This document shows, piece by piece, positions 1 to 64,000 of a stretch of DNA of 64,000 bases. The DNA lies in contig JALGYY010000047.1 in the NCBI GenBank assembly GCA_025782575.1, positions 62,001 to 126,000 on the forward strand, read 5' to 3'. Made by a program: the position numbers and the translations under genes. Origin of the DNA: a bacterium. Lineage in GTDB: Bacteria > Orphanbacterota > Orphanbacteria > Orphanbacterales > Orphanbacteraceae. Each line of letters opens with the position of its first letter. The stretch's first letter is position 1. The notes beneath the pieces were generated by a model. It ran no database searches. It saw only the letters and a list, made by a program, of their open reading frames with translations, and was not told where the DNA came from.

Positions 1-1
1 A

Positions 2-94
2 TACCGTTCCTCCCGACCGTGCTCCACAGCCGGTGAAAACGACGAAGAGCATGGCTGCCGACAGTGCCTTCATAAGTATGGTGGCGTTTGTCAT
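2..94 (-). CDS. Partial lipoprotein, N-terminus only
   Basis: This is the start of a minus-strand gene cut off by the window edge and too short for ordinary ORF calling. The ATG at 94 is preceded by an AAAAGGG stretch that can serve as a ribosome binding site. The visible 31 codons read as a short polar start, a hydrophobic core (LSAAMLFVVF) and a lipobox TGC with Cys at about residue 23, followed by a Gly/Ser-rich linker. That is a typical type II signal peptide, so the product is probably a membrane-anchored lipoprotein. Its function cannot be told. It is divergent from the subtilase at 276, leaving a 181-bp promoter region (95-275) between them. Confidence 0.55.
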   Translation of the reverse strand, partial: MTNATILMKALSAAMLFVVFTGCGARSGGTV

Positions 95-275
95 GATCCC
101 TTTTCAACTTGGAACGAGAACCGTTCAGAGTCAGTTTCATACAGCAGGAAAGCGTTGTCAAAGGAGAAGGACTTTCACACCAAGCCTTCATCCTGTGGTA
201 AAATATGGGCCAGCCCATCCCCCAAGGCAGACAGTCTCCCGGATAACCAATTTGACCCTATGAAGGAGTCTATCC

Positions 276-2081
276 ATGCGTCTCCGTTTGAAGAGTTCAG
301 CTGGACACCTGACGACAATTGCTCTCGGATTTCTGTTCCTGCTTGCCTGGGGCGGTTCGGCCGCGGCCGGCACCGATGCTTGGCGGGACAAGATCCAGGC
401 GGGCCTCCTGGAAGAGGCTACGACTCTGGAGACCGAGTTTCTCGTCTTTCTCGGCGAGCAGGCTGATCTTTCGGCGGCGGCCCTGATGGGGACGAAATTA
501 GAGAAAGGTCGCTACGTTTTCGAAACGCTGAGCCGTACGGCCGATCTTACACAGGCCTCTCTTCTGAATGTACTCGAGGGGGAAGGGGTGCCACATCGAC
601 CCTACTGGGTGGCCAATATGGTCTGGGTCAAAGGGGACGCTACGCTCGTAGAACGAATGGCGGAGCGAGCGGATGTGCGGGGCGTTTACGCGAATCCGAT
701 CGTCCAGTTTGAACAGCCTGTGGCGATCGAGGCGGGCGCACCGAAGGTGGCGGGAATCGAATGGAACATCTCCCAGGTGAACGGCCCGAACGTCTGGGCC
801 ATGGGGAACACCGGACAGGGGACGGTGGTCGGGGGAATCGACACGGGCTATGACTGGGATCACCCGGCCGTTATCGATCAGTATCGTGGTTGGGACGGTG
901 TCTCGGCCGATCATAATTACAATTGGCACGACGCGATTCACTCGGGGAGCGGCGGGTCGTGCGGGCTTGACTCGGCTGTTCCTTGCGATGACCACGGACA
1001 TGGTACTCACACGATGGGGACCATGGTGGGAGATGACGGCGGCAGCAATCAGATCGGCCTCGCTCCGGGCGCGAAGTGGGTCGGTTGCCGTTGCATGGAT
1101 GTGGGCTTCGGTACGCCTGCGCGCTACACGGAGTGTCTCGAGTGGATGATCGCCCCCACCGATCTGAACGACATGTTCCCCGACCCGTCGAAAGCACCCG
1201 ACGTGATCAATAATTCGTGGAGCTGCCCCCCTAGCGAGGGGTGCACCGATCCACTCGTCATGCAGACAGTGGTTGAGAATGTGAAGGCGGCGGGAATCGT
1301 CGTTGTAGTGAGTGCGGGGAATTCGGGATCGGCTTGCAGCACGGTCGAAGATCCGATCGCTATTTATGAAGCATCGTTTTCAGTCGGTGCGACTGACGAC
1401 AATGACGACATTGCAGGCTTCAGCAGCCGCGGTCCTGTCACTTCGGACGGCAGCAATCGTATGAAACCTCAGGTGAGCGCGCCGGGAGTGATCGTCCGTT
1501 CCTGCGTTCCGGGTACCGGTTATACCAGCCTGAGCGGGACGAGCATGGCAGGGCCACACGTGGCCGCGGCGGCTGCGCTTGTGATCGCCGCGAATCCCGT
1601 TCTCCAGGGGCAGGTCGACAATGTCGAAAGCATTCTCGAGCAGACGGCGCTTGCCCGTACCACTACCCAGACTTGTGGCGGTGTTCCGGGAACGAGCATT
1701 CCGAATAACACATACGGCTGGGGGCGGATTGACGCGCTGGCCGCTGTAAATGAAGCAATCAGCCAGGCGGTTTCGGTGGATGGCGCAAACGCCGTTCCCG
1801 CCCGCTATTCTCTCTCCGCAGCCATGCCGAATCCCTTCAACCCGCGCACTACCATTCGATTCGACATCCCGGAGCGTAGCGATGTTTCGATCCGTGTGTT
1901 TGATGTGGTCGGCCGTGAAGTGCGCCCCCTGATCAGCAGAACGAACCTCGAGGCAGGTCGGCACTCCGTCGATTGGAACGGTCTCGACAGTCGTGGCGAC
2001 GACGTACCGTCAGGCATCTACTTCTATCGCATGAACGCCGGCGAATTCCAGTCGACCGGCCGGATGGTTCTGGTTCGGTGA
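276..2081 (+). CDS. Secreted subtilisin-like serine protease with FlgD-like C-terminal domain
   Basis: A peptidase of the S8 (subtilase) family, exported and probably cell-surface or extracellular. Residues 1-32 form a signal peptide (hydrophobic core IALGFLFLLAW, AAA cleavage area). Residues 60-150 look like an inhibitor-type propeptide. The catalytic triad is visible: Asp in GGIDTGYDWDHPA, His in DDHGHGTHTMG and Ser in SLSGTSMAGPHVAAAAAL, with the oxyanion Asn in NNSWSC. After about residue 520 comes a 85-residue FlgD-Ig/type-A-sorting-like domain (AMPNPFNPRTTIRF, then SVDWNGLDSRG and SGIYFYRM). Similar domains end the proteins at 12921 and 31260, suggesting a shared export or surface-anchoring route. 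The start is set by AAGGAG seven bases before ATG. Confidence 0.92.
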   Translation: MRLRLKSSAGHLTTIALGFLFLLAWGGSAAAGTDAWRDKIQAGLLEEATTLETEFLVFLGEQADLSAAALMGTKLEKGRYVFETLSRTADLTQASLLNVLEGEGVPHRPYWVANMVWVKGDATLVERMAERADVRGVYANPIVQFEQPVAIEAGAPKVAGIEWNISQVNGPNVWAMGNTGQGTVVGGIDTGYDWDHPAVIDQYRGWDGVSADHNYNWHDAIHSGSGGSCGLDSAVPCDDHGHGTHTMGTMVGDDGGSNQIGLAPGAKWVGCRCMDVGFGTPARYTECLEWMIAPTDLNDMFPDPSKAPDVINNSWSCPPSEGCTDPLVMQTVVENVKAAGIVVVVSAGNSGSACSTVEDPIAIYEASFSVGATDDNDDIAGFSSRGPVTSDGSNRMKPQVSAPGVIVRSCVPGTGYTSLSGTSMAGPHVAAAAALVIAANPVLQGQVDNVESILEQTALARTTTQTCGGVPGTSIPNNTYGWGRIDALAAVNEAISQAVSVDGANAVPARYSLSAAMPNPFNPRTTIRFDIPERSDVSIRVFDVVGREVRPLISRTNLEAGRHSVDWNGLDSRGDDVPSGIYFYRMNAGEFQSTGRMVLVR

Positions 2082-2190
2082 TACGGGACGGCCGGCCAAG
2101 CCATTCTTCTTATCGAGTCCGGCGCGCTTTCACCACCATTGAAAAGCCGCGGCTGTTCCGGTATTCTAAGCCGGTTAGACGAATTGTCAC

Positions 2191-2348
2191 GACTCGGTGG
2201 TCAACCGGAAGCCGGTGAGAATCCGGCGCGGCCCCGCCACTGTATGCGGTGACGAAACCCGAAACGAACCACTGGAAGCCGCCCGCCGGCGACCGGGAAG
2301 GATCGGGGAGTAGGGAGACCCGCAAGCCAGGAGACCGACCCCTGAGTC
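2191..2348 (+). ncRNA. Cobalamin (B12) riboswitch
   Basis: The leader before the gene at 2511 carries the hallmark parts of the adenosylcobalamin riboswitch: GCCGGTGAGAATCCGGC followed directly by GCGGCCCCGCCACTGT (2210-2243), and the B12-box-like AAGCCAGGAGACCGACC (2324-2340). GACTC at 2191-2195 can pair with GAGTC at 2344-2348 to close the outer P1 helix. About 160 bases then separate it from the start codon. In this class, cobalamin binding normally lowers expression. A downstream expression platform is not obvious to me; sequestration of the AGGAGG at 2501 is possible. Confidence 0.93.
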
Positions 2349-2510
2349 CGGAAGCCGGAGTGAACGATCGCTTCAGGGCTTCCATTCTTCCCAGCCTTCG
2401 TGGGCAAGGACTTGGGGATCGGCCGCCGTGTTTCGATTTCTACAGAGCGACCGCACCTCTTTTCGTTGCCTCCCGGTTGGGTTTCATAGCCCTGTTCCCA
2501 GGAGGTTATC

Positions 2511-3329
2511 ATGCTGAACATTTATTGGCGCCAAGCGTGTCGGACATTACCGGTGGCGATGGCACTGTCTGTTTCATTACTAGCGGTTTCACAGGCACAT
2601 GCCGGCTTCCCCGACACGGGCCAGCAGAATCTGGAAGTCGATCGCTCGGACGGAAGCATTATTGCCTGGGCTTCCGGCGTGGCCGGGTTCGATCGAGGGC
2701 CGGTCGACTACCAGAACCCGGGGCTCGGTGATGCGTCGTTCGGTACGGATACCGACCCTCTCGGATCGTCAGGCACCCCGTTCAGCCTGGGGGACGGCGG
2801 ATGGATCACGTTCACATTCGACGCGCCCATACTGAACGGTGCCGGGGCGGACTTCGTCGTGTTCGAAAACGCTTTCGAGTTCGGCGGACTGGTATTCATG
2901 GAACTCGGCTTTGTCGAAGTGAGCAGCGACGGTGCCCTGTTCTCGCGCATGCCGGCGCTCTCCAGAAAAGCAGCCCCCACAGGTCCGTTCGACGGCTCCG
3001 ATCCTGCCGACTTCTATAACCTGGCTGGAAACTTTGTGGGTGGGACGGCGTTCGACCTGGAAGATCTGATTACGGCAGGTGATCCGAATGTTGTCGGCGG
3101 CCAGGTTGATCTGACAGCAATTACGCATATACGCGTAGTCGATGGGGTGGGAGACATCGTCGGTCCGGGCGCGACAACCGACTGCCTGAACCGGCCGGTG
3201 TCCGACGCCTACCCGACCGCGTTCGCGAGCGGTGGGTTCGACGCTACCGGGGTGGGCGTGATTCACTCCGTCCCGAGCACGTCTACAGAATCTGTCAGCT
3301 GGGGGGATGTGAAGAGCATTTTCCGCTAA
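2511..3329 (+). CDS. Secreted protein under cobalamin riboswitch control, function unknown
   Basis: 272 residues with a signal peptide (residues 1-32, core ALSVSLLAVS, then AHA). The mature part is rich in Gly, Asp and Phe and contains GDGGWITFTFDAPILNGAGADFVVFENAFEFGG, here summarised as a GADFVVFEN motif near residues 118-126, and a DLTAITHIRVVDGVGD segment. I recognise this as a family of predicted all-beta surface proteins annotated only as cell surface protein. I recall such genes beside B12 riboswitches and TonB receptors, so a role in corrinoid capture is plausible but unproven. No TonB receptor or BtuCDF gene lies in this window. AGGAGG lies seven bases before the ATG. Confidence 0.8.
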   Translation: MLNIYWRQACRTLPVAMALSVSLLAVSQAHAGFPDTGQQNLEVDRSDGSIIAWASGVAGFDRGPVDYQNPGLGDASFGTDTDPLGSSGTPFSLGDGGWITFTFDAPILNGAGADFVVFENAFEFGGLVFMELGFVEVSSDGALFSRMPALSRKAAPTGPFDGSDPADFYNLAGNFVGGTAFDLEDLITAGDPNVVGGQVDLTAITHIRVVDGVGDIVGPGATTDCLNRPVSDAYPTAFASGGFDATGVGVIHSVPSTSTESVSWGDVKSIFR

Positions 3330-3388
3330 GCAGAACGGAAGGTTCCGGTGAGGGGGCGGCGCGAGCGGCCGTCTCCCTGTCGGACCTG

Positions 3389-3931
3389 CTACAAGTCGGC
3401 TTCGAGCAACTCGAACGCACGCTGGGCGCCGCTTGCCACCCTGTATAGCTCCTCAGCGTGTTGGGGTGCAAACCGTTCTGCGAAGATGTGGTCGAAATAG
3501 CGTAGAAGTGGATCGAAGTACCCGTCGGTATTCAGCAGCACGACCGGCTTGTCATGAAGTCCGAGCTGGCGAAGAGTAATCTCCTCGACCACCTCCTCGA
3601 GCGTGCCGAATCCGCCGGGAAGTGCGAGAAAGGCGTCCGCCCGTTCTTCCATTATTTTTTTTCGATCCCGGAGATTACTCGTTACGATCAATTCGTCCGC
3701 ATCGGTGTAAGCGAGTTCCCTGTCGCGCAGCGCTTCGGGTATAACTCCGACGACCTTCCCGCCGTGCTCGTGGCTCGTACGAGCCAGAACGCCCATGAGA
3801 CCAACGTTCGCGCCTCCGTAAATAAGCGTGTAGCCCCGTGATGCCATCACGGCCCCCACCTGGCGTGCGGATTCATAGAATATCCGGCGTGCCGAATCAC
3901 TCGACGCACAGTAAACGCAGATCGATTTCAT
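3389..3931 (-). CDS. LOG-family protein (TIGR00730; nucleoside monophosphate phosphoribohydrolase)
   Basis: A Rossmann-fold protein of the LOG / lysine-decarboxylase-like family, about 180 residues, the usual length. The family hydrolyses cytokinin riboside 5'-monophosphates or other nucleotides to base and ribose phosphate. Diagnostic parts are ICVYCASS at the N-terminus, LIYGGANVGLMG, RDRKKIM and the active-site motif PGGFGTLEEVVEE with its catalytic Arg and Glu context. I chose the ATG at 3931 (MKSICVYC) because the family begins there. A GTG at 3955 would add eight residues. The gene is convergent with the riboswitch-controlled gene, with no clear terminator between them. The true substrate in this organism is unknown. 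Confidence 0.93.
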   Translation of the reverse strand: MKSICVYCASSDSARRIFYESARQVGAVMASRGYTLIYGGANVGLMGVLARTSHEHGGKVVGVIPEALRDRELAYTDADELIVTSNLRDRKKIMEERADAFLALPGGFGTLEEVVEEITLRQLGLHDKPVVLLNTDGYFDPLLRYFDHIFAERFAPQHAEELYRVASGAQRAFELLEADL

Positions 3932-3987
3932 GTAGAGAGAGTAAACTCTGGACACGGTCGGCGCAAGTCAGTGGCGCAGAAAACGGT

Positions 3988-4467
3988 TCAGCCCCCGCCT
4001 TTCATTTTGGCCATGAAATCCTCGGCCCGTTTGGCGATCTCCCCGTCGGTCAGATCTTCCTTTTTCGTGGCGAACGACCAGATATGACCGAATGGGTCCT
4101 TTATCATGCCGTAGCGGTCGCCCCAGAACGCGTTTTCGAGGGGGTAGCGAACTGTGGCGCCCGCCTCGATCGCCCCGTTGAACATGGCGTCGCAATCTTC
4201 CGTGTAGACGTGGACGTTACAGGTCGTCCCTCCAACGGTAGCGGGAGACTGGCATCCCTCTTCCATACCGGGAAACTCGCCCGAAATCATTACGATCGAG
4301 TTGCCGATTCTGATCTGACCGTGCATGAGGGTGCCGCCGGGACCGGGCATGCGCATGACTTCTTCCGCGCCGAGTGCCTTCATGTACCAGTCCATCCCCG
4401 CGTTGCCGTCTTCCACGACAATATGCGCAGAAACGGAATTAAAACCGTCCGGGATCGCTTTCGGCAT
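3988..4467 (-). CDS. VOC-family protein (PhnB/glyoxalase-like)
   Basis: A 159-residue vicinal-oxygen-chelate fold protein of the PhnB-like branch: SVSAHIVVEDGNAGMDWYMKALGAEE at the first beta-alpha-beta unit, then HGQIRIGNSIVMISGE, NVHVYTEDCDAMFNGAIEAGA and the closing GDRYGMIKDPFGHIWSFAT. These modules make a metal-binding beta-barrel used by glyoxalases, dioxygenases and resistance proteins. This sub-branch mostly lacks a known substrate. The product is cytosolic, with no signal peptide. It lies 12 bp upstream of nothing on its strand except the SRPBCC gene at 5043, which ends 12 bases before its start, so the two are probably co-transcribed. AAAGGGA precedes the ATG. Confidence 0.9.
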   Translation of the reverse strand: MPKAIPDGFNSVSAHIVVEDGNAGMDWYMKALGAEEVMRMPGPGGTLMHGQIRIGNSIVMISGEFPGMEEGCQSPATVGGTTCNVHVYTEDCDAMFNGAIEAGATVRYPLENAFWGDRYGMIKDPFGHIWSFATKKEDLTDGEIAKRAEDFMAKMKGGG

Positions 4468-4479
4468 GTCATTTCCCTT

Positions 4480-5043
4480 TCAAGGTTTCGTTGGTCGGGA
4501 GGTCAGGTGTTGGCCACCTTCCACCCAGGGTTTGAGCCGGCCGATGAGAAAGTGCCTCCACACGTCTTCAACCACTCCCGCCGTTTTCTCGTCTATCTGG
4601 CCTGATATGTTCCCTTCAAAATGAAGAACCGTGCTGTCTCCATCAGCTTCAAACTCCAATGTCATAACGAAGTCGATCGCCTGACCGGTCAATCCGAGCG
4701 GGCCGTGCATGCGAAGCATTTTGCCTCGATCGGCAATGATCACATCGGCATGTATCGCGCCGTTACCATCTTCGTCGAAGATCTCGATGAAGTGACCGCC
4801 CGGCTTCGGCTCGATCACGAGCTTGACCGGCTTTTCCGAATGGTGATGGTCCCACCAGCCACTGACGTCGCCGGTAGCGGCGTCAAAGATCTCGGTCGGC
4901 TCACCTGGGAAGTTTACGTCGAAGCCGATAGCATAACCCCAGTCGTGCACGACCACATCGGCTGTGGCGGGGCGGACAAACGGGCATGATGCAATAGCGA
5001 GGAACAGCAAGAGACTACCTGAATACGAAAGAGTTCTGGTCAT
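4480..5043 (-). CDS. Exported SRPBCC/AHSA1-like domain protein
   Basis: 187 residues with an N-terminal signal peptide (SLLLFLAIASCPF then ATA at about residue 28). The rest is a START/Bet v1-like (SRPBCC) domain: FPGEPTEIFDAATGDVSGWWDHH, the GGHFIEIFDEDGNGAIHADVI strand pair, MRMHGPLGL, and the C-terminal helix KTAGVVEDVWRHFLIGRLKPWVEGG. Such domains form a hydrophobic pocket for lipophilic ligands. An exported copy is less usual than cytosolic AHSA1 proteins and its ligand is unknown. A Cys in the signal region (ASCP) is a poor lipobox, so secretion to the periplasm is preferred. GGAGGG lies 11 bases before the ATG. Confidence 0.82.
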   Translation of the reverse strand: MTRTLSYSGSLLLFLAIASCPFVRPATADVVVHDWGYAIGFDVNFPGEPTEIFDAATGDVSGWWDHHHSEKPVKLVIEPKPGGHFIEIFDEDGNGAIHADVIIADRGKMLRMHGPLGLTGQAIDFVMTLEFEADGDSTVLHFEGNISGQIDEKTAGVVEDVWRHFLIGRLKPWVEGGQHLTSRPTKP

Positions 5044-5120
5044 CTCGATGGAAACCCTCCTCGTTACCGGTGTGACAAGTCAAAAGCGTCGAAGCATCAG
5101 GGAGTGGGCAAGCCTGTCGT

Positions 5121-5807
5121 TCAGCAAGTTCCTTCGTTTACCAGCTGTGCCATCTCCATCATTGCAGCCAGATCCTGCCGCCGCCCGGTATTGGCGAAAA
5201 TATTTTGCAAATTGTTGATGAGCCGAATGAGCCATTGGCGGTGCGTAGCGGGGAGAAGCAACTGATCCGTAGGGTGATACCGTTCCCCAGTACACTTCTC
5301 AATGAGCGCGAAAGCATCTTCTCGGGAGAGCAGTCGGCCCCCGTGAAACGGATCGATCATCTGCAGTCTGCCATCACAGCTTACGGCCACGAGGAAGTGG
5401 CCGGGGGCGTTGATTCCATAAGCCCGCAAGCCGAGCCGTTCAGCGATCGCCTTGTAAATGAGCGCGAGCGTGATCGGAATACCACGGCGCCTGGTAAGTA
5501 CAACGGGGAGATAGCTGTTCCCGGGATCATAATAATCTCTGGTGGCGCCCCGGAACCCCTCTTCGACGAACATGATCTGATGAAGGTGGGCGAGATAGGC
5601 TCGGTCCGATCCGCTCGAAACACGATCTCGGATCCGCTGCGCGATTTTCTCCAGACGGTTCTCGATGTCGGTGAGAAGCGGGTCGCCCAGTTCATGGGCC
5701 GAGACGGCTGTGGCCGCACCAAGCAGTCCGGCGGTCGTGTCGAGTGTGGGGATGTGGTCGGCGAGCATCTCGAATGAATCGTCTCGGCAGTATGTGGGAG
5801 AATGCAT
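5121..5807 (-). CDS. SirB1-like transglutaminase-fold protein
   Basis: 228 residues matching the SirB1/transglutaminase-like family: LAHLHQIMFVEEGFRGATRDYYDPGNSYLPVVLTRRRGIPITLALIYKAIAERLGL (family core, residues about 75-130), GINAPGHFLVAV and the DPFHGGRLLSREDAF segment. A short C-terminal helical part (LIRLINNLQNIFANTGRRQDLAAMMEMAQLV) is the usual TPR-like tail, cut short relative to longer homologues. Members are cytosolic and of unknown biochemical function. The canonical catalytic Cys of transglutaminases is replaced in this family. It is divergent from the methyltransferase at 5879, separated by 71 bp. Confidence 0.88.
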   Translation of the reverse strand: MHSPTYCRDDSFEMLADHIPTLDTTAGLLGAATAVSAHELGDPLLTDIENRLEKIAQRIRDRVSSGSDRAYLAHLHQIMFVEEGFRGATRDYYDPGNSYLPVVLTRRRGIPITLALIYKAIAERLGLRAYGINAPGHFLVAVSCDGRLQMIDPFHGGRLLSREDAFALIEKCTGERYHPTDQLLLPATHRQWLIRLINNLQNIFANTGRRQDLAAMMEMAQLVNEGTC

Positions 5808-5878
5808 AATGAAAGTATAGCGTGTTTGAAGTTCCTGTACAACGCTCCATGCCCCCCGGCCTGCTATACTGATGACTC

Positions 5879-6625
5879 ATGAAAATCGATCCCGCCAGCC
5901 GATTCGATGGAACAGTGAAAGATTATCATCTCTACCGTGCCGGCTATCCGCCGGCACTATTCGACTGGCTGTTTCGGACCGTGACTTCGGGGCGGAAGTC
6001 GAAAATCGCCGACATCGGTTGCGGCACCGGCATATCGACACGGGCGCTCGCTGAAGCGGGTGCAGAAGTTACGGGTGTCGACCCGAATCGGGAGATGCTC
6101 GACTGTGCGCGGTCCATCGGGGGGGGCGCAAAATACCGGGAGGGGATGGCGAACGACACCGGCCTTACAGGCCGCGCGTTCGATCTTGTGACCGCAGCTC
6201 AGTCCTTCCACTGGTTCGATCCCGACACCTGCCTGCCCGAATTCAGGCGGATTCTACGATCAGGTGGCGCGGTCGCTGCGTTCTGGAACTGCCAGGAGAA
6301 TTCACCGTTCCTGGCTGATTACGATCAGATGCTTCGCGAGCATTGCACCGAGTATAGGGGCTCGTCGAACTGGTCAGCCACGATCGAGAGGATCAGGGCC
6401 TCATCCAGCACAGAAAACGTCCGTGAAGCTGCCTTTCCGAACAGCCAGGAGTTTGATGCAGACGGCCTCCTGGGCCGGGTCAAGTCGTGTTCGTACGTGC
6501 GGCACGGAGTGGCGAGGCCCGATCGACTCGAACAGGCGGTTAGGGGCCTGTCCTACAAACATCAGGCGGGCGGGCTCGTCCGTATGGAGTATAGAACTGC
6601 CATAATCTGCTGGAACCTGGCCTGA
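5879..6625 (+). CDS. Class I SAM-dependent methyltransferase
   Basis: A 248-residue Rossmann methyltransferase. Motif I is IADIGCGTGISTRALAEAGA (residues about 42-61), the acidic SAM ribose ligand is in VTGVDPNREML, and motif IV/post-I is AFDLVTAAQSFHWFDPD. The order and the AAQSFHWFD signature match the UbiE/YcgJ/TmtA-like family of methyltransferase type 11. The substrate cannot be read from sequence. It is the first gene on the plus strand after a divergent promoter, and the next plus gene follows after 114 bp, so it may be monocistronic. Confidence 0.9.
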   Translation: MKIDPASRFDGTVKDYHLYRAGYPPALFDWLFRTVTSGRKSKIADIGCGTGISTRALAEAGAEVTGVDPNREMLDCARSIGGGAKYREGMANDTGLTGRAFDLVTAAQSFHWFDPDTCLPEFRRILRSGGAVAAFWNCQENSPFLADYDQMLREHCTEYRGSSNWSATIERIRASSSTENVREAAFPNSQEFDADGLLGRVKSCSYVRHGVARPDRLEQAVRGLSYKHQAGGLVRMEYRTAIICWNLA

Positions 6626-6739
6626 ACACTCCGGAAGGGGAATATAGTATTGAACATTTCCCGGGTCGAAATCGTCTTCAAACTATGTAGTCGATAGTCT
6701 CAATATCGTAACAGGCCATTCCAATCGATGAGGTGCCTC

Positions 6740-7588
6740 ATGACACGATCACTGTTTTTCGCTGTAGTCACGTCGCTACTGCTTCTAGCCGTTCTTGGAG
6801 GGGGAGCAACCGTTCACGCCGGATGGGGCGACAAACGATACAAATTCGACGATTCGTTCGAGGCCGATCTTGATGGAATTGAAATTATCAACCTGACGAT
6901 CAAGAATGGTTCGATTCAGGTGGAAACCGTCGAGGGAACCGGCCGGATCGAGATCGACATGAAGGAAGATGTCCGGAAGTCCTCGAGGGACGACGCGGAG
7001 AAGCTCGCCGGTCAGGTGAAGATGGAAGGGGAACGGGCGGGGAACCGTCTTTTTCTGGAACTGGACTATGGCGATCTGAGAAAAAAAGACCGCGATCGCT
7101 ACTCCTGCAGTGTCGAAATCCGTCTGCCGAGCGATGTGGAGCTTCATCTGGAAACAACGAACGGCTCGATCAGAGTCGCTGAGATGGGAAAAGACATAGT
7201 AGCCACCACTACGAACGGATCGATCGAAATTGCCGGTTGCAAAGGGGAAGCCCGTCTTCGAACGACCAACGGCAGTGTGAAGGTCGGGAAGGTGGAGAAG
7301 GGGCTCGACGCCTACACGACGAACGGAAATATCAGAATTGCCGGAGTGGGGGGCGACGTAATCGGAAGAACGACCAACGGCAGCATCACATTTCATGTGG
7401 AGTCGGAAAGCAATTTCCGGATCGAAGCCAGCACGACGAACGGCAAGGTCAAGGACAGCTTGTCGGGAGGCGTATTTACCGCGACCTATAATAAGCGCCA
7501 TACCAAAATGGAAGGCGTGTACGGAAGCGCCAAGCACAAGGTTTCGCTTGAGACCACGAATGGATCAGTCAAGCTGGTTGATGCATAG
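6740..7588 (+). CDS. Secreted DUF4097-like beta-solenoid protein with TTNG repeats
   Basis: About 282 residues: signal peptide (core LFFAVVTSLLLLAVLG, VHA cleavage) and then a repetitive all-beta region. The motif TTNG[ST][IV] or a close variant recurs seven times at about 20-residue steps from residue 137 to the C-terminus (TTNGSIRV, TTNGSIEI, TTNGSVKV, TTNGNIRI, TTNGSITF, TTNGKVKD, TTNGSVKL). This is the DUF4097/DUF4098-type putative adhesin pattern, a right-handed beta helix in which each TTNG forms a turn. Role unknown; homologues are periplasmic or surface-exposed. The start at 6740 is favoured over 6728 because GAGG sits six bases before it. Confidence 0.85.
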   Translation: MTRSLFFAVVTSLLLLAVLGGGATVHAGWGDKRYKFDDSFEADLDGIEIINLTIKNGSIQVETVEGTGRIEIDMKEDVRKSSRDDAEKLAGQVKMEGERAGNRLFLELDYGDLRKKDRDRYSCSVEIRLPSDVELHLETTNGSIRVAEMGKDIVATTTNGSIEIAGCKGEARLRTTNGSVKVGKVEKGLDAYTTNGNIRIAGVGGDVIGRTTNGSITFHVESESNFRIEASTTNGKVKDSLSGGVFTATYNKRHTKMEGVYGSAKHKVSLETTNGSVKLVDA

Positions 7589-7620
7589 ATAAGTCGGCTC
7601 GGTTGGGAGGCGAGAACAAT

Positions 7621-9645
7621 TCAAGGCCTCGTCCCCCCGCTCAGTTCGGCATGAAGAGCGCGAAGATTCACGTTGCCCTGATTCTGTTGTATCGCCTCGG
7701 TCAGAACAGCCAGCGCTTCGTCAATTCGGTTCGTCTTTGCCAGGTGCCGGGCCAGGATGATGGCTGTATCGGCGAACTCCGGCGTCTGACGTAACGCCTC
7801 TCTCAGCCTGCGCTCACCTTTGACTTCCTGTCCGTTTTTGATGAGGCACTCTCCCAGCTTCATCGGCGCGATAGGATTGAACGCACCAGTTCCGAGGTAG
7901 GCCTCCCATTGCGTTACGGCTTCCCCGTACCGGGACCGCTTTTCCAGAAAGAGCGCGTAGTTCGCTTTGAAATTCGGATAGTCAGGGAACCTGGCGATCG
8001 CGTGCCGGAATGCTATGTCAGCTTCTCCGAATCTTCCGAGCGATTCCAGAAGCCGGGCAACACTGTTGAGGGCGATCTTGTTCTCTCCAAGTTTCAGGTA
8101 GGCCTGGAAAGCCGCCAGCGCCTCTTCCGGCCTCTCCGTTTCCTGGAGGACCGTTCCGAGCCCATAGTAACCTTCCGGGTAGTCAGGGTCGGTTCGAATG
8201 GCATCCCGATATTTTTCTTCCGCCTCCCGAATCCTACCCTGCTGATACAGACTGCCCCCTTCACCTTGATGAGCCCATGCCAGGTTGATCTTGTCCACAG
8301 CACCGAAATCAACCGTGAGGAGTGTCGCGAGCAGGAGAAGAATCGCGAGAGGGGGGAGCAGTCGTTTTCGATTCCGGCGTGACAATTGCCACATGCGAGA
8401 GAGCGCGGATGACGAAAACAACAGAAGTACGGGGACTACCGGCATCCTAAAACGGGAGCAGACGAAGAAGAGAACGAGTGTTGCGGAGTAGCTGAGAAAG
8501 AACAACATGAGTAGTCGGGCGCCGGAGCGATTGCGGGACCAGAACGCACCGATCAACCCCAGCGGCATCATGAGACCCATGCCGAATGGGAGGAGGCGAA
8601 AAACGAGTGAGTGTCTCGCGTAATACGGGATGTAATAGTTATTGGAGAGCTCCTCAGCGTGCAGGAGGAGGTAGGTTTTTTTCAGGAAGAGCCTTGCGGC
8701 CTGGCCCGGATTTTCCCGTATGAAACGCCCACCTTTCTCGAACCAGTAATTGGAAATCCCTTTGTAGGAAAGATCACTCCCCCGTTCGCTTTGTGGAATG
8801 CTGATCGCATCTTCATATCCTTCCTGCCATTGTCGCCTGAATTCGGGGGCGGTGGCGCTCCACCCGTCCGCCCCACTATGATTCCCCAGATAGAAGTTGA
8901 CGCCCCCCTGCCAGGCGATCAGGACAAGCTCTCCCCCTTTTGTCAGATTGCGAATCGTGACGGGTAGAATCACTAGAAGGGAAGCGATCGCTACAATGGC
9001 GGTCGGTAAGACTACGCGTCTAATGGTCTCCTTTTTCGATTGCATGATGAGCCAGAGCGGGATGAAAGGAGAGAATACAAGAACATTGGGCCTGGTGATG
9101 GCGCTGAGGCCCAGGACGAGTCCGGCCGCGAACCAGATCCGTCTTTCCTTTCGATCTTCTGCCATGAGAATCAACCAAATGAGAAGAAGATTCAGGGTCA
9201 GGGCGAGGGGGGTAATCAACAGTTCACCGTGAAAGTAGATGAACATGGGATAGAGGATCGCGAGGAGAACCGCACCGAGCGCCACGGCCTCATCAAAAAC
9301 ATGTTTCCCGATCAGAAAGATAAGAAGGAGAGAAGCTACACCGAGCAAGGACTGCAGAATGCGCGTTACATACAGGTCCCGTCCGGTCACTGAAAAGAGT
9401 GCGGCGAGGAAGTAAGAGTAACCGGGGGCGCGGAAGAACGGCTCACCGGCGGCGAAGTCTTCGCCGTCCAGAATCGCGCGGGCCCACTCGTTGTGATAGC
9501 CGGGATCCATGTCCGGCCTGGCGTGCATGGGGGAGGCACGCATGGCCGATATATGGCTGAGACTGAGCAGAAAAAAGAGAGTGAGAAGGCCGGGCAAAAT
9601 AGAGCGCCGTATGGAATGCCGTAATTTGTTTCGCCGTCGTGGCAC
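7621..9645 (-). CDS. GT39-type membrane glycosyltransferase fused to C-terminal TPR repeats
   Basis: 674 residues. Residues 15-430 hold about ten or more membrane helices and the PMT/ArnT-like (GT39/GT83) features: an early acidic loop DMDPGYHNEWARAILDG followed by FFRAPGYSYFLAALFSVTG, matching the dolichol/undecaprenyl-phosphate-sugar dependent transferases. Residues about 465-674 are five to six TPR units (for example YYGLGTVLQETERPEEALAAFQAYLKLG). It likely moves a sugar from a lipid carrier onto protein or lipid on the outer face, with the TPR tail as binding platform. The start is GTG, three bases after the stop of the preceding gene, without a clear ribosome site, suggesting translational coupling. 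Confidence 0.87.
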   Translation of the reverse strand: MPRRRNKLRHSIRRSILPGLLTLFFLLSLSHISAMRASPMHARPDMDPGYHNEWARAILDGEDFAAGEPFFRAPGYSYFLAALFSVTGRDLYVTRILQSLLGVASLLLIFLIGKHVFDEAVALGAVLLAILYPMFIYFHGELLITPLALTLNLLLIWLILMAEDRKERRIWFAAGLVLGLSAITRPNVLVFSPFIPLWLIMQSKKETIRRVVLPTAIVAIASLLVILPVTIRNLTKGGELVLIAWQGGVNFYLGNHSGADGWSATAPEFRRQWQEGYEDAISIPQSERGSDLSYKGISNYWFEKGGRFIRENPGQAARLFLKKTYLLLHAEELSNNYYIPYYARHSLVFRLLPFGMGLMMPLGLIGAFWSRNRSGARLLMLFFLSYSATLVLFFVCSRFRMPVVPVLLLFSSSALSRMWQLSRRNRKRLLPPLAILLLLATLLTVDFGAVDKINLAWAHQGEGGSLYQQGRIREAEEKYRDAIRTDPDYPEGYYGLGTVLQETERPEEALAAFQAYLKLGENKIALNSVARLLESLGRFGEADIAFRHAIARFPDYPNFKANYALFLEKRSRYGEAVTQWEAYLGTGAFNPIAPMKLGECLIKNGQEVKGERRLREALRQTPEFADTAIILARHLAKTNRIDEALAVLTEAIQQNQGNVNLRALHAELSGGTRP

Positions 9646-9648
9646 GCT

Positions 9649-10245
9649 TTACTGCGGTGGTGGCGGGTAATCCGGCAGATTGGCGGAATCGTCGTCATCA
9701 TCACCGTCTCCGCCGCCCCCTCCCGCCACGATGGCGAGCAGCGCGATCGCGGCGCCCCCCGCAATCCAGGTGATGGGTTTCTTGTACCAAGCCCGTGATC
9801 CTGATTCTTCATCAACGCCGCCGGACCGTGGCCGGTCGCCGTCAGGAGTCCTGTAGCAGCGATCGAGAGCTTGTTCGAAAAGTTCCATCTCGCCGGCGGT
9901 ATAGAAGTTGGGGTCGGGGCGCCAGTCGGGATCGTTCATGATGACCTGGCAGAATGAGTTGACCGCATTGGTACGGTTCCCCAGCTCAGCCTCGCAGCGC
10001 GCCTTGAGGGCATAGGCATTGCGGAGTTCACTGATTGACAGCCCTCCGAGCGCAATCGTTTCATCGATCGCGTGTAGAGCCTTTTCGAAACTTCCATCCT
10101 CGAAGAAACTGATCGCGCCGGTAAGCCCGGGGTTTTCGGCAGAGACCGGACCGGGAGCCAGAACCGGAGCCAGCAGAAGAACGATGGAGAGGAGCGCGGT
10201 AGTCCCTCTTCGGGCGGCTTTGGCTTTTGGGGGGCGAAAGAGCAT
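9649..10245 (-). CDS. Membrane-anchored TPR-like protein, function unknown
   Basis: About 198 residues. An N-terminal export signal (TTALLSIVLLLAPVLAPGPVSA) is followed by a helical TPR-like stretch (GAISFFEDGSFEKALHAIDETIALGGLSISELRNAYALKARCEAELGN), then a linker, a membrane helix (ITWIAGGAAIALLAIVAG, about residues 155-172) and an odd low-complexity tail of Gly, a run of five Asp and a proline-rich end. I chose the ATG at 10245 because GAGG lies six bases before it; an ATG at 10251 has no room for a binding site. It sits between the Ser/Thr kinase gene and the glycosyltransferase on the same strand. I do not recognise the family. A similar tail is common in proteins accompanying PEGA kinases. 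Confidence 0.72.
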   Translation of the reverse strand: MLFRPPKAKAARRGTTALLSIVLLLAPVLAPGPVSAENPGLTGAISFFEDGSFEKALHAIDETIALGGLSISELRNAYALKARCEAELGNRTNAVNSFCQVIMNDPDWRPDPNFYTAGEMELFEQALDRCYRTPDGDRPRSGGVDEESGSRAWYKKPITWIAGGAAIALLAIVAGGGGGDGDDDDDSANLPDYPPPPQ

Positions 10246-10309
10246 GCACATCCTCAATTCGATTGGATCGTAATCTGATTCTAACCGGTTTCGGGCTGCT
10301 CGTCTTCCT

Positions 10310-12142
10310 TCATCGGAAACTGTGCCGGAAAGTAGCTGTGTCACCGGCGGCGACCGCGGCATCCGACCATCGATGTGTGCCGAACGAAGGATGGCGCAAT
10401 TCGATCACGTGTGACCCACCCGGGCTGACGGGGAAGCTCACGCGCCGCTTCTGTTTTTCGATCAGGCGGCCGTCGAGATAGACATCTCCATACGGTTTTA
10501 CGTAGACGATCATGTAGCCGTGAGAAGGGGTCCTGGCCGGCTTATCCGGCTTTGGAGACGAACTCTTCGGTTCAGGTACTGGTGGGGCGACCGTATCGGA
10601 CGGCGTCACCAGCGATCCGGAATCAGGCTCCTGTCCAGTCGAGTCGATGTCGCCTCCCCACCCGGCCGCACTTTGCGGTAAGAGAACCGAGATCAAGCGT
10701 ACCGGAACTTCCCTCACTTCCCCCTCCTTCAGGTCGAGCCGGACTTCGGTCGGTTCCATGCCATCCATCTCGAGACGGACAAACCATTCCCCCGGTTCGA
10801 GCGATTCCATCCGGGCGGCGGTTCGGAGTCCTGATGAACGGAAATCGGAGTCATCCGGACCCTTTACCCAGATCGCCGCGCCTGGCGGTACACTGTCCAG
10901 AACGAGGACGGCCCGGTCCGGTTGGGGAATCAACTGACGGCTGAGGAGTCCGACGATGGTCATGATGACGGCGAGAGACAGAGCGAGAAGAGCGCCGATA
11001 TGTTTCTTCGTTTTACCGGTCCAGGCCACCCTGCGCCGCGGGGTTTGCGGAAGTTCGATACCGGAATCCGCCCTCCGTTTTCGGAGTTTCCGGAGTGCGC
11101 TCCCCGCCTGGGCGTTCCTTTCGTCCAATCGGAGAACCAGCTCGAATTGACGGATCGCGTCATCGATCTGTTCGAGCCCCATGTTCATGTAGTATGCGCC
11201 TCGATCAAGGTGATACGTCAGGCGACTCTTCCCGATCTCTTTCGAAAAGCCGATCGGGTCTTCGGAGAACTGCGTCAGAAGTCGACGACGGTATTTTAGG
11301 ACCGAGATCGGACTGTCGAGCGTTTCCATGGCCGTTTCAATCGCCCGGAGAACTTCCGACATGTTCTGGTAACGCCTGGCAGGATCCTTTGCGAGCATGC
11401 GATCGATCATCGTTTCGATCTCGGGAGTGATGAAAGGAGCCGCTGAAGAAAGGGAGGGGGCGGGCACGCGGATCACCATCTCCTTGATTTCGGAATAGGA
11501 ATCCCCGCGGAAAGCTCTCTGTCCTGAAATAAGTTCGTATGCAAGCGCGCCTAGCGAAAAAATATCGCTCCGGTAGTCAACTTCGTGGCCTGTCGCTTGT
11601 TCGGGTGACATATAGGCCGGCGTGCCGAGCACCGATCCGGGAACAGTCAGGGCGGAGAGGCGATCAATGTCTTCTCGACGCCGGGCGAGGCCGAAGTCGA
11701 CTACTTTAATGACCCCGTTCTCACCGAGCAGCACATTGCCAGGTTTGATGTCCCTGTGAATGACGCCGTTCTTGTGGGCCGCCTCGAGTCCGAGCGCGAT
11801 CTCCTCGATTATGGTGAGGGCCGCTTCGAGGGGGATGGTCGTCACTTTTTCCATCACTCGACGGAGGTCCGTCCCTCGGACGTACTCCATTACGATGAAG
11901 TAGACTTCGTCCTCGACGTCAAAATCGATCACATTCACTATGTTGTTGTGGCCGAGGCTCGAGGCGGCACGCGCCTCACGTTCGAACCGAGTGATGTAGG
12001 CTTCATCTCCGGCAAGGCTGGGATGGAGGATCTTGATCGCCACCTCGCGATCGAGGGCTTTCTGCACGCCCCTGTAGATCGTGGACATGCCTCCCGAGCC
12101 GATCTTCTCGAATAACTCGTATCCTCGAAGCGATCTCGGCAT
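10310..12142 (-). CDS. Transmembrane PEGA-domain serine/threonine protein kinase
   Basis: 610 residues. Kinase domain 8-270: P-loop GSGGMSTIYRG, Lys37 in VAIK, catalytic loop HRDIKPGN (Asp131), DFG (149-151), activation segment GTPAYMSPEQ. A helical middle (280-360) resembles a TPR unit. One membrane helix spans about 382-401. Outside it are two PEGA domains (about 412-480 with SVPPGAAIWVKG, and 555-610 with VKPYGDVYLDGR), which are thought to bind envelope ligands. The start ATG at 12142 has AGGA six bases upstream and lies 25 bases after the phosphatase stop; a TTG at 12181 would overlap it. With the PP2C phosphatase it forms a kinase/phosphatase signalling pair. Confidence 0.95.
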   Translation of the reverse strand: MPRSLRGYELFEKIGSGGMSTIYRGVQKALDREVAIKILHPSLAGDEAYITRFEREARAASSLGHNNIVNVIDFDVEDEVYFIVMEYVRGTDLRRVMEKVTTIPLEAALTIIEEIALGLEAAHKNGVIHRDIKPGNVLLGENGVIKVVDFGLARRREDIDRLSALTVPGSVLGTPAYMSPEQATGHEVDYRSDIFSLGALAYELISGQRAFRGDSYSEIKEMVIRVPAPSLSSAAPFITPEIETMIDRMLAKDPARRYQNMSEVLRAIETAMETLDSPISVLKYRRRLLTQFSEDPIGFSKEIGKSRLTYHLDRGAYYMNMGLEQIDDAIRQFELVLRLDERNAQAGSALRKLRKRRADSGIELPQTPRRRVAWTGKTKKHIGALLALSLAVIMTIVGLLSRQLIPQPDRAVLVLDSVPPGAAIWVKGPDDSDFRSSGLRTAARMESLEPGEWFVRLEMDGMEPTEVRLDLKEGEVREVPVRLISVLLPQSAAGWGGDIDSTGQEPDSGSLVTPSDTVAPPVPEPKSSSPKPDKPARTPSHGYMIVYVKPYGDVYLDGRLIEKQKRRVSFPVSPGGSHVIELRHPSFGTHRWSDAAVAAGDTATFRHSFR

Positions 12143-12167
12143 AATCGATCCTAGCTTAGGAGGTGGT

Positions 12168-12908
12168 TCAGCGATCCTCAATGCGGGCGATAATCACTGT
12201 GACGTTGTCCGGACCGCCTCGATCCAGCGCCAGATCGACCAGGCGGTTGCAGATGGTGGCAGGTGTGTCGCTCGATGAGCTGATTCTCAGGATCTCTTCA
12301 TCGCCCACAGGCCCGGTCAGCCCATCAGAGCAGATAATCAAAGTATCGCCATGTCGAAGAGGATTCTGCGGGGAAATCACATCAACCTCGACGTGCTCGT
12401 TCACGCCCATCGAGCGCGTGAGCAGATGCCGGGGAATCCAGGAAGGAGCCTGTTCGCCCCCGTTGGCTCGCTCAGTTTCGGCGGCGAGCGTATGGTCGTT
12501 CGTCAACTGCCTCAAACTGTCATCGCGAACCAGGTAGGCCCGGCTGTCGCCCACATGACCGATGGTGAGACTGTCGCCAACGACAATCGCGGCCGTGCAG
12601 GTCGTTCCCATTCCTGCGTACTGTGGATTGGCTGCCGTCTCACCCTGGATTGCGGCATTGGCCTTTTGGAGTGCGATCAGCGCCCGCTCCGCGGCGGTAA
12701 TTCCGGCGGAGTGATCGAAGAAAGAATCGCGCACCGTCTCGACGGCGATTCGGCTCGCCACTTCGCCGGCCGAAGCCCCACCCATCCCGTCAGCAACGAT
12801 CATCAGGCAACCACGCGAGGAATCCTCATCTACAAAATAGCCGAGGGAATCTTCGTTGTTCTTCCGCTTGAGACCGACGTCGGTCAATGTTTCAACAGTG
12901 ATATTCAC
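12168..12908 (-). CDS. PP2C-family serine/threonine phosphatase
   Basis: 246 residues, the standard length of bacterial Stp/PrpC phosphatases. All metal-binding motifs are present: RKNNEDS (Glu/Asp 19-20), VADGMGGASAGEVAS (Asp40), GHVGDSRAYL (Asp121), SDGLTG (Asp195) and GGPDNVTVII (Asp224). It dephosphorylates Ser/Thr residues using two Mn or Mg ions and normally reverses the partner kinase, here the gene 25 bases downstream. The start is a GTG with only a weak purine-rich site. It lies 12 bases after the large secreted protein gene, so the transcription unit may begin further upstream. Confidence 0.95.
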   Translation of the reverse strand: MNITVETLTDVGLKRKNNEDSLGYFVDEDSSRGCLMIVADGMGGASAGEVASRIAVETVRDSFFDHSAGITAAERALIALQKANAAIQGETAANPQYAGMGTTCTAAIVVGDSLTIGHVGDSRAYLVRDDSLRQLTNDHTLAAETERANGGEQAPSWIPRHLLTRSMGVNEHVEVDVISPQNPLRHGDTLIICSDGLTGPVGDEEILRISSSSDTPATICNRLVDLALDRGGPDNVTVIIARIEDR

Positions 12909-12920
12909 GGTTCTCGCTGA

Positions 12921-15701
12921 TTAGCGGATCATTACGATCCGATGTGTTACCGTCTGATTCCCGGCACGATGGCGTGCGAGATAAACCCCCGCCGCCAGTG
13001 CTCTGCCCCGTTCATCCCGTCCATCCCAGAGTAGCACGTTCTCCCCGGCTGATGCGCCTCTCCTTTCCAGGTGCCTCACTTCTCTTCCCGCCGGCGTGTA
13101 GATCGTAACCGCCAGATCAGCACTTCCGGGAAGATGAAAACGGAATCCGACGGACTGCTGGAATGGACTGGGGTAGGCATGCATGAAACGAGGCTTTCCC
13201 GCAGCAGCATTTGAAAGGTCATCGGAATCAAGCGATGCGATCAGCGTGAAGTGCTTCGTCAGACCGGTAGCGGCGACCAAGACCGAACCGTCAGGATCGA
13301 CCGGGACGCGCGACCCGGTATCCTTGTTGACCCATGTAAGTTTTAACTCTTCCGGCAAATCAAAGCTGATAAACCGAATGAGGACCTCGCCCGGTCCTTC
13401 TACGCCGCTGAGCACGATCTCCCATTTATTCGAACGGGCGGGAGGTACGAAGTCGTGGACGTAATCACCGCTCATCGCTCCCCAATTGTGGTGCGGTAGA
13501 TAGAGCCGTAGTCCGCCATCCGGGGGGTGAGGGGGGAGTGCTCGGCTGAGGGGATTCCATTTATTACCGGCGTCATTTGATACGCCGACGAGAACGGCAG
13601 CACCGACCGCTTCATTCGTTGTCGCCCGAATACTGATCGCCCAATCCGCATCAACCGGTTTGGAGACGGGCATCGGCTCTATGGATCGATACTTCTGCAC
13701 GGCGTCGATTGGAAAGATCAGATGAGCGGGGCCATCTGTCAGTTTGCGTATCCAGAACCCCACACCACGCCCGAAGCCACTGAGATCGAGATACTGATCG
13801 CCGAACCAGGATTGTACCGTCCGATCAGTCAGATCGTTTTCGCTGCTCGTAACCTGGACCGTGTCGATGCCGTCGGTCACGAGCAGGTCATTCGTCAATA
13901 TTGTTCCGTTATGAGGGAATCCGATCTGGTTCCAGGCGGCCGCGCCGCCGGGACCGCTCGCGAGCGAGACCGAGACGTCTCCTTCCGGGTAGAATCCCCA
14001 TGGCGTAAAGAGGGAATCGACAGAACCGTCGGTTATCATCCAGTAGCCGGCGCCCGTTTCTGTCATGTCGGTTGCCGATACCAGATCTTCATAGGCTTCA
14101 TCGGCCGGACTCCAATGCCCCACTTTCCAGGTCTTGTCGTTGAACGGACCAAGAGTATCCATGATGGCGGTGATGCTTCGCTCACCTGCAGTCTCGGGGG
14201 CGAGTGGAAACGAAACCATATCCCATCGACGTTCGACGAGCGGGAAGATGATCGCGTTCGGAGTAACAGCGGGGGCGTTCATCACAGTGAGATCGGTCGT
14301 GTCGGCACACCCGGCACGGCTGGCGATAATCGATGTCGTCCCTTCCGTAAGGCCGAGCGCCTCCCCTTCCGACGAGATTGTCGCGATCGAAATACTCGTT
14401 GACTTCCAGATCGAGGCGACTTCGCTCTCGAAATCGGCATCGGGCCACACGCCGCTCCGGAACCGCCCGGTTGCCGTGTACTCTAGAATCTCATCGGTTT
14501 CGATCGTGTCGTTCGCCGGTTCAACGGTGAGCTCTAGCAATTCAGCCTCAAACAGGTATTTCAGGTCGCCGTTCCCCTTGTCGTAGTAGGTGATCTGGGC
14601 GAATCCCAAAGTGTCGAGACGGAGGGTCACGATCTCGCCGACATCTCCCTCGGTATCGAAATCAAAGTCCTCCCATTGATCGTCGGTGATCCGGACGGCG
14701 AGATTGAGATCAGCCTCGGGAAGGACATAGTAAGCGATAATCGGTCCGAACCGGCTCACGTCGATTGAAACGGGTCGGCTGTCTCCCCATATGCCCGCGT
14801 CGTCAACCAGTTCCGGATTGAAATCACTCTCCCGTGCCGCGAAGTAGAGATTGGCCTGGCCGGGGATCATGTCTTCTGTCGATTCAACCCAGGCGATGTA
14901 GACATCATTCTGATCGTCGATAGCGATGGAGGACCAGCCGATACCGTTGTCCGACGGCAGGTCGAGCGTGGCGACTCTCACTCGTTCCCAGTCGCCGCTC
15001 TCGTTGGTGACGTAGTGAACGTTGATGGAGTCGTCGTAGATATTCGTGTAGCTGATGTGCGCCTTACCCTCACTGTCGAGTACAAGCTGACACTCGAACC
15101 CGGCGAATTCCGACGAGTCGACAGTCTGATGGATAAAGAGGTCGCCATTCAGGAACGCGTACTCGAGGTTCAGGCTGTCGTTGTCGCAATAGGCGATGTG
15201 TGGATTGCCCTGTTCGTCCACAGTCAATGAGGACCATGATCCTTCTGTGAGAGTATCGGCGGAAGAGACAAGCGTGCGGACCCAGTCCCCCGGTCGGTTT
15301 CGTACGGCGTACCAGAGCTCAGCATCTGCACGGTTCTCTTCGGTCACGTAGTAGGTGACATGGGGAATACCGCCCGAATCTACGGCGATTGAGTTGTACC
15401 AGCCGGCCTCACCGGCCGTCTGAATGATTTCCGGTGGTGTGAATTGAAGAGTCGACTTTTCGTAGCGTGTGTAGAAGATCGATCCGCTCTCTTCGTCGAA
15501 GTAGACGATGTGAGCCCTGCCCTCGCTATCGAGATCCATAGCGGACCAGCGGCCGGCATTGCCTGCGGTGACGAGCGACTCGGTAAAGAACAGTGTGAAC
15601 CCGCCGCCCGCGTGGACGGGGGCCGGAAACAGTATCGCAATCACCCCGATCAGGCAGGCGATTCCGGACGACACATATCGATTTCGCTCACACTTAAACA
15701 T
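12921..15701 (-). CDS. Large secreted beta-propeller / Ig-like protein with FlgD-like C-terminal domain
   Basis: About 926 residues. A signal peptide (IACLIGVIAILFPAPVHA) is followed by repeats of the type WSSLTVDEQGNPHIAYCDNDS to about residue 370, each with an HI(A/S)Y strand, reading as a beta-propeller. A BIG2-like Ig domain follows (TATGRFRSGVW and ISSEGEALGLTEGTTSIIASRAG, about 410-470), then a long beta-rich region, and a FlgD-Ig/sorting-like end (YPSPFQQSVGFRFHL, LLWDGRDERGRAL, AAGVYLARH, MIR). It is likely surface-displayed or secreted; no enzymatic motif is seen. The ATG at 15701 gives a clean signal peptide; an ATG at 15782 adds 27 polar residues. Neither start has a clear ribosome site. 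Confidence 0.78.
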   Translation of the reverse strand: MFKCERNRYVSSGIACLIGVIAILFPAPVHAGGGFTLFFTESLVTAGNAGRWSAMDLDSEGRAHIVYFDEESGSIFYTRYEKSTLQFTPPEIIQTAGEAGWYNSIAVDSGGIPHVTYYVTEENRADAELWYAVRNRPGDWVRTLVSSADTLTEGSWSSLTVDEQGNPHIAYCDNDSLNLEYAFLNGDLFIHQTVDSSEFAGFECQLVLDSEGKAHISYTNIYDDSINVHYVTNESGDWERVRVATLDLPSDNGIGWSSIAIDDQNDVYIAWVESTEDMIPGQANLYFAARESDFNPELVDDAGIWGDSRPVSIDVSRFGPIIAYYVLPEADLNLAVRITDDQWEDFDFDTEGDVGEIVTLRLDTLGFAQITYYDKGNGDLKYLFEAELLELTVEPANDTIETDEILEYTATGRFRSGVWPDADFESEVASIWKSTSISIATISSEGEALGLTEGTTSIIASRAGCADTTDLTVMNAPAVTPNAIIFPLVERRWDMVSFPLAPETAGERSITAIMDTLGPFNDKTWKVGHWSPADEAYEDLVSATDMTETGAGYWMITDGSVDSLFTPWGFYPEGDVSVSLASGPGGAAAWNQIGFPHNGTILTNDLLVTDGIDTVQVTSSENDLTDRTVQSWFGDQYLDLSGFGRGVGFWIRKLTDGPAHLIFPIDAVQKYRSIEPMPVSKPVDADWAISIRATTNEAVGAAVLVGVSNDAGNKWNPLSRALPPHPPDGGLRLYLPHHNWGAMSGDYVHDFVPPARSNKWEIVLSGVEGPGEVLIRFISFDLPEELKLTWVNKDTGSRVPVDPDGSVLVAATGLTKHFTLIASLDSDDLSNAAAGKPRFMHAYPSPFQQSVGFRFHLPGSADLAVTIYTPAGREVRHLERRGASAGENVLLWDGRDERGRALAAGVYLARHRAGNQTVTHRIVMIR

Positions 15702-15803
15702 GGTAGGCGAATGGTAACCGCTCCGCCCCGGGCTGTCCAGAGCCTGCGAAGGGGAGACAGTCCCGGGATTTCGATTTTTCATTTTGGCGGTCGGGTACCC
15801 GGC

Positions 15804-16232
15804 CTACGGCCTGGGGGGGATGGCTCGACCTTCGATCCGCGCAAATTCGCGGCGAAGTTCGTCGGGCACAGCGGCAGGTCTCTCGTTCCCGTAGTCGAAA
15901 TAGACCTGGATACTGAGCGCTTCCGCCACCGCTCTTCCAGATACCTTCTCGCTTAGAAAATAAGAAAACGCGAACGACTTTTCGCCGATCCATTCCGCGC
16001 GAAGAGCGACTCGGATCACTTCCCTCGACAACGCAGGGCTTCGATAATCAATCTCGACGCGGGCGAGGATGAATGGAATCGACTCGAGAGAAGTCTCGGG
16101 CTGCGCGAGCTTCCAGTAAGCCATGCGCGCCTCTTCGAGATAGCTGTTATACACCGCGTTGTTTACGTGGCCCATCGGATCGAGGTCGCGAAATCGAACC
16201 GCCACGTCGTGGTATACCTGGTAATCAGTCAC
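15804..16232 (-). CDS. YbgC-type acyl-CoA thioesterase
   Basis: 142-residue hot-dog fold thioesterase. The signature VRFRDLDPMGHVNNAVYNSYLEEARMAYW carries the catalytic Asp of the 4-hydroxybenzoyl-CoA thioesterase/YbgC family, and VEIDYRSPALSREVIRVALRAEWIGEKSFAFSYFLSE is the second conserved half. It hydrolyses acyl-CoA thioesters in the cytosol; chain-length preference is unknown. The start is GTG at 16232, nine bases after the stop of the response-regulator gene, so it likely belongs to that operon. A 102-bp gap separates it from the secreted-protein gene downstream. Confidence 0.9.
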   Translation of the reverse strand: MTDYQVYHDVAVRFRDLDPMGHVNNAVYNSYLEEARMAYWKLAQPETSLESIPFILARVEIDYRSPALSREVIRVALRAEWIGEKSFAFSYFLSEKVSGRAVAEALSIQVYFDYGNERPAAVPDELRREFARIEGRAIPPRP

Positions 16233-16241
16233 CTGCGGTAC

Positions 16242-16850
16242 TCAACGGGCAACCGAAAGAACGTTTCGGACCAGGTCCGCCAGCGAGCCGGCTTCCATTT
16301 TACGCATGACCTTGGCGCGATGGGCTTCGACGGTCTTGTTGCTGATGCTGAGCACTTCCGCGATCTGCTTGTTCGAATTGCCGTCCACGACGAGATCCAT
16401 CACTTCCCGCTCCCGGGGCGTAAGGGATTCGATCCGTGAGACCACGTGCCCTTCTTCGGCCCGGTTGCGCCTGCGTCGTACGTCTTCCTCGAGCGCACCG
16501 GCAATCTTCTCGAGCAGATGTTGATCGGAGAACGGTTTCTCGATGAAGTCGACCGCGCCGGCCTTGAGTGCGCGCACGGCGGTCGTGACGTCGGCGTGGC
16601 CGGAAATGATGACGATCGGGATATCGATACGGCGGTTCCGGATCACTTCCTGTACTTCCAGTCCCCCCATGCCGGGCATGCGGATATCGAGGAGCAGGCA
16701 CCCCGGTGAGGAGTCGGTGTACTTCTCCAGAAAGTCGAGGCCCGAAGAAAATGTCTCGACCCTGTGGCTGGCGGACTCGAGTAGCCAACTGATGGAATTG
16801 AGGACTGCTGCGTCGTCGTCTACAACGTAAACTGTCGGATCGGAATGCAT
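16242..16850 (-). CDS. FixJ/NarL-type response regulator with LuxR HTH
   Basis: 202 residues. Receiver domain 1-118 has the acidic pair VVDDDAAVL, phospho-acceptor Asp55 in LLLDIRMPGMGG, Thr/Ser in IISGHADV and Lys105 in IEKPF, a FixJ-like order. The LuxR/GerE helix-turn-helix is at about 137-198 (LTPREREVMDLVVDGNSNKQIAEVLSISNKTVEAHRAKVMRKM). It binds DNA after phosphorylation by the upstream kinase. I chose the ATG at 16850: GGAGGGG lies seven bases upstream, inside the end of the kinase gene, whose stop is two bases away, indicating translational coupling. A TTG at 16856 lacks support. Confidence 0.95.
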   Translation of the reverse strand: MHSDPTVYVVDDDAAVLNSISWLLESASHRVETFSSGLDFLEKYTDSSPGCLLLDIRMPGMGGLEVQEVIRNRRIDIPIVIISGHADVTTAVRALKAGAVDFIEKPFSDQHLLEKIAGALEEDVRRRRNRAEEGHVVSRIESLTPREREVMDLVVDGNSNKQIAEVLSISNKTVEAHRAKVMRKMEAGSLADLVRNVLSVAR

Positions 16851-16852
16851 GA

Positions 16853-18550
16853 TCAAACCCCTCCTTCGATAGGCAGGTTGAACTGGATTGTCGCCCCGCC
16901 TTCATCACCTGATTGAACCTGAAACCTACCGCCGTGGGCCTCGATGATCGACCGGCTGACCGACAATCCCATGCCCATCCCCTCGGCCTTAGTCGTAAAA
17001 AACGGATCGAATATCCGGCCGGCGATATCCGCCGGAATACCGGGTCCTGAATCGGCTACTGAAACAATTGCGAAGTCGTCATTCTCACGGGAGGTCCGAA
17101 TGGTAAGTGTTCGAACCGCAGAGCCGGCTTCCTGCATCGCCTCGACCGCGTTCCGAATGAGGTTCAGAATGACCTGTTGGATCTGAACACGGTCAGAAGC
17201 GATATCAGTAAGGTCTTGGTCAAGATCCAGGATTGCGGTAACCCGGCCGAGTCGAATGTCCTGCTGCGACAGATCGAGCATCTCTTTCACGAGCTCATTC
17301 AGATTTACCTGGGTGCGCTGCGGTTCTTTCTGATGGACGAAGTTTCGCAGTCTACGAATGATCGCACCCGCTCGTTCCGCCTGCTCCGCGGCGCGATCGA
17401 GGCCGTACAGGATGTGTTCGTTCGCAGTCTCTCCGTTTCGCAACCGCCCGGCACACCCTCGCGTGTAATTAATGATTGCGGTGAGCGGCTGGTTCAGCTC
17501 ATGTGCGATTCCCGAAGCCATTTCGCCCATCGTGCTGAGCCGCGAAAGCTGGGCAAGTTCGGTCTGAAGCTGGAGCGCCTTTGCCTCGGCCTCTTTCTGT
17601 TCCGTCACATCCCGCGCAATCGCTTCGAGTGCGATGATCCGCCCGCTTGCGTCGAACACACCACGGTTAGATTGTAGAATCCATCGCTTGTTCCCTTCCG
17701 GATCGCGAACAACATATTCGGTGGTACCCCGGACGTCGCCGTCCAGGAAGCTCTGCCATGCTGCCGAGAAGCGCTCCCGGTGGTTTTCATCGACGATGGA
17801 TCGAAGAAGGGTGTGATCCTTGACGAACTGCCCACTCGGATACCCGAAAACTCGCCGCGCCGCTCCGCTCATGTAGACGATGCGCCCTTCCGGCAGCGCA
17901 AAACGGAAGATGGCGTCATGAAGCCCCTCGACCAGTTCCCGGTACTTCTTCTCACTTGATATCAGTTTGATTTCGGCCTGTTGTCTATCGAGTATTTCTT
18001 CTTTCAGCTTGCTGTTCGCCGCGGAAAGACTCGCCGTCCGTTCTTCCACGCGTCGCTCGAGATCGCGGTAGGCCTTCTGAATCGTCAGCTCAGCGCGGAT
18101 CTGATCGGTGGCATTGAATCCGAACCCGGCCGTCCCGATGATCCGACCCGATTGATCACGCAAGGGGCCGACGCTGTTGAAGTACCAGTTACCCGCGAGA
18201 TGGGAAGTACAGTTCACCGTCTTACCGGTCAGCGCTTTGTGGTGGGCGTCAAGAAGCTCTCCATCCGTGGGATCGGTGCGAAAGAACTCGGCCACAGAAA
18301 AGCCGACCGGACCGTTCGGCTCCATATTCAGCGAATCGAGTCCCGGTCCGAGACAAGAAGTCAGTTCGAAGTCCGAATCAGTCGTCCAGAAAAGAGCGGG
18401 AAACCGGCTGCTGAGCAGGTTGAACCAGGTATCCCGGACGGCCGGCTCCGCCGCGAGCGGGGAAACGGGAGGTGCGCCTATCGCAGAAGACTGTCCAGGC
18501 TCGCCATAGACCTCATCCTCAGCCCGCTTCTTTGTCGGTCCGTCCAGCAT
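16853..18550 (-). CDS. Cytosolic PAS-domain sensor histidine kinase (FixL/TodS-like)
   Basis: 565 residues with no membrane segment, so sensing is cytosolic. A PAS-like fold lies at about 40-150 (FWTTDSDFELTSCLG to IIGTAGFGFNATD), a coiled coil at 155-205, and a second PAS with PAC at 205-318 (GRIVYMSGAARRVFGYPSGQF, DVTEQKEAE). The HisKA H-box has His350 in SGIAHELNQPLTAI. The HATPase domain carries an N-box (ILNLIRNAVEAMQEAG), G1 (VADSGPGIP), F-box (FDPFFTTKAEGMGMGLSVS) and G2. The H-box HELNQPL is the FixL type. It is the first gene of the pair with the FixJ-like regulator. Oxygen sensing cannot be claimed because no heme ligand is identified. Confidence 0.93.
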   Translation of the reverse strand: MLDGPTKKRAEDEVYGEPGQSSAIGAPPVSPLAAEPAVRDTWFNLLSSRFPALFWTTDSDFELTSCLGPGLDSLNMEPNGPVGFSVAEFFRTDPTDGELLDAHHKALTGKTVNCTSHLAGNWYFNSVGPLRDQSGRIIGTAGFGFNATDQIRAELTIQKAYRDLERRVEERTASLSAANSKLKEEILDRQQAEIKLISSEKKYRELVEGLHDAIFRFALPEGRIVYMSGAARRVFGYPSGQFVKDHTLLRSIVDENHRERFSAAWQSFLDGDVRGTTEYVVRDPEGNKRWILQSNRGVFDASGRIIALEAIARDVTEQKEAEAKALQLQTELAQLSRLSTMGEMASGIAHELNQPLTAIINYTRGCAGRLRNGETANEHILYGLDRAAEQAERAGAIIRRLRNFVHQKEPQRTQVNLNELVKEMLDLSQQDIRLGRVTAILDLDQDLTDIASDRVQIQQVILNLIRNAVEAMQEAGSAVRTLTIRTSRENDDFAIVSVADSGPGIPADIAGRIFDPFFTTKAEGMGMGLSVSRSIIEAHGGRFQVQSGDEGGATIQFNLPIEGGV

Positions 18551-18697
18551 TTTCGGATTCCTGATTTGCCGCTCTTGCGGTCGCTCGCCGATTCAGGGCG
18601 AAGCTGAGCATCTTGGCCCAATTGTCACTGATGCTAGTGTTCGGCGGGAGCGTCGAGCGGCATAATAAGTGAAAACCCGCGTTTATACCACAAAATG

Positions 18698-18740
18698 TGT
18701 AAGATTGTTTGAGTGTTGATTGTAAGAGCATTTCTTACAA
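18698..18740. promoter_or_regulatory. TGTAAGA inverted-repeat cluster upstream of the histidine kinase
   Basis: The 282-bp gap between the AgmX-like gene's stop (18833) and the kinase start (18550) contains TTGTAAGA at 18720-18727 and its exact reverse complement TCTTACAA at 18733-18740, separated by GCATT, plus a third TGTAAGA at 18698-18704. The stretch is more AT-rich than the surroundings. It lies in the promoter region of the kinase/regulator operon and may be an operator for that FixJ-like regulator or another protein. A hairpin acting as terminator for the long operon ending at 18833 is an alternative, but no U-tract follows. I see no gene in the rest of the gap. Confidence 0.4.
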
Positions 18741-18832
18741 AGCGGTTTGTCAGGGATTGCCCGCTGGAGGCGAAGCCGGACCTGCTGATATTGACAGGGT
18801 TTCCCCTTGGTCAAACCTGCAGGGAGAGCGGC

Positions 18833-19882
18833 CTACTTAGGGGGCGTGAAAATGAATGGTGCCTTGAAAGTGACGACCCCCTTCGGAATTTCCGGAAACC
18901 GCCAACCACGAATCTGTGAGATAGCACAAGCCGCAAGATCTTCGGATGCCAGTGTGTTTTCCACCACAGTTGCTTCCAAAACATTGCCGGACGGAGCTAC
19001 GGTGATTCCTACAACCAGCTTTCCCCGGAGACCCGGGCTTCGATTCAGCTCATTGTCGTAACAGAATTGGATCCCGGCCGAGTATTTCCGAACTACCGCG
19101 AGCAGGGAAGAGTTGCTTCGCCACTCGCCACCTCCGCGCGTACCCGAACCTGAACCGGCCACGCCACCCCGTCTGCCGCCGGCCCTCCCGCCCGGTGATC
19201 CTGGGCCACTGCCCGCTGCCCCTCCCCCAAGATCGTCGATGGAGGAAATTGTAATTCGGGAGCTGCCGAGCGCTCCACCGAGTGCAGCTACATCAACCCC
19301 TGCGGGGGATCCTGTCGAGGGGGCGCCCGCTTCTCCGGCGCTCCGACCGGCTCTTACCTGTCTCCGGCGTTCCCCTCGCGATTTGTTCACTCCTTTTCCC
19401 TTCCCATCGGCAGATAGAGAGGTGGACAGGTCAGCGAGTACCGCTCCGAGCGATCCCTTTACGTCGGCGAGTTCTCGGCTTACCAACTGTCTCGCCATGG
19501 CCCGCCCCGCCTCGCCTCGCGGAGTCGGTTCGGTCTCCTGCTTTGCGGTCTTGCGGCCCCCCGCCGGTTTCGCAGACTCCGGCCGAGCGTCAGCGACCGG
19601 TTCCGGGTCGGGATTCACCGTCTCAGCCGGCGGCGCGATCGCCTTCACTTCAGGCGTGGTCTGCGATTGCACAACCGGTTCCGGTTTCTGAAGAATCAGC
19701 CTGGCCAGACGTTCCGGAACAGCTTCGATACTCGCCACTTCCATCTCCCGGTTGGGAGTGATGAGAACAATGGCGAGAAACAGCACGCCGGCCGTGGCCG
19801 ACCAGGAGAGGCACTTTCGGAATCGGGGATCGATCTGGCCCAATACCGGTTGCCTGTATGGGTGAGGTATGGAAATCACCAT
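18833..19882 (-). CDS. AgmX/PglI-type TonB-like energy transducer
   Basis: 349 residues. One membrane helix follows a short cytosolic start (about 28-46, ATAGVLFLAIVLI). A long Pro/Glu/Ala- then Gly/Ser-rich periplasmic linker (70-255) leads to a C-terminal domain at about 258-349: VVRKYSAGIQFCYDNELNRSPGLRGKLVVGITVAPSGNVLEATV and CAISQIRGWRFPEIPKG. That domain is the AgmX/PglI C-terminal fold, related to TonB. In myxobacteria AgmX (GltJ) belongs to the gliding and focal-adhesion machinery. With the ExbB/ExbD genes just upstream, it should carry proton-motive-force energy across the periplasm. GAGGAG lies nine bases before the ATG. It is the last gene of the long operon. Confidence 0.9.
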   Translation of the reverse strand: MVISIPHPYRQPVLGQIDPRFRKCLSWSATAGVLFLAIVLITPNREMEVASIEAVPERLARLILQKPEPVVQSQTTPEVKAIAPPAETVNPDPEPVADARPESAKPAGGRKTAKQETEPTPRGEAGRAMARQLVSRELADVKGSLGAVLADLSTSLSADGKGKGVNKSRGERRRQVRAGRSAGEAGAPSTGSPAGVDVAALGGALGSSRITISSIDDLGGGAAGSGPGSPGGRAGGRRGGVAGSGSGTRGGGEWRSNSSLLAVVRKYSAGIQFCYDNELNRSPGLRGKLVVGITVAPSGNVLEATVVENTLASEDLAACAISQIRGWRFPEIPKGVVTFKAPFIFTPPK

Positions 19883-19895
19883 GATCGGGGTCTCC

Positions 19896-20390
19896 TCAGA
19901 TCTTGATCACCGCGAGCGATATGCTGGCGAACCCGCTTTGCTGACATGTGTACATCACCTTCTGAAGCACCTGGAACGGGATTTCCCGATCACCCTGGAT
20001 CGTGATCTGTCCCTCACTGTCGTCATTCGGCGTGCCTCGAAGCGCCGCGATCTCGTCCTGCTTCTCTTTCGCCTCGGCGAGACGCGCGGCGAGCGGTTCG
20101 ATTTTCATGCCTGTCCCTTCGATCACTTCCCGCACGGTAGATATCAGTTCGCTCCCGAGCAGAATGTCCGTCTCGGAGACAGCCACCACAAGAGTGGCTA
20201 CCGGCTGGTCTTTGCTCGCTGATACCGGAAGCTCTACTCCCGGTACCGGAGTTACTACCTCTCCTTCCGCCACAAAACTCTTCAACAAAAAGAGAAGCAG
20301 CACAGTCAAAATATCCATCATGGAAGTGATTCGGAGCTTCTGCGGCTTCCCGATATTCCTGCGCTTCCGTTTGCTTTTATGTCGAATCAT
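19896..20390 (-). CDS. exbD: ExbD/TolR family protein with intact membrane Asp
   Basis: 164 residues: basic N-terminus (KSKRKRRNIGKPQK), a single membrane helix ITSMMDILTVLLLFLLKSF with Asp26 at the position of the essential proton-carrying Asp of ExbD/TolR, and a periplasmic domain (about 60-164) that includes ITIQGDREIPFQVLQKVMYTCQQSGFASISLAVI, typical of ExbD. It would pair with the ExbB/TolQ-like protein two genes upstream to form a rotary or conformational proton motor. It differs from its neighbour, which has Asn at this position. It starts with ATG and ends 13 bases before the AgmX-like gene. Confidence 0.93.
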   Translation of the reverse strand: MIRHKSKRKRRNIGKPQKLRITSMMDILTVLLLFLLKSFVAEGEVVTPVPGVELPVSASKDQPVATLVVAVSETDILLGSELISTVREVIEGTGMKIEPLAARLAEAKEKQDEIAALRGTPNDDSEGQITIQGDREIPFQVLQKVMYTCQQSGFASISLAVIKI

Positions 20391-20401
20391 GATCGGCCTC
20401 G

Positions 20402-20872
20402 CTATCTGTGATTCGCGCCGAGGAGTGAAATCTGCGGCAGACCCGCCGCACGCACCACGTCCATGACGCCGATAATCGTGTCATACTTCGTTTCCGCTTC
20501 GGCGATGATCATGATCTCTTCATTTTCGGGGTGGGCGCCGGCGACAGATTCGAGTGCTGCCTGAAGCTCTCTCCGCTCATTCTCGCCCCCTCTCGGAACA
20601 GCCGTAGTCGGGATCATTTTCCCTTCGATTACGAACTGCTCCTCCCGGATCGTCACGGCAAGAAGAAGGTTCTCTTCGATGCCGTCGATCTCGTTCTGCT
20701 CTTCCGTGGCGACCTCAAACGGAAGGTTCATGCGGATAACGGACATCTCCACAAAAACCGCCGAGAGAAGAAGCATCGGAATCAGAACGACGAACAGATT
20801 CATGAGCGGAAGGACTTCGAGATCGTCCCTCACAAGCTCGCCGACAGCCGTCTGTTTTCTTCGATTCAACAT
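20402..20872 (-). CDS. exbD: ExbD/TolR family protein with Asn in place of the membrane Asp
   Basis: 156 residues with the ExbD layout: short cytosolic tail, one membrane helix (LEVLPLMNLFVVLIPMLLL) and a periplasmic domain ending EIMIIAEAETKYDTIIGVMDVVRAAGLPQISLLG. The residue aligned with the proton-translocating Asp of ExbD/TolR (normally P-x-x-D) is Asn25. This subunit probably cannot relay protons by itself and may act as a structural partner of the second ExbD, which keeps Asp26. ATG at 20872 has GGAGG five bases upstream; a GTG three bases earlier is too close. It sits directly between the ExbB-like and second ExbD-like genes. Confidence 0.92.
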   Translation of the reverse strand: MLNRRKQTAVGELVRDDLEVLPLMNLFVVLIPMLLLSAVFVEMSVIRMNLPFEVATEEQNEIDGIEENLLLAVTIREEQFVIEGKMIPTTAVPRGGENERRELQAALESVAGAHPENEEIMIIAEAETKYDTIIGVMDVVRAAGLPQISLLGANHR

Positions 20873-20887
20873 CACATCCTCCGGTCG

Positions 20888-21643
20888 TTAGCGAAGAACA
20901 ACCTGAACATCTTCCTGGAACTTCCTGCGCGCAGCTTCGTCGGCAGGAGAGAGGACAGGCGCCTCGGAAGTCGTGCGGTTCGTGACTGCCGGAGCGGCTT
21001 CTCTCGATACTCCTTGCGGGCTCGCAGCGAGTGCCTGAATCAGTCGCACCGACATTTCGTCGATCTGCTCGATGATCCGCTCCACTTTGGAAACCAGAAA
21101 CGAGTGAAGTAGAAGAGTGGGCACGGCGACGATAAGGCCGAAGGCGGTTGTGTTGAGGGCCTGGGAGATTCCCGCCGCGAGAAACGCCGAACGCTGCGAA
21201 GGATCGGCCGCTCCCACGGCAGCAAAAGCTGTAGTCAGACCGAAGATCGTACCGAGCAGTCCGAGCAGGGTGGCGACATTGGAGAGCATGCTGAGGTGGG
21301 GAAGCCGCCGGGTGAGCGGGGGGATCACGATAGAGGCTTCTCCTTCGGCCGAATCGAGCAGAGCATCGCGGGAGTTGTCGGGCGTTTCGAGGACCGTGAG
21401 TGCTACCTGAGCGGCCGGGGACTTAACTTTTCTGCAGAGGTCTACTGCAGCGTGGCGGTCGCCCCGGCCGATATGGGCGAGCAGATCATTTCTCAGTTTA
21501 CGATTGTTAAGGGCGGAAGCTCGAGCGATCACCCAGAAACGCTCCGCCGCAATCGCCACAATGAGAACGGCCGCTCCAAGAATGATGTACATGAACGGTC
21601 CGCCCTGCTTGAAGAACGAAGAAAAAGTCGAAAGGATATCCAT
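20888..21643 (-). CDS. exbB: ExbB/TolQ/MotA-type proton channel
   Basis: 251 residues with three membrane helices: about 18-37 (FMYIILGAAVLIVAIAAERFWVI), 125-150 (LSMLSNVATLLGLLGTIFGLTTAFAAV) and 165-190 (ALNTTAFGLIVAVPTLLLHSFLV). The middle section LLGLLGTIFGLTTAF and LNTTAFGLIVAVP is the MotA_ExbB signature, including the Thr residues lining the channel. It forms the stator pore with the ExbD proteins. The C-terminal tail (Ala/Pro-rich, about 30 residues) is longer than in E. coli ExbB. Start ATG at 21643 with GGAGG ten bases upstream; a GTG at 21652 would overlap the preceding gene and has no room for a binding site. Confidence 0.94.
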   Translation of the reverse strand: MDILSTFSSFFKQGGPFMYIILGAAVLIVAIAAERFWVIARASALNNRKLRNDLLAHIGRGDRHAAVDLCRKVKSPAAQVALTVLETPDNSRDALLDSAEGEASIVIPPLTRRLPHLSMLSNVATLLGLLGTIFGLTTAFAAVGAADPSQRSAFLAAGISQALNTTAFGLIVAVPTLLLHSFLVSKVERIIEQIDEMSVRLIQALAASPQGVSREAAPAVTNRTTSEAPVLSPADEAARRKFQEDVQVVLR

Positions 21644-21645
21644 GA

Positions 21646-21966
21646 TTACCACACCTCCATTTGAGAAAGCCCCGCGGGCAGAGTTAACAGTCGAACAGGG
21701 AGAGCTGCCGATCCGATGGCGGTGTACTCGTCGAGATACAATCTATGAATCATGTCGGGGTAGCGTGGTTGCTCCCGGGACGAAATGAAGAGTACCTGGG
21801 GAAGGGGAATCTCCCCCTCGATCGAAATGGCGTCAAGTGTCCCCGCGTCTCTGCTCGCTTCGCCGGATACCCCGGTTTCAGCAGATAGAATGGTGGCCGG
21901 AAGCAGTAAGCACGCCATGACGATGACGGGCCATGTCGTCTGGTTCCATTTGTGAGTCTTTGTCAT
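21646..21966 (-). CDS. Small secreted protein preceding the ExbB gene
   Basis: 106 residues: a signal peptide (WPVIVMACLLLPATILSAE) and a short mature part with ISIEGEIPLPQVLFISSREQPRYPDMIHRLYLDEY. From memory, myxobacterial and deltaproteobacterial motor clusters have a small protein at this very place, between the TPR lipoprotein and TolQ genes, with a similar IEGE...P.V..I..R pattern; this needs a profile search. Function unknown; a periplasmic connector is possible. The ATG overlaps the stop of the TPR-lipoprotein gene (ATGA), and its stop lies two bases before the ExbB start. Confidence 0.75.
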   Translation of the reverse strand: MTKTHKWNQTTWPVIVMACLLLPATILSAETGVSGEASRDAGTLDAISIEGEIPLPQVLFISSREQPRYPDMIHRLYLDEYTAIGSAALPVRLLTLPAGLSQMEVW

Positions 21967-22889
21967 TGCTCTTCTCCGATGATTCCGCCATTGCCGTCGC
22001 CACCGACGGGAAGCGTTCCGGCCGGCCGGTCAAAGTAAGGGGCGATCCCGTCCGGGTCGGCGCTCGCTCTCTCCGAGTACCGGCCGAACCACTCGGCCGC
22101 CTGCTGTTCGTCGTAAAAGTAGAATTGCTCGACAATCGCCAGATTGTAGTAAGGCCCGGGGAGATCAGAATCGATCTCGACGGCGTTCAAGAATGAATCA
22201 CGTGCGCTCATCGGATCGCCGGCATAGAGAAGGGAAATACCGTAATTGTTATGATTCGCAGCGCTCCCCGGGTCGGCCAGAAGAGCGCTCCTTGTCGCCT
22301 CGCCGGCATTTTCAAAATTTTCTCCCTTGAGCCGGATATAGGCGAGTGATGATCCTGTAGACTTCCAGTGCGGTCCCGGACGGTGAAGGAGCTCGATCAC
22401 TTCGGCGGCCCCTCCCGGTTCGCCGGCCGCCTCCGAATGGAGGGCGAACGAGGCGAGAACCTCTTCGGGAACAATGGATCCATTACGGCGAACACCATCT
22501 ATGATGGATAGCGCTTCTCCGTATCTCCCGGACTCGTAGAGAAGCTTGGAATAAGCTGTCAATGCCGGCATGTAAGCCGGGTCACGATCAAGAGAGGCGC
22601 GGAGATACTCTTCTGATTCGGTTTTCCGTCCGAGCCTGGTACATACCTCCGCTGCCTGGTAGAGCCAGTACGGTTCATCCGGTTCGTAGCGAGCCGATCG
22701 GTCAAGCCGGCGGAGCAGCTGATCGCCGGCGAGTTCCCCTTCCCCTATGATCTCCTCCACCAGGAAACCAGCCGTGCTGTTTCTCGAACCACACCCGCTC
22801 ATGATCATGGGAACGGCGAGGACGAACAGGAGCAGGTACTGTCTATTGAAATACGAAGCGATCGGGCGTCCGCTCGATGACGAGTTCAT
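21963..22889 (-). CDS. TPR lipoprotein (AglT/GltE-like)
   Basis: 308 residues. A type II signal peptide with lipobox MSGC (Cys33) anchors it, probably to the outer membrane. The rest is a chain of TPR helices, for example PYWLYQAAEVCTRLGRKTESEEYLRASLDRDPAYMPALTAYSKLLYESGRYGEALSII and SAANHNNYGISLLYAGDPMSARDSFLNAVEIDSDLPGPYYNLAIVEQFYF. Such lipoproteins scaffold multi-protein complexes in the periplasm. By position (between the giant TPR protein and the ExbB module) it corresponds to AglT/GltE in gliding-motility-like clusters. This equation is inference from layout. Start and upstream stop share one base (TAATG). Confidence 0.85.
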   Translation of the reverse strand: MNSSSSGRPIASYFNRQYLLLFVLAVPMIMSGCGSRNSTAGFLVEEIIGEGELAGDQLLRRLDRSARYEPDEPYWLYQAAEVCTRLGRKTESEEYLRASLDRDPAYMPALTAYSKLLYESGRYGEALSIIDGVRRNGSIVPEEVLASFALHSEAAGEPGGAAEVIELLHRPGPHWKSTGSSLAYIRLKGENFENAGEATRSALLADPGSAANHNNYGISLLYAGDPMSARDSFLNAVEIDSDLPGPYYNLAIVEQFYFYDEQQAAEWFGRYSERASADPDGIAPYFDRPAGTLPVGGDGNGGIIGEEQ

Positions 22890-25800
22890 TATTGTTTCTC
22901 CTCATGCGGTTGTTCGAGACTCCCCGAGTCGAGGGTCAGTTCATCACCGGAGATCGGGGCATGCTCATCCTGCTCATTCTGTTCATCCGATGCCGCGATA
23001 ACGGGCACGGCGCGGGCCTCGGCGGCCACGAGCGGGAAGTCCATCTCAGGCATGTGAACAAAACGCCTGGCCACGCGGGGCCAGAGCGATCTTCGTGTTC
23101 GGCCGATCCAGCCACCTTCGTCTTCATTGCTCTCCCCGGATTGTCGGAGGAGTTTCTCCCATGCCTGTTCAGCTGCATCGTCGAACTCCCATGCCTGTTC
23201 GCTCAGGACTTCGCGGTAGGCGGCAGCATCGTCGCCTGTTAAATCGGGGGGAGGTTCGCCATGTCGAACAGCGTCGGCGAAGTGAACGAGCGTGCTCCCG
23301 ATCCGATAAGCAGCAGCACGGTTCCAGGGATAAGCTTCCATCGCTATGCACGTCCGGTACTTGGCGAATACGACATCGAGCAGCTCCTTCTTGGCTGCAA
23401 TCGATTCCGAGAGTGGGTGAGTGATTCGGAGCTGCCGGAACCTGTTTGACGCTTCTTCGCCGGCGAGAAAACCGGCGCGGGCGAGTAGAACCGGATCGCT
23501 GAGATCAGGATGGTCTGCCGCGAGTATCTGATAGCGGGCGAGGTGGGACGAACCTGCCCCGGTGCTCATGAGTGAAGAGATCGGGTTGTCCGGTCCTACG
23601 GCATCCAGTTCTCGCCCGGCCCGACTCCCGAGCACGGCAAGCGCCGTCTCCACATCACCGGGAAAGCGGTCGAGGTAAATGGTCTGGATGTGGTCAGCCC
23701 CTGCAGGGTCACCGGCCAGAGCAAGGAGCTTACTCGCTTTCCAGAGAGCATCCCCTGCATCCGGATCGTCACCATGAAAATCCGCGAAAGACTCATATGC
23801 CCGTGCGGCGGCTGCCGGCCGTCCGGCCTCTTCCCACGTGGACGCGATCTGCAGCCTCGAGTCCTTGACCCACTCACTGTCGGTGTACTGATCGATCAGG
23901 TTTGTCCAACACCGAACGGCCGCATCCGGCGACTCACCCTCGCGGAATCCCAGGCCGGCTCGATAAAGAGCCGTGGCAGCGTGCTCGTATGAGTCATGGT
24001 CGGCGGCAAGCTTCTCGAAGAGGCGGGCGGCGATTTCAGGGCGGTCTGAATCCGAAATGGCCGTCGCTTCCGCCTGGCGAAACAGGCAGAGTGGGACGAG
24101 CGCCTCCATGGCGACTGCGAGAGAATCGATACCGTGCTCTACGGCAATCTGACCGGCCCGCTCATAAGCGAGAGCCGCGCGGTCGAACTCGGCCAGTTCG
24201 AAGTAGGTCTGCCCGAGAAGCCGCGCAGCCACGGGAGCTCGCTCGTCCTGATCACAAAGAACGAGGAAGCGTTCAAGCCCTTCCAGTGCGACGGGGGTGC
24301 GATCGTGGTAGTAGGCGAGTGTGGCCGCCCGCCAGATCACATCGGCCCGCTTCTTCTCACCCGTTATGACAGGTAGCAATCGGTCCGACGCCGTTATCAG
24401 TGAGGCGGCGATCGAGTCAGGGCCGGTATCCATCTCCCCCCGGGAAGATTCATACCAGGTGTCGAGCATTGAAATGACCTGCCAGGCTGCATCCTCCCGA
24501 ATTTCCAGGGAGTCGGCAAACACTCCGTTCTCGAAATGATTCACGGCGGAATCATATTCGCCGAGAAATCCCGCCGCTTCACCCGCGTAATAGTGGAGTA
24601 AGGCGGACCGGGACTCGTCACTCCACGTGGCGATCATGATCTCATAGATCTCGAGTGCGTCTTCCCAGTCGGTCGTGTCCCCGCTTGCTCTTGCCGCAAC
24701 ATGATGGGAGAGAGCCGCCCGCGAATAGGAATCGAACGCGAAGGAATCTCCCTCGGCCCGGAGCGAGTCATCTTTGATGGCCTCAGACCAAGCAGCCCCA
24801 TTGAGAAAGCGCGGGGCGAGATCGAGACGGGCGCTCATCGCATCATCTTTACGGTTGGCAGTGTCCAGCGTTTCAATCAACCGTCTGGCCGCTAGGAGAG
24901 CACTCGGATCGGTGGGGTACTTCTCGAGCCATAACCGTTCGATGTCCACCGACTCGTCGATCAGACTGAAGCGTCTGAATAGCGTGGAAAGCCCCGCCAG
25001 AATGGATCGTTCGTATCCCCGTTTCCCCTCGCCGGAAAACAGCTCCTCGAATGGCCCGGCCCCGCCGGCCCTTGCAAGGGAGTGGATCAGGTACTCCCTT
25101 GCCTCTTCCCGGAGGTCTGCAGTGCCGCTCCCGACCCCCTCTTCGTAATGGTCGAGCAGGCGGCGGAACGAACGAGCCCCATCTTTGTAGCTCTCGAGAT
25201 TGAAATGAGCCCAGCCGGTCTTATAGAGCGCAATAGCCGTAAACTCGGCGTTTTCTCCCCTTGCCGCTTCTTCGAACCACGGAATAGACGAAGCAAATTG
25301 TTTTTTGTGAAAACTATCGTCCCCCAGTCTCAGGAGAGCCTCCTGGCGATGCTCGGTCTCGGGATAGTGCCGGACGAGACGGGTCAGCACGGCAATTCCG
25401 GCATGGTCACCCTCGTCGAGCTGGATCATGCCGATGTTGAACAGCACGGCATCCATTCGGTGAAACTGTTGATCTTGATCCCGAATGGACTTGTAGAGAT
25501 CATAGGCCGGTCCATAGTCCACAAACGGAGTCGCACCGGTTCCGGCTCCCGGGCCGTCAAGGAATGCAGCCATTCGAACGGAGAAATCTTCTTTTGCTTT
25601 GGCGAGTTCCAGGCTCGCGAGGCGAAAACGAACATCTCCGCGTGTAACAGGATCGGGATAACCGGCAAGAAATGAACTGAAGCGCTCGATCGCTTCAGCT
25701 CTCATGTTCCCCGGCGAGGAGACGGCCGTCCCTTCACCAGGATGATGTGAAGCGATCCACGCGAGTTCATCGGATGCAATGGCGAGCGTGTAGAGAAGCC

Positions 25801-27718
25801 CTTCTCCCCGCTCGAAGTGATGGCGCGATGAACTCTCGAGAGTTCTGCCGACGACCAGTCGAGAGACCGAATCACGCTCAGCCAGCGAAGACGCGATCAG
25901 TAATTCGAGTGAATCCGCTGCAGTGAGCGCAATTCGGAGGCGGTCACTCGACCCGGCCATCGCCAGAGTGGAATCGATCGCCGAACGAACGAGTTCAGAC
26001 CGTGCAAGCTGAGCATCCGCCCGGCGTGCGAGGGCGTCCAGGCCTGTTGTCATTCTGGGAACCCAGATCTCATCATGTGAGCGGTTGACCAGATCAGGTA
26101 CTCGATTCGAAAATATGACAATCCAGAGGTCGAGTGCGCGTGAGAGTGAATCCTCCCACGCGAGAAGCTCTCCGGGCGGCGGAACCCCCTCCGGGTAGGT
26201 GGCGGCCCGTTCCCGGTTCGGTCCCTGCACGTAGATCGATGAAAGCGCACCCGCCACCAGCTCATTCCGGCCAGTGCGCTCTCCCATGGATTCGGATCTC
26301 TCGGCCACACGCGCTAACACCTGAGTGCGGATATCATCCAGCCTGCCCAGTGTTTCCGACACCCGGGAGAGGAGCGAATCAAGGCGAGCATTCTGAATCT
26401 CAATCAGCTCATGCACGCCGGCGGATTGTAGAATTCCGGACTCCAGATAAGCTTTCAGACGGGCCAGTCTGGACTCTTCCAGTTCAATCCGAAATCGGGT
26501 CTTCCGTAACTCCTCAGAAAGTCGGTCCCCATCCCTCTCTCGCCGGCGGGTTTCTTCCATCAGGGAAGAAGCTTCATCCGGGAATGTTATGTACGAAGGA
26601 ATAGAACGGGACCCGAGCTGGAGACGAACCGATGGGATGTTCGAGTTCTCGGGGGACTGAGTGAGATCGAGTGAGATAAGGGCGAGCGATTGAATCGATT
26701 CGACCTCCGGTGAAAGATCGATCAGAAGTGCGTCAACCGAGCCGAGTTCGGATTCCCACGCGTGCCAGAGTGAGTCGGCGAGAGATGGATCGGAGAGGCG
26801 GGCAAGCTCGCTTTCCTCATAGAACCACACCGTCTCGGCTGAGCGAAGGACGTCGTAAGCTTCATCGGGGCGGCCCGCTGAAAGGGCGATCGAGGCCCGG
26901 GCGAGAGCGGCGCTCCTGTAGTCGGAAGGGGATGGGGTATTCTGGAGTGCCCGATCCAGGTATCGGGCCGCGTCAATGGAATCGCTCTCCTCCTGCGCCA
27001 GGATGGCGAGCATGTGAGCTGCTCGAGAAGCGAAACGGGAACCGGCCGGCACGGATGCCAGCAGGTCGCGCGCCTCTTTCCTGGTCGTCTCCTGTTGGCT
27101 AGCCAGATGGAGCTTCGCCGCGTCTCGGAGCTCAGCTTCTCCCGGAGAGTCTGAGGCGTAGCCGGCCAGTCCCTCCAGAGCGCGAACGGCCGATGGTCCC
27201 CGATCTCCCGCCGCCAGCCAATCGCGAAAAAGTCCGAGCGCCGAAATGTCGCTCGGTTCAAAGCTGTCTCCCTCGTCCATCCCGGAAGCGAGGCTCGTCG
27301 GATCGAGCAGGATGGCAAACTGCTGCAATTGATCGGAGTAGAGATCATCTCTCCCCAGTCCTGCAGAAGCGCGAACAGCCGCACGGAATCCAGCATGATC
27401 GCCGAGGCGCATGGCGAGAATGGCGCGCAGAAACAGTGCCCGTGAGCGCATGGGGGATGATGGGGCCAAATCGTTTCCGTCAATCGTGATTTCCTCGAGG
27501 TGGGAGAGCGCCTCGTTCAGATTGCCCGCCCGCCACTCCAGAATCGCCTGGCGGAGAGCGAGGTCCTCCCACTCCATCGGCTCGATCGAACCGGGAAGCC
27601 CGGGGGCTGAGGCGCCTGCCGGAGAAAACAGGGCCGGCAGGAGCGATGCAATGAGCAGTGCGAACCCAGCAGTCCGTACGGACGACGGACTGCAATCTGT
27701 TTGGTGGCACGAACTCAT
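22889..27718 (-). CDS. Giant periplasmic TPR protein (AgmU/GltD-like)
   Basis: 1609 residues, the largest protein of the window. Signal peptide 1-37 (FALLIASLLPALFSPAGASA). TPR-like helical repeats run from about 50-330 and 700-1500. A coiled coil lies at about 375-470 (RRRERDGDRLSEELRKTRFRIELEESRLARLKAYL...). The C-terminal part has a block NRAAAYRIGSTLVHFADAV and DDAAAYREVLSEQAWEFDDAAEQAWEK, which I remember as conserved in large TPR proteins of deltaproteobacterial Agl/Glt-like operons (AgmU/GltD type). It would form a long periplasmic scaffold bridging motor and outer-membrane parts. Both ends overlap neighbouring genes, so its amount is tied to theirs. Confidence 0.86.
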   Translation of the reverse strand: MSSCHQTDCSPSSVRTAGFALLIASLLPALFSPAGASAPGLPGSIEPMEWEDLALRQAILEWRAGNLNEALSHLEEITIDGNDLAPSSPMRSRALFLRAILAMRLGDHAGFRAAVRASAGLGRDDLYSDQLQQFAILLDPTSLASGMDEGDSFEPSDISALGLFRDWLAAGDRGPSAVRALEGLAGYASDSPGEAELRDAAKLHLASQQETTRKEARDLLASVPAGSRFASRAAHMLAILAQEESDSIDAARYLDRALQNTPSPSDYRSAALARASIALSAGRPDEAYDVLRSAETVWFYEESELARLSDPSLADSLWHAWESELGSVDALLIDLSPEVESIQSLALISLDLTQSPENSNIPSVRLQLGSRSIPSYITFPDEASSLMEETRRRERDGDRLSEELRKTRFRIELEESRLARLKAYLESGILQSAGVHELIEIQNARLDSLLSRVSETLGRLDDIRTQVLARVAERSESMGERTGRNELVAGALSSIYVQGPNRERAATYPEGVPPPGELLAWEDSLSRALDLWIVIFSNRVPDLVNRSHDEIWVPRMTTGLDALARRADAQLARSELVRSAIDSTLAMAGSSDRLRIALTAADSLELLIASSLAERDSVSRLVVGRTLESSSRHHFERGEGLLYTLAIASDELAWIASHHPGEGTAVSSPGNMRAEAIERFSSFLAGYPDPVTRGDVRFRLASLELAKAKEDFSVRMAAFLDGPGAGTGATPFVDYGPAYDLYKSIRDQDQQFHRMDAVLFNIGMIQLDEGDHAGIAVLTRLVRHYPETEHRQEALLRLGDDSFHKKQFASSIPWFEEAARGENAEFTAIALYKTGWAHFNLESYKDGARSFRRLLDHYEEGVGSGTADLREEAREYLIHSLARAGGAGPFEELFSGEGKRGYERSILAGLSTLFRRFSLIDESVDIERLWLEKYPTDPSALLAARRLIETLDTANRKDDAMSARLDLAPRFLNGAAWSEAIKDDSLRAEGDSFAFDSYSRAALSHHVAARASGDTTDWEDALEIYEIMIATWSDESRSALLHYYAGEAAGFLGEYDSAVNHFENGVFADSLEIREDAAWQVISMLDTWYESSRGEMDTGPDSIAASLITASDRLLPVITGEKKRADVIWRAATLAYYHDRTPVALEGLERFLVLCDQDERAPVAARLLGQTYFELAEFDRAALAYERAGQIAVEHGIDSLAVAMEALVPLCLFRQAEATAISDSDRPEIAARLFEKLAADHDSYEHAATALYRAGLGFREGESPDAAVRCWTNLIDQYTDSEWVKDSRLQIASTWEEAGRPAAAARAYESFADFHGDDPDAGDALWKASKLLALAGDPAGADHIQTIYLDRFPGDVETALAVLGSRAGRELDAVGPDNPISSLMSTGAGSSHLARYQILAADHPDLSDPVLLARAGFLAGEEASNRFRQLRITHPLSESIAAKKELLDVVFAKYRTCIAMEAYPWNRAAAYRIGSTLVHFADAVRHGEPPPDLTGDDAAAYREVLSEQAWEFDDAAEQAWEKLLRQSGESNEDEGGWIGRTRRSLWPRVARRFVHMPEMDFPLVAAEARAVPVIAASDEQNEQDEHAPISGDELTLDSGSLEQPHEEKQ

Positions 27719-28536
27719 CGCACCCAGATTTTCGATGCGACACCGCTCGTTGTAATCTCGCTCGACATTCCGGTGAGGCTAAGCTCCAGAAATGTAATGC
27801 GGTCCCGCGCCGGTTCGATCGGAACGGATAGAGGGGAGTGCATCGTCCAGGCGCCCCCCTCCATTCCTACTCGAAAATCATGTTCACGCGGTTCAATGAA
27901 CTCGTGGTAGATCTTCGCCACCCCTCCCATGCGGAGTGACCCCCACGTCTCCTGATCGATCGGCACGCGCACCGTCTTTTCATCACTCCACATGAGAACG
28001 ATAGACTCCGGCGCTTCTCCGTCAGGGACGCCCCGGAGGAGAACCATGAGTGCCGTCTCCTGACGTCCCGTGAAATCCTCATCGAGCCAGGCGAGCCGGC
28101 TTTCCTGGAGACGCAGGATCTCGTCAATCCTGTCGAGTTCGGATTCGAGCCATGCGATCTCCACCACGCTTTCCAGAAGCCCCCGATCAGCAATCTCACG
28201 ATTCCCGGTTCTTGCGGCGTCCAACGACGCGAGCAGTTCCTCCATCAACCTTTGCAGCTCGAGATGGCGTGCATCGAGGGCGATTGCCCGGCCGTCCATC
28301 TCCAGCCCGTAAATCTGGCGGAGAAGATCGAGCTGGCCGCGGAGGAAGTCCTTGTTGTCTCGCAGAAATCGAAGGGACGGGCGTTTTTCCTGGTTGATCT
28401 TGACCCGCTCGACTTTCATGGTCTCTCGCGGGCTGTCTTCGGCCTGCAAGGATGAGTGCGCCCAGGTGAAAGCGAGTACGCCCACCATGAAAGTGTGCAG
28501 CTGTCGCCAATTCCTCTGCCCGACCTTGCGGCTCAC
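27715..28536 (-). CDS. Secreted coiled-coil protein of the motor operon, unknown function
   Basis: About 273 residues. The start is a GTG at 28536 with GGAGGGG five bases upstream, one base after the preceding stop; earlier ATGs would overlap that gene and lack spacing. Signal peptide: RNWRQLHTFMVGVLAFTWAHSSLQA. The mature part is mainly helical and charged (SLRFLRDNKDFLRGQLDLLRQIYGLEMDGRAIALDARHLELQRLMEELLASLD, then SVVEIAWLESELDRIDEILRLQESRLAWLDEDF), followed by a beta-rich C-terminal domain (ETALMVLLRGVPDGEAPESIVLMWSDE, about 160-270). I do not recognise a family. Position argues for a structural partner of the TPR protein directly downstream, with which it overlaps by four bases. Confidence 0.78.
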   Translation of the reverse strand: MSRKVGQRNWRQLHTFMVGVLAFTWAHSSLQAEDSPRETMKVERVKINQEKRPSLRFLRDNKDFLRGQLDLLRQIYGLEMDGRAIALDARHLELQRLMEELLASLDAARTGNREIADRGLLESVVEIAWLESELDRIDEILRLQESRLAWLDEDFTGRQETALMVLLRGVPDGEAPESIVLMWSDEKTVRVPIDQETWGSLRMGGVAKIYHEFIEPREHDFRVGMEGGAWTMHSPLSVPIEPARDRITFLELSLTGMSSEITTSGVASKIWVR

Positions 28537-28537
28537 T

Positions 28538-29125
28538 TCATCCCCTCCACTTCCGAACGACATCTCCTGACTCCGCGTCAACGACGACGAAGAGGGAGGC
28601 CGCGTTCGTTGCTGTGTAGACGAACGCCCATGTCGCTCTGTTCGGGTTCTTGTCGTGCAGAACGCCACGGACGAGAAGCATCGTGCTCAACTCCCCCTGT
28701 TCCTTCATTCTGAATTCGGTTCCCCCATCTTCTTCCGCGGCCAGAAAGGCCTCGCCGCTGTCGATCCAACGGTCGGGGAGCGGGGGCGCATCAAATACGA
28801 AACCGAGGTCGGAAGCCTTCCGGATCTTTCCTCCCTCGACCGCATACACTTGATATTTCTCGAGGGACGAAGAGGCGAAGAGATAGCCCCACTGGGAGGC
28901 GGATCCGCCCGTGCTGGGCGAGTCATCGTTTTCGATGTAAATCAGCCGGGCATCCTCGGCCCAGGTGAGGGCCGCGTCCGCGGCGAGGTCGAGACCGTCG
29001 CGCGCACTGAAGGGGGGGGAGCCCGCGCTGACCTGGATGGCCGACGTTGCGAGTAGCCCCACTCCCGCGAGAACGAGCAGCCCATAACGACGGGACGGCT
29101 TCTTAGAGAGCGTATGGACAGACAA
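28538..29125 (-). CDS. Small secreted protein of the motor operon, unknown function
   Basis: 195 residues from a TTG start with AGGAGG eight bases upstream. Signal peptide RRYGLLVLAGVGLLATSAIQVSAG. The mature region begins ARDGLDLAADAALTWAEDARLIYIEND and ends ATNAASLFVVVDAESGDVVRKWRG, which reads like a PepSY-like alpha/beta layout, but the match is weak. PepSY domains act as periplasmic inhibitors or regulators. It is placed between the SH3/barrel protein and the coiled-coil protein with gaps of 15 and one bases, so it is surely co-translated with them. Function unknown. Confidence 0.75.
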   Translation of the reverse strand: MSVHTLSKKPSRRYGLLVLAGVGLLATSAIQVSAGSPPFSARDGLDLAADAALTWAEDARLIYIENDDSPSTGGSASQWGYLFASSSLEKYQVYAVEGGKIRKASDLGFVFDAPPLPDRWIDSGEAFLAAEEDGGTEFRMKEQGELSTMLLVRGVLHDKNPNRATWAFVYTATNAASLFVVVDAESGDVVRKWRG

Positions 29126-29140
29126 ATTCAGGTCCTCCTG

Positions 29141-29950
29141 CTAGTAAAGAAATGACATGCCCATGGTGAACACATAGTTTTCGTTTTCCCTCCGAGCGGA
29201 ACCGGAACCGGATCGGAATCTGTAGTTCCTTAGATCCCAGCGGAGAGCCACTTTTTTGCTTACATAGAAGAGCGCGCCCGCTCCGTAGTTCGTGCTCGGT
29301 TCGGTTTTGCCGCGGAAGATGCTCGATCCGATTCCTGCGCCGAGGAAGGGGACCACCCGGCGGCCGGGAAGAATGAGAACGTTCGCGTTCATCTCGTAGG
29401 TGAGCATGTGAAACTCCTCTTCCTCGAGGGTGAGGTTGAAGAGAGACTCCACGATTTCCTGGGGCCGGTTGACATGGGTCCAGCCGACTCCTCCCTCGAG
29501 TTGGACGAAGTCGAAAAGGTAATAGCCGAGACGCCCGCCCGCTGTAAGGGAGTTTGACTTTTCGTCGAACGCGTAGCCTCCGACAAAACCGGATAGAACG
29601 AAGCTGCCGATTCGCGAGTAGAGCCGTGGATTGGGGCGGAATTCCAAGCCGGACAGGTCGTCGAATTCGTGGCAGAGTGACGAATGGACCCAAGCTGTTT
29701 CCGTTTCGGACAGCCGGATATTGTTCCAGTCGCCACTCTTCGCGATCACCCGGAACGTCGCCCCCTTTGGAAGAACCGCGGCGATGGCGAAGTGATTGCC
29801 TGGTCCGCTTCGAACGACGTTGTGATCTCCATAGGCGAGCATGACCTTACGGATCGGGCCGCCGGAATCACCCGCTGCCGCCGGCACCGCGGCGAAAATC
29901 GATGCGAAAAGCAGTGGGAGGAGAACCAGACAATACAAACGTCGCTTCAT
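29141..29950 (-). CDS. Outer-membrane beta-barrel protein with N-terminal SH3-like domain
   Basis: 269 residues. Signal peptide 1-26. Residues about 33-95 form a bacterial SH3-like domain (DHNVVRSGPGNHFAIAAVLPKGATFRVIAKSGDWNNIRLSETETAWVHSSL), which typically binds peptidoglycan or peptides. Residues about 110-269 are an eight-stranded barrel-type outer-membrane domain (IGSFVLSGFVGGYAFDEKSNSLTAGGRLGYYLFDFVQLEGGVGWTHV..., ending MGMSFLY with terminal aromatic). The barrel resembles the OMP family found in myxobacterial Glt clusters. It is well suited to fix the motor complex to peptidoglycan and outer membrane. Its start overlaps the upstream stop (ATGA). Confidence 0.86.
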   Translation of the reverse strand: MKRRLYCLVLLPLLFASIFAAVPAAAGDSGGPIRKVMLAYGDHNVVRSGPGNHFAIAAVLPKGATFRVIAKSGDWNNIRLSETETAWVHSSLCHEFDDLSGLEFRPNPRLYSRIGSFVLSGFVGGYAFDEKSNSLTAGGRLGYYLFDFVQLEGGVGWTHVNRPQEIVESLFNLTLEEEEFHMLTYEMNANVLILPGRRVVPFLGAGIGSSIFRGKTEPSTNYGAGALFYVSKKVALRWDLRNYRFRSGSGSARRENENYVFTMGMSFLY

Positions 29951-30651
29951 GATCGGTGTTCCCTCTCTTCATGGCTCGTGACGGCGTGCCAGGTCAGGCC
30001 GGCCCGAAAGGTCCAGCTGGCGATGGTTTCTCTCCCGGAAACGATGCTGTTTCCGGCGCGATGGTTTGTCTGGAGCCCGAAAAAATAACGCTCAGCGGAA
30101 AAATCGAAGCCGACCGATCGAAACAGGGGACCGTGAGCGGCGAGGCCCATTCCACTCGTCCATTCGGTGATTGCTTGCAGATCGACGACGATGGGAGGCT
30201 CTCCCGCTATTTCATATGTGATGTGGTCGGGCGAATAATCGATGCGTAAGAGGCCGACCGATCCCGTTGCCAGAACATCGACTGAAAAGAGCCGGACCAC
30301 TCCGACTCGTGATGCAAGCTCGATGGCGGAAAGAGAGACATCGGGAGAGAGAGCGGTATCGAGTGCTCCGCCTGATTGAACTGTGTTCGCCCGCCAGACC
30401 CTGGGACCGGCAGCCCACCTGCCTCGTCCGATCTCCGCGGCCAATCCATATTGGAGGATCGGGCCTGTATCCCAGCCGTATCGATGAAGCCGGGCGTCCA
30501 GATAGAGCGCCCCCGACCAGGGGGTCATGGTGATGCGAACAGGAGCCGGTGGCCCTTCTCTCTCCGCAGCTGCAGGCCACGCGAAAAGAAGAGCGGCGGC
30601 AAGAGCCGTCAAGGCGGCGCACGATTTTTGAACGGACAGATAACTCATCAT
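29947..30651 (-). CDS. Putative outer-membrane beta-barrel protein
   Basis: 234 residues with a signal peptide (CAALTALAAALLFAWPAAAE) and alternating hydrophobic/polar strands (RITMTPWSGALYLDARLHRYGWDTGPILQYGLAAEIGRGRWAAGPRVW..., SVGFDFSAERYFFGLQ, WTFRAGLTWHAV) that suggest an eight- to ten-stranded barrel. No conserved family was recognised. It starts with two adjacent ATG codons, GGGAGGAG lying seven bases before the first. It follows a lipoprotein gene by 24 bases and overlaps the SH3/barrel gene. It may be the GltA/B/H-like barrel of the complex, an assignment by position only. Confidence 0.75.
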   Translation of the reverse strand: MMSYLSVQKSCAALTALAAALLFAWPAAAEREGPPAPVRITMTPWSGALYLDARLHRYGWDTGPILQYGLAAEIGRGRWAAGPRVWRANTVQSGGALDTALSPDVSLSAIELASRVGVVRLFSVDVLATGSVGLLRIDYSPDHITYEIAGEPPIVVDLQAITEWTSGMGLAAHGPLFRSVGFDFSAERYFFGLQTNHRAGNSIVSGRETIASWTFRAGLTWHAVTSHEEREHRS

Positions 30652-30675
30652 GCTGTGACTCCTCCCGTTCCGGCT

Positions 30676-31263
30676 CTATTCGATGGTCCAGGTCACTCCG
30701 GCCGCCAGGATCTTCGCTTCGGTAGAAAGAAATGGATTGATCACTGTGGAGTCGGCCCCCGATTCCAGTTCGATGTCCTCGATATCTTCCGCCATGTAAA
30801 GAAGCAGGAAAGCCGTCCCCGGACCCGGAATGGTCGCATCGAATCGGAAGTTCACTTCCCGAATGAGATAGTCGAAGCCGGTTACAAGAACGGTTTCATT
30901 CGCTATCGAGATCGAGTTCTCCAGAATCATGTCAATCTGTCTGACCGACTCGAGGCGGGGATCGACGGCGTCGAGTGCGAAGTCGGCCGATTCAAGTGTG
31001 TCGCTCCATCGAACCTCCGCTACCGCTGAACTCGTCAGTATTTCCCTGAAAGTAATCCTCCCCTTCATGGAGACGGAAACAGGAGCACCGGAGGTGATGG
31101 GACGATCGGTCCCCGGCGCGGCTTCCAGAATCTCGAGCTTGGTCCATGTCTCTTCGACTGGAGGTGTGGTCAGACATCCACCCAGAAAAATGGCACAGAG
31201 TACGGGCACAATTCCCTGCCATCTCTTGTGCCATTCGGTTGTTTCGCCTGACCGGTTCGTCAT
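30676..31263 (-). CDS. Lipoprotein, unknown function
   Basis: About 195 residues from the ATG at 31263, which overlaps the stop of the NHL-protein gene as ATGA. A type II signal (GIVPVLCAIFLGGC, Cys30) is followed by a beta-rich domain (SVSMKGRITFREILTSSAVAEVRWSDTLES, DMILENSISIANETVLVTGFDYLIREVNFRFDATIPGPGTAFLLLYMAEDIE). Upstream in-frame codons back to 31389 would read through the neighbouring gene and lack a signal, so they are excluded. No family recognised. Its position between the NHL propeller and the barrel proteins suggests it bridges them at the outer membrane. Confidence 0.75.
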   Translation of the reverse strand: MTNRSGETTEWHKRWQGIVPVLCAIFLGGCLTTPPVEETWTKLEILEAAPGTDRPITSGAPVSVSMKGRITFREILTSSAVAEVRWSDTLESADFALDAVDPRLESVRQIDMILENSISIANETVLVTGFDYLIREVNFRFDATIPGPGTAFLLLYMAEDIEDIELESGADSTVINPFLSTEAKILAAGVTWTIE

Positions 31264-32909
31264 CGAATCAGCACCATTTTTGTACGCCGTTCTTCGTCGC
31301 CTAGATCGAGACGTGCCGTATAGATTCCGGACGCCACAGGTTGCCCCGTATCGTTCCGCCCGTCCCATACAAGAGAGTGTTTCCCCCAATCGAGCGGACC
31401 GTTCTGCAGTGTTCGGACCATCCGGCCACCTATGTCGTATATGCTCAGGTTAACGTGCAGATCCTGGCCGGCTCTCACTTCGAAGCGAATGGTCGTTACC
31501 GGATTGAACGGATTCGGGGTGGCCACCAGGAGAGAGGAGCGTGCCGGGGCACTGTCACTGCCTGAACCATAGGAGAACCGGGCTTCCATCTCGCCGCCAC
31601 TACCCTGGTCGTAACTCGAATATGCGACGATTCGAAGAACCATCTCTCCATGTGAACTCCGACCGACCAGGTCGTCGACCGGAATCCGGAATTGCTGAGA
31701 TCCTGCATCCAGCACTCCCAATTCGTATTCGATGAGAGAGGCGTTCGTCCTTTCGTCGATGATCACCGCCCGTACGTCGGCACGATCGGTGAGCACATAA
31801 TCGGCTGACACCGTCTTCCCCGATCGAACGGAAAGACCTTTTACCTCTACACCGAAGTGAGCGAGACGAAGTCCGCTCGCGGCCGTCCACTCCTCCACCA
31901 GCACCCCGCTTCCCTGGCCGGCGCGAACCGTCCGCCCACTCCGGTGGTCGGTTACTCGCAGGAAAGGTATATGAAAGCTTCTCGGTCGATTGATCCCGTC
32001 TGTCCACTCCGCCACTTTCGAAAAGTCGGCCCCATACTTGACGACCCGGCCGTGCTGCGGTGATGTGGCGTATAGATTTCCCCAGTGGTCCGAGTCGAGT
32101 GAAGTGATAACTCCCGAGTCCCCCTTCCATGACGCATGCCATGTAAGCCTTTCCCCGTCGTCAACGAGGCGTACGAAGCGCCCGTTATGAGCATCAGCGA
32201 CAAAAACGTCGGAAGTATTCACACCGTCGAACCGCCCGACCGCGATGGCGCTCGGCCCGGCGAAACGACCCGGCCCGCTCCCGAGAGCACCGATCTCGCC
32301 GGCAAATACCGCCCCTGATTCCAGAAGGGAAAATCTGACGACACGATTCTTCCCCATGTCGGCGACATAGATCACATCATCGCTCGGGTCATCAGGGGTC
32401 CCTCTGTCCGAGTGAGTTACGTCATACGGACGGGCGAGACCGCTGATCTCGTAGAGAGGATGTAACCGGGCCCGGTCGAACTCGCTGGAAGTGCGGAAGA
32501 CGAGGATGCGGCGATTGCCTGAGTCTGCCACGTACAGATTTCCCTCGGCATCAACAGCCATGCCGCGGGGAGAGTCGAGCTTACCGAAGATTGTTCCTTC
32601 GCCGTTCCAGGCGTCGAAGCCCTTCCCGATCTCGCCGAACAGAATTCGATTCCATTCCGGGTCGGAGACGAATAGGAAGCAACGTGATTCCACATACGGG
32701 AAACCGTCATAGATATCCGTTTGCCCGACTACGACACCGTCGTACGGCGTGCCGAACAGGTCCCGGTCGAGTGTCTCCCTCGCCAGGCTTCGAGTAATCA
32801 CTTCCACGTTTCCCTCGCCGAACAGGGGCGCCGGCACAAAAGAGCCCGCGCTCACACCGGTTGCGAGAATCGCCCCCGACAGCACCAAGGTTCCGATCAT
32901 TCGTTTCAT
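31260..32909 (-). CDS. Secreted NHL-repeat beta-propeller with FlgD-like C-terminal domain
   Basis: 549 residues. Signal peptide 1-21. Residues about 90-320 contain NHL-type blades, the clearest being FGKLDSPRGMAVDAEGNLYVADSGNRRILVFR, with further ones ending VIYVADMGKNRVVRF and VFVADAHNGRFVRLVDD. A beta-sandwich follows (350-450). The last 85 residues form the FlgD-Ig/type-A-sorting-like domain (TPNPFNPVTTIRFEV, SLVWDGRNDTGQPVASGIYTARL, MVLIR). It is probably exported to the surface and may be an adhesin or ligand sensor for the complex. ATG at 32900 (residue 4) has better spacing from GAGGAG than the one at 32909, so three residues may be extra. Confidence 0.87.
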   Translation of the reverse strand: MKRMIGTLVLSGAILATGVSAGSFVPAPLFGEGNVEVITRSLARETLDRDLFGTPYDGVVVGQTDIYDGFPYVESRCFLFVSDPEWNRILFGEIGKGFDAWNGEGTIFGKLDSPRGMAVDAEGNLYVADSGNRRILVFRTSSEFDRARLHPLYEISGLARPYDVTHSDRGTPDDPSDDVIYVADMGKNRVVRFSLLESGAVFAGEIGALGSGPGRFAGPSAIAVGRFDGVNTSDVFVADAHNGRFVRLVDDGERLTWHASWKGDSGVITSLDSDHWGNLYATSPQHGRVVKYGADFSKVAEWTDGINRPRSFHIPFLRVTDHRSGRTVRAGQGSGVLVEEWTAASGLRLAHFGVEVKGLSVRSGKTVSADYVLTDRADVRAVIIDERTNASLIEYELGVLDAGSQQFRIPVDDLVGRSSHGEMVLRIVAYSSYDQGSGGEMEARFSYGSGSDSAPARSSLLVATPNPFNPVTTIRFEVRAGQDLHVNLSIYDIGGRMVRTLQNGPLDWGKHSLVWDGRNDTGQPVASGIYTARLDLGDEERRTKMVLIR

Positions 32910-32940
32910 CTCCTCAATCCCACCTTCCCATCAACATCCC

Positions 32941-34083
32941 CTAGAAGTTCACGGCGAACCCGGACTCGAAAATGTTCGCCGAAAAGTTGTTGCTGTTGAA
33001 ATAGCGCTCGTAACGAACGATGAGTCTCGGCTGCCGAATGGTACGAAAACCGTAAATGGACGAACCGAGTGCCCAGTCGACATGAGTGCCGAACAGGTGG
33101 GCTGTAAACGAGGTCATCCGATAGTCGCCCGAACGGTAGCCGCCGATCCCCTCGGAGGCCTCATACTCATCACGATAGAACCAGGCCTCATCCTGCTCGT
33201 AATACCGGTACCGATAGCGGACGATGACGTTCTTGTTCAGGTATTGGTTCAGCCGCGCACCAAGCGTGTGGGATTCGATCCCCCAGTCATCGGTGTAGTA
33301 CTTGTAGCTGAGGTGAACACTCGATTCGTTAGTGAAGTACCGATTGAGTTTCAGAAAGAAATCTCGTCGCGATCGAACGTCCGGGTGAACCTCAGGCTCG
33401 GTACCGCCACCGGCGTTCACATTGCGGTAGGGGCTGTGCTGTAGACCCCGCACTTCGTTCACCTCTGCGCCGATTCTAATGAGGGTCCCGGGTGTGACCA
33501 CCTGGGTCGCCACGAGATTCAGGTAGGTGTTCGTTCGCGAATCGTCTCCACCGGGCGTGTCGTCGTCAGCAAGCGGATCGATGCGATCCCAGCCGTAAGA
33601 TGATCCTGCCGAGAGATTGAGCGATTCCGATAGAAAGTCTCGATTCAGGTTCCCGGATACCTGCTGGGCAAGGTAATCCTCTTCGATCGAAACGTAATAA
33701 CCGGCATCGGTGAAACCGTAGTCAATGCTCGCAGTAACCACGTCACGTGCTTTTTCGTACGGCTCGAAGGCGCTGAGGTCGCCGGCTACGGGACGGCTTG
33801 CGCTCGTGATCGCGTCGGCCGCCTCGTCGGATCCGGGAGCGGCGTCGACAGGGGGTATTACCACTGTCTCATTGTTCCAGACAAAATAGAGGTCGGCGTT
33901 GTTCTTCAGGTTGATCCCATAGTCGTAGTAATGGGAGTAGACGCGAATATCATCGGAATCGGCGAAATAGTGAAACGTGTATGTCGCCCCCTGCTGGTCG
34001 ACGGCAGATTCCCCCGCAAGCGTACGTGCAGCGAAAGCTGTCAATGCGATTGTCACGATTCCGATCTCCTTGCAGACCTTCAT
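32941..34083 (-). CDS. DUF3570 outer-membrane protein
   Basis: About 380 residues from the ATG at 34083, which overlaps the stop of the DUF4266 gene. Signal peptide IGIVTIALTAFAARTLAGE. The sequence is rich in aromatic-alternating strands with the family's feature YTFHYFADSDDIRVYSHYYDYGINL early on and repeated stretches such as NKNVIVRYRYRYYEQDEAWF and RLIVRYERYFNSNNFSANIFESGFAVNF with terminal Phe, so a large barrel of 14-16 strands. DUF3570 genes are commonly next to DUF4266 and a thioredoxin, as here; their function is not established. Upstream codons to 34149 would run through DUF4266 and are rejected. Confidence 0.87.
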   Translation of the reverse strand: MKVCKEIGIVTIALTAFAARTLAGESAVDQQGATYTFHYFADSDDIRVYSHYYDYGINLKNNADLYFVWNNETVVIPPVDAAPGSDEAADAITSASRPVAGDLSAFEPYEKARDVVTASIDYGFTDAGYYVSIEEDYLAQQVSGNLNRDFLSESLNLSAGSSYGWDRIDPLADDDTPGGDDSRTNTYLNLVATQVVTPGTLIRIGAEVNEVRGLQHSPYRNVNAGGGTEPEVHPDVRSRRDFFLKLNRYFTNESSVHLSYKYYTDDWGIESHTLGARLNQYLNKNVIVRYRYRYYEQDEAWFYRDEYEASEGIGGYRSGDYRMTSFTAHLFGTHVDWALGSSIYGFRTIRQPRLIVRYERYFNSNNFSANIFESGFAVNF

Positions 34084-34310
34084 TTGCAGGCGCAGCCTCC
34101 GCCGGCGCCGCCGGTTCCCCCGGTCGATCCCTCGCGGGTCTCGATCCAACTGACGTTTCTTGACGCTTCTTTCGCGTCTTCGTCGAATGACATGATCGAA
34201 TCGCCCAGATACTCCCGTTCATACGGCTTGACCGTGGCGCAACCGGCAAGCATCGCCGTTACCAGAGCGGCACACAAAAAGACGAAGGGGGGAACGGATG
34301 GACGCTTCAC
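34080..34310 (-). CDS. DUF4266 small lipoprotein
   Basis: 76 residues from a GTG at 34310 with GAGGA six bases upstream, one base after the stop of the thioredoxin gene. Lipobox LAGC follows a hydrophobic stretch (FLCAALVTAMLAGC). The DUF4266 signature KPYEREYLGDSIMSFD comes right after the anchor. The C-terminus is a Gly-rich tail ending GGCACK, a CxC pair that could bind a metal or be a thioredoxin target. DUF4266 proteins accompany DUF3570 and TlpA-like genes, often with the flavin transferase ApbE; no ApbE gene is present in this window. Function unknown. Confidence 0.88.
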   Translation of the reverse strand: MKRPSVPPFVFLCAALVTAMLAGCATVKPYEREYLGDSIMSFDEDAKEASRNVSWIETREGSTGGTGGAGGGCACK

Positions 34311-34311
34311 G

Positions 34312-34857
34312 TTATTTCCTCTCGCTGGATGCCGGAACGAGAAGGCCCGGCCGGCCGGCAAGTAGCTGGTCCACTATCCTGCGAAGCACGGGTAGTTCCT
34401 CGTCGGGGCCCTTTCGTGCGATGTAGGCCACGTCCCCCTCTGCGTCGATCACGTAGGTGCAGGGGAGAGAGGAGAGGTCGAGCCGTTTGGCGAGCCCGCC
34501 CGGTCCGTCATGACAGACGGTGAGCAAGAGTTTCGATCTTCTAACGAATTTCTCGACCTTGCTTTTCCTGGTATCCACCGAAATCGCGATGATTCGTCCT
34601 CCCCGGGGAGCGATCTCGTCGTTCCAACTATCGAGGAGGGGGAGTTCCTTCAGGCACGGCTTGCACCATGTGGCCCAGAAGTTCACGACAATCACTTCCC
34701 CGCGGTGTTCAGCCACGCTGAACTCCTGGCCGGCGAGAGTTTCGAGGCCGTAACCGGCGATCATGGCGCCATGCCCGGCAGTCGGGGTGGCCTGTGCGCT
34801 TATCGCACCCATCAGGAGAGCCGCCCCCAATCCTGAAATGATGATCGATCGTTTCAT
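34312..34857 (-). CDS. Exported TlpA-like thiol:disulfide oxidoreductase
   Basis: 181 residues: signal peptide (SIIISGLGAALLMGAISAQA), then a thioredoxin/redoxin fold with redox-active WCKPC (Cys65, Cys68) in VVNFWATWCKPCLKELPLLDSW, and the cis-Pro region SLPCTYVIDAEGDVAYIARKG. It probably keeps periplasmic Cys pairs reduced, for example heme-attachment CxxCH motifs of the c-type cytochrome-like protein upstream or the CxC of DUF4266. ATG at 34857 has AGGAG nine bases upstream; the in-frame ATG at 34902 overlaps the preceding gene and gives no signal peptide at the N-terminus. Confidence 0.9.
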   Translation of the reverse strand: MKRSIIISGLGAALLMGAISAQATPTAGHGAMIAGYGLETLAGQEFSVAEHRGEVIVVNFWATWCKPCLKELPLLDSWNDEIAPRGGRIIAISVDTRKSKVEKFVRRSKLLLTVCHDGPGGLAKRLDLSSLPCTYVIDAEGDVAYIARKGPDEELPVLRRIVDQLLAGRPGLLVPASSERK

Positions 34858-34882
34858 GGCATCAAACTCCTGACAAAGGTCG

Positions 34883-36910
34883 CTATCGATACTGGGCACC
34901 AAGAGTCACCCAGAGATTGAAGAGCTCTTTTTCCTGATCAGTCAGAACGTGGTCACCTGGGTGGGCCCCCTTGTCCGCCGCTACGCCAAGACCGAGTACA
35001 TAGTCGATCAGGAGAGATCGTCGCGGAAATGGAGGCACGGTTACGGAGTTGCCGCCCATCGTGTTTCCGCCGGAAAGATTGATGTAGGCTCGCGGAAACA
35101 CCTGCATCCTTTGACCGATCGTGTCGAGGACGGAAGTCAGATCGAGCGAGCCCGGAGGTGCGAGGGTATCGGTCACTGTGAGCCAGAGACTGTCGAGAAC
35201 GCCTAACGAGTCATTGAGCGTGATCTCCAGCGAGTCACGCTCGACGTATGTCTCGAGATGACATCCCGCGCAATTTCTTTCCACGATGGGGCTGATCTGA
35301 TCTCTGTAGTTGATGTATGTGTAGTTTTCGGGGCTGATGTTCAGATCGGTCGGCTCCCGGGTAGCGGCGATCGGCGTGGTATCGGCCGCTTCGATGTCGA
35401 CGAATCCGCGATCCGTGTGACAGCCGGTGCACTGGTCGACCGTTTCGCCCGGGCGGACGTAGATCCAGGTACGCTTGACCACGAAGCCGCGGCGGTGCTC
35501 GTCGAGGGTCGCAAACGTGAGCGGCACATCCGCCGGCACTTTGATCCGGAACGAACCGTCTTCGTAGACGGGCGCGAAACCGATAATGGCTCTCTTCTCG
35601 AAGGTGTTTGCCGAGAAGTCATTCGGCTCGCCGGCCATGGTCGGGATGGCGGCGATTATGGCCATCTCGTTGATCGTGTCGACACCTTTTTCAGGCCGCT
35701 CCTGGCCGTCATTTTCTCCCCGCTTGAACACGTTATGGCCCATGAATATGCCGAAATCCTTCGACTCATCGATCACAGACGGCGTCACCGGCGGCTTCTC
35801 CCTCGGCGCGAGAAGCTGGGCGTCATACTCGTTCCACTCGGGATCGTTGTAGAGGAAAGTAAGGTCGTCGATCGAAATGCTGGCGGGATCTTCCGTCGTT
35901 CCCGCACCTCTTTGAGAGAGCGTGAAAGTGTAAAGTCCGTAGTCGACTTCGGATTCGCTCGCCGCCGGAAGTGTATAGGAGGCGATGTACCGGCTGCCGC
36001 CCAGGGCGAACGGATACTTGAACGCACCGAATGTCCATGGCGCCCCGTTGCCGTTTACCTCGGCAGTCAGCACGTCCCAGTGAAGGTCGGTGTCTGAGCC
36101 GGCAGGATCGGCGGGACCCTGCTCGGTCTTCAATATGGCGATCGGTCCGGCGTCTTCGTTGACCGACCGGGATTCTATGGCGATCATCCGGCCGTCGGGA
36201 GTCGGCTGGGCATGAAAAAAGTTTCTATTATGAGGACCGTACTTGTGGAAGGTCTGCGAACCTTCCTGTGTCGTAAAGAAGAGCGGGAAACGGTTGAACG
36301 TTCCGAAGTGCTCCCATCTTGTATAAACAATGAGGCCGCTCGGCATCAACACGGGATCGAAATCATCGCTCTGATTGAAGCTGATTCGGTGGATGCCTGA
36401 ACCGTCCAGACCTCCGATAAAGAGATGTTCGGCGGGGGAGTGGTTGTACTCATCCATCTCGCCGGCACGGGAGCTGGTGAACATGATGTTCCCGTCAGGG
36501 AGGTAGAGCGGGTCGAAATCATTGCCGCCGCCGGCCGTCACCTGTCGCATGTTGGTCCCGTCCGCATCGATCTCGTAAATGTTCCTTGCGCCCCCCTCGG
36601 GTGGGCGCATGGAGAAAAGGATCCGTTCGCCGTCGAACGAAACGCACGGATCTGACACGCTGGCCCCCACAAAATTGGTGATGGGCGTAACGTTCCCGTC
36701 CGGAGAGATGGGGGAGAGTTTGTAGAGATTCCCTTCCGCGTTGCTCCGGTTCAGCGTTTCTTCCCCTTTAGTCTTCACGAACACGATGGCCTCTGTCGTC
36801 TCTTCCACCATGATCAAATCATCAGGCGCGTTCTCTTCACATCCCGGCGCCAGGGCCAGAATGAAGAGCGCGATCGGTAAGAGCTGTCTGTTTCTGCCGG
36901 ACATCTTCAT
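34883..36910 (-). CDS. HzsA-related protein: PD40-like propeller with two c-type heme motifs
   Basis: 675 residues. The N-terminus is exported; APGC at residue 24 is an imperfect lipobox. Residues about 60-330 are TolB/PD40-type blades (DPCVSFDGERILFSMRPPEGGARNIYEIDADG, FDPLYLPDGNIMFTSSR). The segment EDGSFRIKVPADVPLTFATLDEHRRGFVVKRTWIYVRPGETVDQCTGCHTDRG and the end LTDQEKELFNLWVTLGAQYR are characteristic of HzsA-related proteins (named after hydrazine synthase alpha). Two heme-binding motifs, CTGCH (494-498) and CAGCH (547-551), are present. It likely acts as a periplasmic or surface electron carrier; hydrazine synthesis is not implied because the other HZS subunits are absent. GGGGAG lies three bases before the ATG at 36910, nine before the next at 36904. 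Confidence 0.88.
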   Translation of the reverse strand: MKMSGRNRQLLPIALFILALAPGCEENAPDDLIMVEETTEAIVFVKTKGEETLNRSNAEGNLYKLSPISPDGNVTPITNFVGASVSDPCVSFDGERILFSMRPPEGGARNIYEIDADGTNMRQVTAGGGNDFDPLYLPDGNIMFTSSRAGEMDEYNHSPAEHLFIGGLDGSGIHRISFNQSDDFDPVLMPSGLIVYTRWEHFGTFNRFPLFFTTQEGSQTFHKYGPHNRNFFHAQPTPDGRMIAIESRSVNEDAGPIAILKTEQGPADPAGSDTDLHWDVLTAEVNGNGAPWTFGAFKYPFALGGSRYIASYTLPAASESEVDYGLYTFTLSQRGAGTTEDPASISIDDLTFLYNDPEWNEYDAQLLAPREKPPVTPSVIDESKDFGIFMGHNVFKRGENDGQERPEKGVDTINEMAIIAAIPTMAGEPNDFSANTFEKRAIIGFAPVYEDGSFRIKVPADVPLTFATLDEHRRGFVVKRTWIYVRPGETVDQCTGCHTDRGFVDIEAADTTPIAATREPTDLNISPENYTYINYRDQISPIVERNCAGCHLETYVERDSLEITLNDSLGVLDSLWLTVTDTLAPPGSLDLTSVLDTIGQRMQVFPRAYINLSGGNTMGGNSVTVPPFPRRSLLIDYVLGLGVAADKGAHPGDHVLTDQEKELFNLWVTLGAQYR

Positions 36911-36920
36911 CGTCTCCCCG

Positions 36921-37565
36921 TCACTTGAGCTCGCGATAAAACGCAAAGCCCACCGTCGCTTCCTGATATCGGTAAGCGACCGTTCCCTGGTCCGATTCTC
37001 CGCCGAACACCGTGGTTCCCCGCATTTCGAATCGGATCGCCACGTCATTCCGGACATACGCTTCGAGACCTCCTCCGTAGGAGATCACGTTCTTCGTCAC
37101 CGGGTCTGCGTTCAGCGCTTCACCGGGAAATACCATGATCATTCCGTAGCCGGCCGAACCGTATGGTTGCAGGCGCCACGGCAGGGGATAGCGGACGATC
37201 GCATTGATCGTATTCAAGAGAGCGTGGACCGTTTCCCCCGGGCTATGCCCCACACTCGCCTCCCAGCCGAGCCAGGAGTCCGGGTTGAACGCGAGCCGAA
37301 AAAGGTAGTACTCGTCATCGCCCAGATTTCCGTAGGCCGGGCTGAATGCCAGCCGCTTCATAAACGGCCGGGGTCCCGGCTTGATGGCGAACGGGTCTTC
37401 GGCAAGTTCGGGCACAATGTATTCGCGACCGTTATGAAGCACAGGGCTAGCAGCCGTTTCCACATCGACAGGCGTATCGGAGGTCCCCTCCGCCAGCGGG
37501 GAAGCTGCTATCAGAAGGACCGCCAGCAAGGTCCCGCTCAGAATCGTCATGGTATTCCGCCTCAT
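36921..37565 (-). CDS. Putative outer-membrane barrel protein of the heme module
   Basis: 214 residues with a signal peptide (TILSGTLLAVLLIAASPLA) and strands typical of a small porin-like barrel (DDEYYLFRLAFNPDSWLGWEASVGHSP, LQPYGSAGYGMIMVFPG, AIRFEMRGTTVFGG, QEATVGFAFYREL). No family recognised. The ATG overlaps the lipoprotein stop (ATGA) and its stop lies ten bases before the HzsA-related gene, so all three are co-translated. Together with the heme proteins a porin-cytochrome-like arrangement is conceivable, though the barrel seems smaller than MtrB-type porins. Confidence 0.75.
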   Translation of the reverse strand: MRRNTMTILSGTLLAVLLIAASPLAEGTSDTPVDVETAASPVLHNGREYIVPELAEDPFAIKPGPRPFMKRLAFSPAYGNLGDDEYYLFRLAFNPDSWLGWEASVGHSPGETVHALLNTINAIVRYPLPWRLQPYGSAGYGMIMVFPGEALNADPVTKNVISYGGGLEAYVRNDVAIRFEMRGTTVFGGESDQGTVAYRYQEATVGFAFYRELK

Positions 37566-38008
37566 TCTTCGAAGTACCCCTTTTCGAGCCAGGCGAGAAT
37601 CGTCTGGTAGCCCGGGTCGCCGGTCGAAGCAAACGGTTCGAAGCTATGAGGAGTCCCGCCGGCATTTTCATCGAGCGGCTTCGTGAGCAATGGGCTCGCG
37701 GGCAGGTCATAAGGGTCTGCCTGAAGTACGCTCTGCTCGAACTCGAATTCCAGATCCCGTGCCCCTTCGGGGGTGAGTTCGTAGCTCCCCCGAATTCCGC
37801 CGCCATGGCAATCTCCGGCGATGGTGCAACCGGCACTCGAAAGCACGGGCGCCACGGTGGAAGTGAACTGATCAAAATCGAGCACGAATTCTTTACCTCC
37901 ACCCACCGGATCCGGCGTGCCACTGGGAGTTGAGCAACCCATGGCGACCAGGAAAACCCCTGCCGTCGCACCGGTTGCACAAGACAAAACACGGGGACCG
38001 CTCCACAT
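37562..38008 (-). CDS. Lipoprotein with C-x5-C-H motif, first gene of the long operon
   Basis: 148 residues from the ATG at 38008. Lipobox VAMGC (Cys25). The segment FDQFTSTVAPVLSSAGCTIAGDCHGGGIRGSYELTPEGARDLEFEFEQSVLQADPYDLPASPLL resembles the c-type cytochrome-like modules found in HzsA-associated and planctomycetal proteins, with Cys61, Cys67 and His68. The spacing is C-x5-C-H instead of C-x2-C-H, so covalent heme attachment is uncertain; a disulfide or metal site is also possible. GAGGAG is 11 bases upstream of the ATG. A 298-bp divergent promoter region separates it from the DUF523 gene. Confidence 0.75.
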   Translation of the reverse strand: MWSGPRVLSCATGATAGVFLVAMGCSTPSGTPDPVGGGKEFVLDFDQFTSTVAPVLSSAGCTIAGDCHGGGIRGSYELTPEGARDLEFEFEQSVLQADPYDLPASPLLTKPLDENAGGTPHSFEPFASTGDPGYQTILAWLEKGYFEE

Positions 38009-38151
38009 GGGATTTCCAGCTCCTCGAGTAAATGTGAATGACGTCCGGGTAAGGACGGCGGGCATCTGCTGCGAGTCTCGCAACGATCGGACCAAAGCGA
38101 ATCATGGCGGTCTTTGGGCGTTTCGTTCACTTTCCCCGGGCGGGGCGTTCA

Positions 38152-38167
38152 AACTGTGATCAGTTTT
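38152..38167. promoter_or_regulatory. Palindrome in the divergent promoter region of the long operon
   Basis: The 298-bp gap 38009-38306 separates the first gene of the nineteen-gene operon from the DUF523 gene. Near its middle lies AAACTG-TGAT-CAGTTT, a perfect six-base inverted repeat with a four-base centre. Its place, 144 bases before one start and 139 before the other, suits a shared operator. I could not find convincing -35/-10 boxes for either direction. No gene or RNA was recognised in the rest of the gap. Confidence 0.35.
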
Positions 38168-38306
38168 GTGATACTGAAGAAGTTACGATGCTCATGGTAA
38201 GGGCACCCCGTTCAACCGATGCACGCAGAATGACGATGGTGTATGGTCGGGCCGGGCAGGATGCTCAGTAGTTACCCGGTGCCGGGCGGCTCTTTGGAGG
38301 AAACCG

Positions 38307-39278
38307 ATGTCGATCGAACGGATTCCGGTGGGTGTCAGTTCCTGTCTTCTCGGGCAGGAGGTGCGCTATGACGGTGGCCATATGAAACACGACTTTGCGG
38401 CCAATGAGCTGTCAAAGTACTTTGAGTGGGTTCCGGTCTGCCCCGAGATGGAAATCGGACTCGGCTCACCGAGAGAACCGATCGACATACATCAAGACAT
38501 CAAGGGGGACAGGCTGATCGGGGCGGTTTCCGGCGAGGACCTGACAGGCCGAATGAATCGTTTTTCGGAACAGCGGACAGTGGAACTCAGTATTCGCCGT
38601 ATCCGGGGTTACATCCTGAAGAAGGACTCACCTTCCTGCGGTAACGGGGGCATCCCCGTCTATAATAATGAAAGAGATATCGTTGATAGGCGTGCCGGAT
38701 TCTTCGCGCGTTCTCTCGGCGAGCATTTACCGAGCCTTCCTGTCGCCGAAGAATCCGATCTGTCTGATCCGGACAGAGCGGACCGCTTTCTTACTCAGGT
38801 CTTCACTTATGACCGATGGTGTGAATTGGTCGAAAAGGGGGCGCCGCCGGAAGGCTTGCGAGAGTTTCATGAAGAACACCATGTTTTGCTCGAGGCATAC
38901 GGCGGGAAGGAGGCGGGCGAACTGAAAAAATGGGCCGCCGAAGCGACGGAGGCGAATCGGGCGGAAACAGCTGAGCGGTACGAGCTGTCGCTGATCAGTA
39001 TGCTGAGATCTGAAATCGATCGCGCGCGGCACCTCGAAACCCTCGAGCGAATTGCGGACGGACTCGATCTGGACAGTGCCGGCCGTCGCCGCATGATTCT
39101 TGATCGCATGCTGGAGACCTATCGTTCGTTCAGCGGTTCAATCGCAGTGGCCCGCGTCGTGCTCATCAGTTTTTACTCTCGGCTCGAGTCGATTTCTCCC
39201 GACATCGAGCGATACCTCGAGCCTTACCCCACGCCCCTCGCCACCGCACTCGAGAAGTTCACCGATAGCGGAAACTGA
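38307..39278 (+). CDS. DUF523-DUF1722 protein (TudS-like desulfidase fused to YbgA domain)
   Basis: 323 residues. Residues 1-150 are DUF523, with the three Cys that hold an iron-sulfur cluster in the TudS thiouracil desulfidase family: GVSSCLLGQEVRYDGGH (Cys13), VPVCPEMEIGLGSPREP (Cys45) and KKDSPSCGNGGIP (Cys111). Residues about 180-310 are the all-helical DUF1722/YbgA domain (LREFHEEHHVLLEAYG). The fused form is common and cytosolic; removal of sulfur from thiolated nucleobases is the likely activity of the first half. GGAGG lies six bases before the ATG. It ends 33 bases from the convergent esterase, with TTGATCGATCAA and an AAAATGAA/TTCATTTT repeat in between. Confidence 0.93.
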   Translation: MSIERIPVGVSSCLLGQEVRYDGGHMKHDFAANELSKYFEWVPVCPEMEIGLGSPREPIDIHQDIKGDRLIGAVSGEDLTGRMNRFSEQRTVELSIRRIRGYILKKDSPSCGNGGIPVYNNERDIVDRRAGFFARSLGEHLPSLPVAEESDLSDPDRADRFLTQVFTYDRWCELVEKGAPPEGLREFHEEHHVLLEAYGGKEAGELKKWAAEATEANRAETAERYELSLISMLRSEIDRARHLETLERIADGLDLDSAGRRRMILDRMLETYRSFSGSIAVARVVLISFYSRLESISPDIERYLEPYPTPLATALEKFTDSGN

Positions 39279-39280
39279 CC

Positions 39281-39312
39281 TTGATCGATCAAAATGAATC
39301 ATGTTTCATTTT
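39281..39312. terminator. AT-rich palindrome and hairpin between convergent genes
   Basis: TTGATCGATCAA (39281-39292) is a perfect 12-base palindrome. Overlapping its end, AAAATGAA (39291-39298) and TTCATTTT (39305-39312) form an eight-base stem with a six-base loop. The location between two convergent genes, only 33 bases apart, and the A/T tracts at the outer stem ends suit a bidirectional terminator, although the stem is weak for the high GC background. Confidence 0.4.
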
Positions 39313-40034
39313 CACGATTCCGTCGAACCCAGCCCCTCCTGCTCCATCAGCCACTCCCGGATCGCGATCACCTGCGAACGGCCGATGGAATGGGCGGCGT
39401 TGAAGGTGCGGACCTCGCTCGTCACCCCGCCCCTGGCAAGCGCCTTCCGGCTCCGCTCGGCCGCCTCGATCGGCACTGCTTTATCGCGCGTGCCGTGACA
39501 GATCAGCGCGCGAAATCCACGCTCACCCGCCACGCGAATCTCCTCTTCGAGCGCCTCCTCTTTGACCCGTGCCCCGGAGATGACGAGACGGCTGAAGAGG
39601 TCGGATCGATGTAGGGCGATGTACGATCCGGCGTATCCTCCCTGAGAGAACCCGAGCATGTAGCGCCTTCGGGGGCGGAGGCCATGAGCGGACTCGACCG
39701 AATGAAGGACATCGAGGACCGCCTGCTCGGTGCGAACGAGTTCATCCAGAAACCGTTCCTGGTTCCCGTCATAGGAATACCAGCTTGCTCCGATGGTCTT
39801 CTTGCCCGGCACGGGGATCGGGTAGGGGCCTCTCGGAAGCAGGAACCGGAAGGGAAGATCGAACAGCTTCTGGATGAGAAGTGCAAAAAAATCCTCGGTC
39901 ATCCATTGTCCGTGCATGCAGACTACGAGCGGCGCGTCCTGGGATTTCGCCGCTCCGTCCATGCGCCAATAGATGGGGAGCGAAAACGCGATCTCGCCTC
40001 GCAAGGTCCTAGAATCTGTTTTGCGCTTCTTCAT
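39312..40034 (-). CDS. Alpha/beta hydrolase (carboxylesterase/phospholipase-like)
   Basis: 240 residues, alpha/beta-hydrolase fold of the DLH / carboxylesterase type-2 (Abhydrolase_2) group. Oxyanion region PLVVCMHGQWMTEDFF, nucleophile elbow GFSQGG, acid in CHGTRDKAVP and catalytic His in FNAAHSIGRSQ. No signal peptide, so cytosolic. The likely substrate is a small ester or lysophospholipid; the sequence does not tell. It is convergent with the DUF523 gene, and its start is only 18 bases from the divergent acyltransferase gene, so their promoters must overlap. Confidence 0.9.
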   Translation of the reverse strand: MKKRKTDSRTLRGEIAFSLPIYWRMDGAAKSQDAPLVVCMHGQWMTEDFFALLIQKLFDLPFRFLLPRGPYPIPVPGKKTIGASWYSYDGNQERFLDELVRTEQAVLDVLHSVESAHGLRPRRRYMLGFSQGGYAGSYIALHRSDLFSRLVISGARVKEEALEEEIRVAGERGFRALICHGTRDKAVPIEAAERSRKALARGGVTSEVRTFNAAHSIGRSQVIAIREWLMEQEGLGSTES

Positions 40035-40052
40035 CGTCTATAATGATACCCT

Positions 40053-41465
40053 ATGAGTACTCCAGCACTCTATAGATTGGCTCGGCCTTTTGTCCGTTTC
40101 GCCCTGGCATTCTATTTTCGTGAGATTGAAGTAGCCGGGGAGCGCTACATACCTCCCAAAGGACCGGTGATCTTCGCCGCCAATCACCCTCGTTCCATAG
40201 TCGACGCTCTTGTACTCGGGCTCGCCGCCGGAAGGCCGCTCCATTTTCTCGGTCATAGCGGCCTGTTCAGCAATAAATTGAAGTCCCTCTTCCTGGAGAA
40301 CGCCGGGGTCATTCCGGTCTACCGGCGATCAGGCGATGGAAACATGCAGGGCAAAAACAAAGAGATGTTCGCCGCATGCGCCGTTGCCCTTGAAAACGGA
40401 GCGGCAATCGGAATCTTTCCGGAAGGGACGAGCCACATGGAAAAGCGTGTGCGCCGGATCAAAACAGGTGCCGCCCGGATCGCTCTCGAAACGGAGGACC
40501 GCCACAACTTTTCACTCGGCGTTCTCGTCACGCCGGTCGGCCTCGATTTTGAAAGTCTCGGACGCCTGCGGAGCAGAGTGCTTGTCAGCTTCGGCGAGCC
40601 GATCGATGTGCGTGAATATGAAGACCTCTACCGTTCGGATCCATACGAAGCGGTAAACGCCTTCACCGAAGATCTGACGACTCGGATGCGGAGCCGGGTC
40701 ATGAATCTGGACCGAGAAGAACTGGCTCAAATCGTTGAGGATCTCGAAAAGACATACAGAGAGGATCTGTCTCGGAAAAAGGGATTCGGCCTTTCCCGGT
40801 TTTCCCGCTTTCGGAAGAAGCGCATTCTTTCACAGGAGATTGCGAAGGCGGTAAATTACTTCTACGATACTGACCCTGATGCAGTATGGCACGTAGCGGG
40901 TCTTCTCAGGCAATATAGAAAACGACTCAAACTTTCGCATCTATCGGACAGGCATCTTGGTCGCGATCTGAAAATAGGATGGAAACGTCGTGCGACCGGA
41001 GTGGCTATTTTCGGGGCACTCGGCATGATCCCCGCGTTACTCGGGACAATCAGCAATGCGCTCCCCTACAAGTTGACCGGTTGGGCGGCCAAGCGCCGTT
41101 CGCCGGACGCGACGCAGTATCACCAGTTTCAACTCGTGTTCGGAGTGATCTTTTATCTTCTATATTATGTGCCGCTGCTATACGTTTTTTACAGGATAAT
41201 CGGTGGCGGTGCGACGGCGGGTGTAACAGCAGCACTACTCGTCACGGGCTTTTTTGCAAGGTGGTATGCCGGAAGGATGACTCGAGGCTGGGACGCCTTA
41301 CGATACGCCATCGTCTCAGCCAGAAAAGGCTATTACGTGCAGGAACTCAAGATGAAGCGAGCCACTATTGTTCGCGCTCTCGACGAGCTGTTTGATCGCT
41401 ATGTAGCGGAGGGGATGCTTGGATCCTACTCACAGTCGAGCGGCTCAAAGGAGGAACCATCTTGA
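40053..41465 (+). CDS. PlsC-like lysophospholipid/glycerol-phosphate acyltransferase
   Basis: 470 residues. An N-terminal acyltransferase domain (about 15-215) has block I NHPRSIVDAL (His and Asp, in the HPxSxxD variant spacing of this subfamily), block II VIPVYRRSGDGNMQGKN, block III FPEGTSHMEKRVRRIKTGAARIA and block IV VTPVGLDFE. Residues about 320-440 hold several membrane helices (GVAIFGALGMIPALLGTISNAL, FQLVFGVIFYLLYYVPLLYVFY, AGVTAALLVTGFFARW), placing it at the inner membrane. It probably transfers acyl groups to glycerol-phosphate lipids. Its stop overlaps the TTG start of the deacetylase gene, and the ribosome site of that gene lies in its last codons. Confidence 0.92.
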   Translation: MSTPALYRLARPFVRFALAFYFREIEVAGERYIPPKGPVIFAANHPRSIVDALVLGLAAGRPLHFLGHSGLFSNKLKSLFLENAGVIPVYRRSGDGNMQGKNKEMFAACAVALENGAAIGIFPEGTSHMEKRVRRIKTGAARIALETEDRHNFSLGVLVTPVGLDFESLGRLRSRVLVSFGEPIDVREYEDLYRSDPYEAVNAFTEDLTTRMRSRVMNLDREELAQIVEDLEKTYREDLSRKKGFGLSRFSRFRKKRILSQEIAKAVNYFYDTDPDAVWHVAGLLRQYRKRLKLSHLSDRHLGRDLKIGWKRRATGVAIFGALGMIPALLGTISNALPYKLTGWAAKRRSPDATQYHQFQLVFGVIFYLLYYVPLLYVFYRIIGGGATAGVTAALLVTGFFARWYAGRMTRGWDALRYAIVSARKGYYVQELKMKRATIVRALDELFDRYVAEGMLGSYSQSSGSKEEPS

Positions 41466-42130
41466 CACCGACCCTTCTCGATCTCAAGGCAGGGCGGCAG
41501 TTCCTGTCGGGCCGGTTTCTCATTTCCGTGGACACAACTGAAAAGCGAATCGCCTTCACGTTTGATGACGGGCCCAATCCCAGAAACACCCCCCGTCTAC
41601 TCGAAATGCTTGCGAGAAAAGACATTCCAGCCACGTTTTTTCTTGTGGGAAGGAATATCAAGCGCTTCCCCGAACTCGCAGGTGAAATCGTGGCGGCCGG
41701 CCATGATGTGGGGAATCACACCTACAATCATATTCCGCTTACCCTCCTCCCGGATGCTGGGATTCGTCGCGAGCTTCGCAGAACAGACGGGCTGATTCAA
41801 ATGATCACCGGCTCGGGGGCGCCGTTTGTGCGGCCACCGATGGGGTGGTTTTCCAATCGGGTACTCCAGATTTTCAGAGAGATGAACTACTGTCCTGTGC
41901 TTGGCAACATCTATCCGAAAGATTCTTCCAGGCCCGGTAAGCGGGCGATCGTGGATCGCGTGCTCCAGCGAATCGAGCCGGGATCGATCGTAATACTGCA
42001 CGACGGAGGATGGCACTCTCACGTGGACCGCGGACAGACGCTCGACGCCGTGGATTCGATCACCGATCAACTCGGTGAAGACGGCTATGGCTTTGATAAA
42101 CTGAGTGACTTGATGCAGCTTTCTCGCTGA
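41462..42130 (+). CDS. NodB-type polysaccharide deacetylase
   Basis: 222 residues from a TTG start overlapping the acyltransferase stop, with AAAGGAGG seven bases upstream, an unusually strong site that decides the start. The NodB domain shows motif 1 TFDDGPNPRNTPRLLEML (catalytic base and metal Asp), motif 2 HDVGNHTYNHIPLT (metal His), motif 3 RPPMGWFSN and motif 5 ILHDGGWHS. It deacetylates N-acetyl sugars such as chitooligosaccharide or peptidoglycan. No signal peptide is visible, so either cytosolic or exported by another way. Translational coupling to PlsC hints at a joint role in envelope building. Confidence 0.92.
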   Translation: MTPTLLDLKAGRQFLSGRFLISVDTTEKRIAFTFDDGPNPRNTPRLLEMLARKDIPATFFLVGRNIKRFPELAGEIVAAGHDVGNHTYNHIPLTLLPDAGIRRELRRTDGLIQMITGSGAPFVRPPMGWFSNRVLQIFREMNYCPVLGNIYPKDSSRPGKRAIVDRVLQRIEPGSIVILHDGGWHSHVDRGQTLDAVDSITDQLGEDGYGFDKLSDLMQLSR

Positions 42131-42170
42131 TAGTAGGTGTAGCTGGCTGAAATTCGAAGGAGGTTACAGA

Positions 42171-43862
42171 ATGAAAGAGCGGATTTGGCACAAGGCGTAC
42201 GGCAAAGGAGTGCCGGTCGATCTCTCTTTCGATGAGATCGTCCTTCCTGATCTCGTGAGACGGTCAGTCGAGAAATTCCCGGACCGGCCGGCCGTTCACT
42301 TCATGAACGGAACACTCACCTACAGGGAACTCCTCGACCAGGTCGAGAGACTGGCTACGGCACTTTCCGATCTGGGAATCGGAAAGGACGGCCGGGTCGC
42401 CATCCATCTCCCCAATCTTCCTCAGACCGTGATCGCTTCCTATGCTGTTCTTTTCTTGGGTGCCCAAGCGGTCATGACCAATCCGATGTACGTCGAGCGG
42501 GAGATCGAACACCAGTGGAAAGACGCCGGATGTACGGTAGCCATAACCACCGACTTTCTGTTTGATCGAATGTTGAAGGGTATTCGGGACCGTTTGCCGG
42601 TAAAACACTTCATCATCGCCTCGATTCCCGAGTACCTTCGCTTTCCGATCAAGCAGCTTGCACCTCTCAAGTTGAAGAAGGCGGATCCGCCGCTCATCGC
42701 CAAAGTCGATCCGGGGCCGGGGATCTACTTCTTCCGGAAGCTGGTGAATGAAACGGCGCCGAAACCGCCCCGACCGGATATCGACTTCGAGGATCTCGCC
42801 CTGCTCCAATACACGGGCGGCACGACCGGAGTCGCGAAAGGGGCGATGCTCACACACAAGAATCTATCGTCGAATGTGCAGCAGTTGATCGCCTGGTTCC
42901 CCTCGGCCGAGTCGGGAAAGGAAGTCGTACTCGGAGCGCTCCCGTTCTTCCATATTTTCGGATTTACAGTGGCCATGACGTTTGCGAACACACTCGGCGC
43001 TGCTCTCGTGCTGGCGCCCAATCCCCGTGACATCCCGGCGCTCATCAAGAGTATCAACAAGCACAAGGTGACTCTCTTTCCCGCCGTTCCCGCCATGTTC
43101 AACGCGATCAACCAGTATCCGGGTGTCGACAAGATCGATATCGGCAGTGTAAAGAGCTGCTTTTCCGGATCGGCGCCTCTTCCGCTTGATGTCCAACAGC
43201 GCTTCGAGGAATTGACAGGGTGCAAGATCGTGGAAGGATTCGGAATGACCGAAACCTCCCCGGTGACTCACGCCAATCCTCTCGGTGGCGTGCGCAAGAT
43301 CGGTACGATCGGGATTCCCGTCTGCGGCACGGATGCGCGAATTGTCGATGCAGAAACCGGCAAGACCGAATTGGCTCTCGGAGAGGAGGGGGAGCTTCTT
43401 GTCAGAGGTCCCCAAGTGATGAAAGGGTATTGGAAGCGACCGGATGAGACTGAGAAAATCCTCAAGGACGGTTGGCTCTCCACAGGCGATCTCGCCGCTA
43501 TCGATGAAGACGGCTACTTCATCATCATGGGGCGGAAGAAGGACATGATCATCGCCAGTGGTTACAACATTTATCCTGATGAGATCGATAAAGAACTGAT
43601 CGCCCATCCGGCGATTGTCGAGTGCTGCACGATCGGTGTTCCTGATCCCAAGCGGGGAGAGTCAGTGAAGGCTTTCGTCGTACTCACAGAAGGTGAATCC
43701 GTAACGGAGGAGGCGATCATTGCTTTCCTCAAGGACAAACTTGCGCCGTACAAAATCCCCAAGATGATCGAGTTCCGCAAAGACCTTCCCAAAAGCTCCA
43801 TGATGAAACTGCTCCGCAGGGAACTTCGCGAAGAGGAGCTGAAAAAGCTGAGCCGGAAATAA
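42171..43862 (+). CDS. fadD: Long-chain fatty acid-CoA ligase
   Basis: 563 residues, standard acyl-CoA synthetase (ANL) length. P-loop-like motif LLQYTGGTTGVAKGAMLTHKNL, A5 GFGMTETSPVTHANP, A7 WLSTGDLAAIDEDGYFIIMGRKKDMIIASGYNIYPDEID and the C-terminal Lys in PKSSMMKLLRREL (catalytic lysine of adenylation). It activates imported fatty acids to acyl-CoA in two steps through acyl-AMP. AAGGAGG lies seven bases before the ATG. It is followed by a hairpin at 43870 and then by the FadR-like regulator and beta-oxidation genes. Confidence 0.95.
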   Translation: MKERIWHKAYGKGVPVDLSFDEIVLPDLVRRSVEKFPDRPAVHFMNGTLTYRELLDQVERLATALSDLGIGKDGRVAIHLPNLPQTVIASYAVLFLGAQAVMTNPMYVEREIEHQWKDAGCTVAITTDFLFDRMLKGIRDRLPVKHFIIASIPEYLRFPIKQLAPLKLKKADPPLIAKVDPGPGIYFFRKLVNETAPKPPRPDIDFEDLALLQYTGGTTGVAKGAMLTHKNLSSNVQQLIAWFPSAESGKEVVLGALPFFHIFGFTVAMTFANTLGAALVLAPNPRDIPALIKSINKHKVTLFPAVPAMFNAINQYPGVDKIDIGSVKSCFSGSAPLPLDVQQRFEELTGCKIVEGFGMTETSPVTHANPLGGVRKIGTIGIPVCGTDARIVDAETGKTELALGEEGELLVRGPQVMKGYWKRPDETEKILKDGWLSTGDLAAIDEDGYFIIMGRKKDMIIASGYNIYPDEIDKELIAHPAIVECCTIGVPDPKRGESVKAFVVLTEGESVTEEAIIAFLKDKLAPYKIPKMIEFRKDLPKSSMMKLLRRELREEELKKLSRK

Positions 43863-43869
43863 TCCTTTC

Positions 43870-43890
43870 GGGGGGAGCGTCGCTCCCCCC
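43870..43890 (+). terminator. GC-rich hairpin after fadD
   Basis: GGGGGGAGC at 43870-43878 and GCTCCCCCC at 43882-43890 form a perfect nine-base stem with a three-base loop, eight bases after the fadD stop. No T-tract follows, so it may be a weak or Rho-assisted terminator or an RNA-stabilising hairpin. Confidence 0.55.
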
Positions 43891-43947
43891 CCTGGATTCA
43901 ACCAAACTTGACGATCCGCCGATCTTTATAGATATTGAGAGTGTGTG

Positions 43948-43969
43948 ACTGAATGAGCGTTCATTCAGT
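43948..43969. promoter_or_regulatory. FadR-type operator palindrome
   Basis: ACTGAATGA-GCGT-TCATTCAGT: perfect nine-base arms with a four-base centre. The core TGAATGA-N4-TCATTCA matches the operator known for the TetR-family FadR of Bacillus (TGAATGA..TCATTCA). It lies 54 bases before the regulator's GTG start, where it would overlap or follow the promoter. Expected behaviour: the TetR protein binds here and is released by long-chain acyl-CoA, giving self-control and control of fadNAE. Confidence 0.85.
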
Positions 43970-44022
43970 GCGGGGATCAGCCGGGGAATCAGGTTGTCTG
44001 CGGGCCTCTCACAGGAGACAGA

Positions 44023-44667
44023 GTGAGCTCTAACACGAAGAATAATAAGGAGTTACTAATTTTGAGGGCGGCAGTCCGGGTATTCGGACAAAGTGGATAC
44101 CACGGTAGCTCGATCGCCGATATCGCCAGTGAAGCCGGGATCGCCACCGGCACGATTTACCTCTATTTCAAGAAAAAAGAGGAGCTGATCATCGCTCTCT
44201 TTCAAAGGCTGATAGGAGATTATCTGATCGCCGGGCGGCCCAGGCTGGAGGCGATGCCCGCCGGCTTTCCTCGACTTCAGAAGCTGATCGCCATGCATCT
44301 GGAATTCTTCGAGGGGGACCATGAAGTGGCGGCCGCCTTCCAGGTTCATCTGAGGGAGGCGAATCCGGAGATCCGTGAGGGGATTCGCCCCATCCTGGTT
44401 CAGTATTTCGAGATGATCGAGCACATTCTGTTGGACGGAATTGAAGCGAAAGACTTCGATCCCGGGCTGGACGTCAGGCTCGCCCGCAAGCTTGTTTTTG
44501 GCGGCCTGGATGAAGTGGTTACAAGTTGGGTGCTTTCGGGGCATCGCTATTCATTGATGAATCTGGCTGATCCCCTTTTCGAGTTGATCGCGCGAGCCGT
44601 GCGGGGAGGGGCGGAATCCCGGCGCCATCCGGTCCCGAGAACTGATTCCCTCCACGGCCCCGCATAA
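44023..44667 (+). CDS. fadR: TetR-family regulator of fatty acid degradation (FadR-like)
   Basis: 214 residues. The N-terminal TetR HTH is at about 10-56 (ILRAAVRVFGQSGYHGSSIADIASEAGIATGTIYLYFKKKEELIIALF). The C-terminal domain (about 85-190) resembles that of Bacillus FadR (YsiA), e.g. ARKLVFGGLDEVVTSWVLSG. The start is a GTG with AGGAG five bases upstream. It lies directly before fadN with ten bases between them, and the FadR-type palindrome stands upstream. It should repress its own operon until acyl-CoA binds. The symbol is based on layout and operator, not a measured property. Confidence 0.88.
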   Translation: MSSNTKNNKELLILRAAVRVFGQSGYHGSSIADIASEAGIATGTIYLYFKKKEELIIALFQRLIGDYLIAGRPRLEAMPAGFPRLQKLIAMHLEFFEGDHEVAAAFQVHLREANPEIREGIRPILVQYFEMIEHILLDGIEAKDFDPGLDVRLARKLVFGGLDEVVTSWVLSGHRYSLMNLADPLFELIARAVRGGAESRRHPVPRTDSLHGPA

Positions 44668-44677
44668 GGAGAGAGAC

Positions 44678-47092
44678 ATGTCCGAGGAACCGAGGATTCG
44701 CTCCGCGGCGGTGATCGGAGCTGGTGTCATGGGGGCGACGATTTCCGCGCACCTCGCGAATGCCGGCATACCGAACCTGCTTCTCGACATCAAACCGTCG
44801 AAACTGACTGACGAGGAGAAGAGAGCCGGGCTCACTCTCGACGATCCTCCTGTCGCGAACCGGCTTGCGTTGGCGGGATTGAAGGGGGCGATGCAGGCAA
44901 AACCGGCGGCATTCTATTCGATGCGGTTCGCCAAGATGGTCACCGTCGGCAATCTTGAGGATGATCTTCCCAAGCTGAAAGAGGCGGATTGGATCATCGA
45001 GGCGATCATCGAAGATCTGCCTATCAAGAAGAGTCTGTTCGAGAAGATCGCGCCCCACGTCGCGCCTCATGCCATCCTGAGTACGAATACATCCGGTCTC
45101 TCGATTGCCGCGCTGGCCGAGAGCGTGCCCGAGGAGATCAGACCGCGGTTCCTGGTTACCCACTTTTTCAATCCTCCCCGTTACCTCAAGCTGCTCGAGC
45201 TCGTTGCTTCACCCTACACGGAGCCGGGCATACTCGAGGGAATGGCCCTCTTCGGGCGGAACAAGCTGGGGAAGGGGATAGTCTACGGCAAGGACACGGC
45301 GAACTTCGTGGCCAACCGGATCGGTGCCTACGCCATGTTCCATGCGCTTCATCTCATGCTCGAACAGAATCTCTCCGTCGCCGCAGTCGACAAACTGACC
45401 GGGAAAGCGATCGGCCGGCCCAAGAGCGCCACGTTTCGGACTGCCGATCTCGTCGGCCTCGATACATTGATTCATGTCGCGAGAAACATGCACGACAATC
45501 TGCCCGATGACCCGGAGAGAGAGCTGTTTGAACCGCCTCAGTTCGTTGAGGCGATGATCGAGAAGGGATGGCTCGGACAGAAATCCGGCCAGGGATTCTA
45601 CAAGAAGGTCGTAACGGACGAGGGGAAGTCGATCCGGATGATCGATCCCGAATCGCTCGAGTATGTGGAGCAATCCAAAGTGAAATTCCCTTCTCTCGAG
45701 ATGGCGAAGAACATCGAGGACGTCGCCGATCGGATCAAGAGCCTTGTTCTGGCGAAGGATGGGGCGGGCGAATTCCTCTGGATGAATCTGTCGGCCACTC
45801 TTCGCTACGCGGGGAATGCGATCCCGGAAGTGAGTGACGATATCGTGAACGTCGACAACGCGCTTCGTTGGGGGTTTGGTTGGGAGCTCGGTCCCTTCCA
45901 GGTCTGGGATGCGATCGGAGTCGAAAAGTCCTGTGCCCGGATGGAGAAAGAGGGACACCTGATTCCCGCGATCGCCCGCGATCTGCTGGCAAGCGGAAAG
46001 ACGAGTTTCTATGAGAGATCCGAGGGAAAGACGAGCTACTTCGATACGCAATCCAGGGCGCACGTCCCCGAAATCTCGGATCCAAAACAGATCGTTCTTG
46101 CCAACCGGAAAGAAGCGGGTCATGTGGTGCTTGAATCCCCGGACGCCGTTCTCATCGATCTCGGCGATGAAGTCGTCTGTCTGGAGTTCCGGACCAAGAT
46201 GAACACTATCGGGACGGGAGTCATCGACATGCTTCACAAGAGTGTCGATCTCGTGGAGAAGGACTGGCGCGGTCTTGTGATCGGTAACAATGGTGAGAAT
46301 TTCTGCGTCGGGGCGAACCTCCTGATGATCCTGAATGAACTGGATGATGACAACTGGGACGATGTCGACTGGATCATTTCGCGCTTTCAGAGCGCGAATC
46401 AGCGACTTCGCTATTCGGAACGGCCTGTAGTCGTCGCGCCGCACGCTCTTACACTCGGAGGTGGCTGTGAGCTGGCACTCGGAGGAGACCGGGTGTGTGC
46501 CGCCGCGGAAACATACATCGGCCTTGTCGAGGTTGGCGCCGGTGTGATTCCGGCAGGCGGTGGGTGCAAGGAGTTCATTCGCCGGATCCACGAAAGTATT
46601 CCGGAGGGAACCCAGACCGATCTCTTCCCGCTCGTCCGCCGTGTCTTCGAGACGGTCGGCATGGCGCGGGTCGCTACAAGCGGCTGGGAAGCGAAGGACC
46701 TCGGTTTCTTTGCGTATCACGATCGAGTGGTAATCCATGGCGACCATGTTATCTCGGAAGCAAAGAACATGGTGCTGGGCATGGATCTCGCCGGGTATGC
46801 CCCTGGACGGCCTTCTGAAGAAATTCGCGTGGTGGGTGAGCCCGGGTTCGCCGCACTACGTGCGGGACTCCACAACTTTGCGGCGGCCGGGCAGATCACC
46901 GAGCATGACAAAGTAGTGGGAGGAAAGCTCGCATCGATTCTATGTGGCGGTGCTATCAGCGCTTCTTCCCGAGTGAGTGAGCAGTACCTTCTCGACCTCG
47001 AACGCGAAGCGTTCTTGAGTCTTCTCGGTGAACCCAAGACCCTGGATCGGATGGAGCACATCCTGAAGACCGGCAAACCCCTGCGGAACTGA
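44678..47092 (+). CDS. fadN: 3-hydroxyacyl-CoA dehydrogenase / enoyl-CoA hydratase (FadN type)
   Basis: 804 residues, close to Bacillus FadN. Order is dehydrogenase first: Rossmann motif AAVIGAGVMGATISAHLANAG (about 9-29), the dehydrogenase catalytic His in LVTHFFNPPRYLKLLELV and NRIGAYAMFHAL, then the crotonase-type domain in the C-terminal half (VIGNNGENFCVGANLLMIL, ALGGGCELALGGDRVCAAAETYIGLVEVGAGVIPAGGG). It hydrates trans-2-enoyl-CoA and oxidises 3-hydroxyacyl-CoA. The reversed domain order versus E. coli FadB is the FadN hallmark. AAGGAG lies six bases before the ATG. It is the first of the fadN-fadA-fadE set. Confidence 0.96.
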   Translation: MSEEPRIRSAAVIGAGVMGATISAHLANAGIPNLLLDIKPSKLTDEEKRAGLTLDDPPVANRLALAGLKGAMQAKPAAFYSMRFAKMVTVGNLEDDLPKLKEADWIIEAIIEDLPIKKSLFEKIAPHVAPHAILSTNTSGLSIAALAESVPEEIRPRFLVTHFFNPPRYLKLLELVASPYTEPGILEGMALFGRNKLGKGIVYGKDTANFVANRIGAYAMFHALHLMLEQNLSVAAVDKLTGKAIGRPKSATFRTADLVGLDTLIHVARNMHDNLPDDPERELFEPPQFVEAMIEKGWLGQKSGQGFYKKVVTDEGKSIRMIDPESLEYVEQSKVKFPSLEMAKNIEDVADRIKSLVLAKDGAGEFLWMNLSATLRYAGNAIPEVSDDIVNVDNALRWGFGWELGPFQVWDAIGVEKSCARMEKEGHLIPAIARDLLASGKTSFYERSEGKTSYFDTQSRAHVPEISDPKQIVLANRKEAGHVVLESPDAVLIDLGDEVVCLEFRTKMNTIGTGVIDMLHKSVDLVEKDWRGLVIGNNGENFCVGANLLMILNELDDDNWDDVDWIISRFQSANQRLRYSERPVVVAPHALTLGGGCELALGGDRVCAAAETYIGLVEVGAGVIPAGGGCKEFIRRIHESIPEGTQTDLFPLVRRVFETVGMARVATSGWEAKDLGFFAYHDRVVIHGDHVISEAKNMVLGMDLAGYAPGRPSEEIRVVGEPGFAALRAGLHNFAAAGQITEHDKVVGGKLASILCGGAISASSRVSEQYLLDLEREAFLSLLGEPKTLDRMEHILKTGKPLRN

Positions 47093-47104
47093 TGAGGGAG
47101 TGAG

Positions 47105-48298
47105 ATGAGCGACAAACACGAACCTGTAATCGTAAGCGCCGTTCGTACCGCGGTGGGAAAAGCGCCTCGCGGAAGCCTTCGTGAGATGCGGGCGGACGAT
47201 ATGGCGGCCGCGGTATTGGACGAAGCATTGAAGCGCGTTCCCGGCCTGAAGCCTGAGGATGTGGACGACATCATCCTGGGATGCGCTTTCCCGGAGGGGA
47301 CGCAAGGGATGAACGTGGCGCGAATCGCGGCGCTCCGGGCGGGTATTCCGTATCAGGTGCCTGCCATGACGATCAATCGGTTCTGCGCGAGCGGGTTGCA
47401 ATCGATCGCACAGGCGGCTGATCGGATCGCGACCGGTGGGGCGGATGTCATCCTCGCGGGAGGAGCCGAGTCCATGAGCCTCGTTCCGATGGGAGGCGAT
47501 CGATTCCTTCCGAACCCCGAACTCCTGACCGACAATCCTGACGCCTATCTCAACATGGGGCTTACGGCTGAGCTCGTTGCCGAGAAGTTCGATGTCAGCC
47601 GGGAGGACCAGGACCGCTACGCCCTTCAGAGTAACGAGAGGGCGGTTGCGGCGATCGACGGGGGCCGGTTCAAAGACGAGATTGTTCCCCTGACGGTGAA
47701 GTTCAATCTCCCGACCGGACGGGGAAAGGTGAGAACAGAGGAGAAAACGTTCGACACAGACGAAGGGCCGCGGCGGGACTCGACTATTGAAGGTCTTGCC
47801 AGGCTGCGTCCCGTTTTCAAAGAAGGGGGAACAGTAACGGCCGGTAACGCTTCGCAGATGAGCGATGGCGCGGGGGCGGCTGTGATCATGAGCCGGGCCA
47901 GGGCCGACGAAATCGGCGCCGTTCCGTTGGCACGGTTCAGGGGCTATGCCGTGGCTGGAGTTCCGCCGGAACTCATGGGGATCGGACCGGTCGCCGCCAT
48001 TCCGAAACTGCTGGCGCAGGTCGGGCTCGGAATCGGCGATATCGATCTGTTCGAGGTCAACGAGGCGTTCGCATCCCAGACAATTTATGTGGGGCGCAAG
48101 CTGGAGATCCCTGAAGAAAAACTGAACGTCAACGGAGGAGCGATCGCGCTCGGTCATCCGCTCGGCGCAACCGGCGCACGGCTTACCGCCACGCTGCTCT
48201 ATGAGATGAAGAAACGGCGATCGAAGTTCGGAATCGTCAGCATGTGTGTCGGCGGCGGAATGGGAGCGGCCGGCCTCTTTGAACTCCTGGGAGGATAA
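47105..48298 (+). CDS. fadA: Acetyl-CoA acyltransferase (3-ketoacyl-CoA thiolase)
   Basis: 397 residues, a typical thiolase II. Nucleophile Cys94 is in [15 protein letters not shown], the His in [16 protein letters not shown], and the second Cys in [15 protein letters not shown]. It cleaves 3-ketoacyl-CoA with CoA to acetyl-CoA and a shortened acyl-CoA, the last step of each beta-oxidation round. GAGGGAG lies four bases before the ATG; the gene follows fadN by 12 bases. The order fadN-fadA-fadE is the same as in Bacillus. Confidence 0.97.
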
Positions 48299-48302
48299 CG
48301 TC

Positions 48303-49922
48303 GTGAGTGAAACAACCGTTCGAACCGTCCGGAGCGGATCGTTTCTGATCGAAGAAGGAGACCCCGGATCAATTTTCGTTCCGGAACACTTCGATCAGGA
48401 AGAGAGCATGGTCGGGGATACGGTCGAGAAGTTCGTCACCGAGAAGGTGATTCCCCGGCTCGACGCAATCAACGCCCAGGAGGATGGTGTACTGGCAGGA
48501 CTCGTCCGTGAAATCGGAGAACTCGGCATCTTCATGGCCGACGTTCCTGAGGAGTTCAATGGTCTCGGCCTCAGCAAGAAAGGGATCATGCGGGTAGCCG
48601 AGAAAGTGGGGCTAGGCGGTTCATTCACTCCGGCCTGTCTTGTCCAGAGTGGGATTGGCGGGCTTCCGATCATCTACTTCGGTACTGACGCGCAACGGGA
48701 GAAGTATCTCGAAGGGATCATGACTGCCGAACTGATCACGGCCTACGCTCTCACGGAGCCCGAAAGCGGATCGGACGCGCTGTCCGCGCAATCGACCGCG
48801 GTGTGGGATGATGCGAAGAACGCCTATATCCTGAACGGTACGAAGCAGTTCATCACCAACGCCGGCTTCGCCGATCTCTTCATCGTCTTTGCCAAGGTCG
48901 ACGGTGAGCATTTCACCTGTTTCATCCTCGAAAAAGACATGGATGGATTTTCGCTCGGCGCGGAAGAGCACAAGATGGGGCTCAAGGGATCGTCCACGCG
49001 AAGTCTCATTTTCGAGGACGTCGCCGTACCGAAAGAGAATGTGCTGGGAGAGGTGGGAAAAGGTCATCGGATCGCGTTCAACGTTCTCAATATCGGGCGG
49101 CTGAAGCTCGCCCCGGCCGTACTCGGTGGAATGAAAACGACCCTCCAGGATGGTGTCAAGTACGCCGGAGAGCGCCATCAATTCAAGAAGCCGCTCACTG
49201 ATTTCGGCTTGATCAAGCAGAAGATCGCCGGTGCGGCCATGAGAATCTACTGCACCGAATCGATGGTCTATCGAACAGCCGATGTTATTGATCAGCACAT
49301 TGAAGCAAAAAAGGAGAAGGGGGAGACGGACCCTCTCGCGCCGACAGTGGAAGCCCTGAAGGAACTGGCCGTGGAATGCTCGATCAACAAGGTCTATTCC
49401 AGTGAGGCGCTCGACTGGATCGTCGACGAAATGCTCCAGGTCCATGGCGGTTACGGCTACATCTCCGAGTATCCGGTTGAGGCCGCCTATCGGGACTCGC
49501 GGATCAACCGGATCTGGGAGGGTACGAGCGAGATCAATCGCATGATCATTACGGGATCGCTTCTTACACGTGCGATGAAGGGAGAGTTACCGCTCCTCCC
49601 TGAAATCAAGAAGATTACAGATGAACTGATGGCCCGCAAGCCTCGTGGCGAAATGCCCGAGGGGCTTCTCGGCGTGGAAAAAGAATCATTGGTGAATGCC
49701 AAGAAGATCGCGCTCTTCGCGGCCGGCGTGGCGGCGCAGAAGTTCATGACCAATCTGCAGGACCAGCAGGAAGTGCTCGCCTGGGTGGCTGACATGGTGA
49801 TTCAGGTATTTGCGATGGAGAGCGCGGACGCTTCGGCTCGAGGACGAACGCGATGTAGCGGAGATCGCGGCCCGGGCGGCGGCGGTACAGATTGCGGTCG
49901 AAGAGGGTATGCAGATCATTGA
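48303..49922 (+). CDS. fadE: Acyl-CoA dehydrogenase FadE, frameshifted near the C-terminus
   Basis: About 539 codons in this frame from a GTG with GGAGG eight bases upstream. It is a FadE/ACAD9-like acyl-CoA dehydrogenase: FVPEHFDQEESMVGDTVEKFV, AYALTEPESGSDALS (FAD contact), FVNAGFADLFIVFAKVDGEHF-type middle, HQFKKPLTDFGLIKQKIAG and the catalytic Glu region QVHGGYGYISEYPVEAAYRDSRINRIWEGTSEINRMII. It makes the first double bond in acyl-CoA. Around 49826-49830 the reading frame changes: after FAMESA the sequence becomes a Gly/Arg-rich tail that ends at 49922, while the expected C-terminal helices continue in the +1 frame (see 49810-50088). The full-length protein would end at 50088, about 594 residues. 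Confidence 0.9.
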   Translation: MSETTVRTVRSGSFLIEEGDPGSIFVPEHFDQEESMVGDTVEKFVTEKVIPRLDAINAQEDGVLAGLVREIGELGIFMADVPEEFNGLGLSKKGIMRVAEKVGLGGSFTPACLVQSGIGGLPIIYFGTDAQREKYLEGIMTAELITAYALTEPESGSDALSAQSTAVWDDAKNAYILNGTKQFITNAGFADLFIVFAKVDGEHFTCFILEKDMDGFSLGAEEHKMGLKGSSTRSLIFEDVAVPKENVLGEVGKGHRIAFNVLNIGRLKLAPAVLGGMKTTLQDGVKYAGERHQFKKPLTDFGLIKQKIAGAAMRIYCTESMVYRTADVIDQHIEAKKEKGETDPLAPTVEALKELAVECSINKVYSSEALDWIVDEMLQVHGGYGYISEYPVEAAYRDSRINRIWEGTSEINRMIITGSLLTRAMKGELPLLPEIKKITDELMARKPRGEMPEGLLGVEKESLVNAKKIALFAAGVAAQKFMTNLQDQQEVLAWVADMVIQVFAMESADASARGRTRCSGDRGPGGGGTDCGRRGYADH

Positions 49923-50088
49923 AAGTCGCGCCAGGCTGGTTCTGGCTGCCGCGGCCGCAGGAGAAGAGCTGCGGACCATGCTCTCCATGCTGAAAAAACT
50001 GACCAGACGGGAACCATGCAATCTGGTAAGTGCCGGCCACACGCTCGCCGATTTTGTTATCGAGAAGGGAGTTTACCCATTCGTGTAG
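49810..50088 (+). pseudogene. fadE: Displaced C-terminal part of FadE in the +1 frame
   Basis: This frame encodes LRLEDERDVAEIAARAAAVQIAVEEGMQIIE and then AGEELRTMLSMLKKLTRREPCNLVSAGHTLADFVIEKGVYPFV. The second part matches the conserved end of FadE (in Bacillus: DELRIMLSALRKLTRHEP). Removing one G from GCGGACG at 49823-49829 would join ESA to TLRLEDERDV in frame. Whether the extra base is a true mutation or an assembly error cannot be decided from the sequence. No slippery heptamer typical of programmed frameshifting is seen. Confidence 0.8.
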
Positions 50089-50960
50089 ATCCTCCATTCG
50101 AGCTGCCCGACCTTTCCGGGCGGGTGGCGATCGTGACCGGCGCAAGCCGGGGTATCGGGAAGGTTGTAGCTCTTCGACTGGCTGAGGCGGGGTGCAACGT
50201 CTGTTGCGCATCCCGATCGGAGGAATCGACGGAGCTGCTCCCCGGGTCGATACATGAGACCAAAGTCGCCATCGAAAAAATGGGGCGAAGAGGGCTCGCT
50301 GTCCCGACCAACGTGCGAAACGAAGACGAAATTCGGTCGATGGTGGCGATCACCGTGAAGGAACTGGGCGGAGTCGATATCGTGATCCACAACGCGGGCG
50401 CACTCTTCTGGAAACCGGTTCATGAGACACCGGTCAAGCGGTTTGATCTCATCATGGATGTGAACGTCCGCGCGTCGTTTATCCTGTGCCATGAAACGAT
50501 TCCGGTCATGAAGGAGCGCGGGGGGGGGAGCATCCTGCTGTTCTCCCCGCCGATCGAACCGGAAGTCATGCCGGGTAAGACCCCCTACTTTCTATCCAAG
50601 TTCGGCATGACCTTGTTGGCGATGGGGCTTGCCGAAGAGGTTCGGGAAGACGGGATCGGCGTCGCGGCTCTCTGGCCTGCTACTCTGATCGAATCACTGG
50701 CGACGATCAACCATCAGCTCGGAACACCGGCCCACTGGCGAAAACCCTCGATCGTGGCGGATGCCGTTCTCGCTCTTCTCGGGCGTGACGATAAAGATTG
50801 GAGCGGCCATTCCTGGATCGATGAGGATGTGCTGCGCGAATCAGGGATTACCGACTTCGATCGATACAACGTCGTGGAGGGGGGTACTCCGATTCCGATC
50901 GTCGGAAAAGATGGAGCGCGGGCGTGGCGCCAGGTCAGCCACAAATTCAGAGACAAATAG
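50016..50960 (+). CDS. HSDL2-like short-chain dehydrogenase
   Basis: Up to 314 residues. NAD(P)-binding motif VAIVTGASRGIGKVVALRLAEAG, NNAG-equivalent IHNAGALFW, active-site Tyr/Lys in YFLSKFG and Ser in LLFSPP. Features such as PVKRFDLIMDVNVRASFILCHETIPVM and the C-terminal WIDEDVLRESGITDFDRYNV match human HSDL2, a peroxisomal/mitochondrial fatty-acid-linked dehydrogenase without its SCP2 domain. The start is uncertain: the ATG at 50016 overlaps the fadE tail and adds about 30 atypical residues. An ATT at 50079 has GGGAG seven bases upstream and would begin the protein just where the family begins. Confidence 0.85.
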   Translation: MQSGKCRPHARRFCYREGSLPIRVDPPFELPDLSGRVAIVTGASRGIGKVVALRLAEAGCNVCCASRSEESTELLPGSIHETKVAIEKMGRRGLAVPTNVRNEDEIRSMVAITVKELGGVDIVIHNAGALFWKPVHETPVKRFDLIMDVNVRASFILCHETIPVMKERGGGSILLFSPPIEPEVMPGKTPYFLSKFGMTLLAMGLAEEVREDGIGVAALWPATLIESLATINHQLGTPAHWRKPSIVADAVLALLGRDDKDWSGHSWIDEDVLRESGITDFDRYNVVEGGTPIPIVGKDGARAWRQVSHKFRDK

Positions 50961-51226
50961 GGCAACGGCAGGACTGATTCCAGAGTCTTTTATGCCCCGG
51001 CGGTTGACGATCCCCTCTTTACATTCGGCGCCCGGTTCCCCATCATCTACGCGGATGATCCAGACCGTGTGGGGCATCTTGCGGTGAGGGCGACTGATCG
51101 TGCAGATCGGCACGCGCCCGGGTATTGGAATGGTGTCGTTTCCTGATCATCTTCGACATCACTTTCCCGGTAAGAATCCCGGGCCGAATCCTCCCGCCTG
51201 GCGCCCCCATTCCTGGGGAGGCAGTC

Positions 51227-51886
51227 GTGATTTCTCGTCATTCTCTCAGAGTGTTCCCTCTACTTGCACTGTTCCTTCTATTTTTCCTCGCCCCGCAGAT
51301 AGAAGCACAGGAAAACGCTCCGCTCAAGATTGAAAGAGGGGAAGCTGTGTTTGAGGGAAAAGTCTCAGAACACTCCTTCTCCCGCAGCATGACAATCAGT
51401 GTGGGGGGCGAGGAATACGAGATGCGGGCGCTCGGTTCGGGTCTTAGAACTAAGTGGAGATTCAAGGTCTACGAAGCGGTTCTTTATGCCGATCGTTCGG
51501 GCGATTTTCACGCAGCCGATCCGGCTGCCGTGGCCCGGCCGGGAGTTGCCAAGAGAATCGAGATGCATTTTCTTCGGGGCGTCGGTGCGGAGAAGATCAG
51601 GAACGCATGGAAAGACGGACTGAATAAGACGATCGACAAAGAACTCGAGGGGACGCTTGACGAAGAGAGAGCGGCGTTCGGCGAGTACTTTCAGGATGAG
51701 CTGAAGAAGCCGGATGTCATCGAGCTCACATGGATTCCCGGCCAGGGTCTTTTTACGACGACCGGGGGAGATTCATTTGACCCGATCGCCAGTCCCGAGT
51801 TCTCCGAGGCGCTCTTTCTCATCTGGCTGGGAGAAGACCCGATTTCCGGCGATCTGCGGAAGGATCTCTTTCGCATCAAGGAGTGA
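51227..51886 (+). CDS. Exported chalcone-isomerase-like protein
   Basis: 219 residues from a GTG with GGGAGG five bases upstream. Signal peptide HSLRVFPLLALFLLFFLAPQIEAQ. The mature part is a chalcone-isomerase-fold domain (Chalcone_3 type): ALGSGLRTKWRFKVYEAVLYADRSGDF, RIEMHFLRGVGAEKIRNAWKDGLNKT, WIPGQGLFTTTGG and FSEALFLIWLGEDPISGDLRKDLF. In plants non-catalytic members of this fold bind fatty acids. Its place among FadE, HSDL2-like and FadL genes makes a periplasmic fatty-acid carrier an appealing idea, not proven. A 266-bp gap (50961-51226) upstream contains no recognised gene. Confidence 0.85.
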   Translation: MISRHSLRVFPLLALFLLFFLAPQIEAQENAPLKIERGEAVFEGKVSEHSFSRSMTISVGGEEYEMRALGSGLRTKWRFKVYEAVLYADRSGDFHAADPAAVARPGVAKRIEMHFLRGVGAEKIRNAWKDGLNKTIDKELEGTLDEERAAFGEYFQDELKKPDVIELTWIPGQGLFTTTGGDSFDPIASPEFSEALFLIWLGEDPISGDLRKDLFRIKE

Positions 51887-51998
51887 GGGGGGGGTGACGG
51901 CCTTTTTCTCTAGGTATGCGATCTTGTTTATGCTAATCATGGACCCACAGGTCCACTTCTCTATTCTCAGCTGTCCCGGCTAACGAAAGGAGGTTCCA

Positions 51999-53348
51999 TT
52001 GAAGCGAACCCTCTTAAATCATTCGCTCGTTCTGCTGCTCGCTGCGAGTGTCCTGGTACCGTCAGTTGCCTACCCGGGTGGATTCAATATCTACGAACAG
52101 GGGAGCAGGGCTACGGCCCTCGGCGGCGCTTTCACGGCGACGGCCGACGATCCTTCGGCGCTCTTCTACAATATGGCGGGTACGGCTTTTCTCCGCGAAG
52201 GCTGGGCGCTTTCCGTGAACGTCTCCCCCGTCCTTCCACGGAACAAGTTCACCCGTGCAATGGGTCGAACGGCAATCGATTTTCCCGGTGATCCGACGGC
52301 CGAGACGAAGGATGCCGTGTTCTTTCCCACCGGGATCTACGTCACCTACCGGCACGATGACATCTGGTCCGCCGGCTTCTCATTCTCCACGCCATACGGA
52401 CTCGGTGTGGAGTGGGATAATCAATCGACGTTCTCCGGAAGAACCGAGAGCGTGAATGCTCAGATCGAGGGGCTCTATTTCTCGCCATCAGTCACTTTCA
52501 GCCCCTGGTCGCACCTTGCGATCGCAGGCGGTTTCAGTCTCGTGAAAACCAGTCTCGAGTTGAACAGCATCCGGACCACGACATTCGGTACGGACAATAC
52601 GACCTACAATATTGCTGATGTCACGCTTGAAGGAACGAGCAGGCTCGGTGTGGGACCCAACGCGGCGATAATGTACAGGCCGAGTGATCGCTGGTCATTC
52701 GGTGTCAATTATCGCGGCGGCGTGTTGAATGAGTTCCGGGATGATGACGCTGAATTCGTGCAGCGGACGACCGGAATCGGACCTGTGGATGACGCCGTCG
52801 CGGCTGAGCTCGCCTTCCTGAATACGAAGAGTGCCAATGCCGATATTGAATTTCCGGCTATCTTGATGACAGGTGCGCGGTATGAGGTGAACGAAGATTT
52901 CGGCCTCATGGTCGATTTCATCTGGTTCGACTGGAGTTCATTCGAGGAGATCAGGCTCGTCTTTTCCGACCCGGACATTGTCGGAGGAGATCCCACTTCC
53001 GTGGCGCAGGTCATACGGGAAGACTACAGTGACGGCCAGCAGTGGAGGTTCGGTGCCGAGTACCGCATTTCTCCGAAGCTTCGGGGAATGGTCGGATTCG
53101 CTTATGACAATACGCCCCAGCCGACCGGAAGTGTCAGTCCGCTTCTCCCGGATGCGAATCGCCTCGACTACAGCTTAGGGCTCACCTGGGAGAAAGAAAA
53201 TCTCGAGATCACCGCGGGATACATGTTCGTCGACTTTGATGAACGGTCAACCGTGGTAGACGGCGTAGGTCAGAGCTTCGAAGGATTCGACGGCACCTAC
53301 ACGGCTCTCGTTCATATCCCGACGATCGGGTTTTCCTACTACTTCTAG
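51999..53348 (+). CDS. fadL: FadL/TodX-family outer-membrane fatty acid transporter
   Basis: 449 residues from a TTG start with AAAGGAGG six bases upstream. Signal peptide LVLLLAASVLVPSVAYP. The mature N-terminus GGFNIYEQGSRATALGGAFTATADDPSALFYNMAG is the OMPP1/FadL hatch with its NPAG-like NMAG motif. Fourteen-strand barrel-type sequence follows, ending FSYYF with the terminal Phe. It lets long-chain fatty acids or hydrocarbons cross the outer membrane by lateral diffusion. It lies in the beta-oxidation locus and is probably co-transcribed with the GDSL lipoprotein that follows after ten bases. Confidence 0.94.
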   Translation: MKRTLLNHSLVLLLAASVLVPSVAYPGGFNIYEQGSRATALGGAFTATADDPSALFYNMAGTAFLREGWALSVNVSPVLPRNKFTRAMGRTAIDFPGDPTAETKDAVFFPTGIYVTYRHDDIWSAGFSFSTPYGLGVEWDNQSTFSGRTESVNAQIEGLYFSPSVTFSPWSHLAIAGGFSLVKTSLELNSIRTTTFGTDNTTYNIADVTLEGTSRLGVGPNAAIMYRPSDRWSFGVNYRGGVLNEFRDDDAEFVQRTTGIGPVDDAVAAELAFLNTKSANADIEFPAILMTGARYEVNEDFGLMVDFIWFDWSSFEEIRLVFSDPDIVGGDPTSVAQVIREDYSDGQQWRFGAEYRISPKLRGMVGFAYDNTPQPTGSVSPLLPDANRLDYSLGLTWEKENLEITAGYMFVDFDERSTVVDGVGQSFEGFDGTYTALVHIPTIGFSYYF

Positions 53349-53358
53349 GGGGACTGCC

Positions 53359-54762
53359 ATGCGGCACATGCGAATAAAAGCTTTTGTGGGACTTGTAGCC
53401 TGCGTCGGATTGATCGCCGGTTGCTCCCTCGATGAACCTGCCACGCCGACAGCGAACATGAATCAGCTTACCGAGCGATACGGCGCGCTCGGTAACAGTC
53501 TGACAGCCGGATTCATGGGGGGCGCTCTCTTCAATGACGGTCAGATGGCCGGGTATCCTTACTTGATCTCCCGTCAGATGGGGATCGAGAAGTTCGAGAT
53601 GCCCCTTGTCGACCAGCCGGGAATCGGTGCGCCGAACTCCCTCGGCATTCCCCAGGGAATGTTCTACGTCGATGAGTTTGGAGTGATCACAACAGACAAC
53701 GTTCTCGATCCCGTCGGGTTGCTTCTGAATTCCCTTCATCCTGTCGGGTACGACAATCTGGGAATCCCGGGGGCGACGACCTTCGATCTGGCGAACGCGA
53801 CCAGCGCCGCCACGAGCCAGTCAGGTGGAAATCTGTTCTTCGATCTCATCTTGAGAAACTCGGCGCTTCCGCCGTTCAATACGACTCAGCTCGATCAGAT
53901 GATGGCGCTCGCGCCCGACTATCTCTCGCTCTGGGTCGGAGCGAACGACGTTCTCGGTGGCGCTGCGGGCGGGAATCCGGTGGCGGGAGTCAATATTACG
54001 CCGGGCTCTGTCTGGCCGACTCTTTTTACTCCGATACTCGACGCGATCGAAATGATCCCTGGCGTTCATGTTGTGCTCGGAAACATTCCGAGTATTCCGT
54101 CGGCTCCCTTCTTCACGACCATCCCAGTAGTTGCGGATGTGCCGGGAATCGGTTCATTCCGATGGGCCATGGATGAAGACACGGACGATGATCCGGTGAT
54201 ATTCGTTCTGATTACGGCGCCGGTTGCGGACCCGGCTGAGCAGCCGAATTACATCGCGGAACTCGGCGGAACGAAGTCACTGGGAGGCCAGTACACCCTT
54301 ACCCAGAGCGAGGTTGATCTCCTCGACGCCACGGTGGACGCCATCAACTCCACCATCGCTTCCGAAGCGGCGGCCAGGGGTTGGGGGCTTGCCGATATCC
54401 ACGCCTTGATGAGTAGTTTGCCTAATGACATGAGTGATCCTGCAACATTTGGTAGGCTGAACAGTGTATTTCCGTGGGGCGCGGCGGGCCAGAATGTGTT
54501 CAGTGCATTCAGCCTGGACGCGATTCATCCGAGCGAGAAGGGTTACGCAAGTGTGGCTAACTTCTTCATCGATGCGTTCAACGACACATATGAGATGTCG
54601 ATTCCGGCGGTCGATGAAGGTGCTGTTACAAACGTGATCGGCTTTGCAAACTCGCCCGGTTTTGTGCCCCCTCGTGGCCGGCAGGCCAGTGCGCCGCTTT
54701 ACAGCGCGGAGGGACGGGATGCATTGATCGGCCTCGTCGAACTGTTGGGAGCCGATCAATAG
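53359..54762 (+). CDS. SGNH/GDSL-family lipase-like lipoprotein
   Basis: 467 residues. Lipobox IAGC (Cys22) anchors it to a membrane. The SGNH hydrolase fold is shown by block I YGALGNSLTAGF (nucleophile Ser in GNSLT instead of GDSL), block III LSLWVGANDVLGG (Asn) and block V LDAIHPSEKGYASVANFF (Asp and His). It likely releases fatty acids from esters at the cell surface, supplying FadL encoded just upstream. The insertion between blocks I and III is longer than in esterases such as TesA. The gene ends 34 bases before a strong terminator. Confidence 0.9.
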   Translation: MRHMRIKAFVGLVACVGLIAGCSLDEPATPTANMNQLTERYGALGNSLTAGFMGGALFNDGQMAGYPYLISRQMGIEKFEMPLVDQPGIGAPNSLGIPQGMFYVDEFGVITTDNVLDPVGLLLNSLHPVGYDNLGIPGATTFDLANATSAATSQSGGNLFFDLILRNSALPPFNTTQLDQMMALAPDYLSLWVGANDVLGGAAGGNPVAGVNITPGSVWPTLFTPILDAIEMIPGVHVVLGNIPSIPSAPFFTTIPVVADVPGIGSFRWAMDEDTDDDPVIFVLITAPVADPAEQPNYIAELGGTKSLGGQYTLTQSEVDLLDATVDAINSTIASEAAARGWGLADIHALMSSLPNDMSDPATFGRLNSVFPWGAAGQNVFSAFSLDAIHPSEKGYASVANFFIDAFNDTYEMSIPAVDEGAVTNVIGFANSPGFVPPRGRQASAPLYSAEGRDALIGLVELLGADQ

Positions 54763-54796
54763 GCTATCGACAATAGAACGTAATTGAATAATATAT

Positions 54797-54829
54797 AAAG
54801 GGCTCCGCGCCGGTTGCGCGGAGCCCTTT
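54797..54829 (+). terminator. Strong intrinsic terminator of the fad locus
   Basis: AAAGGGCTCCGCGC and GCGCGGAGCCCTTT form a perfect 14-base stem around a five-base loop (CGGTT), with T residues at the outer end and A residues at the start, so it can stop transcription in both directions. It closes the fadL-GDSL unit and protects the convergent TPR gene at 54875. Confidence 0.93.
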
Positions 54830-54874
54830 CGATTCGATCCTTCCAGCTGACTCTCTCCAGCACTCCTCCTTAGG

Positions 54875-55918
54875 TTAAGGGTTCGTACTCGCGATCTCAG
54901 CTTCCCGCTCCGAAGGCGCCCACGCCCCGGCGATCATTTCGAGATCGATCTCCGGTTCGTTTTCAGCGTCCGCCAGCGCGGAAACCCGAACATAACTGTC
55001 GAATGCCTTCTCGTATGTACTGTCCAGTTCGAAGGCAAGGGCAAAGGACTCCGCGGCGAGAGCAGCATGTCCAGTTCGCTCAAGCGCCACGGCGAGGTTG
55101 TTCTGAAAGACGGCGACTCCGTTGTCGATCGAAACCGCCTTGGCGAGCGGCGGAAGAGCCTCTTCGAACCGCTCCCCCTCGATGTAGATCAGGCCTAGAT
55201 TATTCAGAGACCAGGCATCCGTCCCGTTCCAGGTGAGGGCGTTGTGGTAGGCGTCGATCGCCTCTTCGATCAGGCCGAGACTGTGAGCGGCCCGGCCCTG
55301 TACGCGATAGGCGTTGCCGTTGGTCGGGTCGAGCTCGATCGCAACGCGAATCGGTTCGAGTGCCTCCTCATACTGCTTCTGCTCGATCCGAACTCGGGCG
55401 AGGTTTACCATGCTCTTCAGATGACCGGGGTTGATCGTGAGCGCATCGCCGAGCGCACCGGCCGCCTCTTCCAACCTGTCAGCCTTCCAGAGCGAGAGCC
55501 CCCGCATGTAGTGTCCCCATGCGTTGTCAGGCTTCTGGGCCGTGTAAGTCGTAAAGAGATCGACAGCGTGTTCGTAGTCGGCTTCAAAAAACGCCGCTTC
55601 CGCTTCGGTGTATGTAACGGGTGCAGGCGGACCGCTGATTTCAGGCGTCTCGATCTCGGCGGGTTCGATTGCGGCGATCTCGCTCTCCTCCGACGCGACA
55701 AGCGTGGCGGGAGGGGCGGCCCTCTCCACGCGGGAGGCGGCGAGAGCGACAGTCTGCCTGCCACTCAGTGATACCGCCTCACTCGCTTCGTCCGAGTCTC
55801 CACCGGTCAGTGCGAGACCGAGAGCGATCAGACCCGCCACGCCCACCACACTCACGATCGCCGCTCCCAGAAACCCTCTTTCCCTCTCTCGATTCGATTG
55901 CCATTCCATCTTCTGCAT
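54875..55918 (-). CDS. Membrane-anchored TPR protein
   Basis: 347 residues. A positively charged start is followed by one membrane helix (about 16-39, LGAAIVSVVGVAGLIALGLAL), an Ala/Glu/Pro-rich linker (45-100), and six or so TPR units (about 103-320; for example NAWGHYMRGLSLWKADRLEEAAGALGDALTINPGHLKSMVNLARVRIEQKQYEEAL). Bitopic with the TPRs outside the cytosol. It would scaffold other proteins; partner unknown. GGAG lies six bases before the ATG. It stands alone on its strand between two plus-strand units. Confidence 0.86.
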   Translation of the reverse strand: MQKMEWQSNRERERGFLGAAIVSVVGVAGLIALGLALTGGDSDEASEAVSLSGRQTVALAASRVERAAPPATLVASEESEIAAIEPAEIETPEISGPPAPVTYTEAEAAFFEADYEHAVDLFTTYTAQKPDNAWGHYMRGLSLWKADRLEEAAGALGDALTINPGHLKSMVNLARVRIEQKQYEEALEPIRVAIELDPTNGNAYRVQGRAAHSLGLIEEAIDAYHNALTWNGTDAWSLNNLGLIYIEGERFEEALPPLAKAVSIDNGVAVFQNNLAVALERTGHAALAAESFALAFELDSTYEKAFDSYVRVSALADAENEPEIDLEMIAGAWAPSEREAEIASTNP

Positions 55919-56088
55919 GACCTTCTCCTTTCCCTTTCAGGGGATCGCAACTGCAGGAGTGGTACTGCAAGCACCGGGCCGCAGCGAAGTGTGGGGAGCC
56001 GAATCAACGTAATGGAAGGGGCGACGCGAGCTTACGGATGATGGCCGGGCGCATCGCTGGAGAGGGCGCCCGACTATCAGGCTTGAAT

Positions 56089-56128
56089 GTGTACCTGCGG
56101 ACACGAGGGTTTGTGTTCGGCCGGACAC
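56089..56128. promoter_or_regulatory. Tandem GTGT-N8-ACAC motifs in a divergent promoter
   Basis: The 302-bp region between the TPR gene (start 55918, minus) and the gene at 56221 (plus) contains GTGTACCTGCGGACAC at 56089-56104 and GTGTTCGGCCGGACAC at 56113-56128. Each has GTGT/ACAC arms around eight bases, and they are offset by exactly 24 bases. Such spacing suits a protein binding two helical faces. No -35/-10 match or gene is evident in the rest of the gap. Confidence 0.4.
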
Positions 56129-56220
56129 GGTAGGTGTGAGGTTCCCCCGACGTCGCCCCCGGCTTGCCAACCGGTCCGCTTCCTGTCAGTCTGAGCCTGG
56201 GACTGTTGGAGGCGGCGACG

Positions 56221-57708
56221 ATGATGAAAGAGAACACAGAGACATTGGTAGCTAAACTAACACCGATCTTGAACGACCCTTCTTTTCAGGAGCAATTCCC
56301 CGGCGTCGATCTCCGAATCGCCCCCTCGATCTCCTTCGACAAGAAACCTGCAGGTGAAGAGATCCGGACATTGGCGGAACGATTCAAGGTGCCGGTCCGG
56401 CTGATCACCAATGAAACCGAATGGGCTCTTCCGAACGACGCGCCTGCGATAGAGGCGCGTGCGGAATCACTGGCTGCAGCCATCGACTCCCTCTGGGGAG
56501 AGGTCGAAGCCGCCGCCACCCCGCCTCGCCTGACCATTCAGGAAATCCCAGGCGCCGTACACGGGGACCGTTACTATCCTCACATCTCCGGACTGCTCCA
56601 GAGCGAAAATCATTATCCCGTTTCATACATGAAACCGGGCGATGGAATCGCGTACACATCTCTCGGCCTCGGTTACGGGAATCGTGCCGGCTTGAAAGCG
56701 GTTCGTTTTTCCCCCGCCTATCCTGAGTTGATGCCCGACTTCAGCATGCCCCAGGATATCGTCAAGAATTCGCAGCGAATGTTTTTCGGGGTCAACCTGT
56801 CAGAGGGCCACTCTCCAGCCACCGCCGCCGGTCCCTCCGAGTACACCCTCGAAGAGGCGTTCCAGGACGGCACGCTCGCGCCTGTGGGAGGCGTCTATTC
56901 AATCGAGAATCAGATGGTCTACCCCGGTGTCTATCGAAAGGGTGTCAAGGTCGTGACGTTCGCTTCAGTTTTGCGAGGGGGCGATTTTCCTCTCCCCGGA
57001 ATACTGAAGGGATTGCTGCAGAAGGCGAGGGAAGCAGGTCTCCCTCCACTCTCAATCGAGTTTTCAGTCATGCTGAAGGAGAGGGGCGACAAAGAGGGAA
57101 TGCACCGGTTTGTAATCGAGCAGGTCAATTGCCAGCGTGCGGCGCCGCCGAAATCGGAAGGACCCGATCTCGCCGACCTCCCGGCACTCGGTCCCCGATC
57201 GATCTGCACATCTGTCGGCACTCTCGGCGATGGCTCATTCCCGAATGTGCGTGACATACTGTGTGTCTGCCCCGACCGGCTCGATCGATCGATGACCCGC
57301 GAGATTGCAGATGAAGTGGGCGCGTTCAACGAGCGGCTTCTCGAAAGTAAGCGCCCCTTCGTGCTGATCGGTTCCGGCCGGTGGGGAACGAGTGACAAGT
57401 ATCTCGGTATTCCCGTCAACTGGCATCAGATCTCGGGTGCGTGCATCCAGGTCGAGGCGGGCCTGGATGATTTCAATGTGGACAGTTCCAGAGGAACCCA
57501 CTTCTTTCGGGAGCTTACTTTTCACCGGATCGGGACGATGCACATCAGTCTGGAGAGGGAGGGAGACGAGGTCGACTGGGATTGGCTGCAAAGCAGACCG
57601 GTTGAATCAGAAGGGAAGTTCGTCCGTCATCTCATGTTCAAGATGCCGCTTTCGATCCGAATCGACGGCCTCACCGGCCGGGGAGCGATCCTGAAACCGG
57701 TCGACTGA
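56221..57708 (+). CDS. Stand-alone domain related to the C-terminus of PEP/pyruvate-binding proteins
   Basis: 495 residues; ATG with GGAGG eight bases upstream. The sequence IQEIPGAVHGDRYYPHISGLLQSENHYPVSYMKPGDGIAYTSLGLG and RPFVLIGSGRWGTSDKYLGIPVNWHQISGACIQVEAGLDDFNVDSSRGTHFFREL resembles the long C-terminal region of large PEP/pyruvate-binding-domain proteins (PPS-like) seen in Bacteroidetes and relatives. The ATP-grasp part and swivelling His domain that such proteins carry in front are absent, replaced by about 100 residues of unique sequence. The biochemical role of the isolated part is unknown. No neighbouring PPS-type gene is visible. Confidence 0.75.
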   Translation: MMKENTETLVAKLTPILNDPSFQEQFPGVDLRIAPSISFDKKPAGEEIRTLAERFKVPVRLITNETEWALPNDAPAIEARAESLAAAIDSLWGEVEAAATPPRLTIQEIPGAVHGDRYYPHISGLLQSENHYPVSYMKPGDGIAYTSLGLGYGNRAGLKAVRFSPAYPELMPDFSMPQDIVKNSQRMFFGVNLSEGHSPATAAGPSEYTLEEAFQDGTLAPVGGVYSIENQMVYPGVYRKGVKVVTFASVLRGGDFPLPGILKGLLQKAREAGLPPLSIEFSVMLKERGDKEGMHRFVIEQVNCQRAAPPKSEGPDLADLPALGPRSICTSVGTLGDGSFPNVRDILCVCPDRLDRSMTREIADEVGAFNERLLESKRPFVLIGSGRWGTSDKYLGIPVNWHQISGACIQVEAGLDDFNVDSSRGTHFFRELTFHRIGTMHISLEREGDEVDWDWLQSRPVESEGKFVRHLMFKMPLSIRIDGLTGRGAILKPVD

Positions 57709-57766
57709 CCAGGGCCGCCGCCCTCACCAATTTCGCCCCTCTGATCCAGGCTCACCGCCTCGCAAC

Positions 57767-57800
57767 AAAAAACGGTGGAGCGACTTTCATCGCCCCACCG
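57767..57800 (-). terminator. Intrinsic terminator of gdhA
   Basis: On the minus strand CGGTGGGGCGA and TCGCTCCACCG form an 11-base stem with one mismatch around a six-base loop, followed by a six-T tract (read from 57772 to 57767). It is 40 bases after the gdhA stop. Confidence 0.9.
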
Positions 57801-57840
57801 CTGAAACTGGAATCGCTTGATTCCTTATTTCCGAACTGAT

Positions 57841-59220
<1,380 letters not shown>

Positions 59221-59245
59221 CTATACCTGCGGACGTATTGCTTAT

Positions 59246-59266
59246 TGCCTAGTGCCACATGCCTAG
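59246..59266. promoter_or_regulatory. Direct repeats upstream of gdhA
   Basis: TGCCTAG occurs at 59246-59252 and 59260-59266, start to start 14 bases apart, 44-64 bases before the gdhA ATG. The area between the NtrC-like gene (stop 59404) and gdhA (start 59202) is otherwise AT-richer and without genes. A role in regulation of gdhA is possible; the family of the binding protein is unknown. Confidence 0.3.
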
Positions 59267-59403
59267 CGCAATCCAACGGATAAGGTCGATAATTCTACCC
59301 TAATCGGCTAGGAAAATCGTACTTTCCGAGGCTAAAAAGAGCCTATTTCTGCGCATTTCAGAGGGGATCGGCTCCCGAGGGGAGGAGGGGGCGGGAATTT
59401 CGA

Positions 59404-60771
59404 TCAGTTTCCCCTTCGGGGACGCTTGATTCCATGGCGTTTCATGATTTTCAGAAGGCTCGAATGGTCAGCAAGGCCGAGATTCGCGGCCGTTTTCGTA
59501 ATGTGCCAGTCGTTCCGGTCGAGCGCCTTGAGGACGATTTCCCTCTCCGCCGCTCCTCTAAGGGCTGAAAGTGTGCCCGGGGCAGGGGCATTTCTCCCCC
59601 CCGTGCCTGTGGAGAGAACCTCGACCGGCACATCACCAGCTTCGATCACTTTCCCCTCGGATGCGATCATCATCCTTTCGATCATATTCCGGAGCTCCCG
59701 GACGTTGTTCCGCCGCCAGTCATATCGCTCGAGAAGCTTGATCGCCTCTGGCTCGATTTCCTTCCGCGCCATGCCCATCCGTTTGCTCAGTGTTGCCAGA
59801 AAATGGGCCGCGAGCAACGGCACGTCCGAAAGGCGCTCCCGTAAAGAGGGGACGGGGAGTGCGTGGACGTTCAGGCGATAGTAGAGATCCTGCCGGAAGC
59901 GGCCCCCCTCGATCTCCACGGATAAGTCTCTGTTTGTCGCGGCCACGACTCGCGTATCGATCCGGATGGGTTGTTTCCCGCCAAGCCGCATAACGGTATC
60001 CTGCTCGAGCACGCGGAGGAGCTTGGCCTGAGCGGCAGGAGGGAGCTCGCCGATTTCATCCAGAAAAAGTGTGCCCCCTGTCGCGCTCTCGAACGCCCCC
60101 CGCCGGATCCTGTCGGCTCCCGTAAACGCCCCTTTCTCGTGCCCGAAAAGCTCGCTTTCCACAAGACTCTCCGGCAGGGCGGCACTGTTCACGGCCAGGA
60201 AAATCCCTTTCCTGCCACTCAGCCTGTGTAGTTCACGTGCGACCAGTTCTTTGCCGCTTCCACTCTCTCCGGTAATCAGGACAGTACTCGGAACGGGGGC
60301 GACCTTCTCGATCGATCGCCTGAGGGCGACCATGATCCGGCTCTTCCCGAGCAGGGTAGTCGAGCCTCCCAGTTGATCGCGGAGTTCCTCCACCTCGTGG
60401 ACGAGCCGGCTTTTTTCGAGGGCGTTCTCGACTTCTCGGACGACCCGCTCGATCGGCTCGGCCTTATCGATAAAGCTGTACGCACCCAGTTTGACAGCCC
60501 GGACGCAGCGCTCGTAGTTACCTGTACCTGTATAGACGATCACCGGGATTTCGATTCTTCTCTCTTCGAGAGTTTTGAGCACCTCGAAGCCGTCCACCCC
60601 GGGCATTTCGAGATCGAGAATCATGCAATCGACGATTTCCTTTTCCAGAAAGGCAATCGCCTCACCTCCGCCGGAAACGGCGACCGCCTCGTGGCCGCCA
60701 AGGCGATGCAGATCGTACGCGTACTGTTCACTGAGCGCCGGCACGTCTTCGACAATGAGTATGCGCGCCAT
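59404..60771 (-). CDS. NtrC-type sigma-54-dependent response regulator
   Basis: 455 residues. Receiver 1-120 (Asp53 in MILDLEMPGVDG), AAA+ domain about 140-370 with Walker A GESGSGKE (168-175), the sigma-54-contacting GAFTGA (214-219), Walker B GGTLFLDEIGELP, and a C-terminal FIS-type helix-turn-helix (AEREIVLKALDRNDWHITKTAANLGLADHSSLLKIMKRHGI). It activates sigma-54 promoters after phosphorylation by the histidine kinase directly upstream (one-base gap). Target genes are not visible; I found no good -24/-12 promoter in the window. Confidence 0.97.
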   Translation of the reverse strand: MARILIVEDVPALSEQYAYDLHRLGGHEAVAVSGGGEAIAFLEKEIVDCMILDLEMPGVDGFEVLKTLEERRIEIPVIVYTGTGNYERCVRAVKLGAYSFIDKAEPIERVVREVENALEKSRLVHEVEELRDQLGGSTTLLGKSRIMVALRRSIEKVAPVPSTVLITGESGSGKELVARELHRLSGRKGIFLAVNSAALPESLVESELFGHEKGAFTGADRIRRGAFESATGGTLFLDEIGELPPAAQAKLLRVLEQDTVMRLGGKQPIRIDTRVVAATNRDLSVEIEGGRFRQDLYYRLNVHALPVPSLRERLSDVPLLAAHFLATLSKRMGMARKEIEPEAIKLLERYDWRRNNVRELRNMIERMMIASEGKVIEAGDVPVEVLSTGTGGRNAPAPGTLSALRGAAEREIVLKALDRNDWHITKTAANLGLADHSSLLKIMKRHGIKRPRRGN

Positions 60772-60772
60772 A

Positions 60773-62512
60773 TCAGCAAGACCCTCCCCGGCTGTCCGTC
60801 CCGGTTGCCGCCGCGGGAAATCTGATGAGAAACCGCGTTCCCCTGCCCGGTTCGCTTCGCATTTTAATTGACCCTTCGAAGTCGGTCACCAGTCTCTTTA
60901 CGATCGAGAGGCCGAGTCCCGAACCATTCTTTTTGCTGGAATAGAAGTGCTCGAATATCATATCCGCATTGGCGGGCTCGATGCCGCACCCGTCATCGCT
61001 CACCTCCAGTTCGATCACAGGTTGACTGCCGATTTGTGAAACGAGCCGCGTGGTCACGGTGATCGTACCTCCTTCCGGGCCGAAACTCTCACGGGCATTT
61101 CTGAGAAGATTGTCCAGGATGCGCCGCAATCCGACCGGGTCGGCAAGGACGAGAAGAGGAGAAACAGCTAGCTTGCAATCGATACGAACCGGGAGATCCG
61201 CAGCAGACGGGACGGCCTGCCGAATGATCTCTCCCAGGTCGCAGATCGTCTTTCCGGGAGGGGTGGCGATCCTGGAATAATTTGTTGAGAGAGTTTCGAG
61301 ATAGTCGAGGCTCGACTCGATCGTGCCGACTCGATCACTGAAAACCCGGGGGAGCTCGCTCGGTTCGGTGCGGGAGAGCTGGCTCAGATGGCGGATCACA
61401 TTCTTGATCGGGGTCAGGCCGTTTCGCAGATCGTGGTTGATCTGACGCGCGATCTCGCCGAGCGTCGCCAGACGTTCCGTTTCGCGAAGCCGCGCTGCGC
61501 TCCCCCGAAGCCGTGACGTCATCTCTCCGAGCAGACGGCTCAGCGTTCCCACTTCATCACTTCGATTCATGGGGAACCGGACATCCAGCCGATCGAGATC
61601 GACATCGGATGCGCGGGCGGCGAGGGTACGGATCGGTTTGCTGACTCGAGCCGCCAGCCAGGCGGACAGAAAAATCGAACCAAGCGCCGCTGCTCCCAGG
61701 AGAAGCGAAAGTCGGAGACGAAGATGGGAGAGCAGCTGTTCCAGAGGGGCCCGGGGGTGCGTCACGATCAGCATGGCATCGACCAGATGATAGGCGCTCT
61801 TCCCATTGTCAACGACCAGGGGAATAGTCCAGTCTCTCCGAAAGTCGTTGCTCTCCTCGCTCGTGGCGCCCGGTCCTCGGGAGGCGGAAGAGAGAGTCTT
61901 CTCACCTGCCAGGAGTACGATTTCACCGCTGCTTTTAGATGCCATCCGGGTAAGCAACTCTTCGTTCAAAGCGAAACCGCCCACAAGGTCGATCGAGTGA
62001 CCTGAAAGGTCCGTCGTAATACTTCCCGCGAGTACCAGAAAGCGGTCGCCGGGGACCCGGGCCCATGTGAGCGCGGATCGATGATAAGGAGATTGCGCGA
62101 GAAGCTGGGGGAGTGCCGGTTCCATTCTGTCAAACTCATTCCTGTAGTGACCTGAGCTGATAATCCGTCCCTCTTCATCCTGCACCTGGAGCATGTCGAG
62201 CCCGGTGAGCGCCAGCGCCCCTTCCGCGTAATCCAGAAGATAGTTTCGCTCATCCGCGACCTCGTCGAAAGCGGCGAGCCGAAATCGGGTATCCGCTCGA
62301 AGCTCCCCGGCGAGTGCCTCAAGCCGGCTGTAAGTTGTCCTGATTCGGGTGAGCAACTCGTTTTCCATTCTTGCGGCAAGCTCATCCACCCGCTCTTCAT
62401 ATTGAACGGTCAATCGGCCTGACATGTCTCGATAAAGCGCCCACCCGAGAAGGGCGAGCGGTAAAAGAACGACGAAGAGGGACGTGACAAGAAGTCGGGT
62501 TCGAAGATTCAT
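60773..62512 (-). CDS. Membrane sensor histidine kinase
   Basis: 579 residues. TM1 about 7-27, a periplasmic sensor region 28-265 (dCache-like length), TM2 about 269-290, HAMP 288-342 (ARVSKPIRTLAARASDVDLDRLDVRFPMNRSDEVGTLSRLL), H-box His360 in QINHDLRNGLTPIKNVIRHL (AtoS/NtrY-like HDLRN), and an ATPase domain with N-box LRRILDNLLRNARESFG, G1 VSDDGCGIEP, and KNGSGLGLSIVKRLV. It should phosphorylate the NtrC-type regulator. The four-base overlap with the binding-protein gene (ATGA) ties ligand capture and sensing together. Confidence 0.96.
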   Translation of the reverse strand: MNLRTRLLVTSLFVVLLPLALLGWALYRDMSGRLTVQYEERVDELAARMENELLTRIRTTYSRLEALAGELRADTRFRLAAFDEVADERNYLLDYAEGALALTGLDMLQVQDEEGRIISSGHYRNEFDRMEPALPQLLAQSPYHRSALTWARVPGDRFLVLAGSITTDLSGHSIDLVGGFALNEELLTRMASKSSGEIVLLAGEKTLSSASRGPGATSEESNDFRRDWTIPLVVDNGKSAYHLVDAMLIVTHPRAPLEQLLSHLRLRLSLLLGAAALGSIFLSAWLAARVSKPIRTLAARASDVDLDRLDVRFPMNRSDEVGTLSRLLGEMTSRLRGSAARLRETERLATLGEIARQINHDLRNGLTPIKNVIRHLSQLSRTEPSELPRVFSDRVGTIESSLDYLETLSTNYSRIATPPGKTICDLGEIIRQAVPSAADLPVRIDCKLAVSPLLVLADPVGLRRILDNLLRNARESFGPEGGTITVTTRLVSQIGSQPVIELEVSDDGCGIEPANADMIFEHFYSSKKNGSGLGLSIVKRLVTDFEGSIKMRSEPGRGTRFLIRFPAAATGTDSRGGSC

Positions 62513-63999
62513 GGCGAGGGAGCGTCCTTTCGCCAGCCGGAATGTACGAGGCGGATCACACCATGATAATCGATCGTGATCCCCGTCAGTCCTCTGCGAG
62601 AGACCATGTGGGGCCGCGTGGTGTAGAGAGGTGTGATGAGCTCGATCGCGATCTGTTGCGAGGGGGTAGCTTGCGGCATTTTGCTGCTGGGGGGCTCTCT
62701 GTCGCGGACAAGCCAGGGAGACTGCCGGAGCAGCGCGTTCAGGCGGCGGCTCTCCCCTATTTTTTCGCGGCGAACCGGTACGACATGGGCGAGCGGACCT
62801 CCCCGAGAGGTGGCGATTGAATCAACAGGGCCGATCGAATCGAGGGCGCTGATTTTCCACGATAACCTCTCGGCGATCCGCCGCGCTTCGTCGTCAAACA
62901 GTGGATAGGCAATCTTCCCCAGCGTTTCCATGGGAGGGGGGTAGGGGTGTTGCCCTGGAAGATCCAACCGAGTCTGGATCGGATCGCCTGTGCCGGGCGG
63001 ATAGAGGGAGGTCAGCTCTTCCGCATCTGTATTCGCCACGTCTCTCACGAGACCGCATTGCAGTTCAGGATCAGCCGATAGGGCGGCGACAGATTTAGTA
63101 CGGTCGACGGCGACCAGATAGTAGTCGAGATCGAAAGGAAGGGGCTGGTCGGTGAAATCGCTCGACCGTTCAGCATACTGAAACACATCGCGCTCGCGGG
63201 TGATCAGGAGATCGATGTCAGGCGGGAGCAGGGCCGGCTCAGCCTCATCCTGAATGGAACGAAAATCGAAGACCAGAGAACCGGCGAGGTCTTTTCCAAG
63301 CGGATGTTTTCGATTGGGAATACAAACCAGTTTGCCGTGTCGGACGTGGCTTCCCGGTTCGATCATCCAGGCTCCCGTACCGATCGGGTATTCCGATTTC
63401 GGAGTTGCAGACGGTTTCATATCGTTACCGGCGATCCCGAACGAAGGATGGGAAAGCAAGTAGAGTAGTTCTGGATCGCCCACTTCCAAGCGGATCTCGA
63501 CCGTTCGATCGCTGATTCCCCGAATCTGATCACGCCCGAGCCAGTGACGGGGTTTCATTGACCAGGGGTTCTCTGAGGCGTGCCAGTATGCGTTGATAAG
63601 TCGCGGTTCGACCGGCTCGCCGTCCCAGAAGACCGCACCTTCCCGCAGCTTGAAAGTCCATGTTTTCCAGTCGTCGGAGACGGTCCAGCTTTCGGCGAGC
63701 CCTGGTTCTATTCTGCCCAGGCAATCAACTGTGACGAGGGTTTCGTAGAGGGTGCCGAACAGCAGGCGCTCGGAGTCGTTCAGCGGTGATGGCGCGTCCA
63801 TGGCCCACACTCGATCGGTCATGGCGATCCGAACAGGCCGCACACCGCCGGCCGGCTCTCCTGCGAGGAGCAGGCAAGGCTCGTCACTTCCCGCTCGGAA
63901 TCCTGTCTCGCGGGTCCCATGACCGGCACACCCGATCATCACGATCGGGCCGCCGAAGAGCATCAATCCGATGATCTGTCCTATCCATCTCACTGTCAT
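62509..63999 (-). CDS. Family 5 solute-binding lipoprotein, no permease nearby
   Basis: 496 residues to an ATG one base from the window end; the true start may lie there or further out. Lipobox MIGC (Cys24). The sequence FGTLYETLVTVDCLGRIEPGLAESWTVSDDWKTWTFKLREGAVFWDGEPVEP is the family 5 extracellular solute-binding (oligopeptide/dipeptide/nickel) signature. No ABC membrane or ATPase gene adjoins it; instead it overlaps a histidine kinase gene. So it may present its ligand to the kinase's periplasmic domain rather than feed a transporter. The permease could still lie beyond the edge. Confidence 0.88.
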   Translation of the reverse strand: MTVRWIGQIIGLMLFGGPIVMIGCAGHGTRETGFRAGSDEPCLLLAGEPAGGVRPVRIAMTDRVWAMDAPSPLNDSERLLFGTLYETLVTVDCLGRIEPGLAESWTVSDDWKTWTFKLREGAVFWDGEPVEPRLINAYWHASENPWSMKPRHWLGRDQIRGISDRTVEIRLEVGDPELLYLLSHPSFGIAGNDMKPSATPKSEYPIGTGAWMIEPGSHVRHGKLVCIPNRKHPLGKDLAGSLVFDFRSIQDEAEPALLPPDIDLLITRERDVFQYAERSSDFTDQPLPFDLDYYLVAVDRTKSVAALSADPELQCGLVRDVANTDAEELTSLYPPGTGDPIQTRLDLPGQHPYPPPMETLGKIAYPLFDDEARRIAERLSWKISALDSIGPVDSIATSRGGPLAHVVPVRREKIGESRRLNALLRQSPWLVRDREPPSSKMPQATPSQQIAIELITPLYTTRPHMVSRRGLTGITIDYHGVIRLVHSGWRKDAPSP

Positions 64000-64000
64000 A

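Follow-up and report, generated by a model that had tools for sequence, protein, structure and literature searches.

Gene cluster layout and transcription signals

The window, by which we mean the whole 64,000-nucleotide stretch of DNA analysed here, carries on its minus strand a run of nineteen consecutive genes in which redox proteins lie beside proteins of the Agl/Glt motor type, and the question raised by this locus is whether these genes form one machine or one regulon, as a sequence-only reading of the same DNA had proposed. Using open reading frames with best starts, we found that the run extends from the ATG of the first gene (38,008) to the stop codon of the last (18,833), with stop-to-start gaps of -4 to +31 bp and overlaps of 1 or 4 bp at seven junctions, as the earlier coordinates had it. 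The earlier gene labels agree with the profile matches, which are HZS_alpha plus PD40, DUF3570, DUF4266 and AhpC-TSA/Redoxin (TlpA-like) on the redox side and, elsewhere in the run, NHL plus FlgD_ig, SH3 plus barrel, TPR (twice), MotA_ExbB, ExbD (twice) and the AgmX/PglI C-terminal domain.

The sequence-only reading had placed a boundary between two halves at 32.9 kb and had named internal promoters or terminators near it as evidence that would refute a single unit. A consensus scan of the cluster found neither a minus-strand promoter-like site nor a terminator-like site near this position; promoter-like sites were at chance level (6 against 5.5 expected) and terminator-like sites were scattered (24 against 16.6 +/- 3.9). 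The boundary itself was wrongly placed, as the redox module of a second, distant lineage (the second class below) ends at DUF3570 and includes Glt/Nfs-type barrels, and the break in a Latescibacterota chromosome falls after g11 instead (about 28.5 kb).

Conservation of the gene order

Complete contiguous copies of the nineteen genes are found in seven genomes, that of the window and G002, G331, G387, G388, G391 and G392, and in the remaining loci of the lineage the order is identical to the limit of each contig. Protein identity across the conserved order is about 30-70% (Eisenbacteria/Krumholzibacteriota-type genomes), and the order is conserved across further genera, families and phyla, which excludes a chance arrangement. 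Genomes in which the halves are never neighbours had been named as a further refutation, and the reverse was found: in the window's lineage the halves are contiguous wherever the contig is long enough, with a sole exception. This one, a Latescibacterota chromosome, is split after g11 and has its two halves 2 Mb apart; that neither was lost on separation speaks for a need for both. Phylogenies built for each half show no conflict at any fully supported split (patristic r=0.975). That the nineteen genes are one conserved genetic unit is well supported, though without transcript data.

ExbB/ExbD are missing from this locus in G389 and G178. No close g03 or g13 was found in the own-family relatives G001, G003, G004 and G006; three of these four have an AgmX copy, which was left uncounted because it is perhaps the paralog seen at C13 of the window genome. 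A search of a plasmid collection gave distant matches only, mostly to the propeller, and in the literature we found no paper that combines these parts.

Redox genes

The redox genes and their motifs are as follows.

37562..38008, minus strand: g01, lipoprotein, cytochrome c-like, heme not shown
34883..36910, minus strand: g03, HZS-alpha-like diheme lipoprotein with propeller, HZS_alpha middle domain and second heme domain
35417..35431, minus strand: first CXXCH heme motif of g03, C543-H547
35258..35272, minus strand: second CXXCH heme motif of g03, C596-H600
34312..34857, minus strand: g04, TlpA/ResA-like thiol-disulfide protein, WCKPC at about 34654-34665, CXXC conserved
34080..34310, minus strand: g05, DUF4266 lipoprotein (PF14086, E=2e-14)
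32941..34083, minus strand: g06, DUF3570 protein (PF12094, E=3e-41)
33796..33816, minus strand: candidate ApbE flavinylation site D-A-I-T-S-A-S of g06, from motif conservation

g01 has an invariant C-X(4-5)-CH-G motif (about 37805-37828) and a C-terminal helix 'DPxYQAILAWI', and residues C66, C72, H73 and H126 are invariant in the ortholog alignment. Its AF2 model (pLDDT 78) matched no fold in the PDB and a Pfam scan of its orthologs gave nothing useful, so that the cytochrome identity is without structural support. g03 matches PF18582 (E=1e-17) and the hydrazine synthase entries 5c2v/5c2w (E=2e-26) with both CXXCH motifs aligned, and both are invariant among orthologs; its former description as HzsA-related stands for an architectural relative and for nothing more, the profile score being far under the hydrazine synthase cut-off. 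The C-terminal end of g05 reads GGGCACK, with a CXC (about 34086-34094) that is conserved in orthologs.

g06 is predicted to be a porin-like outer-membrane barrel of 16 strands (AF2 pLDDT 81; Z up to 20.8). In its motif region D108, A113, S114, R115 and P116 are invariant in 19 sequences; the motif is D-x-x-[ST]-[STGA]-A-S, not the strict [ST]GA[ST], and the window copy has S where G is usual. DUF3570 flavinylation has been demonstrated in another species (PMC8238504); for g06 it is inferred from the motif and the barrel only. ApbE is absent from the operon, with one copy elsewhere in the genome, and directly adjoins the cluster in G331 and G178. The missing operon ApbE and the serine are both counted against the working proposed below, and the adjacency of ApbE in G331 and G178 is counted for it.

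Barrels and other envelope genes

36921..37565, minus strand: g02, small outer-membrane beta-barrel, orthologs in 21 genomes
31260..32909, minus strand: g07, NHL propeller with FlgD_ig C-terminal domain, probably secreted, orthologs in 21 genomes
30676..31263, minus strand: g08, lipoprotein of unknown family, orthologs in 17 genomes, window's lineage only
29947..30651, minus strand: g09, putative outer-membrane barrel, orthologs in 16 genomes
29141..29950, minus strand: g10, SH3b (SH3_3) and OMP_myx_plus barrel
28538..29125, minus strand: g11, exported, PepSY-like (weak)
27715..28536, minus strand: g12, exported coiled-coil protein

The matches of g02 to OMP_b-brl (23.8 bits) and OMP_myx_plus (20.6 bits) are both under cut-off, and neither g08 nor g09 has a Pfam or NCBIfam match. 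g10 reaches 60.4 bits against TIGR04565 (cut-off 60), the only match above cut-off in the genome, and members of its OMP_myx_plus family adjoin GltD/AgmX loci in G034. A PepSY match was obtained for 7/13 orthologs of g11 (best E 0.026). The first gene in common with motor modules elsewhere is g12, with profile matches in L089 (3e-5) and also in L223.

Motor genes

22889..27718, minus strand: g13, GltD-like giant TPR protein, 1609 aa
21963..22889, minus strand: g14, GltE-like TPR lipoprotein
21646..21966, minus strand: g15, small exported protein in the GltF position
20888..21643, minus strand: g16, ExbB/AglR-like proton channel subunit (PF01618, E=6e-23)
20402..20872, minus strand: g17, ExbD/AglQ-S-like (PF02472), Asn replacing the proton-carrying Asp, codon at about 20798-20800
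19896..20390, minus strand: g18, ExbD/AglQ-S-like (PF02472), Asp invariant, codon at about 20313-20315
18833..19882, minus strand: g19, AgmX/GltG-like TonB-type transducer with TonB_C, no FHA domain match

The comparison with Agl/Glt made from the sequence alone holds for this half. The g13 profile finds motor-only clusters with E values between 1e-40 and 1e-116, apart from one weaker match, g19 scores 85.6 bits against NF033768 (AgmX, cut-off 40) and 56.2 bits, under cut-off, against the GltG model, and the barrel family of g10 points the same way. g14 is under cut-off for the GltE model (23.5 bits) and its own profile has matches in motor-only clusters; orthologs of g15 sit between g14 and g16, with profile matches of 8e-6 and 5e-5 in motor-only loci. 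The Asn of g17 is present in 11/11 members read and also in motor-only cores. The AgmX domain was rejected as a lone marker, being over cut-off in 82/386 genomes and so too widespread, and GltD together with the whole synteny was therefore used. There is no separate GltC gene in the window's lineage, and in the second class a protein of 620-800 aa lies at that place; a fusion of GltC to the N-terminus of g13 could not be shown, as this N-terminus has no clear match to the second-class protein.

Second class and co-occurrence of the modules

In the second class, redox genes lie next to GltD at 16 loci and within 12-24 kb of it at 7 more, and even modules outside a common operon are near each other, arranged back to back or in tandem. 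A 16S search gave no match in any of eight genomes of this class. The HZS-alpha-like, TlpA, DUF4266 and DUF3570 genes are the constant part of these clusters, in which the NHL protein g07 was not detected. Of the DUF4266 loci that were read, 8/14 with an HZS-alpha-like gene have a contiguous motor, against 0/23 without that gene (p=8e-5), and at genome level the modules co-occur in 42/54 against 12/175 (p=3e-24, not corrected for phylogeny). Some genomes have the redox module without a contiguous motor, or the motor without the redox module. The HZS-alpha-like proteins form one clade per lineage, and the tree does not resolve whether both form one clade. With the halves contiguous in the window's lineage and neighbours in the second class, the proposal of one machine or one regulon gains support.

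Proposed working and alternative explanations

What we observe are the gene families, a conserved gene order, linkage in two lineages, a predicted barrel, and heme, CXC, CXXC and D..AS motifs that have been conserved. We consider it probable, with real room for doubt, that the nineteen genes encode one envelope-spanning, proton-driven machine of the Agl-Glt/Nfs type with a dedicated outer-membrane redox module. Protons passing ExbB/ExbD, where a single ExbD has the acidic residue, would drive the GltG-like TonB protein, and the periplasmic TPR scaffold (GltD/GltE-like) would relay the force to the outer-membrane barrels of the Glt/Nfs family, a platform to which the redox chain would be attached. 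Thiols (from TlpA to the CXC of DUF4266) might reduce a flavin carried by the porin-like DUF3570 barrel, which may exchange electrons with g01, the cytochrome-like lipoprotein, and with the diheme HZS-alpha-like g03, and the motor would energise this complex by loading, moving or gating it. The order of electron transfer, actual flavinylation, a surface location for g03 and the task that the force serves, including the earlier idea of moving or loading surface redox proteins, are inferences. No transcript, protein-interaction or phenotype data stand behind one machine. Also counted against it are the occurrence of redox modules without a contiguous motor and of motors without the redox module, the absence of ExbB/ExbD from the locus in two genomes, a co-occurrence test that ignores phylogeny and the structurally unsupported cytochrome reading.

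The composition ExbB/ExbD/TonB_C could also belong to an importer, in which the motor would power uptake of a metal or chelate via the barrels and the thiol/flavin/heme chain would reduce the metal for release, and some DUF3570 clusters do include a ferrous iron transporter (PMC8238504). This seems unlikely to us, given that profile searches of the 19 proteins matched no TonB-dependent receptor family, that the neighbours scanned include no metal transporter, and that a giant TPR scaffold and a barrel of the OMP_myx_plus family belong to the pattern of Glt/Nfs loci. The presence of either module without the other in some genomes would suit two independent machines that have a common promoter or regulatory need and no physical contact; we hold this to be quite unlikely in view of the proximity of the non-operonic second-class modules, the retention of both halves in the split Latescibacterota genome and the association of a contiguous motor with the HZS-alpha-like gene at the DUF4266 loci read.

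Cytochrome maturation is a frequent role of TlpA-type proteins, and the motor half and the g10 barrel are Agl-Glt/Nfs-like, so the motor might instead move a surface adhesin (e.g. g07 with its NHL and FlgD-Ig domains) as in Myxococcus, with the redox proteins maturing or protecting it through disulfides and hemes. We find this very unlikely, as it is g07 that escapes detection in the second class, whereas the four redox families are constant there.

Comparison with known systems

The Agl-Glt/Nfs 'core complex' was described in 2011 with no function assigned (PMC3169522, PMC3858216); it is present in many non-gliding bacteria and its role has remained unassigned for over a decade. A specific conserved link to defined redox proteins in two distant lineages provides concrete partners and makes a direct test possible, and the cluster gives a first tangible clue to the possible role of the ancestral form of this gliding-related machine. 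We suggest, as a doubtful conjecture only, that the core complex was at its root a proton-driven machine working an outer-membrane thiol-flavin-heme electron complex, and that the myxobacterial gliding and spore-coat machines are derived from it by loss of the redox module and gain of other cargo. If the machine proposed here is right, it would add a kind of machine in which proton motive force is applied mechanically to an outer-membrane redox complex, and would suggest an origin of gliding motors. The HZS-alpha-like and DUF3570/DUF4266 proteins, common yet unexplained, are also given a context.

Like the M. xanthus machines for gliding (Agl-Glt) and for the spore coat (Agl-Nfs), the window cluster has ExbB with two ExbD, a GltG/AgmX-type TonB protein, GltD- and GltE-like TPR proteins, a small protein in the GltF position, an OMP_myx_plus barrel and a similar gene order, but it adds the HZS-alpha-like, TlpA, DUF4266 and DUF3570 proteins and lacks a separate GltC gene. 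It differs from the gliding machine in that g19 is without the FHA of GltG and g17 has Asn, not Asp; according to a review, AglQ and AglS are both predicted to have Asp (PMC9389320). The DsbD/thioredoxin/DUF4266/DUF3570 flavinylation clusters (Meheust 2021, PMC8238504) likewise have neighbouring genes for a TlpA-like thioredoxin, a CXC DUF4266 and a DUF3570 that bears an ApbE-type motif, whereas the window operon is without ApbE and DsbD, has one flavin motif, not two, and has in addition the HZS-alpha-like diheme protein, the cytochrome-like lipoprotein, barrels and the proton-driven machine. With the alpha subunit of hydrazine synthase (PDB 5c2v), g03 has in common the propeller, the HZS_alpha middle domain and the second heme domain; at 94 bits it stays far below the equivalog cut-off of 800, it has no HzsB/C-like (beta/gamma subunit) neighbours by profile search, and is a lipoprotein.

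The operon and its surroundings

The sequence-only reading had described nineteen consecutive minus-strand genes in this window of the 4.88 Mb genome G000 (G000:C20:62001-126000), and these were indeed found, running from 38,008 (the best start of g01) to 18,833; the spacing between neighbours is -4 to +31 bp. That reading had named a strong internal promoter near 32.9 kb, where it placed the limit between the redox and motor halves, as a possible refutation; no minus-strand site is present there, and the promoter-like sites of the region are at chance level.

Genes of the operon in transcription order (38,008 to 18,833)
g01, minus strand: cytochrome-like lipoprotein (heme unconfirmed)
g02, minus strand: barrel
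g03, minus strand: HZS-alpha-like
g04, minus strand: TlpA-like
g05, minus strand: DUF4266
g06, minus strand: DUF3570
g07, minus strand: NHL + FlgD_ig
g08, minus strand: lipoprotein
g09, minus strand: barrel
g10, minus strand: SH3 + OMP_myx_plus barrel
g11, minus strand: PepSY-like (weak)
g12, minus strand: coiled coil
g13, minus strand: TPR, 1609 aa
g14, minus strand: TPR lipoprotein
g15, minus strand: 106 aa
g16, minus strand: ExbB
g17 and g18, minus strand: ExbD, both
g19, minus strand: AgmX/GltG-like

The small proteins g08, g09, g11, g12 and g15 were identified via synteny and modest similarity. A PAS histidine kinase and a FixJ-like response regulator, a candidate regulator pair, lie immediately downstream of the operon (window 16242-18550, minus strand) and occupy the same place in G002, a genome of the same family and a different genus. 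Also downstream is a Ser/Thr protein kinase paired with a PP2C phosphatase (10310-12908, minus strand), of which the PP2C gene is kept in G002. The window further holds a cobalamin riboswitch (2181-2357, plus strand, 81 bits).

Conservation in related genomes

The synteny of all nineteen genes was checked in relatives, mostly MAGs, and the order is identical in G002 (19/19 genes, 32-73% identity), G331, G387, G388, G391 and G392, while G395 has every gene except g15, which was not detected. The window order extends up to the contig ends in G005, G343 and about 12 further named loci (Eisenbacteria, Krumholzibacteriia and some labelled Gemmatimonadota). No close g03 or g13 was found in the own-family relatives G001, G003, G004 and G006. 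G389 and G178 carry a near-complete cluster (L154 and L122) that lacks the ExbB/ExbD/ExbD genes between g15 and g19 and retains AgmX as well as the TPR proteins; in both genomes the motor could act in trans. In G178, g08 was not detected, and g09 and g12 were found by profile only. Latescibacterota bin260 (CP070763) retains both halves apart, g01-g11 at 1.25 Mb, where g08 and g09 were not detected, and g13-g19 at 3.39 Mb. Trees built for the first and second halves, from six and three genes respectively, concur at every fully supported split, with a patristic correlation of 0.975, an agreement to which common species history contributes.

The redox half

The g03 protein aligns with hydrazine synthase alpha over all three domains, including both CXXCH motifs; it is not classed as a hydrazine synthase because its score of 94 is far under the cut-off of 800. 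A broader enzyme family has been proposed by others (PMC10732223). Two HZS-alpha-like genes also occur in tandem, each followed by an NHL-like gene and without motor, in another genome (G022:C38).

TlpA, DUF4266 (CXC) and DUF3570, which the redox half contains, are also parts of an already described flavinylation cluster, in which ApbE flavinylated a DUF3570 (PMC8238504). The DUF3570 proteins of the present system retain a single site, D-x-x-[ST]-[STGA]-A-S, in which D, A and S do not vary, and those outside it have one or two. AF2 predicts a 16-strand barrel (pLDDT 81) with likeness to porins and two-partner secretion barrels, and from the strand count we infer that the motif loop (strands 3-4) would face the extracellular or lumen side. 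In G331 and G178 an ApbE gene adjoins the cluster; in G000 it is elsewhere in the genome, which also has a second DUF3570-DUF4266-TlpA cluster (G000:C27:6.7-8.9 kb) without HZS-alpha-like or motor genes.

The motor half

Many other genomes contain motor-only clusters that are matched by the g13, g14 and g16-g19 profiles; for g13 the E-values span 1e-40 to 1e-116, apart from one cluster with a weaker match. The g10 protein is the sole match in G000 to the OMP_myx_plus family (60.4 bits), members of which adjoin the GltD/AgmX clusters of the large genome G034 and lie within the HZS-alpha/motor cluster in G474 and G520. An AgmX-type paralog is found near an ExbB gene elsewhere in G000 (G000:C13:418635 and 420650).

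The ExbD pair is a distinguishing feature: the proton-carrying position is Asn in g17 (all members read) and Asp in g18, and the same pair, Asn in the first ExbD and Asp in the second, recurs in the motor-only cores, being present in all cores read (L036, L041, L043, L046, L089/L123 and the window). This points to a heterodimer in which a single subunit carries the proton. In M. xanthus, by contrast, Asp is ascribed to both AglQ and AglS (PMC9389320), and AglQ D28N abolished proton conductance and paralysed the machine (PMC3858216), so that the Asn/Asp pair looks like a real difference.

A diverged form in a second lineage

The distant genome G288 holds a diverged form of the cluster. Among 229 genomes sampled from its class, DUF4266 and a strong GltD were each present in 54 and both in 42; DUF4266 accordingly occurs in 42/54 genomes with GltD versus 12 of the 175 others (Fisher p=3e-24, kinship uncorrected). 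DUF4266 lies 3.6-5.3 kb from GltD at 16/71 GltD loci, 15 of which also have HZS-alpha-like, barrel, TlpA and DUF3570 genes; the sixteenth (L205) has the same genes until its contig ends, before the expected HZS-alpha-like position. At 7 further GltD loci a distance of 12-24 kb separates the two modules, which are arranged either back to back or in tandem. In the first DUF4266 loci read, a contiguous motor was present at 8/14 with an HZS-alpha-like gene versus 0/23 without (p=8e-5).

The usual order is HZS-alpha-like, (g01-like), barrel, barrel, TlpA, DUF4266, DUF3570, a protein of ~190 aa (g12-like at some loci), one of ~640 aa in the GltC place, GltD, GltE, one of ~100 aa in the GltF place, ExbB, ExbD, ExbD and AgmX. 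Because of this order, the module boundary lies past DUF3570 and the barrels, and its earlier placement at 32.9 kb is not borne out.

Proposed function and comparison with known systems

There is good support for the nineteen genes being a single functional unit; the whole case rests on sequence-based evidence. We propose that the products build an outer-membrane platform with a thiol-flavin-heme chain, worked by the motor via the GltG-like protein and a scaffold of TPR proteins; the electron order is inferred by analogy with the published DsbD/thioredoxin scheme. Force would serve the loading, moving or gating of the redox complex, and which of these is not known. We favour loading or moving of the complex over import or gliding, because the constant partners are redox proteins, neither adhesin nor receptor.

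In the literature searched, no paper describes the redox module and the motor together. ExbB/ExbD, gliding and hydrazine synthase are unmentioned in the main text of the flavinylation paper (PMC8238504). Luciano and colleagues reported a core complex of unknown function, with one extra gene, in many bacteria, and the redox partners seen here are not among the genes that their main text notes with it. Every single component is already known, and in the M. xanthus tables (PMC3169522) gltD-gltE-gltF, aglRQS and gltG agree in order and sizes with the motor half of the operon.
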